A stretch of 64,000 nucleotides of DNA from Conchocele bisecta. Lineage: Eukaryota > Mollusca > Bivalvia > Lucinida > Thyasiridae. The notes under the pieces are model-generated. The model did not search any database. It had not been told where the DNA came from and saw nothing but the letters and a program-made list of their open reading frames with translations. Position 1 is the first letter of the stretch; each line of letters begins with the position of its first letter. Where the stretch lies: positions 113,353,370-113,417,369 of the forward strand of contig CM055266.1 in assembly GCA_029237695.1 (NCBI GenBank), written 5' to 3'. Positions 1 through 64,000 of this stretch are shown one piece after another. The position numbers and the translations under genes were made by a program.

Positions 1-105
1 AAGATAGTTGTTAGTGACAGGACCGCGCACTCGTTCCATGGTACGACTATAGACCAACATTTCCGCCATTCGGCATAGTCCATATAATACTTTGGTCTCT
101 TCTGT

Positions 106-496
106 ACGGAGCCCAGCAGGGGACATGGATTTTTTTTCGTTCCCACGAAATAACAATTCGTAACCTCAATGTAACAATTCGTTCCCTCAAATTAGCAATT
201 CGTTCCCACGAGATAATAATTCGTTCCCTCGACTTAACATTTCTTTCCCACGAAATGACAATTAGTTCCCTCAATTTAACAATTCGTTCCCTCGAATTAA
301 GAATTCATTCCCACGATATAACTTCGTTCCCACGAATTAACAATTCGTTCCCGTGAATTGAGAGAACGAATTGTTAATTTGTGGGAACGAATCGTTAATT
401 CGTGGGAACGAATTGTTAAATTGAGGGAACTAATTTTTATTTCGTGGGAACGGATTAATAAAAAAACAGAATTCTACGTCCCCTGCGGGGCTCCGT
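106..496. mobile_element. Fold-back element, family A, built of 21-bp repeats
   Basis: The element is bounded by inverted ends ACGGAGCCC.GCAGGGGAC (left) and its complement ending GGGGCTCCGT (right). The interior is a tandem series of 21-bp units (GTTCCCACGAAATAACAATTC and variants) that reverses direction near 350-365, so the whole element can fold on itself. Because 21 is a multiple of three, the series reads as an open 7-residue repeat on the minus strand; I take this as a by-product, not a gene. Other copies lie at 12159-12252 and 57438-57680. Confidence 0.75.
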
Positions 497-886
497 AGTT
501 CTGCATAAACACGTGTTGAATAACCATTTTGTCCTCACATTTATGATATACAATAATCAAATTCAATTCAATTTATTAGCAGTTAAGCACAACGTGCTTC
601 TCGCCGTATTTAGATGTTTTGACGGTTCGAGAAGAGCAATGAAAACACAATGTTAACACTGTGTAAAATGTACAAGTGATGACATAATATTATATTGCTA
701 TTAACATGCAAAGGCTGTGCATTATGCTACGGTGTATGAATCTATCACAGCAATAACGAACCGCACTTGATGCAACAGACCACAACCACGCACACACAGC
801 CATTCCATGTCGCAAGCAATCAAGTTCATTGTAAACAGTGTTAATAGGAGTAAACATATTTGATAATGTACACGAAACTAAGGTAA
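497..886. other. Gene-free stretch
   Basis: AT-rich sequence with no coding signal. It has a short hairpin around 585-605 (AAGCAC..GTGCTT) and otherwise nothing I can name. Confidence 0.5.
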
Positions 887-943
887 AGTTTGATGTTCCA
901 CAGAATCGTCTTAAGCAAGACGATTCTTTGGAAATTCAAACTT
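887..943. repeat. Imperfect palindrome
   Basis: A 57-base inverted repeat centred on CGTCTTAAGCAAGACG, just past the 3' end of the LINE relic. Its flanks (956-1040) resemble the centre of family N fold-backs. Confidence 0.5.
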
Positions 944-1045
944 CACGGGATTTATTAAAAAGTTAAGATAATTGTATGAACATTTCGGAGCAGATGCAGA
1001 TTAATATTCCGCATTTGCTTCGTAATATTCATACCGCTTACAAAC

Positions 1046-4000
1046 CTATATCGAACTGAGATGATTATTTCTAGTATCTGTGGCTATGTACAAGTATTTT
1101 GAAAGGCGTTTCAATAGAGATTCATTTTCTGTTGTCATTAGAGCGGTGAATTTAGTCGTACTCGCCCAGCTACAATAATAACGAGGTAGGTGTGTTCTTC
1201 GCAATACAGTATAGAATGGACAGACAAGAAGAAAGTGATATTCATTTTCAATAACATTCATGTTACAGAGCCGGCACAAGCGATTTTCTCTAGCAATGTG
1301 ACGAAACCGCCCTTCTTCAATTTCAAGTGAATGTGCAGAGCAACGGAATCGTGTTAGAGCAATCCGAAAGTTGTCATTTTCTACTGTTTTGAAATACTTT
1401 TCCATAGAAAACCACTTTTGATGGTTCTATATGTTGAAAGTTTGGGAGAATTTTTGCGACATCACTGAACCAGCCCTGTAAGTATTGGTCATATAGTCTC
1501 TGTATAACCATATTTAATTGAGGTTGAGATACTTCCTGAGTATTCCATAGATATGAGAAACCTAGATTGTCTAAAAGTGATTTAACATTAGACACCCATG
1601 GCGATATTGCAGTGGTCACATCAGCTTCAAATACATGCGAAAGCAATGAGTTATCTGTCAACAAAATTCTGCGCCAGTATTTCAAAATGCGCTCTCTACG
1701 CTTGATCACTAGTGGGACGCGACCTAGCTCTCCATATATAGCAAGTGTGCATGTTTGATTTCGCACTTTAAGGATCTGTTTCAGAAACTTTAGATGCACT
1801 CTCTCTATATCTGGAGCACTATGAAATCCCCAAATTTCAGACCCGTATTCCAGGATAGGCAGCACCATCGTATCAAATAAATGTAACTTATCTGTAATTG
1901 TGAGTTGAACCTTGTCAAATAAACTATTCAGTGAAAAAATTGCTTTTGTAGCCTGCTCAGACAGATGTTTTGTGCTTGGAAAAATTTACCATTTGATGAT
2001 AATGTAATGCCCAAATATGTGAAGCTGTTCACATTCTCTAATAAAGTGTTTGCGTATTTAAACTGGGTGTTACAGTGCCTGTTACTATCCTGAAACACGA
2101 CCACCTTTGTTTTACCTATGTTTACGGTAATGCCCATCTATTACAATAGTCGTGTAGACCGTTTAGCAAGCTTTGCAGACCCTCCTCCGTTTCAGCAAAT
2201 AGAGCAGTGTCATCAGCAAACAGTAGGAGAAATATTTGCATCTGTTCGATGGTAACAAAGTCAGCCTCTGTGTTATTGCGTAAATGCTCAGCCATATCAT
2301 CAATGAAGATGAGGAACAATATTGGAGATAACGGCTCACCTTGCTTCACGCCTACACTACTATCGAAGAAATCAGACATTCTACCGTTAGAAACGGATAC
2401 AAGCTTTAACTGATTGATACATTTTGTTCATCATCTGTACAAATTTACATGATGCCCCTAGGTCATTCAACTTGTACCAAATACCATTACGGTATACATA
2501 TCGAATGCCTTTTGGAAATCTACGAATGCGCAGTATAACTTCTTTCGTTTTCCTAATTACTCGCTCTATTATGGATTGCAGTATAAAAATACAGTCGACT
2601 GTACTCCTATTCTTTCTGAAACCAAATTGAGAGCTGGACAAGAGGGAATTTTCTTCCGACCATTTCCTCAGCCTATTGTCTAGCATGTGAGAAAATATTT
2701 TCGAAAAAATGCTTGTCAAAGTAATTCCCCTGTAGTTGTTTGGATCCCGCTTATCTCCCTTCTTTGGAACAGGTATTACAATTCCCCTAGTCCAGCTCTC
2801 AGGATAGATGCAGTTAGAATACAAGTGGTTGAATATTTTGCACAGTAATGGGGTCAAATGATCTCTGGATTCAATAAATATTTCAGGTGCTACGCAGATC
2901 AATTCCGGCACTTTTGTTTCGTTTAAGTTTACCGATAGCACTATCGACTTCTTCGTGTGAAAATGCACTATCTAGTATCTCGATGGGATTTTGTGAATTG
3001 TTGGAGTCTACGTTTAGAACATCAGACACGCGCGTTTCAACATCTAAATCGAGAAAAGGCTCCGAAATCGAATACACCTCCTTGAAATGGTCAAAAAAGT
3101 TGTCGAGACTTACATGGGCCTGGGCATTAGTCGCGTTTCCCCTTATACGTCGTATTTCGCTCCAAAATTGCCTGGCATTATTTTGCGCAAGTTCCCGAAG
3201 TCTCAGTTTACGTTCGCGTTCGAATTTGCGCTTGGCAAATCTCTTAATTTTACAATACACACTACGCTTTGTCACTAAAACCCTATGCGTCGCGTCACAC
3301 CTATGATACCGATATGCTTTGTTCGCTAACTGGAGCTCTGCACGGGCAGTTACGCACTCGCGAGTAAACCATGGACTATTGTGTTGGTCACGTGACGGCC
3401 GGTATTGATCTGTCTAGACACGCCGAATACACTAAATGCTGTACTGTACAGGGTGTTTGCAAAAGACTCGATACCAGTGTTAATATTGTCATGCGAGTCA
3501 GACACAATGTGATCAGTTATCTGCTGTAGCGAATGCATGCTAGCTTGTACACATAATTTGTAACTATCCACTTTGTTATGATCCCATACAAGTTTGTTCA
3601 ATATTTGACTATGCTGGACATGCGGGTTACAGGACACATTCGCCTTTATCGATAATTGAACTGGAGTGTGTGGTGAACAACTATACAGGTCATGTATCAC
3701 AAACTGAGTTATTATGCCAAATAGTGATGGATCAACAATGAAATAGTCTATAACACTATTTCCCTTTTCAGACAAATATGTATATTGGTCAGTGTTTTCG
3801 TAAAGCCTACCATTCACAATTCTAAGATTAGCACCTTTACACAAATCAAGCAGTTTATTACCGGATGAGTTCACATGCATGTCCATTGACGATCTCTGGT
3901 TGACATTGTAGTCAATGTTTACATCTTCGACACCATCGATTGTGTGTATATATTTACTAAATGCCGATACGGGCGTAGTTCCATCGTCGCGGTCACCGGT

Positions 4001-4430
4001 TCGTGCATTCAAATCGCCCGCGATTACTATTTTCCCCACTTCGAATACTTTCTAACACCCGCTTCCAAGGTTTCAAAATAATCCACATCCGCCAGATTGT
4101 AGTACACGGAGTCTTTGGGAGGTATATAAATGAAGCACACACACAAGTGATCATTTAGGCCGCAATGGTTTTTATCAAATTTTACCCATATGTAACCACT
4201 ACTCGATTGTTCTAGTATCTCAAATCCCTTGACAAGTTCATTTCTCACTAACAGGCAAATGCCACCATGCCCTCTTTTACATTTCCGATTAACACTATAG
4301 CTAGCTTCCCGCGGAACATCGAAACACTTATATCCACTAATTTCATATGTATCAGTCGCGGTTTGCCATGTTTCACTACAAAACACGAACATTAGCCGTC
4401 TTCTACATAAATATCAGGTAGGTAGGTAGA
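1046..4430 (-). pseudogene. Broken non-LTR retrotransposon (LINE), endonuclease plus reverse transcriptase
   Basis: On the minus strand, successive open pieces read from 4392 down to 1046 in the order of a LINE ORF2. An endonuclease/exonuclease/phosphatase domain comes first (SETW near 4370, GDLNARTG near 4015, SVIDYFIVDP near 3745). Next are a basic linker (3275-2883) and a reverse transcriptase with PVPKKGD, NYRGITL, GFRKNRST, GEPLSPILF and the catalytic FADD (about 2214-2225). A thumb region with YGSEIWGF follows, then a C-terminal Cys/His segment (C..C, then EYHFLLVCP). The pieces change frame at least six times and have internal stops, so the copy cannot make a working protein. It looks truncated at its 5' end near 4430 because the start of the endonuclease is missing. 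I do not assign a clade. Confidence 0.9.
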
Positions 4431-4439
4431 TTTGTATAT

Positions 4440-4692
4440 GTGATTTTGGATGGATAAATGGGACGTATGACGATTGTGACCAGTATATATCCAGATCAGC
4501 CTGCGCATCGCCATTTCACCAATGAAACACCCGTCACGCGTTTTGTGACCAGTGTAGAATCAGATCAACCTTTGCATCCGCACAATCTAATTAGGATCCT
4601 CACTGATCGCAATTTCTTCAATTAAACACCCGCCATGCGTATTTTGACCAGTATAGATCCAGATCAGCCTGTGCATCCACACAGTGGGTGAG
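4440..4692. repeat. Family D fragments in tandem
   Basis: Three partial, degenerate copies of the family D core (GACCAGTGTAGATCCAGATC plus the CAATGAAACACCCG motif) lie one after another. The last runs into a G-rich tract. They are cut off from complete D ends. Confidence 0.6.
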
Positions 4693-4736
4693 GGGGGGGT
4701 GGGGGGGGAGGGGGTGAGGGGGGGGGGTGGGGGGTC
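4685..4736 (+). repeat. G-rich tract
   Basis: About 50 bases of near-continuous G broken by single T or A, with several runs of eight or more G. It could form a G-quadruplex. The exact run lengths may be sequencing error. Confidence 0.6.
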
Positions 4737-4970
4737 ACTAACCTTCGTACGAATAAAATGTTCGTAAGTTCAAATTTAGGATCGTCAGGAAATGTCACTT
4801 GATGGATTTACATTTATTGAGCAGAGGCAGAGCCTATGCTCAATAAATGTAAATCCAATAATTGTTTACAAGAAAACCTTGTTAATGTGAAATTTACAGA
4901 CTATCATAATTTTGCACTTACGAACATTTTAGTAGTATGAAGTTTAGTGAAACGGCTCACTGGGCCCTTC
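4734..4970. mobile_element. Fold-back element, family B (left end lost)
   Basis: It has the B body: AACCTTCGTACGAATAAAAT on the left, a central hairpin around GCAGAGCCTATGCTCAATAA, and AGTTTAGTGAAACGGC on the right. The outermost GGGGCCG of the left end is replaced by the G-rich tract. Confidence 0.75.
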
Positions 4971-5173
4971 ATTCATGAAACACATGTAATGCTGCTAACA
5001 AGCCCCATTGTGCCATTACACCCGCATATGTATTGCAGCACATTACTTATATTATGTGTTTCACATGAGCTGACATATGTCAAAATTAAATCTATATCAC
5101 CGCCAGTCTTTGCCATTTTCATTTTTTAATATCCACCGTATAATAATCTTTCCGCAATAATACAATAAATATT

Positions 5174-5301
5174 AATTCTGAAAAAAACAGGAACACATTT
5201 TTCCGACGTTTCAGTTCAACGATTCAGTTAAAAAATCAGAAGCACACTTTTCCGACGTTTGAAAACGTCGGAAAAGTGGGTTCCTGTTTTTTTTCAGAAT
5301 T
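5174..5301. repeat. Fold-back repeat
   Basis: Inverted arms ATTCTGAAAAAAACAGGAAC and its complement enclose paired TTTCCGACGTTT / AAACGTCGGAAA segments. No other full copy was seen in the window. Confidence 0.6.
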
Positions 5302-5310
5302 GTTCACCCT

Positions 5311-5650
5311 ATAATAATTCCAGCACAAACATATTTACACAATTCCCTAACATTTGATTGGCTCGTAGCAAGTCTCTGTCCAAAATGTATATCCCAGTAA
5401 ACTCCCACGCCGAACTACTTTCCATAACCGCGAGGCGCAGTTAAAATAATTATTTTCTTGATGAATTTATTTCAAATGCTGGAATTATAAGGAATGAATG
5501 GCCTTTTTGTGGAATTTATCGGGGATTTAAACTTGGAAAAGTCGCGGGAATACTGGACGAAGGCCGGAAGGCCTCGTCCAGTATTCCCGCGAATTTTCCA
5601 AGTTTATACCCCGATAAATTCCACAAAAAGGCCATTCATTCCTATAATAA
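5311..5650. mobile_element. Fold-back element, family H
   Basis: About 340 bp. The left arm is TTCCAGCAC...ATTTGATTGGCTCGTAG; the right part is a long hairpin from GGAATTATAAGGAATGAATG to its complement. The hairpin loop is GGCCGGAAGGCC. Other copies are at 20449-20757 (nested), 24150-24501 and 48226-48592, with a fragment at 21215-21310. Confidence 0.8.
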
Positions 5651-5961
5651 AATCGTCACATACTCGTATCAGTGCCTATACAACACAGCTGGAAATAAGT
5701 ACGTGAGTCATATACATGCACTAACACTACATTTATTATATACCTACCCATGAAATACATAGTTATACGATGTAAATAAAAGTCATATGTTCTCATCGAT
5801 GAAATAAACATCTTCCGGTGAAAATACGACTACTATACGCTATCTATATTCATAACTCGCACCTGCAGTGCCGGACTGCAACTAGGCTACAAATACACAT
5901 TCATTACCGTATACAGTCTGAAAAACTGCTAATTTCCATGGAGCGGTATATAATAAATAGA
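5651..5961. other. Gene-free stretch
   Basis: No open frame with coding character and no repeat shared with the rest of the window that I could find. Confidence 0.4.
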
Positions 5962-6014
5962 ATATTCATATTTTTGCAACGAATATGACATATTCGTTGC
6001 AAAAATATGAATAT
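5962..6014. repeat. 53-base near-perfect palindrome
   Basis: Arms ATATTCATATTTTTGCAACG and complement meet at AATATGACATATT. A degraded half copy lies near 24108-24140. Confidence 0.7.
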
Positions 6015-6314
6015 ACTCTATGTATCCTATGTAACACTATGTCCAAGAAGATACTGAAATGAATAACGGCATCGAATGCTAACACAAATGTTGCCGATTT
6101 CCTGAGAATAAATTTAAGTTACGGGTCTATGTCTGTACTTTGTTGAAACCAGAATAAACGTGGAACGTAAATCAACATATGCTGTATATTTTCGACAGCT
6201 TTAGATGTACTCCGTTCAAGATTTTGTTACGTGAATGAATCTTTGTTTACTGTTACGTTTTAACACACATGTTCGTCAGCACTTTCTCCGCGAATTAACA
6301 GTTCCAAGCACACA

Positions 6315-7557
6315 TTATCCTTTCCTAAATGCAGCGAAAATGAGGCCACATGACTCGCAACACGGGTCCAGGAAACATCCTACACACTGGCTCCACAGCT
6401 TCTTCAGGCAACTGCAGTTTAAATCCATCACCTTGAAGCAGGGCGTGAAGCACCATATATGGATGAAGGAAATATAGGCGAACTCACAGCCCCACTCCGC
6501 CGCGTAGCATATCCCGCAGAGTAGCGTGCTGATTTTGTAGCAGAGCGACTTCCAGAGGCTGAAGCAGGTGTAGGAGAGGCTCCAGACACAGTCCATGCTG
6601 TGGGTGCCATCAGGCTCCGCCAACACATCCTCGAAACTGCACTAAAACACAAAATGTATCTACAATTATATAACCTCTCTAAACCGGACACGCAGACAGT
6701 ATGTGTATCCTTAATCTTATGGGTTTCATTGGTGTGTATTTATGATGATAATGCCTGTTCAAGTCCGCAAAGCAAAGCCGCATAACTTAGCAGTTATATG
6801 TCTAATTTACAGTGAACATCTCGAATGTAGGGTGTCCGGTTTAGAGAGGTTCCATTGTAGTATGTCAGTTATAGTGTAATAAAAATCGGATTTATTGCAG
6901 TAGCAATATTTTCCTGAATAAAACCATCGGAGTATAAGTAGTTAACCCTTTCTTAACTACTGACATTCATCCTGTTAGCAAACAGTGTATTTCCAACAGT
7001 GTATTTCCAGATGAGCCAGTTCGTAATGAGCCGCTTCATCAGGGGGCCGTTTCACTAAACTTCGTACGACTAAAATGTTCGTAAGTGCACATTTGGAATC
7101 GTCTGGAAAGTTCAATTGATGGATTTACATTTATTGAGCATAGGCTGCTTATGCAGCCTTTGCTCAATAAATGTAAATCCAATAATTGTTTACAAGAAAT
7201 TATTGTTAATGTGAAATTTACAGACTAGTATAGGTTTGCACTTACGAACATTTTAGTCGTAAGAAGTTTAGTGAAACGGCCCCCAGGATCTGCACCATTT
7301 GCTTCAGAGTAAATGGAATAGTCAGAAAAATAACATGGAATTGTCCTTTCCTAGTGTAGATTGCAAGAGTTACTGTTCGCAACTACGGCAAATTATGATG
7401 TCTGTCAAATCACATTAATTATTGGCATGCAATTGTATTTAACTATAACTAATTGTTCTAATTAATTGTACATGTATTTAATTTGTCCTCCGAACAAGTT
7501 TACCTGCAAGTGTGCGTTGATGTTGTTTGGGTCCCGGTTTACAAGATCCACAGGCAT
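6315..7557 (-). CDS. cavA: caveolin, two exons, join(complement 7557-7504, 6641-6315)
   Basis: Caveolins are hairpin membrane proteins that oligomerise into the coat of caveolae. The predicted protein is 126 residues. Exon 1 (18 residues) carries LVNRDPNNIN; exon 2 opens with CSFEDVLAEPDG (19-30), the caveolin signature. Residues 35-54 correspond to the scaffolding segment. Residues 55-86 form the hydrophobic hairpin ending FTPC, with P85 matching human CAV1 P132 and C86 matching its palmitoylated C133. There are 16 cysteines. The 862-bp intron has a good donor (CAG|GTAAAC) and acceptor (TTTTAG|TGC) and is phase 0, as in vertebrate caveolins. The ATG at 7557 is the first in frame after a stop. 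The intron holds an F element and a B element nested in an E relic. It is divergent from cavB. The identification as caveolin is firm; the function in this animal is inferred. Confidence 0.93.
6667..6860. mobile_element. Family F element in cavA intron (TTAA empty site)
   Basis: Ends read CCTCTCTAAACCGGACAC and GTGTCCGGTTTAGAGAGG. The interior (GTGTATCCTTAATCTTATGG) aligns with the copy at 16845-17291, which carries an E element at this TTAA. Confidence 0.7.
6955..7395. mobile_element. Family E relic split by a family B element
   Basis: E-type sequence (AACCCTTTC..., CCAGATGAGCC, GCCGCTTCATCAG) is interrupted at TCATCAG and resumes as CAGGATCTGCACC. The interrupting DNA is a complete B element at 7042-7282. 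Confidence 0.7.
7042..7282. mobile_element. Family B fold-back with CAG target duplication
   Basis: Complete B copy: GGGGCCGTTTCACTAAAC left, complement right, central hairpin AGGCTGCTTATGCAGCCT. CAG flanks both ends, and intact E copies have a single CAG there, so the insertion made a 3-bp duplication. Confidence 0.85.
7504..7557 (-). CDS. cavA exon 1
   Basis: 18 codons from ATG to the donor, ending NRDPNNINAHLQ. It was found by searching for the NRDP..N motif next to a GT donor. The frame stays open upstream of the ATG for roughly 35 codons without another Met, so a longer N-terminus spliced from upstream is possible. A TATA-like site about 115 bases upstream argues against it. Confidence 0.88.
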
Positions 7558-7671
7558 ACTTATAGGATGGTCGTTGTATTCCCAACTGTATTTCTGGTCC
7601 TGTGCATCAAGATTCAAAATCCGTCCAATGCTCGGCCGAACGTTTGATAAGATTGGGCGGGTCGAATGGAG

Positions 7672-7678
7672 TTATATA
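7672..7678 (-). promoter_or_regulatory. Possible TATA box of cavA
   Basis: Minus-strand TATATAA about 115 bases upstream of the cavA ATG, followed by unique sequence. It would put transcription start near 7645 and leave a short unspliced leader. Based on motif and spacing only. Confidence 0.35.
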
Positions 7679-7747
7679 GCGTTGTCGCTGAATTTACAAC
7701 CCTAGATATGTGGCAAGACACAGCACGCTTAACCATTCTTAAACTAC

Positions 7748-7974
7748 TGGGGCCCGATTCACTAAACTTCGTACGACTAAGATGTTCATAATTTAGGATC
7801 GTATTGTAATTTCAATTGATGGATTTACAGGTATTGAGCATGCAGCCTATGCTCAATAAATGTAAATCCAATAATTGTTTACAATAAAACATTGTTAATG
7901 TGAACTTTACAGACTATCATAATTTTGCACTTACGAACAATTTAGGCGTACACAGTTTAGTGAAACGGCCCCCA
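7748..7974. mobile_element. Family B fold-back
   Basis: Full-length, slightly degenerate copy between GGGGCCCGATTCACTAAAC and GTTTAGTGAAACGGCCCC, about 190 bp upstream of the cavA ATG. Confidence 0.8.
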
Positions 7975-7999
7975 GATATATATCATAATGGCTGCAACC

Positions 8000-8290
8000 G
8001 GTGTATATCCAAAAGGAGCCGGCTCGAAACGAGCAGTCTGTTCAGGATCTACTCCATTTGCGGTTAGTTTCTTTTTTTTATAAAAAAAAACATTGCTCAT
8101 TTCAGATAAATGGAATAGTCTGAAAGCGGCTCGTAACGAGCCGTTTCTTCAGGATCTGCACAATGTGTGGTTATTTTCTTAAATCTAAAAACAGCACTCC
8201 TTTCTGATGCAAAAGTGTAAACAATAACATGGGAGTGTCCATTCCAGTTGCGTAGGGTTGAAATGATTAAGGCCTGAGATATGCAATACC
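8000..8290. repeat. Degenerate family E copies
   Basis: Two decayed E segments with the paired GGCTCG.AACGAGC hairpin and CAGGATCTGCAC motif. No intact ends. Confidence 0.5.
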
Positions 8291-8399
8291 ATTATGGCAG
8301 TGCTTCAAAGGTCCCACAAAGATACGCGTCTGGTAAGCTCATTAGAATCCTTTCACTGAGATGTATTACGGTAACTATTTCAACACTACATATAGAGAA

Positions 8400-8541
8400 T
8401 ACCAGGCTAGTGTCTTTTGATATTAAGTTTATCAGGCAAGGCTAGGAAACGCGTAGGAATTACAAGGCTTGCCGAGGAATTCCTACCGTTTCCGAGCCGA
8501 GCCTGATAAACTCGATATCAAAAGACACTAGCCTGGTATTA
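8400..8541. mobile_element. Fold-back element, family S
   Basis: Inverted arms ACCAGGCTAGTGTCTTTTGA and complement, with an inner stem reading CAGGC.AGGCTAGGAAACG. A related but rearranged copy is at 52430-52650, upstream of cavF exon 2. Confidence 0.7.
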
Positions 8542-8543
8542 TA

Positions 8544-8795
8544 TTTATCAGGTAACGTTTTATGCTCGAAAATGACCACATATGACGTCGTATTATATGG
8601 ACAGAACGCGGACTTGTTTACGCTGCGTCATTACACTGACGTCATTCGGTAACGTCACGTGACGTAATCCGACCAATGCAACGTCAGTTTTCACTTCGTT
8701 GTAACCCGGATGTTTATATCAGTGCAATGCCTGATACAACAATATGTTATCAGTCAGTACGTATTCGGTCAATGCAGGACAGGTTACCTGATAAA
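8544..8795. mobile_element. Short element with 13-bp inverted ends
   Basis: TTTATCAGGTAAC at the left and its exact complement at the right, 252 bp apart, with CpG-rich unrelated interior (several ACGTCA motifs). Single copy here. Confidence 0.5.
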
Positions 8796-8798
8796 CCT

Positions 8799-9016
8799 CT
8801 ATAGCGGTGTTTGCAAACACTGTCGGTCCAGATGAGCCTGCTCGTGACCAGCTGTCTCATCAGAATCTGCACGTTTTGCAAATAGTTTTCATATGTTTCG
8901 GTAAAAAAAACACACACCCTTTTCATATATGGACGAGCCTGAAAATCATTTTGTGACGATTAGTTTGGCCGGAAAGTTAACATATCAAAATTAATTCCAT
9001 ATATTTAGGGGTGAAC
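8799..9016. mobile_element. Family E-like fold-back (decayed)
   Basis: Matches the E body (TCCAGATGAGCC, CATCAGAATCTGCAC, TGAAAATCATTTTGTGACGA) but the TTAACCCTTT ends have decayed. Confidence 0.6.
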
Positions 9017-9051
9017 AGGTTATGTAAATGCTTCACAGCCTGCTATAGTAG

Positions 9052-9401
9052 CCAAGGTGTATGATCACGTGGTACTAACAACAACAACAAGTACCGATTC
9101 AAAGTACGTATTATTTTATAATGTGCTTATTACGTAACGGATGTTGATGAAATATGGCGCATCAAACGCGTCTTGATAAGCTGCATTTGTTTGTCTCTTT
9201 ATTTTCGCCCAAACTTCTGTCGTTTTTGCGAAGATTCGATTTCTGTATCTCTGACACGGAAATCGATTCTTCGCAAAAACGACGCGTTTGCTGCGCCATA
9301 TTTCATCAAAATCCGTTGCATATTAAGGAAAATATCAAATAATACTTATTTTGGAGTGGGCGACGTTGTTGTTGTTGTAACCACGTGATCATGCACATTG
9401 G
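9052..9401. mobile_element. Fold-back element, family I
   Basis: Ends CAAGGTGTATGATCACGTGG and complement, each followed by an AAC/GTT triplet run. Inside is a stem TGTCGTTTTTGCGAAGA.TCGATT paired with its complement, and ACGCGTCTTGATAAGCTGCA. Other copies are at 16067-16330, 18690-18886, 37919-38601 (split) and 49745-50140. Confidence 0.8.
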
Positions 9402-9654
9402 TAGCCGTTGCCCCTGATTGTTTTAACCATGATAAGCGCAGTGACAACGGCGAATCCATACCACTGGTTTATTGCGTTTTACACATGATTGTCAGGTATT
9501 TAGTTCAGTAGTGAATGTCACATGTTCATGGTGATACATATATCATAGTCTCTTATAATTCTTACTCAGGATGACAATGTACTGTGTTTAGTGCTTTACA
9601 ATACATTGTATATATATTTAGTATATGGTGACGAAGGAAGAGGGTGAAGGGCGA

Positions 9655-10335
9655 ATATAACGTTCGACCATGTCCAGCCGTGGGTACATGTTTGCTGTGG
9701 CACGAGGGAACTGTTTGAATCACAAGGCCGTAGAGGCCGCGGGTTCAAACAGTTCCCGAGTGTCACGGCAAACGTTTACCCACGGCTAGGCATGGTCGAA
9801 CCTTAAATTGTTACACTTCCATCGGAAATATCGTGTAATTTGAGCATATATGCAGTATTTTCGATACTTTGATAACCTGTTCCATTCAAATAGCTGATCT
9901 ACGTATACATACATATTCCGGGACCGCAGAGCATGCAAGTGCCCCATCATCCGCATCAATATCAAAATGGCGGACAGTCTCGAGAATTTTTTATTATATT
10001 TTCAGCAATATTGACTGTTTCAATAGTAGTTTAGTGTGATTACTTCGCAGCAATGAATACGTAAAATATTTGACCGCGTGAATCAGGTGGATAAATGGAT
10101 AAATGGTTTACAGGTGGATAAATGGAGTGAAACTGTGCGACCGTTCTGAACTGGTCTCTTGTGAAGTAGTGGCACGTTCTAGTAACCTGATGAGACACAT
10201 GCATTACGTAGGTGTTGGCCTGACCCCGGAATGAGCATTGCCTACAGCCGTGGTCAAACAGCACGCTCTGCACGTTTGAGCACGGCTGTGAGCTGTGTCA
10301 AACAACGGCAGTCCTGTAACACTATTCGTTACTTA
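9655..10335. mobile_element. Family J composite (hairpin plus flanking arm)
   Basis: The hairpin at 9662-9804 pairs GTTCGACCATGTCCAGCCGT with its complement around GGCCGTAGAGGCCGC. Downstream sequence to about 10335 reappears in inverted order at 26315-26810, so the mobile unit is larger than the hairpin. A hairpin-only copy is at 28863-28985. Confidence 0.65.
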
Positions 10336-10339
10336 CCTA

Positions 10340-10949
10340 CTGTCTCACGAAAGCTGCTCAAATGTTACGACTATATAAATAATGCAAACACTAGTTTTTC
10401 GATGTTAAATTTTATCAAAATTTACGTATGGGTCTTCTTTTTATTTTGGGAAGTTTGGTCCAATACGAAAATGCAATTTCCCCATGTTTTCCATTTTTCT
10501 AATTTCAGAAATAGTGGACCGATTTTTAAGATTTAACTTTTGTTTTCTTAGTTAGATCATTTCCAAACTATCTAGCCAGGTTTCGGAGTCAATTTCCAAT
10601 TTTGTTTCGATTTTTGTCTCATACCACAGCTCCTCCACCTCCTTTTCCCCCATGTTGGATTCCCGTAGAGAAATCATTAAAATTTTGTTCGTTATAAAAT
10701 CAATATTTGACCAAATTTCACGAAATATAAAGGAGGCTCATTCTTAAATATTGCTATCATTTATCGGGCTTCACTGTAGTTTATTCTATTTTCATGTCTG
10801 TTCATGATTGAAAGTAACAAAACATGGAGTGCTTACTTACAGTGGAACGTCTCTAAACCGGACACCCTGGGAATATTATCAACACAAATATTGTTTTTGC
10901 ATTGTTTATATGGCCGTAAAATTTAGGCAAGTTTCGTGAAACAGACAGT
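10340..10949. mobile_element. Fold-back element, family P
   Basis: Ends CTGTCTCACGAAAGCTGC and AGTTTCGTGAAACAGACAG. Long A/T-rich arms pair AGTTAGATCATTTCCAA-type sequence. A family F piece (10843-10880) interrupts the right arm. A cleaner copy is at 58704-59204. Confidence 0.65.
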
Positions 10950-11001
10950 AGTGACCGAGACATGGCGCCCACATGAAGAATCAGATGAACGGTCGTTGAC
11001 C

Positions 11002-11412
11002 AGGCCCGTACGCAGGAATTCTTTTTTTTTTTGGGGCGGGTGGCGGGGGTGCGTTATCGACGGCGCGAAGGGCTAAACATTGTTTTTGCACACCCACGGA
11101 CAGACCTCGGCAGATTAACCCTTTCACTCCTAAATAACTGGAATGGATTTTGATTTGTTAATTTTGCGACCAATCTAAATCATCACAAACTGATTTTCAG
11201 ACCAGTCCATTTATGAACATGGGGTGTTTTCGTTCTCAAAATTATGAAAATGAATTGCAAAAAGTGCAGATCTTGATGAGACGGCTCGTTACGAGCCGGC
11301 TCATCTGGATCTACATTTTTTGCCAATACCACTATGCAGGCCTGCGGGTTAAGAGTGATAGGGTTACGGGGGGTGCGTACGCACCCGTCGCACCCCCTCT
11401 GCTTACGGGCCT
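11002..11412. mobile_element. Element with AGGCCCGTA ends, split by family E
   Basis: Outer ends AGGCCCGTACGCAG and CTGCTTACGGGCCT are inverted repeats. An E element bounded by TTAA sits inside at 11115-11352. A relative with the same outer motif lies at 61321-61500. Confidence 0.55.
11115..11352. mobile_element. Family E element (piggyBac-like, nested)
   Basis: TTAACCCTTTCACTCCTAAA at left and GCGGGTTAA at right, with the GACGGCTCGTTACGAGCCGG hairpin. TTAA at both borders and CCC ends fit piggyBac-type MITEs. Confidence 0.7.
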
Positions 11413-11793
11413 GCGTTGATCACGGTGCAATAAACCGTTTATTGGGCATTGTATAGATAACACCATACTAAATATAAATTTATATTGCAGAATATTTACA
11501 ATGTCCTTATATCCATAATGGAAACGGCCATGCAGCATGTAGCGTTTACATCCCAGTACATTACACTAGCCCCACGTGACGTCGCGCGACGTTGTTGATT
11601 CGTTAACGTTTGTTTGGCGTCATTAAAATGCATGAAGTTCATCGTCGTTGTCAATAACGTCACGTTATTTGACCGGCAAGGTCGCTGTGCTATGAATTAC
11701 GACAAAACGACGTAAACACGAATATTCATATTTTTAACGCCGATTTTGGTTATTTCCATTTTCGAAATTATCCAAAAATGCAATGCAAATATA
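11413..11793. other. Gene-free stretch
   Basis: No gene. Contains CpG-bearing ACGTGACGTCGCGCGACG near 11572-11590 and otherwise unique AT-rich DNA. Confidence 0.4.
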
Positions 11794-11965
11794 AGTAATA
11801 ACACCATGGGCAGTTGCGTTTACTGTAGTAATAACACCATGGGCAGTTGCGTTTACTGTAGTAATAACACCATGGGCAGTTGCGTTTACTGTAGTAATAA
11901 CACCATGGGCAGTTGCGTTTACTGTAGTAATAACACCATGGGCAGTTGCGTTCACTGTAGTAATA
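11794..11965. repeat. 33-bp tandem repeat, five units
   Basis: Five nearly identical units of AGTAATAACACCATGGGCAG... (33 bp) followed by a partial sixth; the last unit has one T-to-C change. It is open on both strands because 33 is a multiple of three (11-residue repeats). I do not call a gene. Confidence 0.9.
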
Positions 11966-12158
11966 AGAAAACAGTTGGTCTGTTTAAAGTGTGCGAGGAG
12001 TCCTTCGGCTTTAGTCCTTAATTATAAATAAAGAAACCTATTGATATACTAGGAAGTAATAACGAGGACAAGCAAATGTTTTACAATTCAACAGTTTTTA
12101 CTTTTGAATTTATGGTTACCATATCATGTATTTGTGATATTGAACCAGATCCAATAAT

Positions 12159-12252
12159 ACGGAGCCCCGCAGGGGAGATAGATTTTGTTTTATTGATTCG
12201 GTCCCACGAAATAACAATTCGTTCCCTCAATTTGACAATTCGTTCCCGTGGG
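12159..12252. mobile_element. Truncated family A element
   Basis: Left end ACGGAGCCCCGCAGGGGAGA followed by about three 21-bp units, then it breaks off with no right half. Confidence 0.7.
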
Positions 12253-13167
12253 TAAAATCATCAGCCCCATTTCTGCACCGCCACAAATGAGGTCGGAAAA
12301 CGTTTTATAGAAAATGCCGAATTCTTTTCCACTTTTGCTCAGAACATTTCGTCAACTTTTGTAAATATCGTAGCATTTCCCAGGGTTTCCGGCTTAGAGA
12401 GCTGTAAAAAATTGTTTTGGCAGCGCATGAGAATCGTCTCCACTGGATTCACATCATTTACATAAAAGTAACAGAAAATATCACAGTTTTTGAAATATAT
12501 TTCATGAAAAATCGCACATTTCTTAAATACAAAATCATACTGGTTGCCGGCGGTTTTAACGCATACTACTAATTGGTCAAAAACTGATCAGTGTTGTAGT
12601 GGCACAGATGTGCCTCGACAACACAGATCAGTTTTTGACCAGTGTCTCTCAAAATAAAAAAAATGTTTTTCCACAGGTGACCCAAGCAAACCAAAAGTAT
12701 AACCATTTATAGGGATATTTCTACTTTGTATGTCAAAGGTATACATTCGCGCAAAACAACGGACGTGTTCAATTATACAAAGGCTGATTTTAACACGACA
12801 TAGTCAACTACAATCATGTGACATTGTGATACCATATCTTTTATCTATTGAATGTTTAACGTACTTCCTAGATTATGTCAGAAGTAATGGTTTTACAAGA
12901 TACCATCAGTCTAAACCTAAAGCTTACATACATAACATTAAAGCGATTTATTTCCCTAATATAATTGTAATTCCGACTAGCACACGATACTAGTAACGAT
13001 GACGTCAGCCATGGCAACAACGAGAAAGGAAGTCATAATGCCACTTTCTTTTTATGCGACGCAGATCATGTGTCGTTATTACAAATATGTGCCCTTTATT
13101 AGTGTCAATGTGTAAACATATAATTATGTAAATCTTATAGCAAAGATGGTATTATACAAACATGTCT
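12253..13167. other. Gene-free stretch with one hairpin
   Basis: An imperfect palindrome at 12574-12641 pairs TGGTCAAAAACTGATCAGTG with its complement. The rest, including an 87-codon open frame from 12730, shows no recognisable coding signal. Confidence 0.45.
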
Positions 13168-13460
13168 TTATCCTGTCAACACAGTGCGTATGTGCCGTGA
13201 AACACGGTGCCTTGAAACATTTTGTATATCCTGTCAATATGACCTAATCACTGCGTATGAATATGTGCGTTGACTGGGGTTATTTTTGCATTTCAAAGCC
13301 ATGTGTATGTGTTGACGGGATAAGTATGTGCCGTGAATGGGAAACATATCTGGCGCGGCACGGAAACGGGTTGTGCTCAGCAGAGCCTCGCCCATCCCGT
13401 TTCCTAAGCCTTGCCACATATTTTTTCCCATTCACGGCACTAACCTACCATTCTCTATAT
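13168..13460. mobile_element. Double-hairpin element, family G
   Basis: Two fold-backs in series: ATCC.GTCAACACAGTGCG ... TGTTGACGGGAT, then GTGCCGTGAATGGGAAA ... TTTCCCATTCACGGCAC with a GAGCC.CGCCCATCCCGTTTCC inner stem. Other copies: 22625-22887, 25770-26050, 38011-38283, 40255-40577. Confidence 0.8.
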
Positions 13461-13618
13461 ATGTCAACTATAAAGTCACGTACGTCGCACGAAACTCCCA
13501 TGTATTTGTATAGCCGTTAAGGTGTTAGGTCATAGATAGATACAGTTGACTTGAATGATAATTGATTCATAAGAGTGATGTGATATATGAATATAACATA
13601 ATTATGTGAAAATTGTCT

Positions 13619-14285
13619 TGTTACTGTATAATATATGGAGCATTGAGTTGCCATCTCCGCCATCTTTGTAAGTACAAGCCATCGTACAGTTTCACCACAT
13701 TTCGTGCGTTTGACCCATACCACCAATAATATGACAGTAAACCAAATAAAACTTGGTGCAATACATCATTGACATACATGACAACGGCAAGCTATAAATA
13801 TTATTCCAGCAAACTATACAACAGACGAGATATCTTAGCATTTCTCCAATCAATCTCAAAAATAAATTTTGATGTGTGAACTTTTCAATCTGGTCAAGTC
13901 ATATTTACTCGCATAGTAGGTGAGTAGACACCAGGGCCAATACACTCAGGTAACAGCTTACATGTCACTGGATTTGATAACTAGTAACAGAGTACAGTAG
14001 TGGGTATATATGGTATGTGTTGTGTGGTTTGCCAGGTAAAAGTGATACACTGTGCGATTTTCTGTGTATGAGGGCTATTTATAATGGTGGATCATGTGGT
14101 CAAAAACACACCTATCCAGTCAGTTATCATGGCTTTTCAACATGTGATTAGCTACATTATATCATATGTTCTACTTCACATTTTTAGTTCTTTATCAAAC
14201 GACAGAACATGTACAACTGGTTGATGGCTGGAACACACAACGATGGCAAACCTGACCACTCCACGTGCCATATAGGATACAGTAA
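13619..14285. mobile_element. Fold-back element, family V
   Basis: Long imperfect inverted ends (GTTACTGTATAATATATGGA / CCATATAGGATACAGTAAC) about 667 bp apart. A second copy spans 23155-23960 with a G-derived insertion, and a one-ended copy is at 40855-41000. Confidence 0.6.
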
Positions 14286-14461
14286 CCAGGCAGTATTCAC
14301 ATTTACGAAGCAATTATGTTTGAATCAAACAATGATCGGGTATAGAACGGGTCCTTAATCACCAATGTGCATTATTTACAAGAGAATATATATGGCAGGG
14401 AAAAAATGTCAGCCCCGTTACATCGACGTAATAAATGATATTTGTCCGCAGCTGAGTAAAG

Positions 14462-14545
14462 GTACCTTACGACGGGTGCGGCCAGCGTAGCCCCAGATCA
14501 GCCTGCGCATCCGCGCAGTCTGATCTGGGGCTACGCTGGCCGCTA
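14462..14545. mobile_element. Family D hairpin core
   Basis: GGCCAGCGTAGCCCCAGATC pairs with its complement around TGCGCATCCGCGCA. Only the core is present; the outer arms are missing. Confidence 0.65.
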
Positions 14546-14573
14546 TTCCGTCAATACAGCATTGTTTCTGCAT

Positions 14574-14800
14574 CAGGGGCCGTTTCACTAAACTTCGTCC
14601 GACTAAGACGTTCGTAAGTGCAAAACTAATATTCACATCAAGGTTGGCATTGGTTGCTGATTTGTGTAAGTTTTTGGTAGACTTCTTCCGACTGTAAACC
14701 ACCACATATAGGTGGAAAATGTCAGCATACATGAATCATAACTTTATAGAAATATTCGTACGAACATGTGTAACGTACGAACTTTAGTGAAACGTGTTCT
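14574..14800. mobile_element. Family B variant (B')
   Basis: B-type ends (GGGGCCGTTTCACTAAAC / TTTAGTGAAACG) enclose a different interior with TTCACATCAAGGTTGGCATT. The same subtype recurs at 45717-45946, so it is a distinct subfamily. Confidence 0.65.
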
Positions 14801-15171
14801 GCCCATCAGTAACACTTTTGATTAATCTCTGTTTGCATGAATACTTGTTATTATCAGTATCTACACTGGTCACAAAATGACATAAGGGTCTGGTTTCTCG
14901 CACAGCGGCATCCCATTTATTAATTAGAGTAATGAAACATAATTCTCGACGGAGGTCTGCTTAATACATTCCTTGATCCGTCAAACATCAATTTTCTCGC
15001 ATCACAGTTTAAAGGCCACTGCCGTTAAGTCATGGTCCAGCCAGGGATGTAATATAGAGGATATGAAACAACGCGACATCTCGCGAAACCCGATAGCAAC
15101 TCGCCTGATTAATACACTAGCCAGTTTGTAAAATGGCTAAACCGTCTTAATTCTAAATATCTGACAACATA
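14801..15171. other. Gene-free stretch with family D remnants
   Basis: ATCTACACTGGTCACAAAAT near 14868 is D-like. No gene. Confidence 0.4.
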
Positions 15172-15244
15172 TACAGTGAAACCTCTCTAAACCGGACACC
15201 CTGTGAGGTTCCCCAGGGTGTTCGGTTTAGAGAGGTTCACTGTA
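15172..15244. mobile_element. Family F palindrome (Tc1/mariner-like MITE)
   Basis: TACAGTGAAACCTCTCTAAA pairs with its complement across GGTTCCCC. CAGT...ACTG ends between TA dinucleotides fit Tc1/mariner, perhaps pogo-type. A further end fragment lies at 15355-15385. Confidence 0.75.
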
Positions 15245-15445
15245 AATCAAGCATTTGATCATTCTGAGTTATAGCTGTGTGCTATGCGATCACGAACAGA
15301 CATTGTCACCTGAGATAAACGACCAAGAAACTCAACAAAAATAATATCACAGGTGTTTTCTTGGTGTCCGGTTTAGAGAGGTTGGCGCTTAAATACCATA
15401 CAACACACAGTATCAACATCGGACACATATGTATCCCCATTGCGT

Positions 15446-15684
15446 TTAACCCTTTGAACCCGAAATCCCGCTATAGCGGTTTATGCAAAAAGTGCAGATC
15501 CAGATGAGCCGGCTCGTAACAAGCCGTCTGATCAGGATCTGCACTTTTTGCAAGTAATTTCTTAGAACAAAAACACCCCCTTTTCATAAATGGACGAATC
15601 TGAAAATCATTTTGTGACCATTGGATTGGTCGGAACATTAGCATATCACAGTCCATTCCAGTTCCTTAGGGTTGAAAGGGTTAA
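15446..15684. mobile_element. Family E element (piggyBac-like)
   Basis: TTAACCCTTTGAACCCGAAA at left, GGGTTGAAAGGGTTAA at right, and a CAGATGAGCCGGCTCGTAAC hairpin. TTAA at both borders. Confidence 0.8.
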
Positions 15685-15770
15685 TTTAGACGGGCTTCAC
15701 TGTAGTTTATTCTATTTTCGTGCCTGTTCATGATTGAAAGTAACAAAACATGTTCATGGAGTGCTTACTT

Positions 15771-15841
15771 ACAGCGGAACGTCTCTAAACCGGACACCCT
15801 GGGAACCTCCCAGGATGTCCGGCTTAGAGAGGTTCCGCTAT
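15771..15841. mobile_element. Family F palindrome
   Basis: CAGCGGAACGTCTCTAAACC folds on its complement. The 80 bp to its left match the sequence left of the F piece at 10843, so both sit in copies of one older repeat. Confidence 0.7.
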
Positions 15842-16066
15842 ACTAACATTGTATTGTAGCCTTAATGCCATTTGGATTCTCTATTCTGTGTTACATAGGC
15901 TTAATTTGGACATTTCGCACCGTCCCAACGGTCCACGGCAATATAGATAATGTAGCATGAATAACATGCCGATAAAAACAAGGCAACTGGAGAAATGTAC
16001 ATTCCTGTAGTAACTTTGAGGCCCATCAACGGGGGGGGGGGGGGGGGGATTCTTCTTCTTCTCTCC

Positions 16067-16330
16067 GTATACAAGGTGCATGCTCACGTGGTTAGAACAA
16101 TAACAGCAATGGCTGAAAGTGTTGAAAGAGCGCCCATTCCAAAGCAAGTATTATTTGATTATTTGATAGTTTCCTTAATATGCAACGGATTTTGATTAAC
16201 TATGGCGCAGCAAACGCGTCTTAATGAGCTGTATTTGGTGGGCACTTCGGCACATACTTAAGCCGTTTTTGCGATGAATTTATGTCCGTGTCAGTAAACA
16301 CGGTAAACGCGAAAATCGATTATAATAAAT
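16067..16330. mobile_element. Family I element, partial
   Basis: Left end CAAGGTGCATGCTCACGTGG to the GCGATGAATTTATG stem; the right half is lost. A G run of about 20 bases precedes it at 16030-16049. Confidence 0.65.
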
Positions 16331-16339
16331 ATGATTATA

Positions 16340-16475
16340 CTTTTATAATCATCAAATATATGCAGTGGTTAGTTCTATATGAAATAATGCATTTCGGGAA
16401 ATATAAATGATTACTCCCTCAAAGTATACTTTGCTAGATAAGAATATTTTGCAATTTTGAAGAAATCGGCTACAG
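16340..16475. mobile_element. Family C element, right half
   Basis: AATCATCAAATATATGCAGT ... CTCCCTCAAAGTATACTTTG ... GAAATCGGCTAC match the right half of complete C copies. Confidence 0.7.
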
Positions 16476-16844
16476 GAATTGGGTATATTCACATAGCAAT
16501 ATATGTTGTCTTTGATACTGCTTGTTATAAGTAGACCCTCGTATATTCGTGTTTCTAGTATCTACCATCTACTCGTCTCTGGTAGTAACTTCTACAATTG
16601 TAGACTATACAACCGCCTACGTTACTCTTGCCCTATCAACGTTTCTGAAGATATATTGGCAATGGCAACTCGCAATAAAGCTACCATATTTGTTTGCGCC
16701 TGAACAGTAGCACAGCTCAGGCTCAGCCAATTAACCTGTTGATCTCAAGCATAATATTCAAGAATTTTGAAATACATGCATTGACAAATATTGGTAATTA
16801 GTGCTGGCGTAAGTGTAATATATTTCAAATACAGTAGAACCTCT

Positions 16845-17291
16845 CCCAACAAGACACACAGACAGTCCGTGTATCCTTAACCCTTTCACCCTTAAGTAAC
16901 TGAATGGGCTGCGGTATGTTCGTTTTGCAACCAATCCAATCATCGCAAGATGATTTTCAGACTATTCCATTTATAAAAAGGGGGTATTTGTTTTTCTCAA
17001 AAATATGAAAATTACTTTAAAACAGTGCAGATCCTGATGAGACGGCTCGTTACGAGCCGGCTCATCTGGATCTGCACTGTTTGCATAAACCGACATAGCG
17101 GGCTTTCGGGTTCAAAGGGTTAATGTTATGGCTTTCGTTGGTGTGTATTTATCATGATAATTCCTGTTCAAGTTCGCGAAGCACAGCCGCATACCTCGAC
17201 ATAGTCATATGTATGATTTACAGTGGAACATATCTAACCCGGACACCCTGGGGACCCCCCAGGGTGTCCGGTATAGATATGTTCTACTGTA
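16845..17291. mobile_element. Family F element carrying a nested family E
   Basis: Left sequence CAGACAGTCCGTGTATCC and right sequence TGTTATGGCTTTCGTTGGTG are continuous in the copy at 6667-6860, where only one TTAA separates them. Here E (16877-17123) occupies that TTAA. The right end is the 17219-17291 palindrome. Confidence 0.8.
16877..17123. mobile_element. Family E element (TTAA duplication shown by empty site)
   Basis: TTAACCCTTTCACCCTTAAG to GGGTTCAAAGGGTTAA, with the GACGGCTCGTTACGAGCCGG hairpin. Comparison with the empty paralogue shows a duplicated TTAA, the hallmark of piggyBac-type insertion. Confidence 0.85.
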
Positions 17292-17347
17292 TAGGCTCAG
17301 CCAATTAAACTTGATTTCAAGCATAATATTCAAATAGTTTCAAATAA

Positions 17348-17596
17348 AGATATTGACAACTATTGGCAAGATTAGCGCAGGCGATAGTGTAATACATTTC
17401 AAGTACTATATTCTGGTATCAGTGGCGTCACTTAAAACCAATGAGTTCTATATCCATTGAGACGTGTGTTATCTATAAACATGCATTGTTCCCCTGTACG
17501 GTCTGCCAGTCTGGAGACGACGATCGGGACATGCGCATATGTCCGTTGCAATTGCATCCTACCATCTGACTTCTGCATACCGACTGCAGCTTGTCA
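17348..17596. repeat. Inverted-repeat arm, family U (left)
   Basis: About 248 bp that recur in inverse orientation at 20971-21215, on the other side of cavB exon 1. Partial copies occur at 16750-16840 and 40070-40150. Confidence 0.7.
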
Positions 17597-17904
17597 ATAT
17601 CAGTAGCTATGACGTGCAATGGACACGTGGTCATAATGCCTCTGTGAGAAACATAGCCACAATTTAGCCTGTGTATACACTTGCAATAATGGTCATCTGT
17701 GACTATCTTTCGTCAGTCTAGTACCAAATATTCTACCACACGCCCTTAGCCTAATACAAATGTATGCCCTATACATGTATATGTTAACCGCAAAACAAGT
17801 GTTTCACTGACTGAAAAGCAGATGAGCATATTATCTAGGTCAACGGCTGCGTTTTTCCAGTCACAGCTACATATATATAATACGATGAGCAACCTCGTGG
17901 CGAA

Positions 17905-17970
17905 CAGTGTAGACAGTGATCAGCCTGCGCATTCTCACAGTCTGATCATGGTCTACATTGTTCTCCATAT
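17905..17970. mobile_element. Family D hairpin core
   Basis: GTGTAGACAGTGATCAGCCT pairs with its complement around GCATTCTCACAG. Confidence 0.55.
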
Positions 17971-18115
17971 AATCAATACCACTTGATGAGTATTATATAC
18001 CAACTTGCGTTTCTAAGCGAATGAAGTAACACTGTTGTAAACATACATCCGTATAGCAGGGCCTCCCTGTGTAAGTGTGATTATAGCCGTCGGCGACGTC
18101 GGCCAACATATCACG

Positions 18116-18625
18116 ATGTGGAGCGCGTCCGTCGGCCGCTCACTCCGGATAATGTCCAACGCCGACGACGTCAACACTGCGTCGCCAGAGCCCGTGCAAG
18201 CAGGTACGGAACTAGACGACCACTCTGCGCGGCGACGGCGAATATCATCGGCGTCAACGTCATCTTTTGATGAGCTAGATCCCACAAACAAGCCGCTGAC
18301 AGATGTGGAGGTTAAACCTGAGTTTAAGTTGAACGTCATTGAAAGCCCGGCTGTAGAATCTCGTGAACCCGCGATAATTATAACTGAGAACATAGATGAT
18401 ACAGTGAAGCCACCAACGACGAAAGGTGTAGTGTTGACGTATAAGACGCACGCGTTTGACGATCCGTTGTTCTATTCTCAAAGCACGTTGCCGTCATCGA
18501 CGTCATCACCGGCAGCAAAACCACGTGCACATGCGACGGCGTCTATAAAATCGCCACGGACAACGTCAGTCAACATGGCGGCTGGTGAGGACAGAGATCC
18601 AGAAAATGTTAATGAGATTGTGAAG
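18116..18625 (+). CDS. cavB exon 1
   Basis: 170 codons, GC- and CpG-rich against an AT-rich background, with an RRRR stretch and a run of Ser/Thr before the caveolin NRDP-like motif DRDPENVN. The donor is GTATGT. Most of it has no recognised domain. Confidence 0.82.
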
Positions 18626-21600
18626 GTATGTAACTGTATATGTTATACATTTAGAATATATGTTATTTCCCTTGAGATAGCATATTATGTCACGCAAATC
18701 GATTTTTCGCAAAAACGACATAAGTTTGTGCCAAACTCACTAGACCACCAAATGCAGCTCATGAAGACGCGTTTGCTGCGCCATATTTCATGAAAATCCG
18801 TTACATATTAAGGATAATATCAAATAATACTTACTTTGGAGTGGGCAACGTTGTTGTTGTTGTAACCACGTGATCATGAACCTTGGTTGTGTTACCGACG
18901 TGAAAATACGGGACGATTCCCAGGCAAATATCGCCTAATGATACTGTTTATTGCATACACCGGGATTCCTGCAGCCTGCTCACGTGCTGCATTGATGGAA
19001 TCTCGAACAGTCCAGGAGCCCGTTTTAAAAATGTCTTACTACTAAAATGTTCGTAAGTGCAAAATTATGGTAGACTTTAAATTTCTCATTAACAAAGTTT
19101 TCGAGTAAACAATTATTGGATTTACATTTATTGAATATGCAGCCTATGCTCAATAAATGTAAATCCATCAATTGATATTTCTAGACGATCCTAAATTTGC
19201 ACTTACGAACATTTTAGTCGTAAGAAGTTTAGTGAAACGGGCCCCAGTAGCCTATTTCACCAACATTGCAAAGTATACTTATCTAGCAAAGTATACTTTG
19301 AGGGAAAAATGTTTAATTGAAGGATAAATTTATTAATTTTTAATATACTGCATGTATTACATGATCACAGCCATTTTGGCTGTGGTAATGTAATAAATAC
19401 GGTATATCAATTATGTATACTTTTAATCATCAAATATATGCAGTGGTTAGTTCTATATGAAATAATGCATTTTGGGAAAAATAAATTATTACTCCCTCAA
19501 AGTATACTTTGCCAGATAAGTATACTTTTCAATTGTGATGAAATCGGCTACAAATCCAGATCAGGCTGTGCACAGCCTGATCTTGATCTACACTGGTCGC
19601 AAAACCCATAAGCACCATTTCTCCAGTCACAGCGAAATATGTAAATCATATTACACTAGTAATAAACATGTAATTGTGCTTCAATGTATGGTGTTGTACT
19701 TATGGAATAAATAGAATATAACATTTGTGATGATTGCATATGTATTTATTAAACTCGGTGACTGGTGTCATTAGAAACTCGGCATGGACTCATGGACTCG
19801 GCATGGACTTAAGTTGTTTACTTTTAGCAAAGTGTGTCAGAAATGTTGTCAACATCGGTGTTATGGCCCCAGCGGAGTGATGGATGTCAGTAACCTGATC
19901 ATACTATAACCTCAGTGGAGAAAAAAACATGTTAATTGTGGGTAATTAAATCTTAATTGCAATGATGCGTGTTCGGGCAAAGATGAAAAGAACATACGTG
20001 TTAACAATGACATGTATCTCCGTGACTGAGTTGGTTTCACTATGTGTCACTCACGTCAAAACAAAGAATATACCTGCTGAGGAGGATACATGATATGCAG
20101 GGGTCCGTTTCACCAAACTTCGTAAGACTAACATGTTCGTAAGTGCAAAATTATGATAGTCTGTAAATTTCACATTAACAATGATTTCTTGTAAATAATT
20201 ATTGGATTTACATTTATTGAGCATAGGCTGCACATGCAGCCTATGCTCAATAAATGTAAATCCATCAATTGAAATTTCCAGACGATTCTAAATTTGCACT
20301 TACGAATATTTTAGTCGCACGAAGTTTAGTGAAACGTGCCCCAGGTACGTATAAGTTTACAAAATTTACAATATTTTTCATCAATTAAGTCAAAAGTTGA
20401 CAAAAATTTCAGAATACATGTACATGCTTCTGCATGTACTATGAACATATAATTCCACCACAAAAATATTTACACAATTCCCTAACATTTGATTGGCCCG
20501 TAGCAAGTCTCTGTCCAAAATGTATATCCCAGTAAGCTCCCACGCCGAACTACTTTCCGTAACCGTGAGGCGCAGTTAAAATAATTATTAAGAAAACGGA
20601 AAATAAACCCATTTTCTTGATGCATTTATTTGGATGTTGGAATTATAAGGAATGAATGGCCTTTTTGTAATGAATGGCCTTCCGGCCTTCGTCCAGTATT
20701 CCCGCGACTTTTCCAAGTTTATACCCCGTTCCACAAAAAGGCCATTCATTCCTATATTCGTCAACTTTTGACGCCATTTACGGACAATATTGTAAATTTT
20801 GTAAACGTATTTCATGAAATTACGTAGATGTCCGAAGGTACAAAGTTACATGGCGTGTCTCATTATGTGACTGTAACTGGATAAATGGCGCTTATGGGAT
20901 TTGTGGCCAGTCTAGATTCCTCTTTTGTCGCTACGTTTGTAAAATAATGAACTATTGTGTTTGGTAGATGCAAGCTGCAGTCGGTATGCAGAAGTCATAT
21001 ATGGTAGGATGCAATTGCAACGGACATATGCGTATGTCCCGATCGTCGTCTCCAGACTGGCAGACCGTACAGGGGAACATTGCATTTGTATAGATAACTC
21101 ACGTCTCAATGGATATATAACTCCAAGGTTTTAAATGACGCCACTGATACCAGAATATAGTACTTGAAATGTATTACACTATCGCCCGCGCTAATCTTGC
21201 CAATATTTGTCAATAATTCCAGCACAAAAATATTTACACAATTCCCTAACATTTTATTGGCCCGTAGCAAGTGTCTGTCCAAAATTTATATCCCAGTAAA
21301 CTCCCACGCCGTCGCACTGGCATTAAAGTCGTCGCCGGGTCGCACGCGCTGTCGTCCGTCGGCACGCGCCGTCATCCAAAGCGACGCGAAACGGATAGCG
21401 GGTCCCGAGAAGAGAGTCGCTCGGTCATTCCGTAGATACGAGCCGGACACGTCCTGAAAAGGCCACCCCGGACTCACTCGGGTGTCGGTCTGACGGGCGT
21501 ATCGGAAAATATCGTAAATTTTGTAAAATCGCATGGCGTGTTTCATATGTGAACATTGCCTCGTTACTGTATCCTATACGGCAGATGGGAGTAACCAACT

Positions 21601-24600
21601 CGACATTGTGTGTTCAAGCCAGCCAATTCCACCTCTTGTGACGATTGACAAAGAACGGTAAATGCGAAGAAGAGACCATATGATATAATGAAGTTAACTA
21701 TACGTAGAAAAGCCAGGCCAACATACTCTTTTCAATGGATCCTATCCATGTCTACCCACGATGTCTACCCTATCCACGATGTCTACCCCCAATATCTACC
21801 CACGATGATGTCTAGCCGCGATGTTTACCCACGATTTATACCCTCGATGTCTAGCCACGATGTCTAGCCACGGTGTCAACCCTACCCACGATGTCTACCC
21901 ACGATGTCTATCCACGATGTCTACCCTACCCTCGACGTCTACCCACGATCTATATCCACGATGTATATCCTACCCGCGATGTCTATCCCCGATGTCTATC
22001 CACGATGTCTACCCTACCCACGATGTATATCCCCTGTGTCTACCCTACCCACGATGTGTATCCAGGATGTCTACCCTACCCACAATGTCTACCTACGATA
22101 TCTACCCACGATGCCTACCCACGATGTCTACCCATGATGTCTATCCCCGATCTATATCCGGGATGTCTACCCTACCCACGATGTCTATTCGCGACGATGT
22201 CTACCCTACCCACGATGTTTATCCACGGTGTCTACACACGATGTCAATCTTGTTTGCCATCCAAAAAGCCATTCATGTTTGCTTTTCCACCCACGACGTC
22301 AATGAATAGTCAATTGTTTATAGCTACTAAATGTATTGGGTCAGTATGACATGCAAGCACTTCGTTAACGTTCGAGTGTAACGAATAATGTATTACGTTA
22401 TTTATACCTAATTTAAGGACTTAGGTCTTAGAAAGAGACACTTGACTTCATTGATAATTGCTTCCTAAGAGTGATGTGATATATGAATATAACATACAGC
22501 TAATTCTCGTTATTCCGAAGTACAAACATGTGTTATCCAATACACAACAGTGAATAATCGTTACATTTAAAAGTCAACGCTCGCTGTCACTTCTGACGAT
22601 GTTACAGTATCATGTTATTCAATCTTATCCCGTCAAGACAGTGCGTATGTGCCGTGAAACACGGTGCCGTGAAACATTTTTGATATCCAGTCAATACTAT
22701 TTTTGCATTTTACAGCCATTTGTAGGTGTTGACGGGATAAATAGAATAGTAGGTTAGTGCCGTGAATGGGAAAAAATATCTGGCGCGGCACGGAAACGGG
22801 ATGTGCTCGACAGAGCCTCGCCCATCCCGTTTCCTGAGCCTTGCCATATATTTTTCCTTTCACGGCACTAACCTACTATTCTCTATCTATTTTCCTTATT
22901 TCTGAACCAAAGTATATGTTGTGACCACTCATTTGAACCGTCTCGGCGAGACGGTTCAAATGAGTGGTCACAACATATACTTCTGATGAGAAATAAAGAC
23001 ATTCTTGAGCCTTGCCGGATATTTTTTCCCATTCACGGCACTAACCTACTATTCTCTATATTCAATCGTATCATGCAAATCATGCATTTCGTCCCCCAAA
23101 CCACGTCGGACATAGAGTCGTCGGCAATAAACAATATGTGAATATTGTCTCGTTACTTTAAACTATATGGTCCATTGAGCTACAATCTCCGCCATATTTG
23201 TATGTACAAGCCATCGAACAGTTATCACTACTTCGAGCGTTTGACACATACATCAAATAGTATGACAGTAAAACTAATACAATTGTGTGCAACACATCAT
23301 AGACAGATACGGCAGCAACGTTTAATAAATAATATGCAAGGAAATAATACCAAAGCCGAGATATCTGAGCATTTCTCCCATCAATCTAAAAATAAATTTC
23401 AATGTGCCAACTTTTCAATCTGATGCACAGTTTATTGTTAGTGCACACGTTACCCTTAGGTAAAGCCATATTTATCCCGTCAACACAGTGCGTATGTGCC
23501 GTGAAACACGGTGCCGTCTCGGCGAGACGGTTCAAATGAGTGGTCACAACATATACTTCTGATGAGAAATAAAGACATTCTTGAGCCTTGCCGGATATTT
23601 TTTCCCATTCACGGCACTAACCTACTATTCTCTATGTACTTGCTTAGTAGACAAGTAGACACCAGTGACAACACACTCGGATAACTGCTTACATGTCACT
23701 GGATTTGACACAGTATGTATAGTAATACAAGTATATATTGAAAAACTCTTCAGAAATCAGACGTTGTATATAAGTGTGATGAAAACAACCCATAGGACGT
23801 TGTTGTTTAACGTCTGTCGAAGATTTTGTTCAAAATGGTATTCATGCATATTACATATTTGTTGTGGTATGTTTCAAATGTATGTAAACCTGACCGATGG
23901 CTTTCACACACTAAGATGGCAGACATAGCAACCCATGCACCGTATAGTATACAGTAACAAGCTAATGTTCACATATACGAGACACGCCATACTATTGTGT
24001 ACCTTCGAACAGCTGCGTAATTTCAGTAAATACGTTTACTGAATTTACAATATTTTTCATAAATAAAGTCAAAAGTTGACACAATTTTCAGAGTAATATA
24101 TAAAGGATATTCATATTTTTGCAACTAATATGACGTATATGTTCATCGAGTATCTGTCCAAAATTTATATCCCAGTAATCTCCCACACCGAACTACTTTC
24201 CGTAACCGTGAGGCGCAGTTAAAATAATTCTTAAGAAAACGGAAAATAAACACATTTTCTTGATGAATTTATTTCAAATGGTGGAATTATAAGGAATGAA
24301 TGGCCTTTTTGTGGAATTTATCGGGGATATAAACTTGGAAAAGTCGCAGAAATACTGGACGAGGCATTAAAAAATTACAATTTTCAAAAAAAAAACAAAA
24401 AAAAACTTGTAATTTGTTATCGCTTCGTCCAGTATTCCCGCGACTTTTCCAAGTTTATACCCCGATAAATTCCACAAAAAGGCCATTCATTCCTATAATA
24501 AACCCAATTACTCAGCTCACAATCTGTGTTTCAGATCAACTTCGAGGAGGTATTCGCGGAGCCTGAAGGCACGTACAGCTTCGGCACGATCTGGGGCGCC

Positions 24601-24873
24601 AGCTTCCGAATCTTCAACGACTCAAAGCTCTGGTGTTACCGGTTCCTGGCGGCCGCCTGCGCCTTCCCCTGCGCCCTATGCTGGGGCATCCACTTTGCCT
24701 GCCTCAGTTTCTGCCAGATCTGGTACTACCAACCCACCATCCGCAGCTGTAAGGTGCAGCTCCGCCCCTACGCCAAGATATTCGGCATGTGCGTCAAATC
24801 GTTCGTGGAGCCGTGTTGCGACGCTTTCGGGCATCTACTTAGCAGTATCCGCGTTCACGTGACTAACGAATGA
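18116..24873 (+). CDS. cavB: caveolin with long N-terminal extension, join(18116-18625, 24535-24873)
   Basis: Predicted 282 residues. Exon 1 gives a 170-residue N-terminus that is Ser/Thr/Pro-rich and probably disordered, ending EDRDPENVNEIVK. Exon 2 (112 residues) opens INFEEVFAEPEGTYSF (171-186), the form closest to vertebrate caveolins. The membrane hairpin runs from about 207 and P237 matches CAV1 P132, but the next residue is Thr, not the palmitoylated Cys conserved in the other five. The core has 10 cysteines. The 5,909-bp phase-0 intron (AAG|GTATGT ... TTTCAG|ATC) is nearly all transposons. I chose the first in-frame ATG, 18116; 18152 (158-residue N-terminus) is an alternative, and the frame stays open upstream without ATG. 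Third codon positions are strongly G/C. It is divergent from cavA and convergent with cavC. This is a strong caveolin; the use of the N-terminus is untested. Confidence 0.92.
18690..18886. mobile_element. Family I element, right half
   Basis: TCGCAAAAACGACATAAG to CCACGTGATCATGAACCTTG. It begins 65 bp into the cavB intron. Confidence 0.7.
19018..19245. mobile_element. Family B fold-back
   Basis: GAGCCCGTTTTAAAA left (decayed), GAAACGGGCCCC right, with the central GAATATGCAGCCTATGCTCA hairpin. It abuts a C element one base later. Confidence 0.75.
19247..19551. mobile_element. Family C fold-back
   Basis: About 305 bp from GTAGCCTATTTCACCAACAT to GATGAAATCGGCTAC. The centre pairs CACAGCCATTTTGGCTGTG, and AAAGTATACTTTG occurs in both arms. 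Confidence 0.8.
19552..19645. mobile_element. Family D fragment
   Basis: CCAGATCAGGCTGTGCACAG to TCTACACTGGTCGCAAAACC. D sequence on the right side of the C element suggests C landed in a D copy, but the left half is missing. Confidence 0.55.
19646..20097. other. Gene-free intron stretch
   Basis: Unique AT-rich sequence inside the cavB intron. Only a short direct repeat of ACTCGGCATGGACT near 19778-19810. Confidence 0.4.
20098..20344. mobile_element. Family B fold-back with CAG duplication
   Basis: GGGTCCGTTTCACCAAAC to GTTTAGTGAAACGTGCCC, flanked by CAG on both sides. Confidence 0.8.
20355..20870. mobile_element. Family N element split by family H
   Basis: The left arm (TTTACAATATTTTTCATC, AAAGTTGACAAAAATTTCAG) and right arm (GTCAACTTTTGACGCCATTT to GGCGTGTCTCAT) are one fold-back, interrupted by H at 20449-20757. 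Confidence 0.65.
20449..20757. mobile_element. Family H element (nested in N)
   Basis: Shortened H copy: the inner hairpin has lost part of one arm (GGCCTTTTTGTAATGAATGG). Ends match the other H copies. Confidence 0.7.
20971..21215. repeat. Inverted-repeat arm, family U (right)
   Basis: Reverse complement of 17348-17596 with scattered changes. The pair flanks cavB exon 1 with about 3.4 kb between. Confidence 0.7.
21215..21310. mobile_element. Family H left end, broken
   Basis: Matches the first 95 bp of H, then jumps to unrelated GC-rich DNA at CTCCCACGCCG. Confidence 0.65.
21311..21490. other. GC-rich block of unknown origin
   Basis: About 180 bp far richer in GC and CpG than anything nearby, open for some 55 codons on both strands. 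It replaces the expected continuation of an H element and runs into an N-type right arm. I recognise no domain. Confidence 0.4.
21739..22312. repeat. 13/18-bp tandem array in the cavB intron
   Basis: About 570 bp of the unit TACCCACGATGTC (13 bp), often with an extra TACCC making 18 bp. Units are mixed irregularly, so all three forward frames stay open for 77-162 codons with MST/YPR-type repeats. Not a gene. Confidence 0.9.
22436..22510. repeat. Left part of a segmental duplication
   Basis: Matches 13525-13610 (GAGTGATGTGATATATGAAT). The duplication resumes at 23140 after about 630 bp of inserted G- and W-type DNA. Confidence 0.55.
22625..22887. mobile_element. Family G double-hairpin element
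   Basis: ATCCCGTCAAGACAGTGCG to CACTAACCTACTATTCTCTA. The first hairpin is shortened. Confidence 0.8.
22912..22980. repeat. Perfect 69-base palindrome, family W
   Basis: 34-base arms (GTATATGTTGTGACCACTCA...) around one central base. Part of it recurs at 23514-23560, and a decayed half is at 48168-48210. Confidence 0.85.
22938..23059. repeat. 122-bp direct duplicate (copy 1)
   Basis: Identical to 23514-23635 as far as I can read: right half of the W palindrome joined to the right end of a G element. Confidence 0.75.
23155..23960. mobile_element. Family V element with G-derived insertion
   Basis: Aligns with 13619-14285 (CATCTCCGCCAT..., ...GACCGATGGC) and is interrupted at 23465-23640 by a deleted G element. 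Confidence 0.6.
23465..23640. mobile_element. Chimeric G/W element (nested)
   Basis: Left end of G (TTATCCCGTCAACACAGTGC) is joined at CGGTGCCGTCTCGG to the W palindrome half and then the G right end. The W/G part (23514-23635) duplicates 22938-23059. Confidence 0.7.
23985..24145. mobile_element. Family N fragment
   Basis: CACGCCATACTATTGTGTAC, then GCGTAATTTCAGTAAATACG, then the AAAGTTGACA arm. It breaks into the ATATTCATATTTTTGCAACT palindrome half. Confidence 0.5.
24150..24501. mobile_element. Family H element next to cavB exon 2
   Basis: Full right hairpin with an A-rich loop in place of GGCCGG. It ends 33 bp before the cavB exon 2 acceptor. Confidence 0.75.
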
Positions 24874-25130
24874 GTGGTGTTTCTGTTTTAAACGTGGAAT
24901 GTTTTAGATTCGTTGTACGGATGAAGGATCCGTTCGAACAGAGTTGTGTTTTGAATCGTTCGAAAATTGAGACATCGGCGGCTGTTGATTCTGTAAGATG
25001 CGACTCATTCAACGAAAGAATGAACACATACACTGTGGATAGGAATCGATTTAACCTTACTGCTGAATGAGGGATCGTAGTTAGTTATTTCCCGTTGAAT
25101 TTGTTTGAAATCCTGTCGAAATTGTGTAGT
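24874..25130 (+). other. Probable 3' untranslated region of cavB
   Basis: Unique sequence after the TGA. An AATAAA at about 25197 lies just inside a family P fragment (25130-25330), so the mRNA may end within repeat DNA. Confidence 0.35.
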
Positions 25131-25330
25131 TAAGGGCCGTATTAATGCAAAAAGATAGAAAAACTTGGCTGGATAGCCTGGAAATGGTGTAATTAAGAAA
25201 TAAAAAGCTAGATTTTAAAATCGGTCCACAAAATCCAAAATTATTTAAAAAAAGGAAAAACATATATTTTAGCCCCCATGCTAAATTCCCATAGGAATTG
25301 TTTTTCGCAATTAAATGAATTTCATGAACT
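25130..25330. mobile_element. Family P fragment
   Basis: GCCGTATTAATGCAAAAAGA and CCCCATGCTAAATTCCCATA match the P arms. Confidence 0.5.
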
Positions 25331-25679
25331 ACATTTTTTTTGGGGAGGGGGGGGGGGAGTGGTGGGAGAGTTTTTTTTGTGTTATTGATGAAAAGGTACT
25401 TGCATTGTACATTTAAATATTTTTTAAATAATGTACAATTTCGGTATATAATATCGGAGACACTGCACTGTTCACCCTCGTCTAGTATTACCCCTTCGTA
25501 ACTTTATCCATTAATGTATTGTCAGTGTTTGAAAACAAATCAATTACTGGGATATTATGTCAGCGGCTTTGAATTCGATATTCGCGTCTATTCACATGCC
25601 GATATTACCATTCAATGTAATATGATTTTTGTGACGGGTTGCACTATGGGAAGTTAATTATTCACCAATTGCACACCTA

Positions 25680-25775
25680 TGTATGCCTATACCTACTTTT
25701 CCATGACCCGTAACCTGTCTGCACTGGATTTACACGAAGGAAACAATAGGTTTACTTACTCATAAGAAAGAAATA
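25680..25775. repeat. Family X arm fragment
   Basis: ATGACCCGTAACCTGTCTGC and the following sequence resemble the left arm of the X element (55568-57070). It is cut by a G element. Confidence 0.5.
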
Positions 25776-26050
25776 GAGAATAGTAGGTTAGTGCCGTGAA
25801 TTGGAAAACTATATGGCAAGGCTTAGGAAACGGGATGGGCGAAGCTCTGCCGAGGCCATCCCGTTTCAGTGCCGCGCCAGATAGTTTTCCCCATTCACGG
25901 CACTAACCTACTATTCAATTTATCCCGTCAACACTACAAATACCTTGAAAATGCAAAAAATAACACCAGCCTCATACTCAAAATCGGAGAATCGAACCGC
26001 ACATATTCATACGCAGTGATTAGGTCGTATTGACAGGATATCAAAAATGG
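25770..26050. mobile_element. Family G element, inverted order
   Basis: The AGAGAATAGTAGGTTAGTGC hairpin comes first, then ATCCCGTCAACACTACAAAT to TATTGACAGGATATC. Confidence 0.75.
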
Positions 26051-26314
26051 CCACTGCAATTGTATTCACATCACGGATTTTTGTTTACCGGTGTAATTGT
26101 GCGTATTCATACCTTCTACAAGGCATCGTCTGAAATATTAATGTATCTTCAGGAATAATCCCGCTACACACACATGTAATGGCTTGACTGCGTTCAGTGT
26201 TGACAACTCGCTGCAGGCTGGAATGAAGCGTCAATTCCTTCCAGCCGTACATGGCAGCAGACGACACACAAGGGGATTCTGGTTGAGATAAGCAGAGCAA
26301 AGAGTTGCGTATCT

Positions 26315-26810
26315 GTATTGCTACATGACTGCCGTTGTTCGACACCGCTCACAGCCGTCTTCAAGCATACAACGTCTGCTGTTTGACGATAGCTGTAGAC
26401 AATGCTCATTTCGGGGCCAAACGAACAGCTCTGTAATGCATGTGTCTCATGACGTTACTAGAACGCGCTATTATATGCCACCTGACCAATTCACAACGGT
26501 CGCACTGAAATTTTGAAATTGATGCATCACGCGACGTGTACTGCGGCCCCGGAATATGTATGAGTAAATCAGCAGTTTGAATGGAGCAGAACGTATAGAA
26601 AGTACTGAATAAATACTCAAATTGCATGGTATTTCCGACGGAAATGTAAACATAACGTTCGACCGTGTCCAGCCGTGGGTAAACGTTTGCCGTGACAATC
26701 CGAAACTATTTGAACCCGCGGCCTACGGCCTTGGGATTCAAACAGTTCCCTCGTGCCACGGAAAACGTTTATCCACGGCTGGACATGGTCGAACCTTATA
26801 TTCATTACCA
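26315..26810. mobile_element. Family J composite, inverted copy
   Basis: Reverse-complement counterpart of 9655-10335, including the GTTCGACCGTGTCCAGCCGT hairpin at 26660-26797. Confidence 0.65.
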
Positions 26811-26870
26811 ATAGGAAATACGCTTACAGTATGATTATTTGTCACGTTGAATATACTGTATCAGTGTGTA

Positions 26871-27323
26871 GGATCACGTGGTTTCCGAACGGCGTGGCGT
26901 CATGTTTTTATATATGTTTACAGGATGTTTTCTTTAATATCTTCCTAACGGAATGACGGACTTTTATGAAACAAAGAGCAGCAAATGCAAAACGATGTGT
27001 TATGTATTGAAAAGTTGCATAACTCTGTCGTTTTGACGAAGAATCGGTTACCGCCAATGTCAGTAAACTCTAAAGCTCGTGAATATAAGAATTAAACGCA
27101 TGTCGATTCTTCTTGAAAATGATGGTGTTATATTGTAAAACAAAACAGCGTTTATTGCAACTATAAAGCATGTATGTAAGTTATCGTCATTCGTGCGCTA
27201 TATGTCATCAAAATCTGTGGGTTTATTTGGAAGATTTTAAAGAAAATATACTGTAAAAATAACGCTAAAGATTACGCCACATCGGAAAACGTAGTTCGGA
27301 CACGTTCGGAAACCACGTGATCC
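26871..27323. mobile_element. 453-bp element with 21-bp perfect inverted ends
   Basis: GGATCACGTGGTTTCCGAAC plus G, and its exact complement. The interior shares decayed motifs with family I (TCGTTTTGACGAAGAATCGG), so it is probably a diverged relative. Confidence 0.65.
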
Positions 27324-27582
27324 CATACCTTGCGCATGCACCGGCGTGTTTAGTTAGAACCCGCTTCTTAGGATCACTGTCATTGGCGTTCAATATGTGT
27401 CTTATCAACGCAACTGCTGTTTTTGTTGTTGTCAACTCGCCAACGTTTATATCTTATATTTATTTCATTCACTGTATATCCACAACGAAATATGTTGTAC
27501 GTGTGTGCCATTATACCTTCTGAATAAATTCGGCGTGCATATAGTGCGTGTGTCTTTGTGTCTTATCTGGAGCTCTGGCCCT

Positions 27583-27860
27583 GTAGCCGATTTCATCAAA
27601 ATTGCAAAGTATACTTTGAGGGAGTAACCATTTCTTTTTCCCGAAATGCATTATTTCACATAGAACTAACAACTGCATATATTTGATGATTAAAAGTATG
27701 CAGAATTATTATACTGAATGTATTACATTATCACAGCCAAAATGGCTGTGATAATGTAATAAATTCAGTATAATAAAAATTAATAAATTATTGAAAATTT
27801 CTCCCTCAAAGTAAACTTTGCAAGAAAAATATACTTTGCAATGTTGGTTAAATATGCTAC
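27583..27860. mobile_element. Family C fold-back
   Basis: GTAGCCGATTTCATCAAAAT to TTAAATATGCTAC with the CACAGCCAAAATGGCTGTG centre. Confidence 0.8.
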
Positions 27861-28059
27861 TGAAGTGTTACACGTATTAAGTGTGTCTCCGGGAGAGAAA
27901 GAAGCGCACCGGCCCATAATTGAATCGGGGATCTCCATCCCTCTAACCGACTGAGATAACCGGTCAAGAATACACACCTACTGCCCATAGTGAGTTACAT
28001 ACATACAAAGACATTTGCGTTGTACACATTTTCAATATCGTGCGGATAAGAAGAAATCA

Positions 28060-28203
28060 GGGGGCCGTTTCACTAAACTTCGTACGACTAAAATGTTCGT
28101 AAGTGCAAAATGCAAAATGCGAAATATGCAAAATTTCCAGACGATCCTAAATTTGCACTTACGAACAGTTTAGTCGTAAGAAGTTTAGTGAAACGGGCCA
28201 CAG
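28060..28203. mobile_element. Family B element with internal deletion, CAG duplication
   Basis: Both ends are intact (GGGGCCGTTTCACTAAAC, GTTTAGTGAAACGGGCC) and flanked by CAG, but the central hairpin is gone, leaving about 144 bp. Confidence 0.8.
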
Positions 28204-28602
28204 GAACTGACGACGGAATCGCCTATGTATGCGCGCAGTCCGTTTAGGGTCAGCAGTAATCGCTAATGAGTCAAGTGACGTACTGAATGAGTGCCAACAA
28301 GTCCACGTTCCTTTCAACGAAACCAACGAAAGTCAAACAGCTTAGAGAGGATCCACTGTAAGTCAGACAGATGAGCACTCACATGCATGCATGTGTACTT
28401 TACGATCACGAACATGCATTATAATCGCGGAAAGTGACAAGTACATCCATCAAAATTAAGCATACACATGTTTGCTGGGTGTCCGGTTTAGAGATGTTCT
28501 AACGTACTACATCATGCGCGTGTCATAGCATAATACGTTCTCTGATAAATACAACAAAAAGCTAGTGTGTTTTGATTTATAGCTTTATAGGCTCTATCGT
28601 AT
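28204..28602. other. Gene-free stretch with family F remnants
   Basis: GCTTAGAGAGGATCCACTGT near 28345 and GGTGTCCGGTTTAGAGATGT near 28478 are the two ends of a decayed F element. Otherwise nothing seen. Confidence 0.45.
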
Positions 28603-28865
28603 TTATATTAAGGCCATAAACATAAGTAATTTGGTCTCAGGCACGGTTTTTGCGGAATGTGAAACAGGAGGGCGGATTGTTTTAATATATATATATAATT
28701 TTGTTTCAGATCGTCTCTGATATTTTTTCAACGCATATATGTACCTGGCAACCTGAAGAAATATCAAAGACGAACATCTCAAACAAATAAATATGTTCAA
28801 TAACGTCACTATAACCTCTTTAGACGTGAACAATCACAAGATTTTCGTCAGACATGCTTGGTTTT
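28603..28865. repeat. Family O repeat (TTAA empty site)
   Basis: Corresponds to 47400-47835. The GGCGGATTGTTTTAATATAT segment here is continuous, whereas at 47465 the same TTAA holds an E element. Confidence 0.65.
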
Positions 28866-28985
28866 AAACGTTTGCCGTGCCCCTCGGGAACTGTTTGGAC
28901 CCGCGGCCTACGGCCTTCGGGTTCAAACAGTTCCCTCGTGCCATGGCAAACGTTTACACACGGCTGGAAATTGTCGAACCTTATA
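28863..28985. mobile_element. Family J hairpin
   Basis: AAACGTTTGCCGTGCCCCTC pairs with its complement around GCGGCCTACGGCC. Confidence 0.7.
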
Positions 28986-29092
28986 TTGGAAAATATATGA
29001 ATGCTCATATTAATGCTATACAAGTAAACCTCTCTAAACTGAACACCATGGGAAAAGCACAGGGTGACCAGTTGTGAGAACGGTGTCATTGT

Positions 29093-29425
29093 AAGTTCAA
29101 AGCATTATTTAGAAGCAAGTGGTACGCAAAATATACAATACTTTATTGGTATCACAGAACTTTTGACGATAAACGACATATTGAATTGAATTGAAATGAT
29201 CCATTAAACAAGAGAACTTATCGCTGGATCGGTATGTGTTGATACTCTGAGCCCTATAGCTGAGCGTATTGATGGTGAAGCCATTTGAGACACGTCATGG
29301 GATGTTGTACCAAACATGTGCTTATGGGTATATTAAACAAATGCAAAGTATACATGCATGTAACGCAAGGCTGTCTTTGTATTATGAAGTAATAAAAGTA
29401 TACAACGTGTATCCATCCACATACC
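29093..29425. other. Gene-free stretch
   Basis: Decayed F ends at 29018-29092, then unique AT-rich DNA. No coding signal. Confidence 0.4.
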
Positions 29426-29671
29426 TGGGGCCGTTTCACTAAACTTCGTACGACTAAAATGTTCGTAAGTAAAACATTATGATAGTCTGTAAATTTCACA
29501 TTAACAACGTTTTCTTGTAAATAATTATTGGATTTACATTTATTGATCATAGGCTGCATATGCAGCCTATGCTCAATAAATGTAAATCCATAAATTAAAA
29601 TTTCCAGACGATTCTAAATTTTCACTTACGAACATTTTAGTCGTAAGAAGTTTAGTGAAACGGGCCCGCCC
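29426..29671. mobile_element. Family B fold-back
   Basis: GGGCCGTTTCACTAAACTTC to GTTTAGTGAAACGGGCCC, preceded by CTG and followed by CCCCTG; the central hairpin is GGCTGCATATGCAGCC. Confidence 0.8.
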
Positions 29672-30026
29672 CTGAGAGGTATGAAATACGATATGTACAT
29701 ATGTACAATAATAATATATTCGATCCATTGCTCTGTTAGTGAATCCGTGTTTTAATGTTACCATCCGTGTCAGCATATTTCTATCGATGTTAAAGTATCC
29801 AGTCTATTAATTTCCAGCAAAAGTACTCGTGTATGCTCGAAGATTTGCTTAAACAGTTTTAACCATAAACTACGAGTATATGTGAATACATGTGCGCGTA
29901 TAAACTATGTCATTCCGAATAACATACAGGATTTGCCTCTATAAAAAATGAATGGGTCTGTGGTCCACTTCAACTGTGTTTCAAAAGTGAGATCTTTTTT
30001 TGAAATAAAACAAAAACAACCGTTAG

Positions 30027-30032
30027 TTTATT
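30027..30032 (-). terminator. Possible polyadenylation signal of cavC
   Basis: Minus-strand AATAAA about 142 bases past the cavC stop, in sequence not assigned to a repeat. Confidence 0.35.
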
Positions 30033-30173
30033 GTTAACGTGCGCACTTAACTATTTCGTAGTTTATACATTTATATCCAGTATCTTAATATTATAGTTTG
30101 AATAACAAATGTATCGATTGCCGGTGGATTGCATTCTAAGGTTGTAATAGTATCCCGGAAACGTAATCCGCAA

Positions 30174-31266
30174 CTACTTCTTGGTGACCTGTATCCTGCT
30201 GAAGATCCCTCCGCAGGCCTCACAGACGGGCGCGCAACAGCAGTTGATGATAGTGCCGTAGAGCCGCTGGAAGAAGCCGACACAGATGGAGAAATCCCGC
30301 ATACAGGGCGTGTAGCACCAAATATGGTCGAAGGCGGTCATGCCGAAGTTGCAACCCCAGTAGAGAGCAATGCAGATGCCGCAGAGCGTGGTGAGCAGTT
30401 TGTAGCAGAGCGACTTGCCGCACTCGAAGCACTTGTAGCTGTTGGACCAGATGCAGTCCATGGAGCGGACGCCAGGTGGCTCCCCAATACACTCCTCGAA
30501 ACATACCTGAAACCGACGGGAAAGGTACTCGTGAATTTTGGAGTACAGCCGAACACCAAGATAATGTCTGTGATCTTATTTTTGATGAGTTTCTTTGTAA
30601 TTTATCTCAGATTATAATGTATATTCCCGATTGCAAAGCATCCAACTACGTATCAGAATGGTAAAATGCCTGATTTACAATGAAACATCTCTGAACCGGA
30701 CACCTTGGGGAACTCCCAGGGTATATAGTTTAGAGACGTTCCACTGTACATACTGTGTAGCTTATTGTACGAAATGTGTTTTCGTAGTGTATAAATAAAG
30801 TGTATAATTAAACACTGTACTCTGGTGTAATTAATATTTAAATGAGACCGCTACAAAAAAGTTAATTGATCGGTACAGCTTCAGTGTATGATATTGCGCT
30901 TATGCAATACAATGTACATTTAATCTAACATTGGTTTTGGTTTAATATTATATTTATTATTAAAGTATTTGACTGTATTTATAAGAAACTCGATATAGCC
31001 GCATTTGTTATGGAAACAGTAAACTCGTTTAATAAATATCATATAGTAATGAACGTAATTAAAAACTCAAATGTATATTTGAAATAGTATGCTGAAATTA
31101 TTGATGTCACGTATTTCTTGGTAAATTCAAAAATCTATCAGTTAATGATATGACATAAGTATATATATGTTTCCATATAGATGCCCATATCACTGCTCAC
31201 CTTGATGTGTTCGTTCAGTTCATTCGGATCCCTATTCTCCATATCCAGTTCACTTTGTCCTGGCAT
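30174..31266 (-). CDS. cavC: cysteine-rich caveolin, join(complement 31266-31201, 30506-30174)
   Basis: Predicted 132 residues. Exon 1 (22 residues) ends MENRDPNELNEHIK. Exon 2 opens VCFEECIGEPPGVRSMD (23-39); the usual signature Val-before-(A/G)EP region reads ECIGEP here. Residues 39-58 are scaffolding-like and about 59-90 form the hydrophobic hairpin with YTPC, P89 matching CAV1 P132. It has 17 cysteines, including a CCC near residue 113, the most of the six. The 694-bp intron is phase 0 with consensus donor AAG|GTGAGC and acceptor TTTCAG. The ATG at 31266 is the first in frame; the frame is open upstream without ATG. The stretch from DCIWSN to the first TM-like residues is almost identical to cavF, so these two duplicated recently or have exchanged sequence. 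It is divergent from cavD, with 3.4 kb between start codons. Confidence 0.94.
30674..30748. mobile_element. Family F palindrome in the cavC intron
   Basis: ACAATGAAACATCTCTGAAC folds on AGACGTTCCACTGT, with a decayed right arm. Confidence 0.65.
31201..31266 (-). CDS. cavC exon 1
   Basis: 22 codons with NRDPNELNEHIK just before the donor. A second Met (MENRD) lies eight codons in. Confidence 0.88.
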
Positions 31267-31887
31267 GGTGGCTGCCGTGAGTTGCAGTGAGCGGCGTGCT
31301 GTCGATACGGTCTCCAAGTCCGAAATGGATCTGTCCGTCCGGGCCCCGCCGTATACTACCCAGCATGGCAACACAGTGACAACAACGGGTCATCATCGAA
31401 CCCGCCCCCGTATAAGTCACAACTTGACAACCTGTCCCAATTGTGTATACAGTATCTCTTTGTTCGTTCAGGAGTCTTGGGATGGTGTACAGACCACTAA
31501 TGAATAGCAAGAGCTGGTATCAACGTATTCCTCACACGCCCGTGTATACCCGGATCTGGCGCCCCAACTACGGTGGGTATATGTTGGGTACAAACCAACC
31601 TGGTGTGTTTACCTATGCTGACCAACACACTATCTCCATGGATAGGTTAGGTCTTCTCCACGACACAGACTCTTGCAGAATCGTTCTTGTCGCAGAGTTG
31701 GGCGTTCACGAAAACGATGCTTCAAACATGTTCTGTAATCGACGTCGAACATTGGCAGTGATCAAGTTAACGTCATTGGTCTCTACGCCATTATCAGGAA
31801 ACCAGGACAAATTTAAGAATAGCGATGATTTTATAATATTCGGTTTCATATTGAATTTATAATGGGACCCTGGTACCTTACAATGTA
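31267..31887. other. Upstream region of cavC
   Basis: Mostly non-repetitive, with CpG-bearing sequence near 31330-31420 that may be 5' leader or promoter. A plus-strand open frame of about 120 codons lies at 31443-31862 and has no recognisable domain. Confidence 0.4.
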
Positions 31888-31968
31888 TGCGAACAACTTA
31901 GAACCTGGTCAGACTGCGCGTACGCGCAGTCTGATCAGGATCTAAGTTGTTCGCCATTCTGCCACTCC
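31888..31968. mobile_element. Family D hairpin core
   Basis: GCGAACAACTTAGAACCTGG pairs with its complement around CTGCGCGTACGCGCAG. Confidence 0.65.
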
Positions 31969-32464
31969 GACTTACCGTCATCCGCGGAAGAAATAGACCG
32001 TGACGCAACTATGGAACCTGCTCACTGATCTGTACCTGGAGTTTACACAAATGTTAAAAGGTACCTTTTCTTAACCTTTGGCCCGTATTCATCGTGTCGT
32101 CATCAGCATTTGACACCGCCTTCATATTATATTTTTTCATTTGGATTTATGGTAATGACTGCTGTTCGCTATTTCCCATTGTAAGATGCACAAAGGCGTA
32201 TGGATCTGCGACAAACCCGAGCGAAAAGTCTAACAATACTTGCTAACATCAATGATCTGCTTTCAACCGTTGTATATCAATATCGCTAAAACGCTTTAAT
32301 TGATAGTTTCGCTTCTTTGTGTAAGAGTACGGACGCAAATAAGTATGCACGTATACGTTGACATCAAACAAGTATTTTTTTATAAAAAATAAAATGCAAC
32401 AGTTGCTAAATGTGTCATGAAATACACACAGGCACATGGAAAACGCTGAAACACCGCCAAAGAA
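31969..32464. other. Gene-free stretch
   Basis: No repeat family or gene seen. Confidence 0.4.
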
Positions 32465-32598
32465 ATACATGTAATAAAATATAAATAATAATAAGCAAGT
32501 AAATAAATAGCAATAATAGTAATAAATTAATAATAATAATAATAAATTAATAATAAATTAATAATAATAACAATAAATAAATAAATGAATTTATAATA

Positions 32599-32633
<35 letters not shown>

Positions 32634-32665
32634 GTAATAATGATAACGATAATAATAATAACAAT
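32465..32665. repeat. TAA/ATA microsatellite
   Basis: About 200 bp of imperfect AAT triplets with scattered AAAT and C interruptions. Confidence 0.9.
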
Positions 32666-32856
32666 ATACTTTTTTGCAAAACATGGAAATATGACAGCAC
32701 ACAGATATCTCAAATGTTCTAACTGTACACTGTATCTTGATGGGCAGAACTTCAAGGGCAAAGTAAGTTGCATCCTTGCTATTTATTTATCAGTGGAAGA
32801 AGGGGGGAGCTAATACCAAATCGTACGCTTACCAAATCGTCCGCTATTTGGCCAAA

Positions 32857-33092
32857 TGTGGCCGTGACTGGATAAATGAGGCTATTGGGTTTTGCGACCA
32901 GTGCAGATCCAGATCAGCCTGTGCATTCGTACAGTCTGATCAGAATATGCACTGTTCGCAAATCCATTGATGAAACACCGGTCATGCTTCTAACAAGCAA
33001 TATTGACTGTTATCAGCTACAGGCGTGTGTTATGTGATCAGGAGCTAGACTGGTCAAACATCTCATAAGCCCCATTTCTCCAGTCACAGCCG
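32857..33092. mobile_element. Family D element, full length
   Basis: GTGGCCGTGACTGGATAAAT to ATTTCTCCAGTCACAGCCGC; the core hairpin is AGATCAGCCTGTGCATTCGT. It includes the CAATGAAACACCGGTCATGC arm. Confidence 0.75.
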
Positions 33093-33185
33093 CGAGCGCC
33101 CCAACACATGCTTGTGTGCATGTATACATGAACAGATATTCAGCAGAGATAAATGAAAGTGACACATTTCACAAGTTCACAGTCT

Positions 33186-33384
33186 GGAGCCCGTTTCACT
33201 AAACTTCTTACGACTAAAATGTTCGTAAGTGCAAAATTATGATAGTCTGTAAATTTCACATTAGCAATGTTTTCTTGTAAACAATTATTGGATTTACATT
33301 TATTGAGCATAGGCTGCATATGCAGCCTATGCTCAATAAATGTAAATCCATTAATTTAAATTTCCAGACGATCCTAAATTTGCA
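33186..33384. mobile_element. Family B element fused to C (left part)
   Basis: B is normal from GAGCCCGTTTCACTAAAC through the hairpin to CTAAATTTGCAC, where it switches to family C sequence. Confidence 0.75.
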
Positions 33385-33385
33385 C

Positions 33386-33520
33386 AGCCAAAATGACTGT
33401 CATAGTGTAATAAATTCAGTATAATAAAAATTAATAAATTTATCCTAAAATTGAAAATTTCTCCCTCAAAGTATACTTTGCTAGGAAAGTATACTTTGCA
33501 ATGTTGGTGAAATCGGCTAC
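33386..33520. mobile_element. Family C right half, fused to B
   Basis: Starts at the C centre (ACAGCCAAAATGACTGTC) and runs to GGTGAAATCGGCTAC. Confidence 0.75.
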
Positions 33521-33577
33521 TGGTGTTTTCAGGGCGTCCAGATTTGATAGGTTCACTATATAGCATGTATGCTATGC

Positions 33578-33813
33578 AAATATGTGACTGTAGAATTGGG
33601 GCTTATGGGTTTTGCGACCAGTGTAAATCCATATCAGCCTGTGCATCAGCACAGTTTGATCAGGATCTGGACCATTCGTCATTCCATCAATGTAACACCC
33701 GTTACACTTCTAACGAGCAATATAGGTCGTTATTTGGTTACAGAAGTGTGATATTTGATCAGGAGCTACACTGGTTATGGATCCCATAAGTCCCATTTCT
33801 TCAGTGACAGCCT
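33578..33813. mobile_element. Family D element, full length
   Basis: TATGTGACTGTAGAATTGGG to CCCATTTCTTCAGTGACAGC. Confidence 0.7.
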
Positions 33814-33814
33814 C

Positions 33815-34083
33815 ATATGAGACACGCCATGGGATTTTGTACCTCCGGACATCAGCGTAATTTCATTAAATACGTTTACAAAATTTACAATATTTTTAAT
33901 AAATAAAGTCAGAAGTTGACAAAACTCAGAGTACATGCATAATATAATTACGCATGTATGTAATCTGTAAAATCTGTCAACGTTTGACACCATTTACGGA
34001 AAATATTGTAAATGTTGTAAACGTATTTCATGAAATTACACAGATGTACGAAGGTACAAAAATCACAATGGCGTGTCTCATAT
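33815..34083. mobile_element. Family N fold-back, full length
   Basis: ATGAGACACGCCATGGGATT to AATGGCGTGTCTCAT. Inner arms ATACGTTTACAAAATTTACA and complement meet at a short ATAATATAATTA loop. Confidence 0.75.
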
Positions 34084-34196
34084 ACTGTGGAGTCAGCGTG
34101 TAAGTGCACACACGAACGAACACGACAGGTTGGAACCAACCTGTCGTGTTCGGTCGTGTGTGCACTTACACGATGACCCCACTGTAATTATGCTTC
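34083..34196. mobile_element. Family M palindrome (Tc1/mariner-like MITE)
   Basis: CTGTGGAGTCAGCGTGTAAG to CACGATGACCCCACTG, centred on GGTTGGAACCAACC, flanked by TA. It abuts the N element. Confidence 0.8.
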
Positions 34197-34645
34197 TCAA
34201 GTATAATGCCGCGTTACGTATGCTGCCCGAACAACATAAAGTGTCATGTGTATGCCAATACACACAACTGATGGACCATGCATTGTATGAAATAAATATT
34301 GTTTAAACTAAGACACACAACTGAGTTCTGACATATATGTTTTATTCAGTGAGAAAGAAAAGGCAATCGGTTCGTCTGTAAATTTCAACAATTGGTGGTT
34401 CATTGTATTCATCAGAAATACCAATAAAGAAGCCCGTCGAAAATAAACAGACATCAATAGAACAAGCCATTTCGCATATTGAATGCCTTTTTTTGATAGA
34501 AACGAGTCCATAAATATATGAACCTGTCGATTTTATCTATGCAAATAAAATAATTATTGACATTCGGTATTCGGAAATTATTGTAATATATGTGAACATT
34601 TTCCTGCTGAAACGTTTTGTTAGTGCTGCATCAAGTTGCGGAAGA

Positions 34646-34720
34646 ATGCAGACAACGACCGCCATTGGTGATGTAGATCTCGACGATAGGGACCCGACTG
34701 GTATCAACTCGCACATCAGG
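34646..34720 (+). CDS. cavD exon 1
   Basis: 25 codons from MQTTTAIGDVD to SHIR at the donor. The frame is open for 18 codons upstream but lacks ATG. Confidence 0.87.
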
Positions 34721-37373
34721 GTATGTATGCCTCTTATATACATGTATATGTCTGCTCATGTCGAATATATGTGACTCGCCGCGACAAACGGAACGTTTTG
34801 GTTGTTCGGTTATCGCAATGGGTAATGGGCGCGCCTCTCACAAATGCGGCCAACCCTGGCCTATAGAAATTGTGATATTTTCTGTATATGAAGTAAAAAG
34901 TTCATTAATTGTTTTAATAGTAATGCGAATATCTATTTCGTCATCTTTCAACGTCAATATAGAGAAAATATTGTAAATAGATTCATGAAAGATCGCGTAT
35001 CTTCTTAAGTACTAAACACATGGCATGTCTGATATCTGTAGCCGATTTCATCAAAATTGCAAAGGATACTTATCTAGCAAAGTATACTTTGAGGGAGTAA
35101 TCATTTATTTTTCCGAAATGCATTATTTCATACAGAACTAATGATTGCATATATTTGATGATTAAAACTATGCAGAATTATTATACTGAATTTATTACAT
35201 TATCACAGCCAAAATGGCTGTGATAATGTAATAAATTCAGTATAATAAAAATTAATAAATTTATCCTAAAATTGAAAATTTCTCCCTCAAAGTATACTTT
35301 GCTAGGAAAGTATACTTTGCAATGTTGGTGAAATAGGCTACTGGTGTCTTAAAGAATTTACAATAATTTCCACAACGCCATCGCAAATAATACGGGTCCC
35401 GATCTTCCGTGATAACTGCAGGAAATTGAATGCATTCCGCACCAGCTCTTTTACAACTTTCTGATGGCATTCGTCAAATATTACATGAAAATCATGCTGT
35501 TTGCTTAACCGAGACTGAACATTTTACAACTTCGTAAGCACATCGTACCCAACATCACGGGTCGAGACTGAGTACAGCTCAGTCGCGGTCAATCGAGTTT
35601 CATGATTTCGAGTACAACGATGGAGCACGTGCTTTGTTTTAATCACATATCCTGGGACAGCTTGTGGAATACTCGAGCCCAAGTCTCGGCCAATCAAACA
35701 GGTCATGATTCTGAGTACGAGAACAGCGTACGAGCTCAACAAGTTATATGTGGCTGTGACTGGAGAAATGGGTATTATTGGTTTTGCGACCAGTGTAGAT
35801 CCAGATCAGCCGGTGCATTTGCACAGTCTGATCAGGAGCTGCACTGTTGACATTTCCATCAATGAAACACGCGTCATGCTTCTTTCTGACAAGAACTATA
35901 GATCGTTATCAGTAGCCGATTTCATCAAAATTGCAAAGTATACTTATCTAGCAAAGTGTACTTTGAGGGAGTAATCATTTATTTTTCCCGAAATGCATTA
36001 TTTCATATAGAACTAACTACTGCATATTATTGATGATTAAAAGTATGCAGAATTATTATACTGAATTTATTACATTATCACAGCCAAAATGGCTGTGATA
36101 ATGTAATAAATTCAGTATAATAAAAATTAATAAATTCATCCTTAAATTCAAAATTTCTACCTCAAAGTATACTTTGCTAGATAAGTATGCTTTGCAATGT
36201 TGGTGAAATAGGCTACTGGCTACAGAAGTGTGCTATTTGATCAGGAGCCGGGGTCCTCTACAGATACGTGGTTGTGAGAAATTGGGGATTATGGGAGTTA
36301 TCATTGATTTTATTGCGAAAAAACGATTTTCCTACGGGAACTTAACATGGGGAGTCAATTTCCAAAACTTTTCGATTTTTGATCTTGAAGGATCAAAAAA
36401 CGAAAAAATTTGGAAATTGACTCCGAAACCTGGCGAGATAGCTTGAAAATGATGTAACTAAGAAAACAAAAGTTAGATTTTGAAAATCTGTTCACAAATA
36501 AAAATCTTTTTTTCTTTTTAAATCTATTTTTCGCCCCCATGTTAAATTCCCATAGGAAAATCGTTTTTTCACAATAAAATCAATATTTGATGGACTTCCA
36601 TCAAATAATTTTTTTTGGGGAGGGTGACTTTTTTTGTTATTGATAAAAAAGTACTTACTTTTAAATATTTTTTAGATTTAATGTTCACGGTTTAATAGCC
36701 AAAAGTTCGTCGGCGTCAAAACGTGGTAGTGTAGCTCCTAATCAAATAACACTCTTGTAGCCTGATAACGATTTATATTGCATGACGGTGTTTCACAGAT
36801 GTAATGACGAATAGTGAAGATCCTGATCAGACTGTGGGGATGCACAGGCTGATCAGGATCTACATTGGTCGCAAAACCCATAAACCCCATTTCTCCACTC
36901 ACAGTCACATATGACACTATTTTCTTCATCAGATTTGCTTTGACGAGGTGCTTGGTGAGCCAGACGGTGTGAGGTCCATTGACGGCGTCTGGATTACCAG
37001 CTACAAGTGTTTCCAGTACGGCAAACTCACCTGCTATCGACTCATGTCAACTCTCTGTGGCGTCTGTATTGCCTGGGCGTGGGGCTGTGACTTCGCCGCC
37101 ACCGCCTTCCTCCATATCTGGTGCTATACACCGTGTATGCGCAACTTCGCTATATGTATCGGCTGCGTCCAGAGAGTTCACTGGACATTGATTAACTGCT
37201 GGTTCACGCCGATATTTGAGGCGTTCGGAATGATCTTTAGCAAAATGTTGCTGACAATTAAATCGAAGCAGGTCTCTTCAATATTTGAAGTTATTACACA
37301 TGTATATACGCACTTTCGTTTCCCAGTGAAACACAAAGGAATGCAAGCCGTTTTCCATATTGACGTCTCGTGA
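34646..37373 (+). CDS. cavD: caveolin with extended C-terminus, join(34646-34720, 36933-37373)
   Basis: Predicted 171 residues. Exon 1 (25 residues) ends DDRDPTGINSHIR. Exon 2 opens ICFDEVLGEPDGVRSID (26-42). Residues 42-61 are scaffolding-like and about 62-93 form the hydrophobic hairpin with YTPC, P92 matching CAV1 P132. It has 11 cysteines. The frame continues about 36 residues beyond where cavC, cavE and cavF stop, adding a basic tail that begins after TIKSKQ; the ancestral stop seems to have been lost. The 2,212-bp phase-0 intron (AGG|GTATGT ... TTCATCAG|ATT) holds two C elements, two D-type elements and a P fragment. ATG 34646 is the first in frame. An AATAAA follows the stop by 137 bp. 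It is divergent from cavC and convergent with cavE. Confidence 0.93.
34940..35033. mobile_element. Family N fragment
   Basis: TTCAACGTCAATATAGAGAA to GGCATGTCTGATAT, the right arm only. Confidence 0.5.
35038..35341. mobile_element. Family C fold-back
   Basis: GTAGCCGATTTCATCAAAAT to GTGAAATAGGCTAC, about 304 bp, the cleanest C copy together with 35912-36216. Confidence 0.85.
35745..36250. mobile_element. Family D element split by family C
   Basis: D runs from ATGTGGCTGTGACTGGAGAA to TAGATCGTTATC, is interrupted by C (35912-36216), and resumes with TACAGAAGTGTGCTATTTGA as in the D copy at 33737. Confidence 0.75.
35912..36216. mobile_element. Family C fold-back (nested in D)
   Basis: GTAGCCGATTTCATCAAAAT to GTGAAATAGGCTAC; almost identical to 35038-35341, suggesting recent movement. 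Confidence 0.85.
36280..36720. repeat. Family P-like and associated AT-rich repeat
   Basis: Paired AAAAACGATTTTCCTACGGG / CCCATAGGAAAATCGTTTTT arms like family P, then TTTTTGGGGAGGGTGAC and TTATTGATAAAAAAGTACTT, which recur at 25330-25440 and 49415-49520. Confidence 0.55.
36725..36911. mobile_element. Family D element touching the cavD acceptor
   Basis: Complete D in reverse order (TAGCTCCTAATCAAATAACA to TTTCTCCACTCACAGTCACA). It ends about 21 bp before exon 2. Confidence 0.75.
36933..37373 (+). CDS. cavD exon 2
   Basis: 147 codons including stop, against 109-113 in the other five genes. The acceptor is TTTCTTCATCAG. Confidence 0.92.
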   Translation: MCFDEVLGEPDGVRSIDGVWITSYKCFQYGKLTCYRLMSTLCGVCIAWAWGCDFAATAFLHIWCYTPCMRNFAICIGCVQRVHWTLINCWFTPIFEAFGMIFSKMLLTIKSKQVSSIFEVITHVYTHFRFPVKHKGMQAVFHIDVS

Positions 37374-37509
37374 GTTCATATTGGTCAGTGTCGGAAATAT
37401 GTTTCATCTCGCAAAATAGCTCCTTCAAAATCGCAACTAATTTGTACATTGTATTTATATTTTATAAAATATTTGAGGCGCATATATATCGTGTGTGATG
37501 TGTGTATAT

Positions 37510-37515
37510 AATAAA
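37510..37515 (+). terminator. Possible polyadenylation signal of cavD
   Basis: AATAAA 137 bases after the stop, in unique sequence, followed by a T/G-rich stretch. Confidence 0.45.
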
Positions 37516-37918
37516 ACATGTTACTTGATTTGTATGTTGATTCATGCCATTCGTTCCGCCGAACAACGATATCGCGCTCCTACATATCGCACGCAGCGTA
37601 ACTCGTAACTCGTGCATATATCAAATTACCAATCAAATAACCTATAACAATACAGATGATTCCGGATTCGGCAAAGGCACATTAATACGAAAAACTTGGA
37701 TTTCGTCAACATCTACCATGATGCTTGTCTATCCTGGAAAAATAACTTCAACCATAAGAAAATGTCTCTAGTAATGACCATGGAAAAATGAAGACACGTA
37801 GTTATAACCTTTAATGGATGTATAGCACACAACATTTAATCATTCTATAGTATACATGTTTATACATTTATGCGAGTTAGCACCATTATATCAGTAGCAT
37901 AATTATAACATCTAATAT
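37516..37918. other. Gene-free stretch
   Basis: Unique sequence with an unremarkable 75-codon open frame at 37544. No repeat seen. Confidence 0.4.
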
Positions 37919-38601
37919 GCACAAGGTGTATGATCACGTGGTACTAACAACAACAACAACAACAAGTACTGAAACTTCCAGAATCCATCCGATTGAAAGT
38001 AAGTATTCTTTTTTATCCCGCCAACACAGTGTCAGTGCGTATGTGCCGTGAAACGCGGTGCCGTGAAACATTTTTGATATCCAGTCAATACAATTTTTGC
38101 ATTTTACAGCCATTTGAAGGTGTTGACGGGATAAATAGAATAGTAGGTTAGTGCCGAAAATGGGAAAACATATCTGGCGCGGCACGGAAACGGGATGTGC
38201 TCGGCAGAGCCTCGCCCATCCCGTTTCCTGAGCCTTGCCAGATATGTTTTCCCATTCACAGCACTAACCTACTATTCTCTATATATTGTCCTTATTACGT
38301 AACGGATTTTGATGAAATATGGCGCATCAAACGCGTCTTCTTAATCTGCATTTGGTGGTCTCTGTATTTTCGCCCAAACTTATGTCGTTTTTGCGAAGAA
38401 TCGATTTCCGTGTCGTCTCCGATTCTTCGCAAAAACGACATATGTCTGTGCCAAACTCCCTGGACCACCAAATGCAGCTCATGAAGACGCGTTTGCTGCG
38501 CCATATGTCATCAAAATCCGTTGCATATTAAGGACAATATAAAATAATACTTATTTTGGAGTGTACGACGTTGTTGTTGTAACCACGTGATCATGCACCT
38601 T
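37919..38601. mobile_element. Family I element split by family G
   Basis: The I left end (CACAAGGTGTATGATCACGT, through AAGTAAGTATTC) is separated from its continuation (ATTGTCCTTATTACGTAACG to CACGTGATCATGCACCTTG) by G at 38011-38283. The intact I copy at 49745-50140 shows these parts joined. Confidence 0.8.
38011..38283. mobile_element. Family G element (nested in I)
   Basis: TTATCCCGCCAACACAGTGT to CACTAACCTACTATTCTCTA. T/A-rich bases flank it, consistent with a TA or TTA target. Confidence 0.8.
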
Positions 38602-39157
38602 GATACATGTACCTATCAATGTCTTCCCCGCGTGAGGGTCCGGCGTTAGGAACATTTACGAGGACTTAGATGGGGAGTGTAGTGTAACGTTGTTGTTTTC
38701 ACATCTGACTTGCAACTACACGAACAGCGGAATAGTTCTGCATATATACTTTTATTTACACACAATCGATCGTATAGTTGATGTATTCTAAATTATAGAT
38801 CTCAGATTCTCAGAGTTAGCTTGCCATGCCCAGACTATCAAATGTGCCATAAGGCGACCCGGCGTGGGTCCAACCTTACGACCAACCAACGTGAGTGTAT
38901 ACCGCTAAGCGAGCAGTTTGTACACTCCCCAGACAGTCGAAACGGACGGCCTTATATATTCTACGGATGACATTTAATTAATGCTGTGGCATCAGCATTA
39001 TCTGGTTTCAACCATCTATAGCGAGTAGTATGTATCAACATGTCCGTCACACCGATATGAACCTTCAGCAACAGTCCATATCGTTACAGTATATGCCAAC
39101 AAGTCTTACTGTCAGAGCGGGTAACACATTGATAGGTGCGAAACTAAATTCATGAAA
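38602..39157. other. Gene-free stretch
   Basis: Unique sequence; short mirrored motifs (TGGGTCCAACC, TGGTTGGTCG) near 38870 but no element called. Confidence 0.4.
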
Positions 39158-39388
39158 TATATGTGGCTGTGACTGGAGAAATGGGGCTATGGGTTTTGCG
39201 ACCAATGTAGGTCCAGATCAGACTGTGCATCCGCACAGTCTGATCTGGATCTACACTGGTCGCCAATGCATCAATGAAAAAACCGTCATGCTTTGAACAA
39301 ACAGTTGTAGATCGTTATCAGGCTACATGTGGGTGCTATTGGAACAGGAGCTACACCGGTAACATTTCACCAGTCACAGTCACATATA
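39158..39388. mobile_element. Family D element, full length
   Basis: ATATGTGGCTGTGACTGGAG to CAGTCACAGTCACATATA, with the GTCCAGATCAGACTGTGCAT core hairpin. Confidence 0.8.
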
Positions 39389-39579
39389 ACAATTGCCGTC
39401 ATGCAACACAACATTCACACAGCACACACTTGATACGATAATGTAGCACTAAGGCAAGACAATGGCACAGCTATATATCAATTCCCTGCGCTTGTTCAAT
39501 TCGTGCACATTATACAATTGTTTACATACTATTAGTCTATATACATACTAGTCAATGCTGACATTGACTCCGACATCAA

Positions 39580-39745
39580 CGTTATTTCATGAAATACGTT
39601 TAGAAAATTTACAATGTTTTCCGTAAATGGCGTCAAACGCTGACAAATGTTTCAGAGAACATGCGGAATTATTATATTCCGCATGTACTCTGAAAATGCT
39701 GTCAATTTTTTACTTTATTTATGAAAAATCACATGGTGTGTCAGG
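39580..39745. mobile_element. Family N fold-back, partial
   Basis: GTTATTTCATGAAATACGTT to AAAATCACATGGTGTGTCAG; the centre is ATGCGGAATTATTATATTCC. Confidence 0.65.
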
Positions 39746-39769
39746 TCTGATTATCATTGTATAACTTCC

Positions 39770-40160
39770 ACTATGCAATCACCGTAACCCGCATTTTCGC
39801 CTTTCAAGTATCGGGTTATTTAGGATTAGTTGCGAACGGTAACTCTTGCAATCCACTCCCGTACCGTAGGCCTACGGACGGTACGGGAGTAGATTGCAAG
39901 ATTTACCGTTCACAACTAGTTCAGGATATGCACAGCCGCCTGTTTTAATCGTGTCCAGGTTATAAACGTTTATGAACATCTATTCGCAATGCCAACTCGC
40001 AATCAAGCAGTTTGATTGTCTGAGCCTGAGCTGTAGCACAGCTCAGGCTTAGCCAATCAAGCTGCTAGATTTTAAGTTTCGATTATTTTGACTGAATAAA
40101 GAACTTGACAAATGTTGGCAAGATTAGTGCAGGCGGTATTGTATATATCAATTCACTTGG
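39770..40160. mobile_element. Family Q fold-back
   Basis: A hairpin at 39815-39925 pairs GTTGCGAACGGTAACTCTTG with its complement around GTAGGCCTAC. Right-hand sequence (TGAGCCTGAGCTGTAGCACA, family U) recurs at 16690-16840. Confidence 0.6.
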
Positions 40161-40254
40161 CGAGTAACAAGTGTACTTTCCGCACTAGCTTGACACTCCC
40201 AATGGGACAAATATGAGACATAGAGTAGTTGACAAGGTCTGTCTATCATTTTTT

Positions 40255-40577
40255 TATCCCGTCAACACAGTGCGTATGTGCCGTGAAACACGGTGCCGTG
40301 AAACATTGTTGATATCCTGTCAATACGACCTAATCACTGCCTATGAATATGTGCGGTTCGATTCTCAGATTTTGAGGATGCGGCTGGGGTTAACTTATAT
40401 TTTGCATTGTAAAGCTATTTGTAGTGTTGACGGGATAGTAAGTTAGTGCCGTGAATGGGAAAACATATCTGGCGCGGCACGAAAACGGGATGGGCTCGGC
40501 GGAGCCTCGCCCATCCCGTTTCCTACGCCTTGCCAGATATTTTTCCCATCAACGGCACTAACCTACTATTCTCTATA
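40255..40577. mobile_element. Family G element, longest copy
   Basis: About 323 bp with both hairpins complete: TATCCCGTCAACACAGTGCG ... GTGTTGACGGGATA, then the GTGCCGTGAATGGGAAAACA hairpin to ACCTACTATTCTCTATATAA. Confidence 0.8.
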
Positions 40578-41269
40578 TAATTTCCACTATGCAATTACCG
40601 CATGTAACCCAAATACGTGTGTTACAGATCGTAAATGATATCATAAAGGTGTTGCTAGCATAATAGATGTGGGCCGTTGTCTTGTCTGTAATTTGAAAAT
40701 TACGTGTGTGTGGCGATCTGATGATTTACACTATATAATATGGTCATTGTACATTTTGGAAATTACGAAAAAATAGCTCTTATATTATCAAATATGGTGA
40801 AAACGTTGTCGTGGTATAAGTAGTAGCACATTGTAAATCATTATCTTTGGGACATGGTATACCAAATTTGATCAGTTTATCTGTCATTCGTTTTGCTTCT
40901 TGTGTCAAACGCTACAAGGGGTGAAGATGACCGATGGCTTGTACATACTAAAATGGCTGAGATAGCAACGAAATGCTCCATATACATAGTATACACTGTC
41001 GATTATACATGGATCCCATTAGAAAGGAAGATATCCTTGAAACCCCTGACACTTTGTATGTCCTAAAACACTATGCAAAATACAAACTTAAATTCACATA
41101 CAAAGTATATGTCTTTCATTCACTATTATACAGAACTATTAGTGCGTTCGTGTAGCAACCATTCGTCTTGTGGTTGAATGGGTCAGTGGAAGAATGGAGC
41201 TAACTCCATGAGCGAGTTAGACCCCTTATTCCAATGAAACTTTAACTGTACTAACATATTTGAAAGCAA
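40578..41269. other. Gene-free stretch with one family V end
   Basis: 40855-41000 matches the V end in inverse orientation (GACCGATGGCTTGTACATAC). No gene. Confidence 0.45.
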
Positions 41270-41552
41270 TGTAGAGCCGACTATTGTTCATCGACGACTA
41301 TCGTTCACGGGTATGATTAAGCCGGGAAAAATAACCTACCTACTTCTTTAGCTATTTCAACTTTACTGTGGACCGCTGAAATGTTGAAGAAGTTTCACCA
41401 TAGGTGAACACTAGTCGTCGACAATAGTCGTTGGTGTTAGAGCCGACTATTGTTCATCGACGACTATCGTTCACGGGTATGATTAAGCCGGGAAAACCGG
41501 CTTAATCATACACGTGAACGATAGTCGTCGATGAACAATAGTCGGCTCTACA
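41270..41552. repeat. Nested palindrome, family R
   Basis: A 112-base hairpin at 41438-41550 (arms AGAGCCGACTATTGTTCATC...) follows a direct copy of its left arm at 41273-41330. The first block has its own weaker pairing partner (CTAGTCGTCGACAATAGTCG). Confidence 0.8.
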
Positions 41553-41569
41553 AAGCAAGACTAGGCAAT

Positions 41570-41690
41570 TATGAGACAAGCCACGTGGTTCGATGTCATA
41601 TACGGAAACTATCGCAAGGTTTGTAAATATTTATTCTTGAGATATCACACCTCTTCTTAAGTGCAAACTCACATGGCTTGTCTCATATGT
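41570..41690. mobile_element. Family N fold-back, short
   Basis: ATGAGACAAGCCACGTGGTT to CACATGGCTTGTCTCAT. Confidence 0.6.
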
Positions 41691-41764
41691 CATAATACGT
41701 CTCTAGCTAATTCATAAACAAGTATACACTTATTAAGTATACACTTATATGTAAAACCGTTGTT

Positions 41765-41955
41765 GTCCCCCCCCCCACCTACACACACACACACACCACA
41801 CCGCCCCCCCCCCCCCCAATTGAAACCCCCGGTAACAAAGACATGTGGGTGGGGTTACAAAATGAGGAGGCGGTGGCAACAACTTGTGGGTGGGGTTACA
41901 AAAACAGGAGGGGAGGGGGGTGTCCCGTGTGTATGGGGGGTGGGGGGAGGTACAA
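41765..41955. repeat. C-rich and G-rich low-complexity region
   Basis: C runs with CACACA on the left, then two units of TGTGGGTGGGGTTACAAAA and G runs. It lies 44 bp beyond the cavE stop. Confidence 0.8.
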
Positions 41956-41998
41956 GAACCGGCTCTACACACGTACATGCACAATGCAATACAACTGC

Positions 41999-44900
41999 TT
42001 ATTCCTTGCGAATGTTTATCCGACTAAACACCATCCCGTACGCCTCGCAGACGGGATTCAGGCAGCAGCCGATAATCACGCTGAATAACCTCCGCCAGCA
42101 GCCGACAGTGATGGAGAAATCGCGCAGACACGGCGTCAGACACCAGACGTGCGCGAATGACGTCACGGCGAACTCGCAGCCCCACTGCAGCGCGATACAG
42201 AGGCCACATAGAGTGGTGAGGAGACGGTAGCAGACGTTCTTGCTGCACTCGAAGCACTTGAAGCTGTTCACCCAGACGCAGTCCATGGAGCGGATGCCGT
42301 CTGGCTCACCAATCACGTCCTCGAACCGCGTCTAAAATAGAACCGTAAATATTAACTATTTATCTATAAATAGTTCAAAAATAGCACACGACAATTAATT
42401 ATATTTTCTTTTATTTCTCCCTGTATATATCATGAATATGTCTTGGAATTTCATTAGAATTGAGTCCGGAAATTCCAAGACATATTTACAGAGAGAAATA
42501 AGAAAAATGCTCATAGAAACCTGTGTGCTATTAATAGTTAAAAAATAGACGGCAAGTTAGTATATTTTCTTTTGTTTTCCCTGTAAGTATCATGAATATG
42601 TCGCGGAATTTTAAATTACAGCACATTTACAAAGAGAAATAAGAAAATACTCCTAATTTGCTGGCTCTAACTTTCGCCGCTTGCATGAAGATAGTTGAAG
42701 ACACACGCCATTTGATTTCGTGGCTAAGCAGATGTGCGATATTTCATGAAAAGTATTCACACACACTACGATATTTCATGAAAAGTATTCACACACTCTA
42801 CGATATTTCATGAAAAGTATTCACACACTAGTATTCACACACTCTACGATATTTCATGAAAAGTATTCACACACTCTACGATATTTCTCCGTAAAATGTT
42901 CCGCATTTGCTATAATAATTTTGTCAACTTTCGACGTCATTTACGGAAAATATCACACTTTCTGTAAATCAAATCATACAAATATTCTTGGGTACAAAAT
43001 CACATGGCCTCTCTCATTTACACACAATCTGTGACTGCCTTGGGAAATAGGGTTTATTACATGTGTCACCTGTCTCAGCACCGATCTATTAGTACACGCC
43101 TGCAACCCGTCCCCGATCTATTAGTACACGCCTGCAACCTGTCGTCCCCGATCTATTAGTACACGCCTGCAACCCGTCCCCGAGCTATTAGTACACGCCT
43201 GCAACCTGTCCCCGATCTATTAGTACACGCCTGCAATCTGTCGTCCCCGATCTATTAGTACAGCTGCAACCCTCCCCGACATTCCCGTACACGCCTGCAA
43301 CCTGTCCCCGATCTATTAGTACACGCCTGCAACCCGTCCCCGAGCTATTAGTACACGCCTGCAACCCGTCCCCGTCATTGAGTACCTACCCGTCCCCGAG
43401 CAGTACACGCCTGCAACCCGTCCCCGATCTATTAGTACACGCATGCAACCAGTCCCGATCTATTAGTACACGCCTGCAACCCGTCCCCGATCTATTAGTA
43501 CACGTCTGCAACCCGTCCCCGAGCTATTAGTACACGCCTGCAACCCGTCCCCGATCTATTAGTACACGCCTGCAACCCGTCCCCGGTCTATTAGTACACG
43601 CCTGCAACCCGTCCCGATATATTAGTACACGCCTGCAATCCGTCCCCGATCTATTAGTACACGCCTGCATCCCGTCCCCGGTCTATTAGTACACGCCTGC
43701 AACCCGTCCCCGATCTATTAGTACACGCCTGCAACCCGTCCCCGGTCTATTAGTGCACGCCTGCAACCCGTCCCCGATATATTAGTACACGCCTGTAACC
43801 CGTCCCCGGTCTATTAGTGCACGCCTGCAACCCGTCCCCGATATATTAGTACACGCCTGCAACCCGTCCCCGGTCTATTAGTGCACGCCTGCAACCCGTC
43901 CCCGATATATTAGTACACGCCTGTAACCCGTCCCCGGTATATTAGTACACGCCTGCAACCCGTCCCCGGTATATTAGTACACGCCTGCAACCCGTCCCCG
44001 ATATATTAGTGCACGCCTGCAACCCGTCCCCGATATATTAGTACACGCCTGCAGCCCGTCCCCGGTCTATTAGTGCACGCCTGCAACCCGTCCCCGATAT
44101 ATTAGTACACGCCTGCAACCCGTCCCCGATCTATTAGTACACGCCTGCAACCCGTCCCGATCTATTAGTACACGCCTGCAACCCGTCCCAGATCTATTAG
44201 TACACGTCTGCAACCCGTCCCCGATATATTAGTACACGCCTGCAACCCGTCCCGAGCTATTAGTACACGCCTGCAACCCGTCCCCTATCTATTAGTACAC
44301 GCCTGCAACCCGTCCCGAGCTATTAGTACACGTCTGCAACCCGTCCCCGATGTATTAGTACACGCCTGCAACCCGTCCCGATCTATTAGTACACGTCTGC
44401 AACCCGTCCCCGATATATTAGTACACACCTGCAACCCGTCCCCGATATATTAGTACACGCCTGCAACCCGTCCCCGATATGTTAGTACACGTCTGCAACC
44501 CGTCCCCGATATATTAGTACACGCCTGCAACCCGTCCCCGAGCTATTAGTACACGCCTGCAACCCGTCCCCGATCTATTAGTACACGTCTGCAACCCGTC
44601 CCCGATCTGTTAGTACACGTCTGCAACCCGTCCCCGATATATTAGTACACGCCTGCAACCCGTCCCGAGCTATTAGTACACGCCTGCAACCCGTCCCCTA
44701 TCTATTAGTACACGCCTGCAACCCGTCCCGAGCTATTAGTACACGTCTGCAACCCGTCCCCGATGTATTAGTACACGCCTGCAACCCGTCCCGATCTATT
44801 AGTACACGTCTGCAACCCGTCCCCGATATATTAGTACACACCTGCAACCCGTCCCCGATATATTAGTACACGCCTGCAACCCGTCCCCGATCTGTTAGTA

Positions 44901-46565
44901 CACGTCTGCAACCCGTCCCCGATATATTAGTACACGTCTGCAACCCGTCCCCGAGCTATTAGTACACGCCTGCAACCCGTCCCCGATCTATTAGTACACG
45001 TCTGCAACCCGTCCCCGATCTGTTAGTACACGTCTGCAACCCGTCCCCGATATATTAGTACACGTCTGCAAACCCGTCCCCGAGCTATTAGTACACGCCT
45101 GCAACCCGTCCCCGATCTATTAGTACACGTCTGCAACCCGTCCCCGATCTGTTAGTACACGTCTGCAACCCGTCCCCGATATATTAGTACACGTCTGCAA
45201 CCCGCCCCCGAGCTATTAGTACACGCCTGCAACCCGTCCCCGATCTATTAGTACACGTCTGCAACCCGTCCCCGGTCTATTAGTACACGTCTGCAACCCG
45301 TCCCCGGTCTATTAGTTAGTACACGTCTGCAACCCGTCCCCGACCTATTAGTACACGCCTGCAACCCGTCCCCGATCTATTGGTACACGTCTGCAACCCG
45401 TCCCCGGTCTATTAGTTAGTACTCGCCTGCAACCCGTCCCCGATATATTAGTACACGCCTACACGCCTGGGGGCCGTTTCACTAAACTTCGTACGACTAA
45501 AATGTTCGTAGGTGCAAACTTATAATAGTCTGTACATTTCATATTAACAATGTTTCCTTGTAAACAATTATTGGATTTACATTTATTGAGCATAGGCTGC
45601 ATATGCAACCTATGCTCAATAAATGCATATCCATCAATTGAAATTTCCAGACGATTCTAAATTTGCACTTACGAACATTTTCGTCCTACGAAGTTTAGTG
45701 AATAGGCCCCCTGCAACATGGGGCCCGATTCACTAAACTTCGTCGTAAGTGCAAAATTCAATTTTAGAATAGCATTTACACTGACTGCCGATGGTGTTAT
45801 AACATCTTCAGTGGATGTGTTCCCATGCAATGATGTGTGCATGTAGGTGCAATACGATAACGTTAGTTAACCACGTTACTGTGAGGAGCAAATTAATAAA
45901 AATCTTCGTACGAACATTTGTATGGTACGAAATTTAGTAAGGATGGAGGATGCTTTCACTGACGGACTGGCGGAGGCCCTGGGAAGTGAAGACCCTGATC
46001 CTGACCCTGATTGCTTGTTAGAAGCAAGACGGGTGTTTCATTGATAGAATGGCGGCGAACGGTGCAGATCCTGATAAGACTGCGCTGCGCTATATTGCTT
46101 GTTAGAAGCAAGACGGGTGGTTCATTGATATAATGGCGGCAAACGGTGCAGATCACAGGCTGATATGGATCTACACTGTTCGCAAAACACTTAAACCCCA
46201 TTTCTCCAGTCACAGTCACATGTGTATACGTTAACCCTTAGACCGCTACACACAACAATTGTCGTCTGCTGTTGTTTATATCTTGCCTTATTTCTCAATA
46301 ACAACATGGTTTGACAGCACTTCAGAATCGTTTCCAATGGAAATGATTTTAGAGTGCTGTCAAATAATGTAAATTATTCTAAAGTGCTGTCAATGCATGT
46401 TTTTGATGATAACAATGTAATATAGAAAATAAACGACAAGAAATTAAGATATCGGTGTAAGGGTTAAACAGGGCACATATTACATACCTTTATATGTGTG
46501 TTCAGTTCGTTCGGGTCCCTATTGTCCATATCAGGGGACAGCTTGGTATCCTTGCCAGACGACAT
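41999..46565 (-). CDS. cavE: caveolin, join(complement 46565-46488, 42331-41999)
   Basis: Predicted 136 residues. Exon 1 (26 residues) ends DMDNRDPNELNTHIK. Exon 2 opens TRFEDVIGEPDGIRSMD (27-43). Residues 43-62 are scaffolding-like and about 63-94 form the hydrophobic hairpin with LTPC, P93 matching CAV1 P132. It has 13 cysteines. It aligns without gaps to cavC and cavF through the core. The 4,156-bp phase-0 intron (AAG|GTATGT ... CTATTTTAG|ACG) contains a 2.4-kb satellite array, two B-type elements, a D copy and a TTAA-bounded L element 20 bp from the donor. The gene begins at a clean ATG. It is divergent from cavF and convergent with cavD. The call rests on every caveolin landmark being present; expression across such an intron is assumed. 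Confidence 0.93.
42360..42655. repeat. Pair of related fold-backs near the cavE acceptor
   Basis: TTTATTTCTCCCTGTATATA pairs with TACAGAGAGAAATAAG, and a second decayed copy follows at about 42556-42650. They begin some 30 bp upstream of the exon 2 acceptor. Confidence 0.6.
42690..43020. mobile_element. Family N element with internal tandem repeat
   Basis: N arms (GACACACGCCATTTGATTTC to CACATGGCCTCTCTCAT). The CGATATTTCATGAAAAGTAT segment is repeated about five times in 32-bp steps at 42737-42895. Confidence 0.65.
43079..45468. repeat. Satellite array of about 32-bp units in the cavE intron
   Basis: Roughly 75 units of CCCCGATCTATTAGTACACG plus CCTGCAACCCGT; the array includes 31- and 36-bp variants. 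Variable positions (GATCTATT, GATATATT, GAGCTATT, GGTCTATT, GATCTGTT; GCCTG or GTCTG) define higher-order blocks: 413 bp between the two TCCCCTATCT units (44281, 44694), and 128-129 bp between GATCTGTT units at 44889, 45017 and 45146. Confidence 0.95.
45469..45711. mobile_element. Family B fold-back inserted in the satellite
   Basis: GGGGCCGTTTCACTAAAC to AGTTTAGTGAATAGGCCCC. The satellite word GCCTGCAAC is split into GCCTG and CTGCAAC, giving a CTG duplication. Confidence 0.85.
45717..45946. mobile_element. Family B variant (B')
   Basis: GGGGCCCGATTCACTAAACT to TACGAAATTTAGTAAG with the B' interior shared with 14574-14800. Confidence 0.65.
45955..46225. mobile_element. Family D element with internal duplication
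   Basis: GCTTGTTAGAAGCAAGACGG occurs twice about 84 bp apart. The right end CTCCAGTCACAGTCACAT is typical of D. Confidence 0.65.
46231..46467. mobile_element. Family L element (TTAA-bounded), in the cavE intron
   Basis: TTAACCCTTAGACCGCTACA to GGTGTAAGGGTTAA, with CAGCACTTCAGAATCGTTTC pairing. TTAA at both borders. Confidence 0.8.
46488..46565 (-). CDS. cavE exon 1
   Basis: 26 codons, MSSGKDTKLSPDM then DNRDPNELNTHIK at the donor. Too short for ordinary ORF calling, but the motif and frame join exactly to exon 2. Confidence 0.9.
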
Positions 46566-46893
46566 TATACAAGATGATGTTGAATTTATTTTATTAATTT
46601 ATTTATTTCCAACATTACATTAAAAGCAACATATCAGGCATGCTGATGTTGGCTAACTGAATTTCGTGTTAATATAATTGCGGTGTGTTTTATACTTTCA
46701 TCATCATTAAAATGTCTTAAAATTCTGTACACTGAAACTTGCATTGTGGATTTTGTTTGTAATTAAAGAAATGATTTTACAATATAATCATTCATTATAC
46801 AGATTTAAACGCATTTTGAACGCGGTGACTGGTAACCATACACCCTCACTATTCTAAACAACTGCATAACAACAGGGATTAATTATACGTACC
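46566..46893. other. Upstream region of cavE
   Basis: Unique, strongly AT-rich (TTTATTTTATTAATTTATTT near 46584). A promoter is expected here but I cannot place it. Confidence 0.4.
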
Positions 46894-47109
46894 TTAACCC
46901 TTAAAAGGCGGGAACTGAAAACTATCGTTTGTTGTTGTTTCGTACTCGTCTTCTTTGTTCTCTCTCAATAAAACAAGGTTTGACAGTACTTTAGAATCAT
47001 TTCCCTTGAAAATGATTCTAAAGCACTACCGGAGCATGTTTTTGATGATACACCTGGAAACGATATAATCAGCAGACGACAAAAAGTAATTCAGCATTCT
47101 AAGGGTTAA
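46894..47109. mobile_element. Family L element (TTAA-bounded)
   Basis: TTAACCCTTAAAAGGCGGGA to TTCTAAGGGTTAA, with the AGTACTTTAGAATCATTTCC hairpin. Confidence 0.8.
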
Positions 47110-47146
47110 CAATAGTGATTTGTTCTGACACCATCAGTAATGGGTG

Positions 47147-47361
47147 TTAACCCTTAGACTGCTGAGCACGAAAATTGTCGTCTGCTGATGCTTTATATTT
47201 TGCCTTCTTTCTCAATAAAGACATGGTTTAACAGCACTTTAGAATCATTTCCACTGGAAATGATTCTAAAATACTGTCAAACCATGTTTTTGATGAGAAC
47301 AAATCGAAAATAAAAAATAAACAGCAGACGACAACATTTAATTTGGCAGTGTAAGGGTTAA
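47147..47361. mobile_element. Family L element (TTAA-bounded)
   Basis: TTAACCCTTAGACTGCTGAG to GCAGTGTAAGGGTTAA, with a hairpin arm CAGCACTTTAGAATCATTTC. Confidence 0.8.
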
Positions 47362-47399
47362 CTGTTATGCATTGTGCGAAAGTAAGGCCAGAACAATAA

Positions 47400-47835
47400 G
47401 TACATCGATTCTCAGACACGGGGTTTGCGCCGCGCGCAATGTGAAGCGGAAGGGCGGATTATGTTTAACCCTTTGAACCCGAAAGCCCGCTTTATCGGTT
47501 TATGCAAACAATGCAGATCCAGATGAGCCGGCCCTTTTTACAAATGGAATAGTCTGAAAATCATTTTGCGATGATTGGATTGGTTGCAAAATTAACATAT
47601 CGCAGCCCATTCAGTTACTTAGGGTTGAAAGGGTTAATATATTTATTTTCTTTGAGATGTTCGTCTCTGATTTTTTACAAGTTGTCAGATGCATATGATA
47701 TGCATCTGGCAACTTGAAAACAAATCAGAGAAGAACATCTCAAACAAAAAGAATATGTTCTATAAAGTGACTATAACCTCTTTAGACATGAACAATCACA
47801 AGATTTTCGTCAGACATGACTGGATTTAACATGTT
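47400..47835. repeat. Family O repeat interrupted by family E
   Basis: Counterpart of 28603-28865. It includes the GTTGTCAGATGCATATGATA hairpin and AACAATCACAAGATTTTCGT tail. E sits at 47465-47637. Confidence 0.7.
47465..47637. mobile_element. Family E element, deleted copy (TTAA empty site known)
   Basis: TTAACCCTTTGAACCCGAAA to GGGTTGAAAGGGTTAA. The hairpin is missing one arm. Comparison with 28603-28865 shows one TTAA before insertion. Confidence 0.8.
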
Positions 47836-48167
47836 TTTGCATGGTAGTGTATTTTATTGATCATGTGGAGAATTTGTAGTACAATTTTATTTCTCCATGA
47901 CGATACAATGCTCGACGGGCAGGGATTATTCAGGCGCGGCGATATCTGAGAACCAAAGTACTGCTTTATGGCCTAAGACTACATGGCTGAGATACAGCAT
48001 ATTTGCGCATGTGCTGTTCTAACCGATGATCTATGGGGACCAATCAATATATTCTCCACCACATAATATAATATTCGTGAGTACATGTATTTAACCCATT
48101 TCTTGCTGAGGATATGCCATTTTGATTAGGGAAAATCATAAATATTTGTGCTATATATAATATATGT
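47836..48167. other. Gene-free stretch
   Basis: Unique AT-rich sequence; nothing recognised. Confidence 0.35.
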
Positions 48168-48225
48168 GCTTAGACGTATATGTTACGACCACCATTTGAA
48201 CCGTCTCATCGTTTCATTGATAAAT

Positions 48226-48592
48226 AATTCCAGCACAAAAATATTTACACAATTCCCTAACATTTGATTGGCCCGTAGCAAGTCTCTGTCCAACATTTAT
48301 ATCCCAGTAAGCTCCCACGCCGAACTACTTTCCGTAACCGTGAGGCGCAGTTAAAATAATTCTTAAGAAAATGGAAAATAAAAAACATTTTCTTGATGAA
48401 TTTATTTCAAATGCTGGAATTATAAGGGATGAATGGCATTTTTGTGGAATTTATCGGGGATATAAACTTGGAAAAGTCGCGGGAATACTGGACAAGGCCT
48501 TCCGACCTTCGTCCAGTATTCCCGCGACTTTTCCAAGTTTATACCCCGATAAATTCCACAAAAAGGCCATTCATTCCTATAATAACAAAAGT
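48226..48592. mobile_element. Family H element, full length
   Basis: TTCCAGCACAAAAATATTTA to GGCCATTCATTCCTATAATA; the longest and least broken H copy. Half of a W palindrome (48168-48210) precedes it. Confidence 0.8.
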
Positions 48593-49744
48593 AAAAATAA
48601 CACAAATCATACCCGTAATGGTGTATTCCGCATGGGTCGCTTTTGTTGTTTACAGAGCATTTTGAAGGAAATAAGTGATATTTGGTAATGTGACCTTTAA
48701 TATAAAGGTGCTTATTAGGCTACTTTGCTGATTTCAGAAGAAGACCGTATAAAATAGAATCAAAGTGCTGAAAGAACTGAAAATGTATCGCCAGAAACAT
48801 AACGTAGGAAAGTGTGCCTGCCCCAAACTGATGATGCCCCCATTCGCAGCCTTTGTAGCAATCTTAATCTGGTGTGGGGTGCCGTAACACACCAGATCCC
48901 TTAGCCCATACCATATTAAGAGGCATAAATTGATCCAACTCTCAGATACACTTTACGAATACCAGAGGGCCAGGCCAGGTGCAAAATAGGGAACTGTAAA
49001 GATGAATCCCATCGTAAAGTTCACCCTTCACATTGCTCCCAACCAAATAATTTTGAAGTTGGTATAAAATAATTACTTTTACATGAACCCCGGGTCACCA
49101 TTTTAACAAATCTGAAAGAGCATCAGTGGTCGATCAAGTTTGTACAGTTTCATTCATATCGGCTTGTCAGTACTTGAGAAAATGGTTAAGAATTTAACCC
49201 ACTTTTGAGATGGCGGCCATCTTGGATTTCGTAGCGCCGCCATTTTCATCAAATTTGAAAAAGGCATCAGCAAGAATCATATGTGTAACATTTGACCAAC
49301 ATCTGCCTTGAGCGGTCCATGAGATATAGCAAATTTGAAGTTGGTAATTGAATAATGACCCTTTGACCTTTCAGCGGCCATCTTGGATGACCTAATTATA
49401 CGATTGCAATAACAGAAATGGGGACGGTGACATGTTTGTTATTGATGAAAATTAAAAAGTACTTATAATTAAATACTTTTTTTAGATGTAATGCGGTTAA
49501 TTGCCAAAAGTTCGTTCGTCGGCAGGAAAGGAACTGACAGTAAATTAATCTTAACTTATTTCGCAGACATTCATCATCTGCTTCTGCTCCGCAATTATCC
49601 GCTTGTAATAATTACATTAGCCTTGGTACTTTACCATCCCATTTGATCAAGTACAAGCACCGTAGACGCATTCGCCATGCATTACAGTTACCGTTGCAGA
49701 GGCACCGGATCGTACCGCTCTCGGCTGGTAACGGTACCGGCTTA
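48593..49744. other. Gene-free stretch, probably old repeat
   Basis: Contains GCCGTAACACACCAGATCCC, two GGCGGCCATCTTGG-type motifs and TTGTTATTGATGAAAATTAA, the last shared with 25390 and 36640. No coding signal. Confidence 0.45.
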
Positions 49745-50140
49745 TACAAGGTGCATGCTCACGTGGTTATAACAACAACAGTGGCTGAAAGTATTGCAAT
49801 CTTGAAAGTATTATTTGATATTTTCCTTAATATGAAACAGATTTTGATGAAATATGGCGCAGCAAACGTGTCTTCATGAGCGCATTGGGTCGTCCAGGGA
49901 GTTCGGCACAGACTTATGTCGTTTTTGCGAAGAATCGATTTCCGAAGAAACGACAGAAGTTTGGGCCAAAGTACAGAGACCACAAATGCAGCTTAACAAG
50001 ACGCGTTTGATGCGCCATATTTCATCAAAATCCGGTACGTAATAAGGACAATATAAAAGAATAAGTACTGTCAATCGGATCGATTCTGGAAGTTTCAGTA
50101 CTTGTTGTTGTTGTTAGTACCACGTGAGCATACACCTTGT
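49745..50140. mobile_element. Family I element, complete
   Basis: ACAAGGTGCATGCTCACGTG to CACGTGAGCATACACCTTGT. The inner stem is TCGTTTTTGCGAAGAATCGA. It serves as the intact reference for the split copy at 37919. Confidence 0.8.
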
Positions 50141-50252
50141 TATAGGGGTCGCCCAAAAATAAAATAGATAAATAAAATGGTGATACCGAAAACAGTAATA
50201 TACATGGACGCTGACATAACTGTCTGACGATACAGTACAGATATAAATAACT

Positions 50253-50323
50253 ACAATGGTGCCTCTTTAAAGCGGACAACATGGGAGGTCCCCAGGGTGT
50301 CCGGTTTAGAGAGGTACCACAGA
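50253..50323. mobile_element. Family F palindrome
   Basis: CAATGGTGCCTCTTTAAAGC folds on GGTGTCCGGTTTAGAGAGGT. Confidence 0.7.
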
Positions 50324-50733
50324 AATTCCCGTATATCAGCACGCCAGAACAAATGTTGCTTTTCAATCATGACAGACATTATCATTTGCCATTGATTACA
50401 ATAACATCATACAAATATTAAACACAATGCCGTTTTATGAATATGAGGTTCACATTTACCACATTAAGTCATCACTTATATATTGTATGAGATCCTGCAT
50501 GCAGTCATTCAAACTCACAGGCTCATACAGGCTCATACATCATATAACAACAATGCCACGGGTGACGCGTGTGGAAGGTCGCTTGATATTTGTAAAATAT
50601 AACAGTTATCGATAGCAATTCTATTGACTAAATTGTACAAGCTTTCGAATATGAATATGACCTCGTACATTTGCGTGCAACAATACATTTGTATTCGCAG
50701 TACCGTATATACTAGGCAATTGTAAAACAGTCG

Positions 50734-50945
50734 TAATCCTTACACCGCGATCTTAATCTTTTGTCGTCTGTTGTTTATTTTCTATTTTCCATTTTTATCA
50801 TCGAAAACATGATTTGACAGCACTCTCAGAATCATTTGGAAATGATTCTGAAGTTCTGTCAAACCATGCTTTTTATTGAGAAATAAGGTAATATATAAAA
50901 GCAACAGCAGACGACAATTGTTGTGTGTAGCGGTCTAAGGGTTAA
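50734..50945. mobile_element. Family L element, left TTAA lost
   Basis: TAATCCTTACACCGCGATCT to GCGGTCTAAGGGTTAA; the hairpin is CAGCACTCTCAGAATCATTT. Confidence 0.7.
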
Positions 50946-51545
50946 ACAGTTACATTCTAGTTTACATGGACGCCTCCTTTGGCTACTATTTTGTTAGTTC
51001 TTTCTTATTATGCACGATGGCTGTTCGAAAAGTGTTACACAATAGGTTGCTAGTAATACTATTGCACAAAGCAATGTCGAAACATATTAGGAAAATATAT
51101 TAATACTTGTGATTCATCAGGCTGCTAGGTTCATTCTTCATGTATTTTGCAATCATGAACATGCATTATTATATGAGATGCGTTGCCAAGAAACCTCTCA
51201 AAAAGAGATCACATATGTTGTCGTGGTGTCTGGTATAGAGAGCTTCTAATGAGGTTAATCGTGTCTGTATTCCAGTGTGGATGATGAGTACAACATACAA
51301 TTCACGAAAGAAATATTTCCAAATTCGATACATCATTTTTCATTTAGTATTTCTGATTCGATATGTTGAAAATGAAATGAAAATGTGATATTTTTTTACA
51401 AGACCTACCGATGACAATTGAATGTGAGAGTAGAAAAGGGGGTCCAGAAAGGACTTATCCCCCTTTTTCCACTGACCCCTTCAAGGGTATTACTTTTCAA
51501 TCAGTTATCGTATGCTAGCGCATGGACGTATGAGCAACTACGAGT
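50946..51545. other. Gene-free stretch upstream of cavF
   Basis: One decayed F end (GTGTCTGGTATAGAGAGC near 51225). Otherwise unique. Confidence 0.4.
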
Positions 51546-51649
51546 TACAATGGAGTCAACGTGTAAGTGCACACACGAACGAACACGACAGGTTGGAACC
51601 AACCTGTCGTGTTCGTTCGTGTGTGCACTTACACGCTGACCCCACTGTA
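51546..51649. mobile_element. Family M palindrome
   Basis: CAATGGAGTCAACGTGTAAG to ACACGCTGACCCCACTG, TA-flanked, with near-perfect arms. Confidence 0.85.
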
Positions 51650-51781
51650 TCACAGGTATGGATATCAACATGTAAGCGGGTATACACACTATAATTATAT
51701 TTGTTCGTTTCCATTTCCATATATTAATGAGAAACAAGAGAAACAATGAACCATCGTCTCCAATTTACCGGCAAAAACAAA

Positions 51782-51788
51782 TATAAAA
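51782..51788 (+). promoter_or_regulatory. Possible TATA box of cavF
   Basis: TATAAAA about 87 bases upstream of the cavF ATG, with an initiator-like TCAGCTC some 33 bases downstream. The sequence between here and exon 1 is unique. Motif and spacing only. Confidence 0.4.
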
Positions 51789-51868
51789 CTACGCCCGATG
51801 CAGGAGGTATAGCAGTCAGCTCCCGAACACCAGCCGTATTGTAGTCGACCGTATAGACACCGAGCAAC

Positions 51869-51931
51869 ATGGGCGAACAACGCGTAGACTTGGTCAACAG
51901 GGATCCTAGTGACTTAAACTCGCATATAAAG
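51869..51931 (+). CDS. cavF exon 1
   Basis: 21 codons; LVNRDPSDLNSHIK reaches the donor. ATG context is CAACATGG. Confidence 0.92.
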
Positions 51932-53020
51932 GTAGGCATAATTATATGAGACGATTTATTTGATTTTGTACCTCGGAAGATGTGCGGTATCTCATGAAAA
52001 AATATTTACAAAATTTAGGATATTTTTACGTAAATTATGTCGAACGTTGACGAAATATTCAGAGCATATGCAGAATAGAATTTCGCATTTGCTATGAAAC
52101 TATCGCCAACTTTCGACGTCATTGACAGAAAGGATCGGAGTTTCTGTCAATGGTTGTTTTAATAAATATCGCCCAACTTCTTAGGTATAAAGTAACATGG
52201 GTTGTTGTTTTATACGTACATTGCTTGTACGGACGTGATAGAAAGTTATTTTTCTTGCACGATGGTACTACAGTGGGGTCAGCGTGTAAGTGGCTGACCC
52301 CACTGTACTACTTCATTTTGTTCAATGTGTTTGGTACTTTAGGCAAAATCACGAATAATGCATTCATCTATTCTCTGTATAGAGAACAGTTGATTGCTTT
52401 CTGCTCGGAAGCGACAGGAATTCCTTCGCTTTTCCAAGCCAATTATCCTGATAAACTGTATATCAAAATAATCTAGCCTGGTATTCTCTCTATCTATGCT
52501 AGGATCTATGAGATCACTCGCCTGTCTTTGTCCTGGTTTTCAAAGCATATGCTTGATCAGGCTAAGCCCAGAAACGTTAGGAATTCCGATGCGAGCCTCG
52601 GAATTACGCGTTTCCTAGCTTAGTCTGATCACCTTGGTATGCCAATATACCAGATTGGGATTGTCCATGCGAACACTACATTCACAGGTGCTGTTCGAAG
52701 ATGTACTCGGTGAACCTGAAAGCGTTCGATCCATGGACTGCGTCTGGTCCAACAGCTACAAGTGCTTCGAGTGCAGCAAGTCACTCTGCTACAAACTGCT
52801 CACCACGCTCTGTGGCATTTGTATCGCCATGGCATGGGGCTGCGACTTCGCCTACACCTCCTTCATCCACATCTGGTGCTGGACTCCGTGCCTCCGGGAT
52901 TTCTCCATCTGTGTCGGCTGTGCACAGAAGATATTCGGCACGTACATCGGCTGTTGTTTGTCCCCGATCTGCGAGTCGTGTGGTTTGGTGTTCAGCAAAA
53001 TTCGGATTACCAAGCAGTGA
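51869..53020 (+). CDS. cavF: cysteine-rich caveolin, join(51869-51931, 52688-53020)
   Basis: Predicted 131 residues. Exon 1 (21 residues) is MGEQRVDLVNRDPSDLNSHIK. Exon 2 opens VLFEDVLGEPESVRSMD (22-38). Residues 38-57 are scaffolding-like and about 58-89 form the hydrophobic hairpin ending WTPC, P88 matching CAV1 P132 and C89 its palmitoylated neighbour. The C-terminal part ends FSKIRITKQ. There are 15 cysteines. The 756-bp phase-0 intron (AAG|GTAGGC ... ATTCACAG|GTG) holds an N element, a miniature M element and an S-type element. A TATA-like site lies 87 bp upstream. It is divergent from cavE. Codon third positions favour G/C, which also opens long antisense frames that are not genes. Confidence 0.95.
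51957..52205. mobile_element. Family N element in the cavF intron
   Basis: TGATTTTGTACCTCGGAAGA to TATAAAGTAACATGGGTTGT; it starts about 25 bp after the donor. Confidence 0.55.
52269..52307. mobile_element. Miniature family M element (internal deletion)
   Basis: Only 39 bases, with the two ends joined: CAGTGGGGTCAGCGTGTAAG then TGGCTGACCCCACTG. Flanked by TA. Confidence 0.8.
52430..52650. mobile_element. Family S relative
   Basis: ATCTAGCCTGGTATTCTCTC, GATCAGGCTAAGCCCAGAAA and AATTACGCGTTTCCTAGCTT match parts of 8400-8541 in rearranged order. It ends 37 bp before cavF exon 2. Confidence 0.55.
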
Positions 53021-53117
53021 ATCGTTGCACTCGGGAACCCTCGGCACATTCCGTAAATTCAACCATCGTCGCCATTTTTTTTCTATAAAGTGTGCTGCGG
53101 GGACCCGATCCGCGGCC

Positions 53118-53198
53118 ATGTCTAAACTATATCCGGAACGAAAGCAGGATGATGACTATGTGGCCAGAATGGCAATCGTTGATTACAGACACTCCCAG
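53118..53198 (+). CDS. Possible orphan first exon after cavF
   Basis: 27 codons from ATG (context GGCCATGT) ending HSQ at a good donor, CAG|GTAAAT, phase 0 like the caveolin first exons. It sits 98 bp after the cavF stop in CpG-bearing sequence. The end, VDYRHSQVNE, only faintly resembles the caveolin NRDP..(L/V)N motif, and no matching second exon is seen downstream. It could be the start of an unidentified gene, a decayed caveolin exon, or chance. Confidence 0.3.
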
Positions 53199-53280
53199 GT
53201 AAATGAGGGAATGAATTAGTTAATTGTGAATGTTACTGGACACATGGGATTATTGTCTACGCGAATGTTGTTAGGCCAGG

Positions 53281-53503
53281 GAGCCGTTTCACTAAACTTC
53301 GTTTGACTAAAGTGTTCGTAAGTGCAACATTATGATGTAGGAAATTTCAATTGATGGATTACATTTATTGCATGCAGCCTATGCTCAATAAATGAAAATC
53401 CAATAATCGTTTACAAGAAAACATTGTTAATGTGAAATTTATAGACTCGTAAATTTGCACTTACGCACATTTTAGTCGTACGAAGTTTAGTGAAACGGCC
53501 CCC
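53281..53503. mobile_element. Family B fold-back
   Basis: GGAGCCGTTTCACTAAACTT to AGTTTAGTGAAACGGCCCCC, with one arm shortened. Confidence 0.8.
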
Positions 53504-53585
53504 TCGTCTGTTGGCGCACCCGTTATGCTGCTAAAAAGCAGTGTAGATCCATATCAGGTTGCACAGAGAGTGCTAGCATTACACG

Positions 53586-53641
53586 GGGCCGTTTCACTAA
53601 ACTTCGTACTACTAAAGTGCAAACTTAATAAAACGGCCCCA
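53586..53641. mobile_element. Miniature family B element
   Basis: About 56 bases: GGGGCCGTTTCACTAAACTT joined to AATAAAACGGCCCC; nearly the whole interior is deleted. Confidence 0.75.
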
Positions 53642-53771
53642 GGTCCTAGACTCGCCAATAATCTCATATACTAGCTGCCCATATCAAGGGTACTATGACT
53701 TGTGTGATGTTTGAACATCCGTTTTATTATATTGTCTCCTGGGCTAATAACGTTCATGGTACCTCCTACCA

Positions 53772-53875
53772 TACGGTGTGGTCAGCGTGTAAGTGCACAC
53801 ACGAACGAACACGACAGGTTGGTTCCAACCTGTCGTGTTCGTTCGTGTGTGCACTTACACGCTGACCCCACTGTA
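53772..53875. mobile_element. Family M palindrome
   Basis: ACGGTGTGGTCAGCGTGTAA to CACGCTGACCCCACTGTA; near-perfect arms centred on GGTTGGTTCCAACC. Confidence 0.85.
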
Positions 53876-53910
53876 CATCAAGCTTCATACTTCAGGCTTG
53901 ACTATAGGTA

Positions 53911-54143
53911 TTAACCCTTTCACCCCTAAGTAACTGGAATGGATTTTGATATGCTAAATTTGCAACCAATCGAACCGTCATAAAATGATTTCCAGACTAG
54001 TCCATTGATGAAAAGTATGTGTTTTTGTTCTAAAAAATATGAAAACTACTTTCAAAAAGTGCAGATCCTGATGAGACGGTCTCATCAGGATCTGCACTTT
54101 TTGCATAAACCGCTATAGCGGGATTTCGGGTTCAAAGGGTTAA
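53911..54143. mobile_element. Family E element (piggyBac-like)
   Basis: TTAACCCTTTCACCCCTAAG to GGGTTCAAAGGGTTAA. TTAA at both borders. Confidence 0.8.
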
Positions 54144-54449
54144 GCTCATGTTATTTGCGACCTGTATAATTCCAGATCAACGCATCGCAGTAAGGACAAC
54201 ATGTGCACTGTTAGCCAGTTAGTCAATGACACACCCGTCATACTATAGTTACAAACAGAGTATATGTTACCAGGGTAGGTTGGTATGTAAGCAGATCGGG
54301 AGTCGATTGGATACACATGTAATAATCACAATGCTTTAATCATGAATTACTTTGTGACACGCCACAAAAAAGGTGTTGTTACCTGCTGTTTTACTACGTC
54401 AGATCAACACCCTATGGAAACGTCTTGGTGCCAATGCTAAATATATATT

Positions 54450-54552
54450 TAAGTCCTAATTAGGAGATAATACCTCCTAATTAGGAGATAGTATCTCATA
54501 ATTAGTTTTTTTGCTATCTCCTAATTAGGACTTAGTATCTCCTAATTCTCGA
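54450..54552. repeat. CCTAATTAGGAG inverted/direct repeat cluster
   Basis: Several copies of the self-complementary word CCTAATTAGG within 100 bases. Confidence 0.65.
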
Positions 54553-54609
54553 AAATGATGAAATAAACGGTATAACTTGTAGGGGACACGACCTAGATAA
54601 CGAGTTTGC

Positions 54610-55560
54610 AATGTACCTCAAAATATTATTTACTTCTGTATGCTGACGAGACAATAATTATAAGTGAAACCGAGACAGATTTACAAAACGCATTAAATGT
54701 ATTTCATGAATACTGCACTAATTTGGAAACTAACAGTAAATGTTAAAAAGACAAAAGTTATGATAGTTTGTAAAAGAAAAAATAAACTAAACGCTCGCTT
54801 CATGTTAAATACTGACGTTCTGGAAATTGTAAATGAGGGTCGTTCCTCAACGCTAAAAACATATAGTCAACCAAGCTACTAAAGCAATGTATAGTTTACT
54901 CACTAAATCAAGACAGCTATCAATACCGATAGATTTACAAATTAAACTTTTCAACAAAACTGTGAAACCAATACTTTTGTATTGTGCTGAAATATGGGGT
55001 TTCGGTAATAATGAGATAATTGAAAGGCTGCAACTGAAATATTATAAACACGTTTTAAATAAAAAAAAAATCTACCCCAAGTGCTATGGTGTATGGGGAG
55101 CTCGGCATATACAGTAGGGTCAGCGTGTAAGTGCACACACGAACGAACACGACAGGTTGGAACCAACCTGTCGTGTTCGTTCGTGTGTACACTTACACGC
55201 TGACCCCACTGTACCCTTTCGAGGTCGACATACATACCAGAATTGTTACATTATGGACAAAACTCATAAAACCTGATGACCGAAAACTTTCATCTTGCAT
55301 TTATCACATGCTTATGAGTATACAAAAGTATTTAACATCCGAATTCCAATGGTTGAAACATCTTCAAAAGATATTCATTGACTGTGGTCAAATAGGCATA
55401 TGGACGTCACAAAATATAACCAATCCGAAATGGCTAATCTTAAATATGAAACAGAAACTGAAAGACTTATATATTCAAAAATGGAGACATAAGGAAAACG
55501 ATGATAACAAATATAACGGTGTTGATGTAAGATTTCACCTACAAATGATCACCGTATAGT
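54610..55560 (+). pseudogene. LINE reverse-transcriptase relic interrupted by a family M element
   Basis: Starts just before a decayed catalytic motif (YADE where YADD is expected) and continues through the thumb and C-terminal part (KPILLYCAEIWGFGN near 54964, then PFEVDIHTRI near 55215 and a long charged tail to 55558). There are frame breaks near 54740 and 54880. The M palindrome at 55112-55211 splits the frame; removing it with one TA would bring the two sides back into register. It differs from the minus-strand LINE at 1046-4430. It is dead by truncation and frame breaks. Confidence 0.85.
55112..55211. mobile_element. Family M palindrome inserted in the LINE relic
   Basis: 100 bases, CAGTAGGGTCAGCGTGTAAG to CACGCTGACCCCACTG, with TA at 55110-55111 and 55212-55213. 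The reading frame of the host shows that exactly the element plus one TA was added, as expected for Tc1/mariner. Confidence 0.9.
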
Positions 55561-55567
55561 TTAGAAG

Positions 55568-57070
55568 ACACCAAATAGTTTTACTATACACGTTAACCGA
55601 ATCCCATCCAATAAGGTCAGTCTCTCCTACTTTCACTATTCGTATGGATGTTGTGGGACCTACTTGTACATGACCTGCAGCCGGTCTGTACTGGTTCTGC
55701 ATGAATTAAACAATAGCTTCACTCACTCCTAAGACAGAAAAATCCAACCTCGACATGTCCCCCAATATTGTTTACATTATTTTTGGCCACGGAAACTCTG
55801 TTTACATCACATGACCAACATGTTCCTCAAGTGAAACTGGGTAGTAATGGATCAAAATGTGCAAGCAAACTGTGTCAGTGACCTCAAAACACCCGCACGA
55901 TTGTGTTCATACCGGACTATTTTTACCGTCTTGACAATTTCGCACTATTTGTTATTCTCTAACCTTTATTAACTAAATTTCATATGTATGTATGGTGTTT
56001 GACTTACTAATGTGTTTTATACATACATGTATCCTCATAATACAATTACATATGTACGTAATTGAAAACAATCACATTTTTATAGTAAGTTACACATATT
56101 GTATTAACTTACACAGGTTGACTGTGAAACTGGCCCGTTACCGATGCAAACCAATAACCATCCGGGATCAGACTAAGGTGGGCCACCACCATTGATTTTC
56201 CCTAAAACACTAACCCGTTACCACACATTTTGCTATTCTCTGCTACTTTCATTTTTCTTATGGATGTTGTGGGACCTAATTTCCAATAACCTGCACCCAT
56301 TCTGCTCTGGATCTTGACTAACTAAAATATAGATTTAATTATTGTTGAAGCTGGGGTCCCATCTAGTAGGTACAAACTTTTCTTTATGGAACTTAGATAA
56401 GTGTATAGTTGCAACGAGTCCACCACTTTTAAAAATTACGAGTGCCAGCTACACATATATAATTATTTCGTAATCTTTAATGTACTCATAGAGACTCGCG
56501 GTGGTATTAATCTAGATCCATATGCAAATGATGCAGTATTTTTAAATTATTTATATCAACTAAATGCTGAATAAATATTTTTATCCACATATCATAAAGT
56601 ATGATATTGCACGTCAAAAAATAAATAAATGGAATAAATAGTTGCTTCCGTTATCATTTTAAGGAACCCCGGTTATCGCCCCTGATATCTAACTGGCATT
56701 TCGCGTTTGATATAAAAGGTATAATAATGTCAATTAGTACGTTTGGAAATGGTAATCATGTTGCTAGAAAAATTTCAGATTGAAAGAATAAAGAAAAACA
56801 TGTCTCCCTATATTATAACCTGGCATGTACACTCTAGGTTTAAAGTTAGAAAAGAGGTGTTTTTAACACCAGTTTTCAGCATATTTGAAGCATTTAAAAG
56901 AAAACACTGAGCCTGTTGGTCACGTGATGTAAACAGAGTTTCCGTGGCCAAATAACGTAAACAATATTGGGGGACATGATGAGGTTGGTCCCACAACATC
57001 CATACGAATAGTGAAAGCAGGAAAGACTGGCTGGGATTCGGTTAAATTATACAGTAAAACTATTTGGTGT
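55568..57070. mobile_element. 1.5-kb element with long inverted arms, family X
   Basis: Outer arms ACACCAAATAGTTTTACTAT and complement extend inward with gaps to about 55840 and 56885, including TTTACATCACATGACCAACA. An extra partial arm lies at 56205-56300. No open frame of note, so probably non-autonomous. It begins within about 10 bp of the LINE relic end. Confidence 0.7.
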
Positions 57071-57437
57071 ATTTTAACCTAAACATGGCGCAACAGAAAA
57101 GGCGGCATCAATCTACATCAACACCGTTAGGGACATGGAACCAATTTAGAGAGCAACGCATTGTAGGACGGGTACCAGCATATTAGATTATTTTAGGGAG
57201 AACTCTTTTAAGTTTTAGCAGCGCACCTGGCGTCATAATCTAAATGGTTGTTCCCCCCCCCCCCCCGCCTAAAATTCGCGCAGTAAAGATTTGTTACAAA
57301 TTACAAGGCACGTTTCATGCCAAGTGCCATGTATTCCATGCATTTTTCGTTCGTTGTCTTATTGTTTCAAAATGTAAACGTTTTCAATAAAAAATCATGT
57401 CTAAACATACTGCGACAGTGTCAATAGTTTTGCTCCA
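57071..57437. other. Gene-free stretch
   Basis: Includes a C run near 57252-57267. The left edge (CATCTACATCAACACCG-like) resembles the complement of sequence at the LINE relic end. Confidence 0.35.
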
Positions 57438-57680
57438 TAATGCGCCAGAACGAATTGTTATAATGTGGGAACGAATTGTTATATCGTGGGAACGAATTTT
57501 TGATTCGAGGGAACGAATTGTTAAATTGAGGGAACGAATTGTCATTTCGTGGGAACACATTGTTAATTCGTGGGAACGATTTGTTATATCGTGGGAACGA
57601 ATTGTTAATTCGAGGGAACGAATTGTTATTTCGTGGGAACGAATTAATAAATAATAATCCATGTGCCTGCGGGGCTCCGT
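57438..57680. mobile_element. Family A element, right half
   Basis: About ten 21-bp units (GAACGAATTGTTAATTCGTGG and variants) then the right end GGGGCTCCGT. It reads as an open 7-residue repeat on both strands. Confidence 0.8.
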
Positions 57681-57694
57681 ATACTTTTACGCCG

Positions 57695-58704
57695 TGTAAT
57701 GGCAGACCTACTGTCTGTGTACTGTATGTACTGTCTGTGTAATGTACTGTCTGTGTAATGTACTCTGTGTAATGGCAGACCTACTGTCTATGTAATGGCA
57801 GACCTACTGTCTGTGTAATGGCAGACCTACTGTCTGTGTAATGGCAGACCTACTGTCTGTGTAATGGCAAGGACCTACTGTCTGTGTATGGATGCACGAC
57901 TCGTCTGTGTAATGCAGACCGTACTGTCGTGTAATGGCAGACCTACTGTCTGTGTACTGTCTGTGTAACTGTTTGGTGTAATGGGCATGACCTACTGTCT
58001 GTGTACTGTCTGTGTACTGTCTGTGTAATGGCAAGTCCTATGTCTAGTGTAACTGGTCTAGAACCTATGTTGGTGTAATGGCAGACCTACTGTCTGTGTA
58101 CTGTCTGTGTAATGGCAAACCTACTGTCTGTGTACTGTTCAAGGACCTAACTGTCTGTGTAACCTGTCTGTGTAATGGCAAAATAACCTTACTGTCTGTG
58201 TACTGGCAGACCTATGTCTGTGTAATGGCGACCTACTGTCTGTGTAATGGCAAACTACTGTCTTGTTTACTGTCTGTGTAAATGGCAAACTACTGTCTGT
58301 GTAATGCAGACTATGTGTGGTACTGTCTGTGTAATGGCAAACCTACTGTTCTGTGTAATGGCAAAGAACTACTGTCTGTGTAATGGGGGCAGAACCCTAC
58401 TGTTCTTTGTAATGGCGACTAACTTGCCTGCTGTAATGGCAGCCCTACAAGGTACTGTTTTGTAATGGCAGACCTACTGTCTGTGTAATGCAGACCTACT
58501 CTGTCTGTGTAATGGCAGACCTACTGTCTGTGTAATGGCAGACCTATACTGTCTGTTGTAATGGCAGACCTACTGTCTGTGTAATGGCAGACCTACTGTC
58601 AGACCTACTGTCTGTGTAATGGCAGACCTACTGTCTGTGTAATGGCAGACCTACTGTCTGTGTAATGGCAGACCTACTGTCTGTGTAATGGCAGACCTAC
58701 TGTC
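57695..58704. repeat. 23-bp tandem array with a disordered centre
   Basis: Unit TAATGGCAGACCTACTGTCT plus GTG. Units at 57770-57860 and 58600-58704 are clean. Between about 57870 and 58460 they carry frequent one-base insertions and deletions and partial units. Confidence 0.9.
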
Positions 58705-59204
58705 TGTTTCACGAAAGCTGCCCAAATTTTACGGCTATATAAACAATTCAAAAACAAGATTTATTTTGATAATATTAAATTAAAGGAAAAATTAAGAATG
58801 AGCCTTCTTTTTATTTCGTGAAATTTGGTCAAATATTGATTTTATTGCGAAAAAAAAACATGTGGAATTTTTTTTGGAATTTTAGAAATACTGGACCGAT
58901 TTTTAAAATTTAACTTTTAATTTTCTTAGTTAGATCATATCCAAGCTATCTAGTCAGGTTTCGGAGTCAATTCAAAATTTTTCGTTTTTTGACTCCTCCC
59001 ACACTTCCTTACCACTTTTTCCCCCATGTTAAATTCCCATAGACAAATTAATTTTTCGTAATAAAATCAATATTTGACCGAATTTCACGAAATAAAAAGA
59101 AGACTCATTCTTAAATTTTCCTTTAATTTAATATTATCGAAAATAATATTGTTTTTGAATTGTCTATATAGCCGTAAAATTTGGGCAGCTTTCGTGAAAC
59201 AGAC
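58704..59204. mobile_element. Family P fold-back, complete
   Basis: CTGTTTCACGAAAGCTGCCC to TTTCGTGAAACAG with A/T-rich arms (TATTTTGATAATATTAAATT). The first bases overlap the last 23-bp unit. Confidence 0.8.
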
Positions 59205-59600
59205 TATAAACGTGTTGATTCTGACCAGATTACACAGATTACACAGTGAGCGATCGTAGTCAGTTATTTCCCTTTGCAAATCTATTTATAGAGGTCCTAC
59301 GCTGTATGTCAGCGTTTATTTCTTACCGAATAGCACAAGACATATCCAACTTTCGCGGCCACCTTACCTGTAGAAAGTCTGCATTAGTAGCGGCGAGTTT
59401 TATATGTAATTATATAGGAGACTATTACCATTTCTTACGTAACTTTTAAACTACACAACCGATTAAAAATGCATAAGAATAGTGACAAAAAATGCACATT
59501 CATTTTTCTGTATATTGATATAAAAATTATGTTTCTAAGGTAATATTATTTTGGTCCTTTTTAGATAATAATAATGACACCATCTGTTATTCATTTTCCA
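59205..59600. other. Low-repeat stretch
   Basis: First part of a roughly 2-kb region that shares little with the rest of the window. No gene called. Confidence 0.4.
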
Positions 59601-59606
59601 GTTAGC

Positions 59607-59638
59607 GTATCACGGAAATCTTCGGCAATTTCCGTGAT
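59607..59638. repeat. Short perfect hairpin
   Basis: ATCACGGAAAT and its complement around CTTCGGCA. It lies in a GC-richer patch (59600-59725) that is open on both strands. Confidence 0.5.
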
Positions 59639-59949
59639 ATTCGTTGAAACGGGCACCTGCTTACGGTGCTTAGCGGCGGTGGGACGATTGTGTGTTACCC
59701 GAGGCATGACCCTGTTGTCCGTAAAAGTATTTGTGAACAAAGTAACCAAATTAGACTTTGATTTTCACGTACTTTGGAGCTAATAATTGGAGACGAGTGT
59801 GTTTGTCACCGAAATATTAATCGCTCATTTTAAACACTGCTGATTATCTAACAAATTACATCGTTAATCCGAAACTAACGTCATGGTTGCCAATTAAAAG
59901 CAGTTAATTAGTAACTGCCGTGCAAACTGCGATTTGTGTTTTTTTTAGA

Positions 59950-60120
59950 TGCCGACAAGACTACTCAATTAAGAGACAATTCTTCACACGTCTCTATCTT
60001 CATACAGACATACGATCCATGGTAGCAGGCATGGCTTCATCTCTCAGACCACGTTCTAATGTTAGCTACACAATTCTAAATGAAGGAGATTATGTTGTGG
60101 TTGACATTCATCCGGTCTGA
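59950..60120 (+). CDS. Possible terminal exon, unidentified
   Basis: A strong 3' splice-like site (TGTGTTTTTTTTAG, ending 59949) is followed by about 56 codons to a stop. The peptide is mixed in composition and ends ILNEGDYVVVDIHPV, which looks protein-like, but I recognise no domain and no joining exon. Chance remains quite possible. Confidence 0.25.
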   Translation, partial: CRQDYSIKRQFFTRLYLHTDIRSMVAGMASSLRPRSNVSYTILNEGDYVVVDIHPV

Positions 60121-60169
60121 TCATACTTTAATCTGTACACTAGTAGTACAGACTGTGACAAATTATAGA

Positions 60170-60365
60170 ATATTGAGTCCCAGTACAGACAAAATAACGT
60201 ACAGTACAAGCCCTGATCAGATTGTACTGGAACACAGTATTGTATAATTTTTCCCAGGATTCTGCTACCGCCCCACTCGCGGCTGCGTAAGTAGTCAAGA
60301 CTTCACAGCGAACAGTGCAAACCCTGATCAGACTCGTGTTCATGTACATTACAGTGATTACAAAA
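60170..60365. repeat. Family D fragments
   Basis: CCCTGATCAGATTGTACTGG and GCGAACAGTGCAAACCCTGA are D-like pieces without intact ends. Confidence 0.4.
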
Positions 60366-61150
60366 CAGCATTCATTTGTTGTTGATTTATTACAGCTCAT
60401 TGTGTACCTTTATGGAGCATAATAAAATATTGTTCGCAATTATGTAATGGTCAATATTGCAGCTAGAAGTAATTTACATAAGTTTCACTTGTTATTCTGT
60501 GTTCAGTATACAGCTATAAATAATTATCGGTAACATGGTAATTATAATTTACTTTTTTTGTCTACGTCATAAATGTTGGTCAACTATGCAGTATGAAATT
60601 ATCTATGCTGGTTGAAAATCTGTATATTGCTCGTTTCTCTTGATAAACTATCCTATATTGTTTTATTACGTTAAATTCAGGGCAATATTAACGGATTTAA
60701 ATATATCATATCGGTACTCCTTTAAATAATATTTGTATATTTAAAATGTTATACCTCAAGATGAACCTCAAGATAAACTCACCAGCCTTGTATATTGTCA
60801 GCTAAAAAATCAATATTACGCTTCTCCAAATGGGGACAGGTGCACGAGAAAATGTGCCCTGTTTGCAAATCCCACATAAAATATATTTACCTAATACTGT
60901 TTTATTTCAACGTTAAAATTAAAATCCTTGGGATGTTGTTAGTCATTTATCCATATATATGTTGATGAAATTGAAACATTTCAAACACCGACCAGTATTA
61001 GTTAACTGATGGGTGAGGAAGTCAACATGCCAACCATGTTGGTTTTCATGTGCATGCGCTACTTGTTGTTTTGACTGGCTATGTTGGACACCGGTAAACA
61101 AAAGAGAACTTACAACTTTTGGAAGTCACATTGACTTGCTTGGTATACTT
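60366..61150. other. Gene-free stretch
   Basis: AT-rich. 60530-60700 weakly resembles the direct repeats at 61630-62060. Confidence 0.35.
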
Positions 61151-61320
61151 ACTTATGTGTCATGTTACTGGGACAATTGGGCTTATGGTATTTGTGACCA
61201 TTGTAGATCCTGATCAAATAGCACGATCCTGTAGTCTAATAACGCTTGTTAGAAGTCCCGTTTCTCCAGTATATACATGTATTATAAAAAATACGCACAG
61301 TTTTGTTGTTGGTATAAAGC

Positions 61321-61500
61321 AGGCCCGTAGCCGGGGGGGGGGGGGGTTGGAGCGGTCGTCGACCACCCCGCCCAGCCTCGAAGTACACTTTTTTAGCATC
61401 GAGGTCCACTTTTTTAGACCCCCCTATATACCTCAGGCCCATTGGGCCTTCAAAACGACCCCCCCCCCCCCTTCAAACAAACAGGTCTGGCTACAGGCAT
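61321..61500. mobile_element. Element with AGGCCCGTAGCC ends
   Basis: AGGCCCGTAGCCGGGGGG at left, CTGGCTACAGGCATG at right, G and C runs inside, and TTTTTTAGCATCGAGGTCCA near the middle. Related by its outer motif to 11002-11412. Confidence 0.55.
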
Positions 61501-61629
61501 GTAAAGTGTCTATAAGTTGATAGCTATTTTGATAAAAAATATAAAATTGTGAGAACAAAATTAAAATACAAATATATATTCTCAGTCGAGGTTTCAGACC
61601 TGTTCGAGAGATCAATTTTCTACTGTACT

Positions 61630-62060
61630 TAATATAAGTTCATCTTTATTTGATATGGTTAGAAACAATTAACTTAATTCCCTTTTTACGTCCACGTCCA
61701 CGGGAATTATAAATCTTGGTCAGACTACGTTAGTTTACAAATGTACTAACGCTGGTTGATAAAGCTGAGCTGGCCTATATTGCTCTGTTTTATTACCAGA
61801 TTTGTGCGATAAATTATGAGACCCTAATAAAAAGTGTTTCTCTTAAATTTGCAGTACGGCAAACATATTCTACTGATTTGTAATTTCAGCATAGACTTTG
61901 TCTCATTTGATTATCTTTGACACAATTGCAACTTGCAATACTTAATATAATTTCATCTTTATTTGATATGGTTAGAAATAATTAACGTAATTCCCTAAGT
62001 AAGTCCACGGGAATTATAAATTTTGGATCAGACTACGTTAGTTTACAAACTATGATTACT
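61630..62060. repeat. Direct repeats, about 308 bp apart
   Basis: ACTTAATATAAGTTCATCTT (from 61628) and ACTTAATATAATTTCATCTT (from 61940), each followed by TTTGATATGGTTAGAAA and CCACGGGAATTATAAAT. Confidence 0.65.
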
Positions 62061-62239
62061 TACGCTGGTTTTAACTATTTGTATCGTTGCATGTTTTCTC
62101 TTGATTTCACGGCAATATTAACGATATTTCCACCGATTATCTAAACTAGTATTGGTGAAAGTGTCACAAATTATAAAATTGTCAATAAATGGAAATGTGT
62201 TGTTTTTATTTCCAGGGAAATAAGCAGAATCATCGTGAA

Positions 62240-62560
62240 TTATTTACTGCAAACTAAACTAAACCTCATTGAATTATATTTGTACAACCAGGGTAGACCC
62301 CGTTCAGAATGTGCGGATGCGCAGCTGGATATGGGTATACACTGGTTTCAATCGCTGTTTTGCATTAGGCTACATGTATATTTCCCGAAATATTAAGTTA
62401 AAAAAAGTTCGCCAGTCTGAGAATATATATAACGAGTACAGCGGTCATCTGTAATTATTTACGCGATTTAACGATTATTACTGCAAACTAAACTTCCTTG
62501 AACTTTATTTGTACAACCAGGGTAGAACTAAACTAAACAGAATTTGTAATTTCACGTATT
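62240..62560. repeat. Short direct repeats
   Basis: TTACTGCAAACTAAACT..., each followed by TTTGTACAACCAGGGTAGA, occur at about 62242 and 62479. Confidence 0.55.
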
Positions 62561-62637
62561 GGTCAGCTGAAATTGACTATGGTCACTATGGATTTTGTCC
62601 AGGTACGATTGCCGCGAAAGTTGGATATGAAATTAGT

Positions 62638-62710
62638 TTTGCGAACAGAGTAGACCCAGATCAGACTGCACACCTGTGCAGTCTGATCTGCGTCTACACT
62701 GTTTGCAATA
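62638..62710. mobile_element. Family D hairpin core
   Basis: GCGAACAGAGTAGACCCAGA pairs with its complement around CTGCACACCTGTGCAG. Confidence 0.65.
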
Positions 62711-63007
62711 ACATTAATACGTGTGAAAATATGAATCTGGCAAATAATGCAGTCCCTGATCAGATTGAGTAGATATGTAGTAACATTATCTGGGTCAATA
62801 ATAGTCGAAATCACTATAATTGCTCCTTTTGACATCATATCATTATACATTCGCTCTTTTTGCAAACAATAAGGCCCCAAACTATATAATTTGAACCGGA
62901 TTTCTATAAATAAATTAAACAGGCGATAACTAGCTACGATTACACATTGAGTTTCTACGGACAGTTCAGTCCTTCAATGCCGACTTTGTACATGTACGCG
63001 TCAGCTG

Positions 63008-63252
63008 GGGACCGTTTCACTAAACTTCGTAAGACTAAAATGTTCGTAAGTGCAAATTTAGGATCGTCTGGAAATTTCAATTGATGGATTTACATTTATT
63101 GAGCATAGGCTGCATATGCAGCCTATATATGCTCAATAAATGTAAATCCATTAACTGTTTACAAGAAAACGTTGTTAATGTAAAATTTACAGACTATCAT
63201 AATTTTACACTTACGAACATTTTAGTCGTAGGAAGTTTAGTCAAACGGGCCC
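63008..63252. mobile_element. Family B fold-back with CTG duplication
   Basis: GGGACCGTTTCACTAAACTT to GTTTAGTCAAACGGGCCC, with CTG on both sides; centre GGCTGCATATGCAGCC. Confidence 0.85.
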
Positions 63253-63374
63253 CTGGTCTGAAACTACACTGATCGCAATCAGGCAATATATTTGCGGTGG
63301 CCTGGCTAATAAAGAAGCCATTAAGTCATAAGTGACCCATGTAGATCCTGATCATCATTATATGCTTACAGTAA

Positions 63375-63870
63375 ATACGTGTCTGTGACTGGAAATATAG
63401 GGCTTGTGAGTTTTTGCGTCCAGTAGTCTATTTCATCAACATTGCAAAGTATACTTTAGTAGCAAAGTATATTTTGAGCGAGAAATTTTCAATTTTATGA
63501 TAAATTTATTAATTTTTATTATACTGAATTTATTACATTATCACAGCCAATTTGGCTGTGATAATGTAATAAATTCAGTATAATAATTCTGCATACTTTT
63601 AATCATGAAATATATGCATTTGTTAGTTATATATGAAATAATGCATTTCAGGAAAAATAAATGATTACTCCCTCAAAGTATACTTTGCTAGTAACGTATA
63701 CTTTGCAATGTTGATGAAATAGGCTACAGATCAGATCAGCACTGCTCGCATTTCCATTAATGAAAAACAGCCGTCATGCTTCTAACAAGCAATATAAATA
63801 CACAGTGTGCTATTCCACCAAGAGCTACACTGATATCAAATCCCATAATCCCCATTTATCCAGTCACAGC
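63375..63870. mobile_element. Family D element split by family C
   Basis: D begins GTGTCTGTGACTGGAAATAT and stops at TGCGTCCAGT. C occupies 63424-63727. D resumes AGATCAGATCAGCACTGCTC and ends CCAGTCACAGCAACC. Confidence 0.7.
63424..63727. mobile_element. Family C fold-back (nested in D)
   Basis: GTAGTCTATTTCATCAACAT to GATGAAATAGGCTAC with the CACAGCCAATTTGGCTGTG centre. It is the second C copy landing in a D element. Confidence 0.8.
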
Positions 63871-63879
63871 AACCTTTAC

Positions 63880-63935
63880 AGGGGGGTGGGGGGGGGGGGG
63901 GTGATTGGGAACGTTTAGCGAAACAGCCCCCCGGA
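63880..63935. repeat. G-rich run and family B end
   Basis: About 20 G bases, then GAACGTTTAGCGAAACAGCCCC, a decayed B right end, the same arrangement as at 4685-4740. Confidence 0.5.
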
Positions 63936-64000
63936 ATATAGCTGCCAGCTGTCGTGATATTTGTAACTTGTTGAGCTTCGTGTTTCAAATTGGTACTCGC

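What the first reader, a model, noticed from the sequence alone, without database searches (positions are those of the whole stretch)
6315..53020. Six caveolin genes in strictly alternating orientation
Seen: six two-exon genes with all caveolin landmarks, strands -,+,-,+,-,+, giving three head-to-head pairs joined tail to tail in 47 kb. Known: vertebrate caveolin families are small, with CAV1 and CAV2 adjacent. Inference: the array grew by inverted duplications or repeated pair duplication, and divergent pairs may share control DNA. The even alternation is unusual for a tandem family.
Basis: partly seen in the sequence, partly recalled or inferred. Interest (0 to 1): 0.9.

Follow-up and report, generated by a model that had tools for sequence, protein, structure and literature searches.

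The report
Slice of a 19-gene caveolin array
This clam DNA really does hold six caveolin (membrane-shaping) genes in alternating direction, but they are the middle of a cluster of 19 whose directions overall look random, so the surprise is the size and age of the caveolin family rather than the alternation.

Summary
In detail: six intact two-exon caveolin genes lie at 6315-53020 on strands -,+,-,+,-,+, each with a phase-0 intron at the same site. The source is a clam-like genome of 1.89 Gb. Its contig C2 shows that the six are genes 7-12 of a 19-gene array of about 162 kb; 35 caveolin-domain places were found genome-wide. Strands over the array read +++----+-+-+-+-----: 10 runs against 9.8 expected; the longest alternating stretch is 9 genes (p 0.02, post hoc). 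Alternation is a local streak. Neighbours are not simply inverted copies: A+B is rejected (AU p 1.8e-43), C/D and E/F are unresolved. Divergent starts are 10.6, 3.4 and 5.3 kb apart, far for classical bidirectional promoters. The best such candidate lies just outside: sisters G/H, head to head, 0.9 kb apart, repeat-free spacer. B is a CAV1/3-type caveolin; the other 18 lack the CAV1 P110 residue and have 11-18 cysteines (B has 10).

The parts
6315..6641 (-). Gene A exon 2 (A-type caveolin; array gene 7)
   Evidence: PF01146 E 1.1e-33; acceptor TTTTAG|TGC
7504..7557 (-). Gene A exon 1, MPVDLVNRDPNNINAHLQ
   Evidence: motif scan and donor CAG|GTAAAC
18152..18625 (+). Gene B exon 1 with long N-terminal extension (CAV1/3-type); start placed by alignment
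   Evidence: aligns from its MS.. start to Mercenaria, Ruditapes and Mactra relatives; donor AAG|GTATGT
24535..24873 (+). Gene B exon 2
   Evidence: PF01146 E 1.2e-35 (on the open frame 24502-24873); clade with bivalve B relatives and vertebrate CAV1/3
30174..30506 (-). Gene C exon 2 (C-H subfamily)
   Evidence: PF01146 E 4e-31 (on the open frame 30174-30575)
31201..31266 (-). Gene C exon 1
34646..34720 (+). Gene D exon 1
36933..37373 (+). Gene D exon 2, divergent, with a C-terminal tail of about 36 residues (or an unseen third exon)
   Evidence: PF01146 E 2.7e-29; tail; end branch 0.72
41999..42331 (-). Gene E exon 2; sister in the tree to Mercenaria P0023
   Evidence: PF01146 E 5.6e-34; 100/98 with P0023
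46488..46565 (-). Gene E exon 1
51869..51931 (+). Gene F exon 1
52688..53020 (+). Gene F exon 2
   Evidence: PF01146 E 3.2e-34 (on the open frame 52619-53020); AlphaFold model pLDDT 84.7, pTM 0.38; sole PDB match at E <= 0.001 is CAV1 7sc0, E 1.5e-5
7558..18151 (.). A/B divergent spacer, 10.6 kb, 66% repeated elsewhere in the 200 kb
31267..34645 (.). C/D divergent spacer, 3.4 kb, 41% repeated
46566..51868 (.). E/F divergent spacer, 5.3 kb, 46% repeated

Best explanation
The six genes are intact caveolin genes, members 7-12 of a 19-gene caveolin cluster on one 160.7-Mb contig of a bivalve. The cluster holds several old caveolin lineages side by side: a CAV1/3-type gene (B); an A-type block (genes 1-7) related to gastropod and chiton caveolins; a C-H subfamily seen here only in heterodont clams and unnamed sources; and, to the right, gene I (nearest a unionid caveolin), 16/17 (nearest Mercenaria P0013) and 18/19 (a long branch of unsure place). 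It grew by many separate local duplications, some direct (16/17, 18/19), some inverted (1 against 4, probably G/H). Alternation in A-I is a by-product of those events and not a rule. The proteins most likely work as caveolins do, as oligomeric discs in the inner leaflet of the membrane. Shown: gene content, order, strands, main lineages, sequence and fold match to CAV1. Inferred: that B is the general caveola-former, that the others are specialised or accessory disc subunits, and that G/H share a promoter.
For: Six of six exon 2s pass PF01146; conserved intron; F and B match CAV1 7sc0 by sequence, E 5.8e-26 and 1.3e-28. Own genome: 35 PF01146 places over the curated cut-off, 19 of them in C2:113.298-113.460 Mb (a lower bound by the tool's own note), each exon 2 of the 19 in one open frame. 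Tree: B with vertebrate CAV1, CAV3, CAV2 and Nematostella (12 rows, 99/95); A with Babylonia, Liolophura and Ruditapes P0041 (99/98); C-F in a clade of 15 rows, all heterodont or unnamed (96/93). The 81-row tree keeps these groups and adds G+H (96/78) and g01+g04 (100/97). Synonymous sites are saturated: NG86 dS at least 1.0 in 15 of 15 window pairs. DNA matches between window exons reach at most 16 bp past an exon edge. Strand runs are as expected by chance.
Against: A permutation p of 0.02 for a 9-gene alternating streak is not nothing, and all six C-H genes alternate (2/64 on its own). C to D and E to F are unresolved, so old sister pairs remain possible; by raw identity E is nearest F in the 81-row set (69%). 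C-H as a private clade is only moderately rejected (p 0.021) and C-F as a private clade is not (p 0.109). The trees rest on 130-135 columns and are unrooted, so 'split before molluscs' is inference. The fold match is local: pTM 0.38, TM 0.43, rmsd 13.2. No expression data were available. Strand order could not be checked in any relative.
Confidence: 0.82

Rival explanations
1. The alternation records repeated inverted (head-to-head) duplication, each divergent pair being a sister pair.
For: G-/H+ are sisters (96/78) with exon 2s 81% alike in DNA; g01+/g04- are sisters (100/97). C+D and E+F are not rejected; E, F and Mercenaria P0023 form an unsupported group in the 55-row tree (39/0); E's highest raw identity in the 81-row set is to F (69%).
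Against: A+B rejected with AU p 1.8e-43. E is sister to Mercenaria P0023 in the trees (100/98; 99/96; 99/97). No flanking similarity between window neighbours beyond 16 bp.
Confidence: 0.3
2. One head-to-head pair was duplicated tandemly as a unit, which alone would give perfect alternation.
For: It predicts the strand order of A-F exactly; D+F is not rejected (p 0.40; p 0.28).
Against: It predicts that same-strand genes are sisters: B+D rejected (p 9e-5), C+E borderline (p 0.049); A lies outside the C-F clade.
Confidence: 0.08
3. The divergent arrangement is kept by selection because pairs share promoters or enhancers and are co-expressed.
For: G/H start codons are 908 bp apart and 0% of that spacer is repeated elsewhere in the 200 kb, against 41-66% of the other three spacers.
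Against: The three window pairs are 3.4-10.6 kb apart; no low-copy sequence is shared between spacers; 8 of 10 genes of the second array are on one strand.
Confidence: 0.2
4. Assembly artefact or misoriented contigs create the alternation.
For: None seen.
Confidence: 0.03

Closest known systems
Vertebrate CAV1/CAV2 locus and CAV3
   Same: Same Pfam domain and best PDB match; caveolin genes of different old lineages on one chromosome (PMC12330381, section 7 read: CavX and CavZ on one ancestral vertebrate chromosome). The intron before the signature exon sits where I recall CAV3's intron.
   Different: Two neighbouring genes (recalled) against 19 in an array; 18 of 19 lack the CAV1 P110 residue (C in 16, F in 2, read by eye). 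Cysteines from the signature motif on: median 15.5 in six A-type rows and 15 in 35 bivalve C-F rows, against 7.5 (range 3-15) in eight outgroup rows, of which three are vertebrate (3-7).
Bivalve caveolin sets of Ruditapes, Mercenaria, Mactra, Dreissena, Sinanodonta (database records)
   Same: Several caveolins listed with one contig length per species; A-, B- and C-F-type together in Ruditapes. B relatives in Mercenaria, Ruditapes and Mactra carry the same N-terminal extension; the Dreissena and Mya models start later.
   Different: Order and strands in those species were not available here.
Protostome caveolin groups of Kirkham 2008 as cited in PMC12330381 (section 8 read)
   Same: Protostome caveolin groups besides Cav1/3 are already recognised.
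   Different: In the sections (7, 8) and passages I saw, that paper does not describe a mollusc array or gene orientation, and the word cysteine does not occur in its main text.

Membership tests
Caveolin (PF01146) | Domain score over Pfam cut-off | tested here: met
   6 of 6 window genes, 102-123 bits against a cut-off of 25; 35 places genome-wide
Caveolin (PF01146) | Signature motif FEDVxxEP and W85, W115, W128, P132, P158 (CAV1 numbering) | tested here: met
   all five residues in 6 of 6 window genes; motif variants FEDV, FEEV, FEEC, FDEV
Caveolin (PF01146) | Caveolin fold | tested here: met
   F exon 2 only: pLDDT 84.7 but pTM 0.38; Foldseek best and only significant hit 7sc0, E 1.5e-5, TM 0.43, rmsd 13.2
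Caveolin (PF01146) | Forms membrane discs or caveolae | not testable with these tools
   needs protein work
CAV1/3-type caveolin (gene B) | Groups with CAV1/CAV3 and keeps P110 | tested here: met
   12-row clade 99/95; P in 8 of 8 B-type rows
CAV1/3-type caveolin (genes A, C-F) | Groups with CAV1/CAV3 and keeps P110 | tested here: not met
   outside that clade; C at the P110 column in all five
Bidirectional promoter pair | Divergent starts within about 1 kb (convention, recalled) | tested here: not met
   A/B 10,591, C/D 3,379, E/F 5,303 bp between start codons; G/H, outside the window, 908 bp. Transcript starts are unknown
Sister head-to-head pairs from inverted duplication | Each divergent pair is a clade | tested here: inconclusive
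   A+B rejected; C+D and E+F unresolved; G+H a clade at 96/78

The most novel reading that the evidence does not exclude
A combinatorial caveolin locus: an array of caveolins that have lost P110 and are mostly cysteine-rich, kept next to one CAV1/3-type gene, supplies interchangeable subunits for mixed discs with different lipid loading and curvature. Compact divergent pairs such as G/H act as expression units.
Probability: 0.15. Interest if true: 0.75.

Novelty: new variant of a known kind. Interest (0 to 1): 0.5.

Why it matters
Humans have three caveolin genes. One bivalve contig holds 19 in one array, from lineages that on these trees split before molluscs, plus a second array of near-identical copies. 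That gives natural variants, including loss of P110 and many added cysteines, for testing which features discs and caveolae need. It also corrects the idea that alternating strands are the point: strand order should be judged on the whole array.

Tried and rejected
Rejected: A and B as a sister pair; unit duplication of one divergent pair across the array; a recent inverted duplication within the window visible in DNA; a shared low-copy element in the divergent spacers; the array as a window-sized unit. Led nowhere: Rfam gathering-level search, 0 hits. Pfam scans of 28 other open frames, one of them B's exon-1 frame: RVT_1 over its cut-off in two and a below-cut-off endonuclease match in one, all three between 2122 and 4051 on the minus strand; 25 gave nothing. 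Paper searches for a mollusc caveolin array or expansion: listings only, several listed papers that mention caveolin were not opened (for example PMC9334734); none was recognisable by title or abstract as describing one. One search listed no paper holding P110A, so the importance of P110 is recalled. (alternating arrays; caveolae in bivalve muscle) gave nothing I used. The first exon-1 profile search printed nothing and was redone. A repeat AU test of A+B on the 81-row tree did not finish. First exons of I, 16 and 17 were not found. The bootstrap of the 55-row tree had not settled. flag a stop inside some matches (A, E and others); the exon 2s themselves are stop-free, so I take these stops to lie in the intron side of the match.

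Rows: the 62-row tree used 54 of the 121 proteins then in hand, P0017 and P0018 cut in halves, plus six window genes. The 81-row tree left out nine of those rows (both Mytilus halves, Argopecten P0069, Diachasma, both Tegillarca P0017 halves, Plakobranchus, Elysia, Ylistrum P0034) and the interrupted copy at C2:103.513.
Full report
Observation. Six caveolin genes are present exactly where described. The exon 2s A 6315-6641 (-), B 24535-24873 (+), C 30174-30506 (-), D 36933-37373 (+), E 41999-42331 (-) and F 52688-53020 (+) lie in open frames that all match PF01146. Each has a first exon on the same strand, carrying an (N/D)RDP motif and joined by a phase-0 intron at one position. Introns are 862, 5909, 694, 2212, 4156 and 756 bp for A to F. 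B's first exon is probably 474 bp (18152-18625), coding for an N-terminal extension with a serine-rich SSxSTSSF stretch shared with Mercenaria, Ruditapes and Mactra; the Dreissena and Mya models begin further in. D runs about 36 residues past its relatives' stop.

Source. The nearest proteins are from Mactra, Dreissena, Mercenaria and Ruditapes, so I take the window to be from a heterodont clam. Its own assembly has 1,891,530,640 bases in 1196 contigs; the window is C2:113353370-113417369.

The wider array. The family search gave 35 places over the Pfam cut-off, a lower bound by the tool's note. Nineteen lie in C2:113.298-113.460 Mb. I fetched 15 pieces of 10 kb around and overlapping the window, checked that both overlaps are identical, and found all 19 exon 2s in stop-free frames. 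Strands in order are + + + - - - A- B+ C- D+ E- F+ G- H+ I- - - - -. Ten more lie at C2:103.37-103.65 Mb (8 minus, 2 plus; one interrupted by a stop), and single places at C2 78.1, 110.2, 85.97, 86.04 and 21.98 Mb and on C7; the open-frame pieces at 85.97, 86.04 and 21.98 Mb cover only part of the domain. Over the 19 genes there are 10 strand runs against a mean of 9.84 in permutations (p 0.57). The longest alternating stretch is 9 (p 0.021 by permutation, 0.023 by coin). That p is post hoc, since the finding was picked for alternation.

Lineages. In a 62-row, unrooted tree, B groups with vertebrate CAV1, CAV3, CAV2 and Nematostella (12 rows, 99/95) and within that with bivalve B relatives (100/99). 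A groups with Babylonia, Liolophura and Ruditapes P0041 (99/98). C-F lie in a 15-row clade of heterodont or unnamed sequences (96/93), inside a 21-row clade with unionids (99/90). E is sister to Mercenaria P0023 (100/98). Holding A+B together costs 108.8 log units (p 1.8e-43); C+D p 0.392; E+F p 0.117. C-F together p 0.109, D+F p 0.397, C+E p 0.049, B+D p 9e-5, A+F p 1e-4. A 55-row tree with more relatives gave C, D and two unnamed sequences 81/81 and an unsupported E+F+P0023 group (39/0), with C+D p 0.306, E+F p 0.119, D+F p 0.276. An 81-row tree with the genome copies gave G+H 96/78, g01+g04 100/97, g16+g17 100/100, g18+g19 100/100, I with a Sinanodonta sequence (92/71), 16/17 with Mercenaria P0013 (96/84), and put nine copies of the second array plus those at 78.1 and 110.2 Mb with g02 and g05 (13 rows, 100/95). 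In it E's highest raw identity is to F (69%) although its sister is P0023. C-H as one private clade: p 0.021; C+D p 0.393; E+F p 0.114. So C-H copies probably predate the split from the other clams sampled, but the trees rest on 130-135 columns and many forks are weak.

Mode of growth. Synonymous sites are saturated for 15 of 15 window pairs; A is nearer F (58%) than B (34%). Exon DNA matches within the window reach at most 16 bp past an exon edge. In the 200 kb the clear recent duplications are direct: g18/g19, 2.7 kb at 92%, and g16/g17, 94% over exon 2. The inverted ones look older: G/H 81%, g01/g04 85%, g02/g05 84% over exon 2, and g03/g06, which share 298 bp around exon 1 at 85% (its long list of repeats was cut, the exon list was complete). 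Both kinds of event therefore built the array. The order 1,2,3 then 4,5,6 with pairs 1-4, 2-5, 3-6 is not the mirror order of a single block inversion; I have no explanation.

Control DNA. Start codons in the divergent pairs are 10,591 (A/B), 3,379 (C/D), 5,303 (E/F) and 908 bp (G/H) apart. None of the G/H spacer matches elsewhere in the 200 kb, while 66, 41 and 46% of the other three do; no low-copy sequence is shared between spacers, and CpG content of the four (observed/expected 0.95-1.01) is that of the region (0.97). A shared promoter is thus plausible only for G/H, by distance alone.

Protein features. Window genes keep W85, F92, W115, W128, P132 and P158 (6 of 6). The column of CAV1 P110 is P in 8 of 8 B-type rows, 5 of 5 gastropod rows and 7 of 8 outgroup rows, but C in 6 of 6 A-type rows (which include Babylonia and Liolophura) and C (30) or F (5) in 35 bivalve C-F rows. 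Cysteines in the first 110 residues from the signature motif have medians 7.5 (B), 15.5 (A), 16 (gastropods), 15 (C-F) and 7.5 (outgroups, range 3-15, the top being Branchiostoma). Window D has only 10, as many as B. Cysteine richness is therefore shared with gastropods and amphioxus and not unique here; loss of P110 is narrower. That more cysteines may mean more palmitoylation is inference; PMC10212548 (passages read) gives three potential sites in CAV1 and six in CAV3. The model of F exon 2 has pLDDT 84.7 and pTM 0.38; its only match at E <= 0.001 is CAV1 7sc0, with TM 0.43 and rmsd 13.2.

Literature. PMC12330381 (sections 7 and 8 and passages read; [quoted passage not shown] its methods list Mercenaria and Mya. 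In what I read there is no mollusc array or strand order; its supplements were not open to me. Other searches of open-licence papers were seen as listings, apart from passages of PMC8063583.

Verdict. A real, well-read observation whose headline, alternation, shrinks when the rest of the array is seen, while the family itself turns out much larger than the window suggested.

Noticed in passing
G000:C2:113298434-113460166 (window plus flanks): 19 caveolin exon 2s in about 162 kb; the window holds only genes 7-12.
   Followed up: yes
G000:C2:103369767-103647817 (L038-L040, L044, L046, L047, L049, L051-L053): Second array of 10 near-identical A-type (g02/g05-type) caveolin exon 2s, 8 on one strand, one interrupted by a stop; looks like a young expansion. 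One search also lists a weak fragment at 103574509.
   Followed up: partly
G000:C7:25489004-25489360 (L054): A caveolin whose exon-1 and exon-2 parts run on in one open frame (no intron), on another contig: a possible retrocopy with extra termini.
   Followed up: no
G000:C2:113472230-113472295 and 113478751-113478816 (-): Two caveolin-like first exons (ending HVK, as in Mercenaria P0013) with no exon 2 found between them and gene 19, while genes 16 and 17 lack a nearby first exon: either very long introns with genes 18/19 nested inside, or orphans.
   Followed up: partly
G000:C2:113323694 and 113350643: Genes 3 (+) and 6 (-) share about 300 bp around exon 1 (85%), but gene 6's exon 2 is closer to A (86%): possible exon shuffling or gene conversion.
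   Followed up: no
window 37263-37373: Gene D reads on about 36 residues past the usual family stop; CAG|GTCTCT there could be a donor to an unseen third exon.
   Followed up: partly
window 43081-45460: 32-bp tandem repeat array of about 2.4 kb inside gene E's intron; probably explains the local C excess seen.
   Followed up: no
window 2122-4051 (-): Broken non-LTR-like retroelement (RVT_1 over cut-off in two frames, weak endonuclease match in a third).
   Followed up: no
P0017 (Tegillarca), P0018 (Mytilus): Database proteins with two caveolin domains in one chain: fused gene models or true tandem fusions.
   Followed up: no
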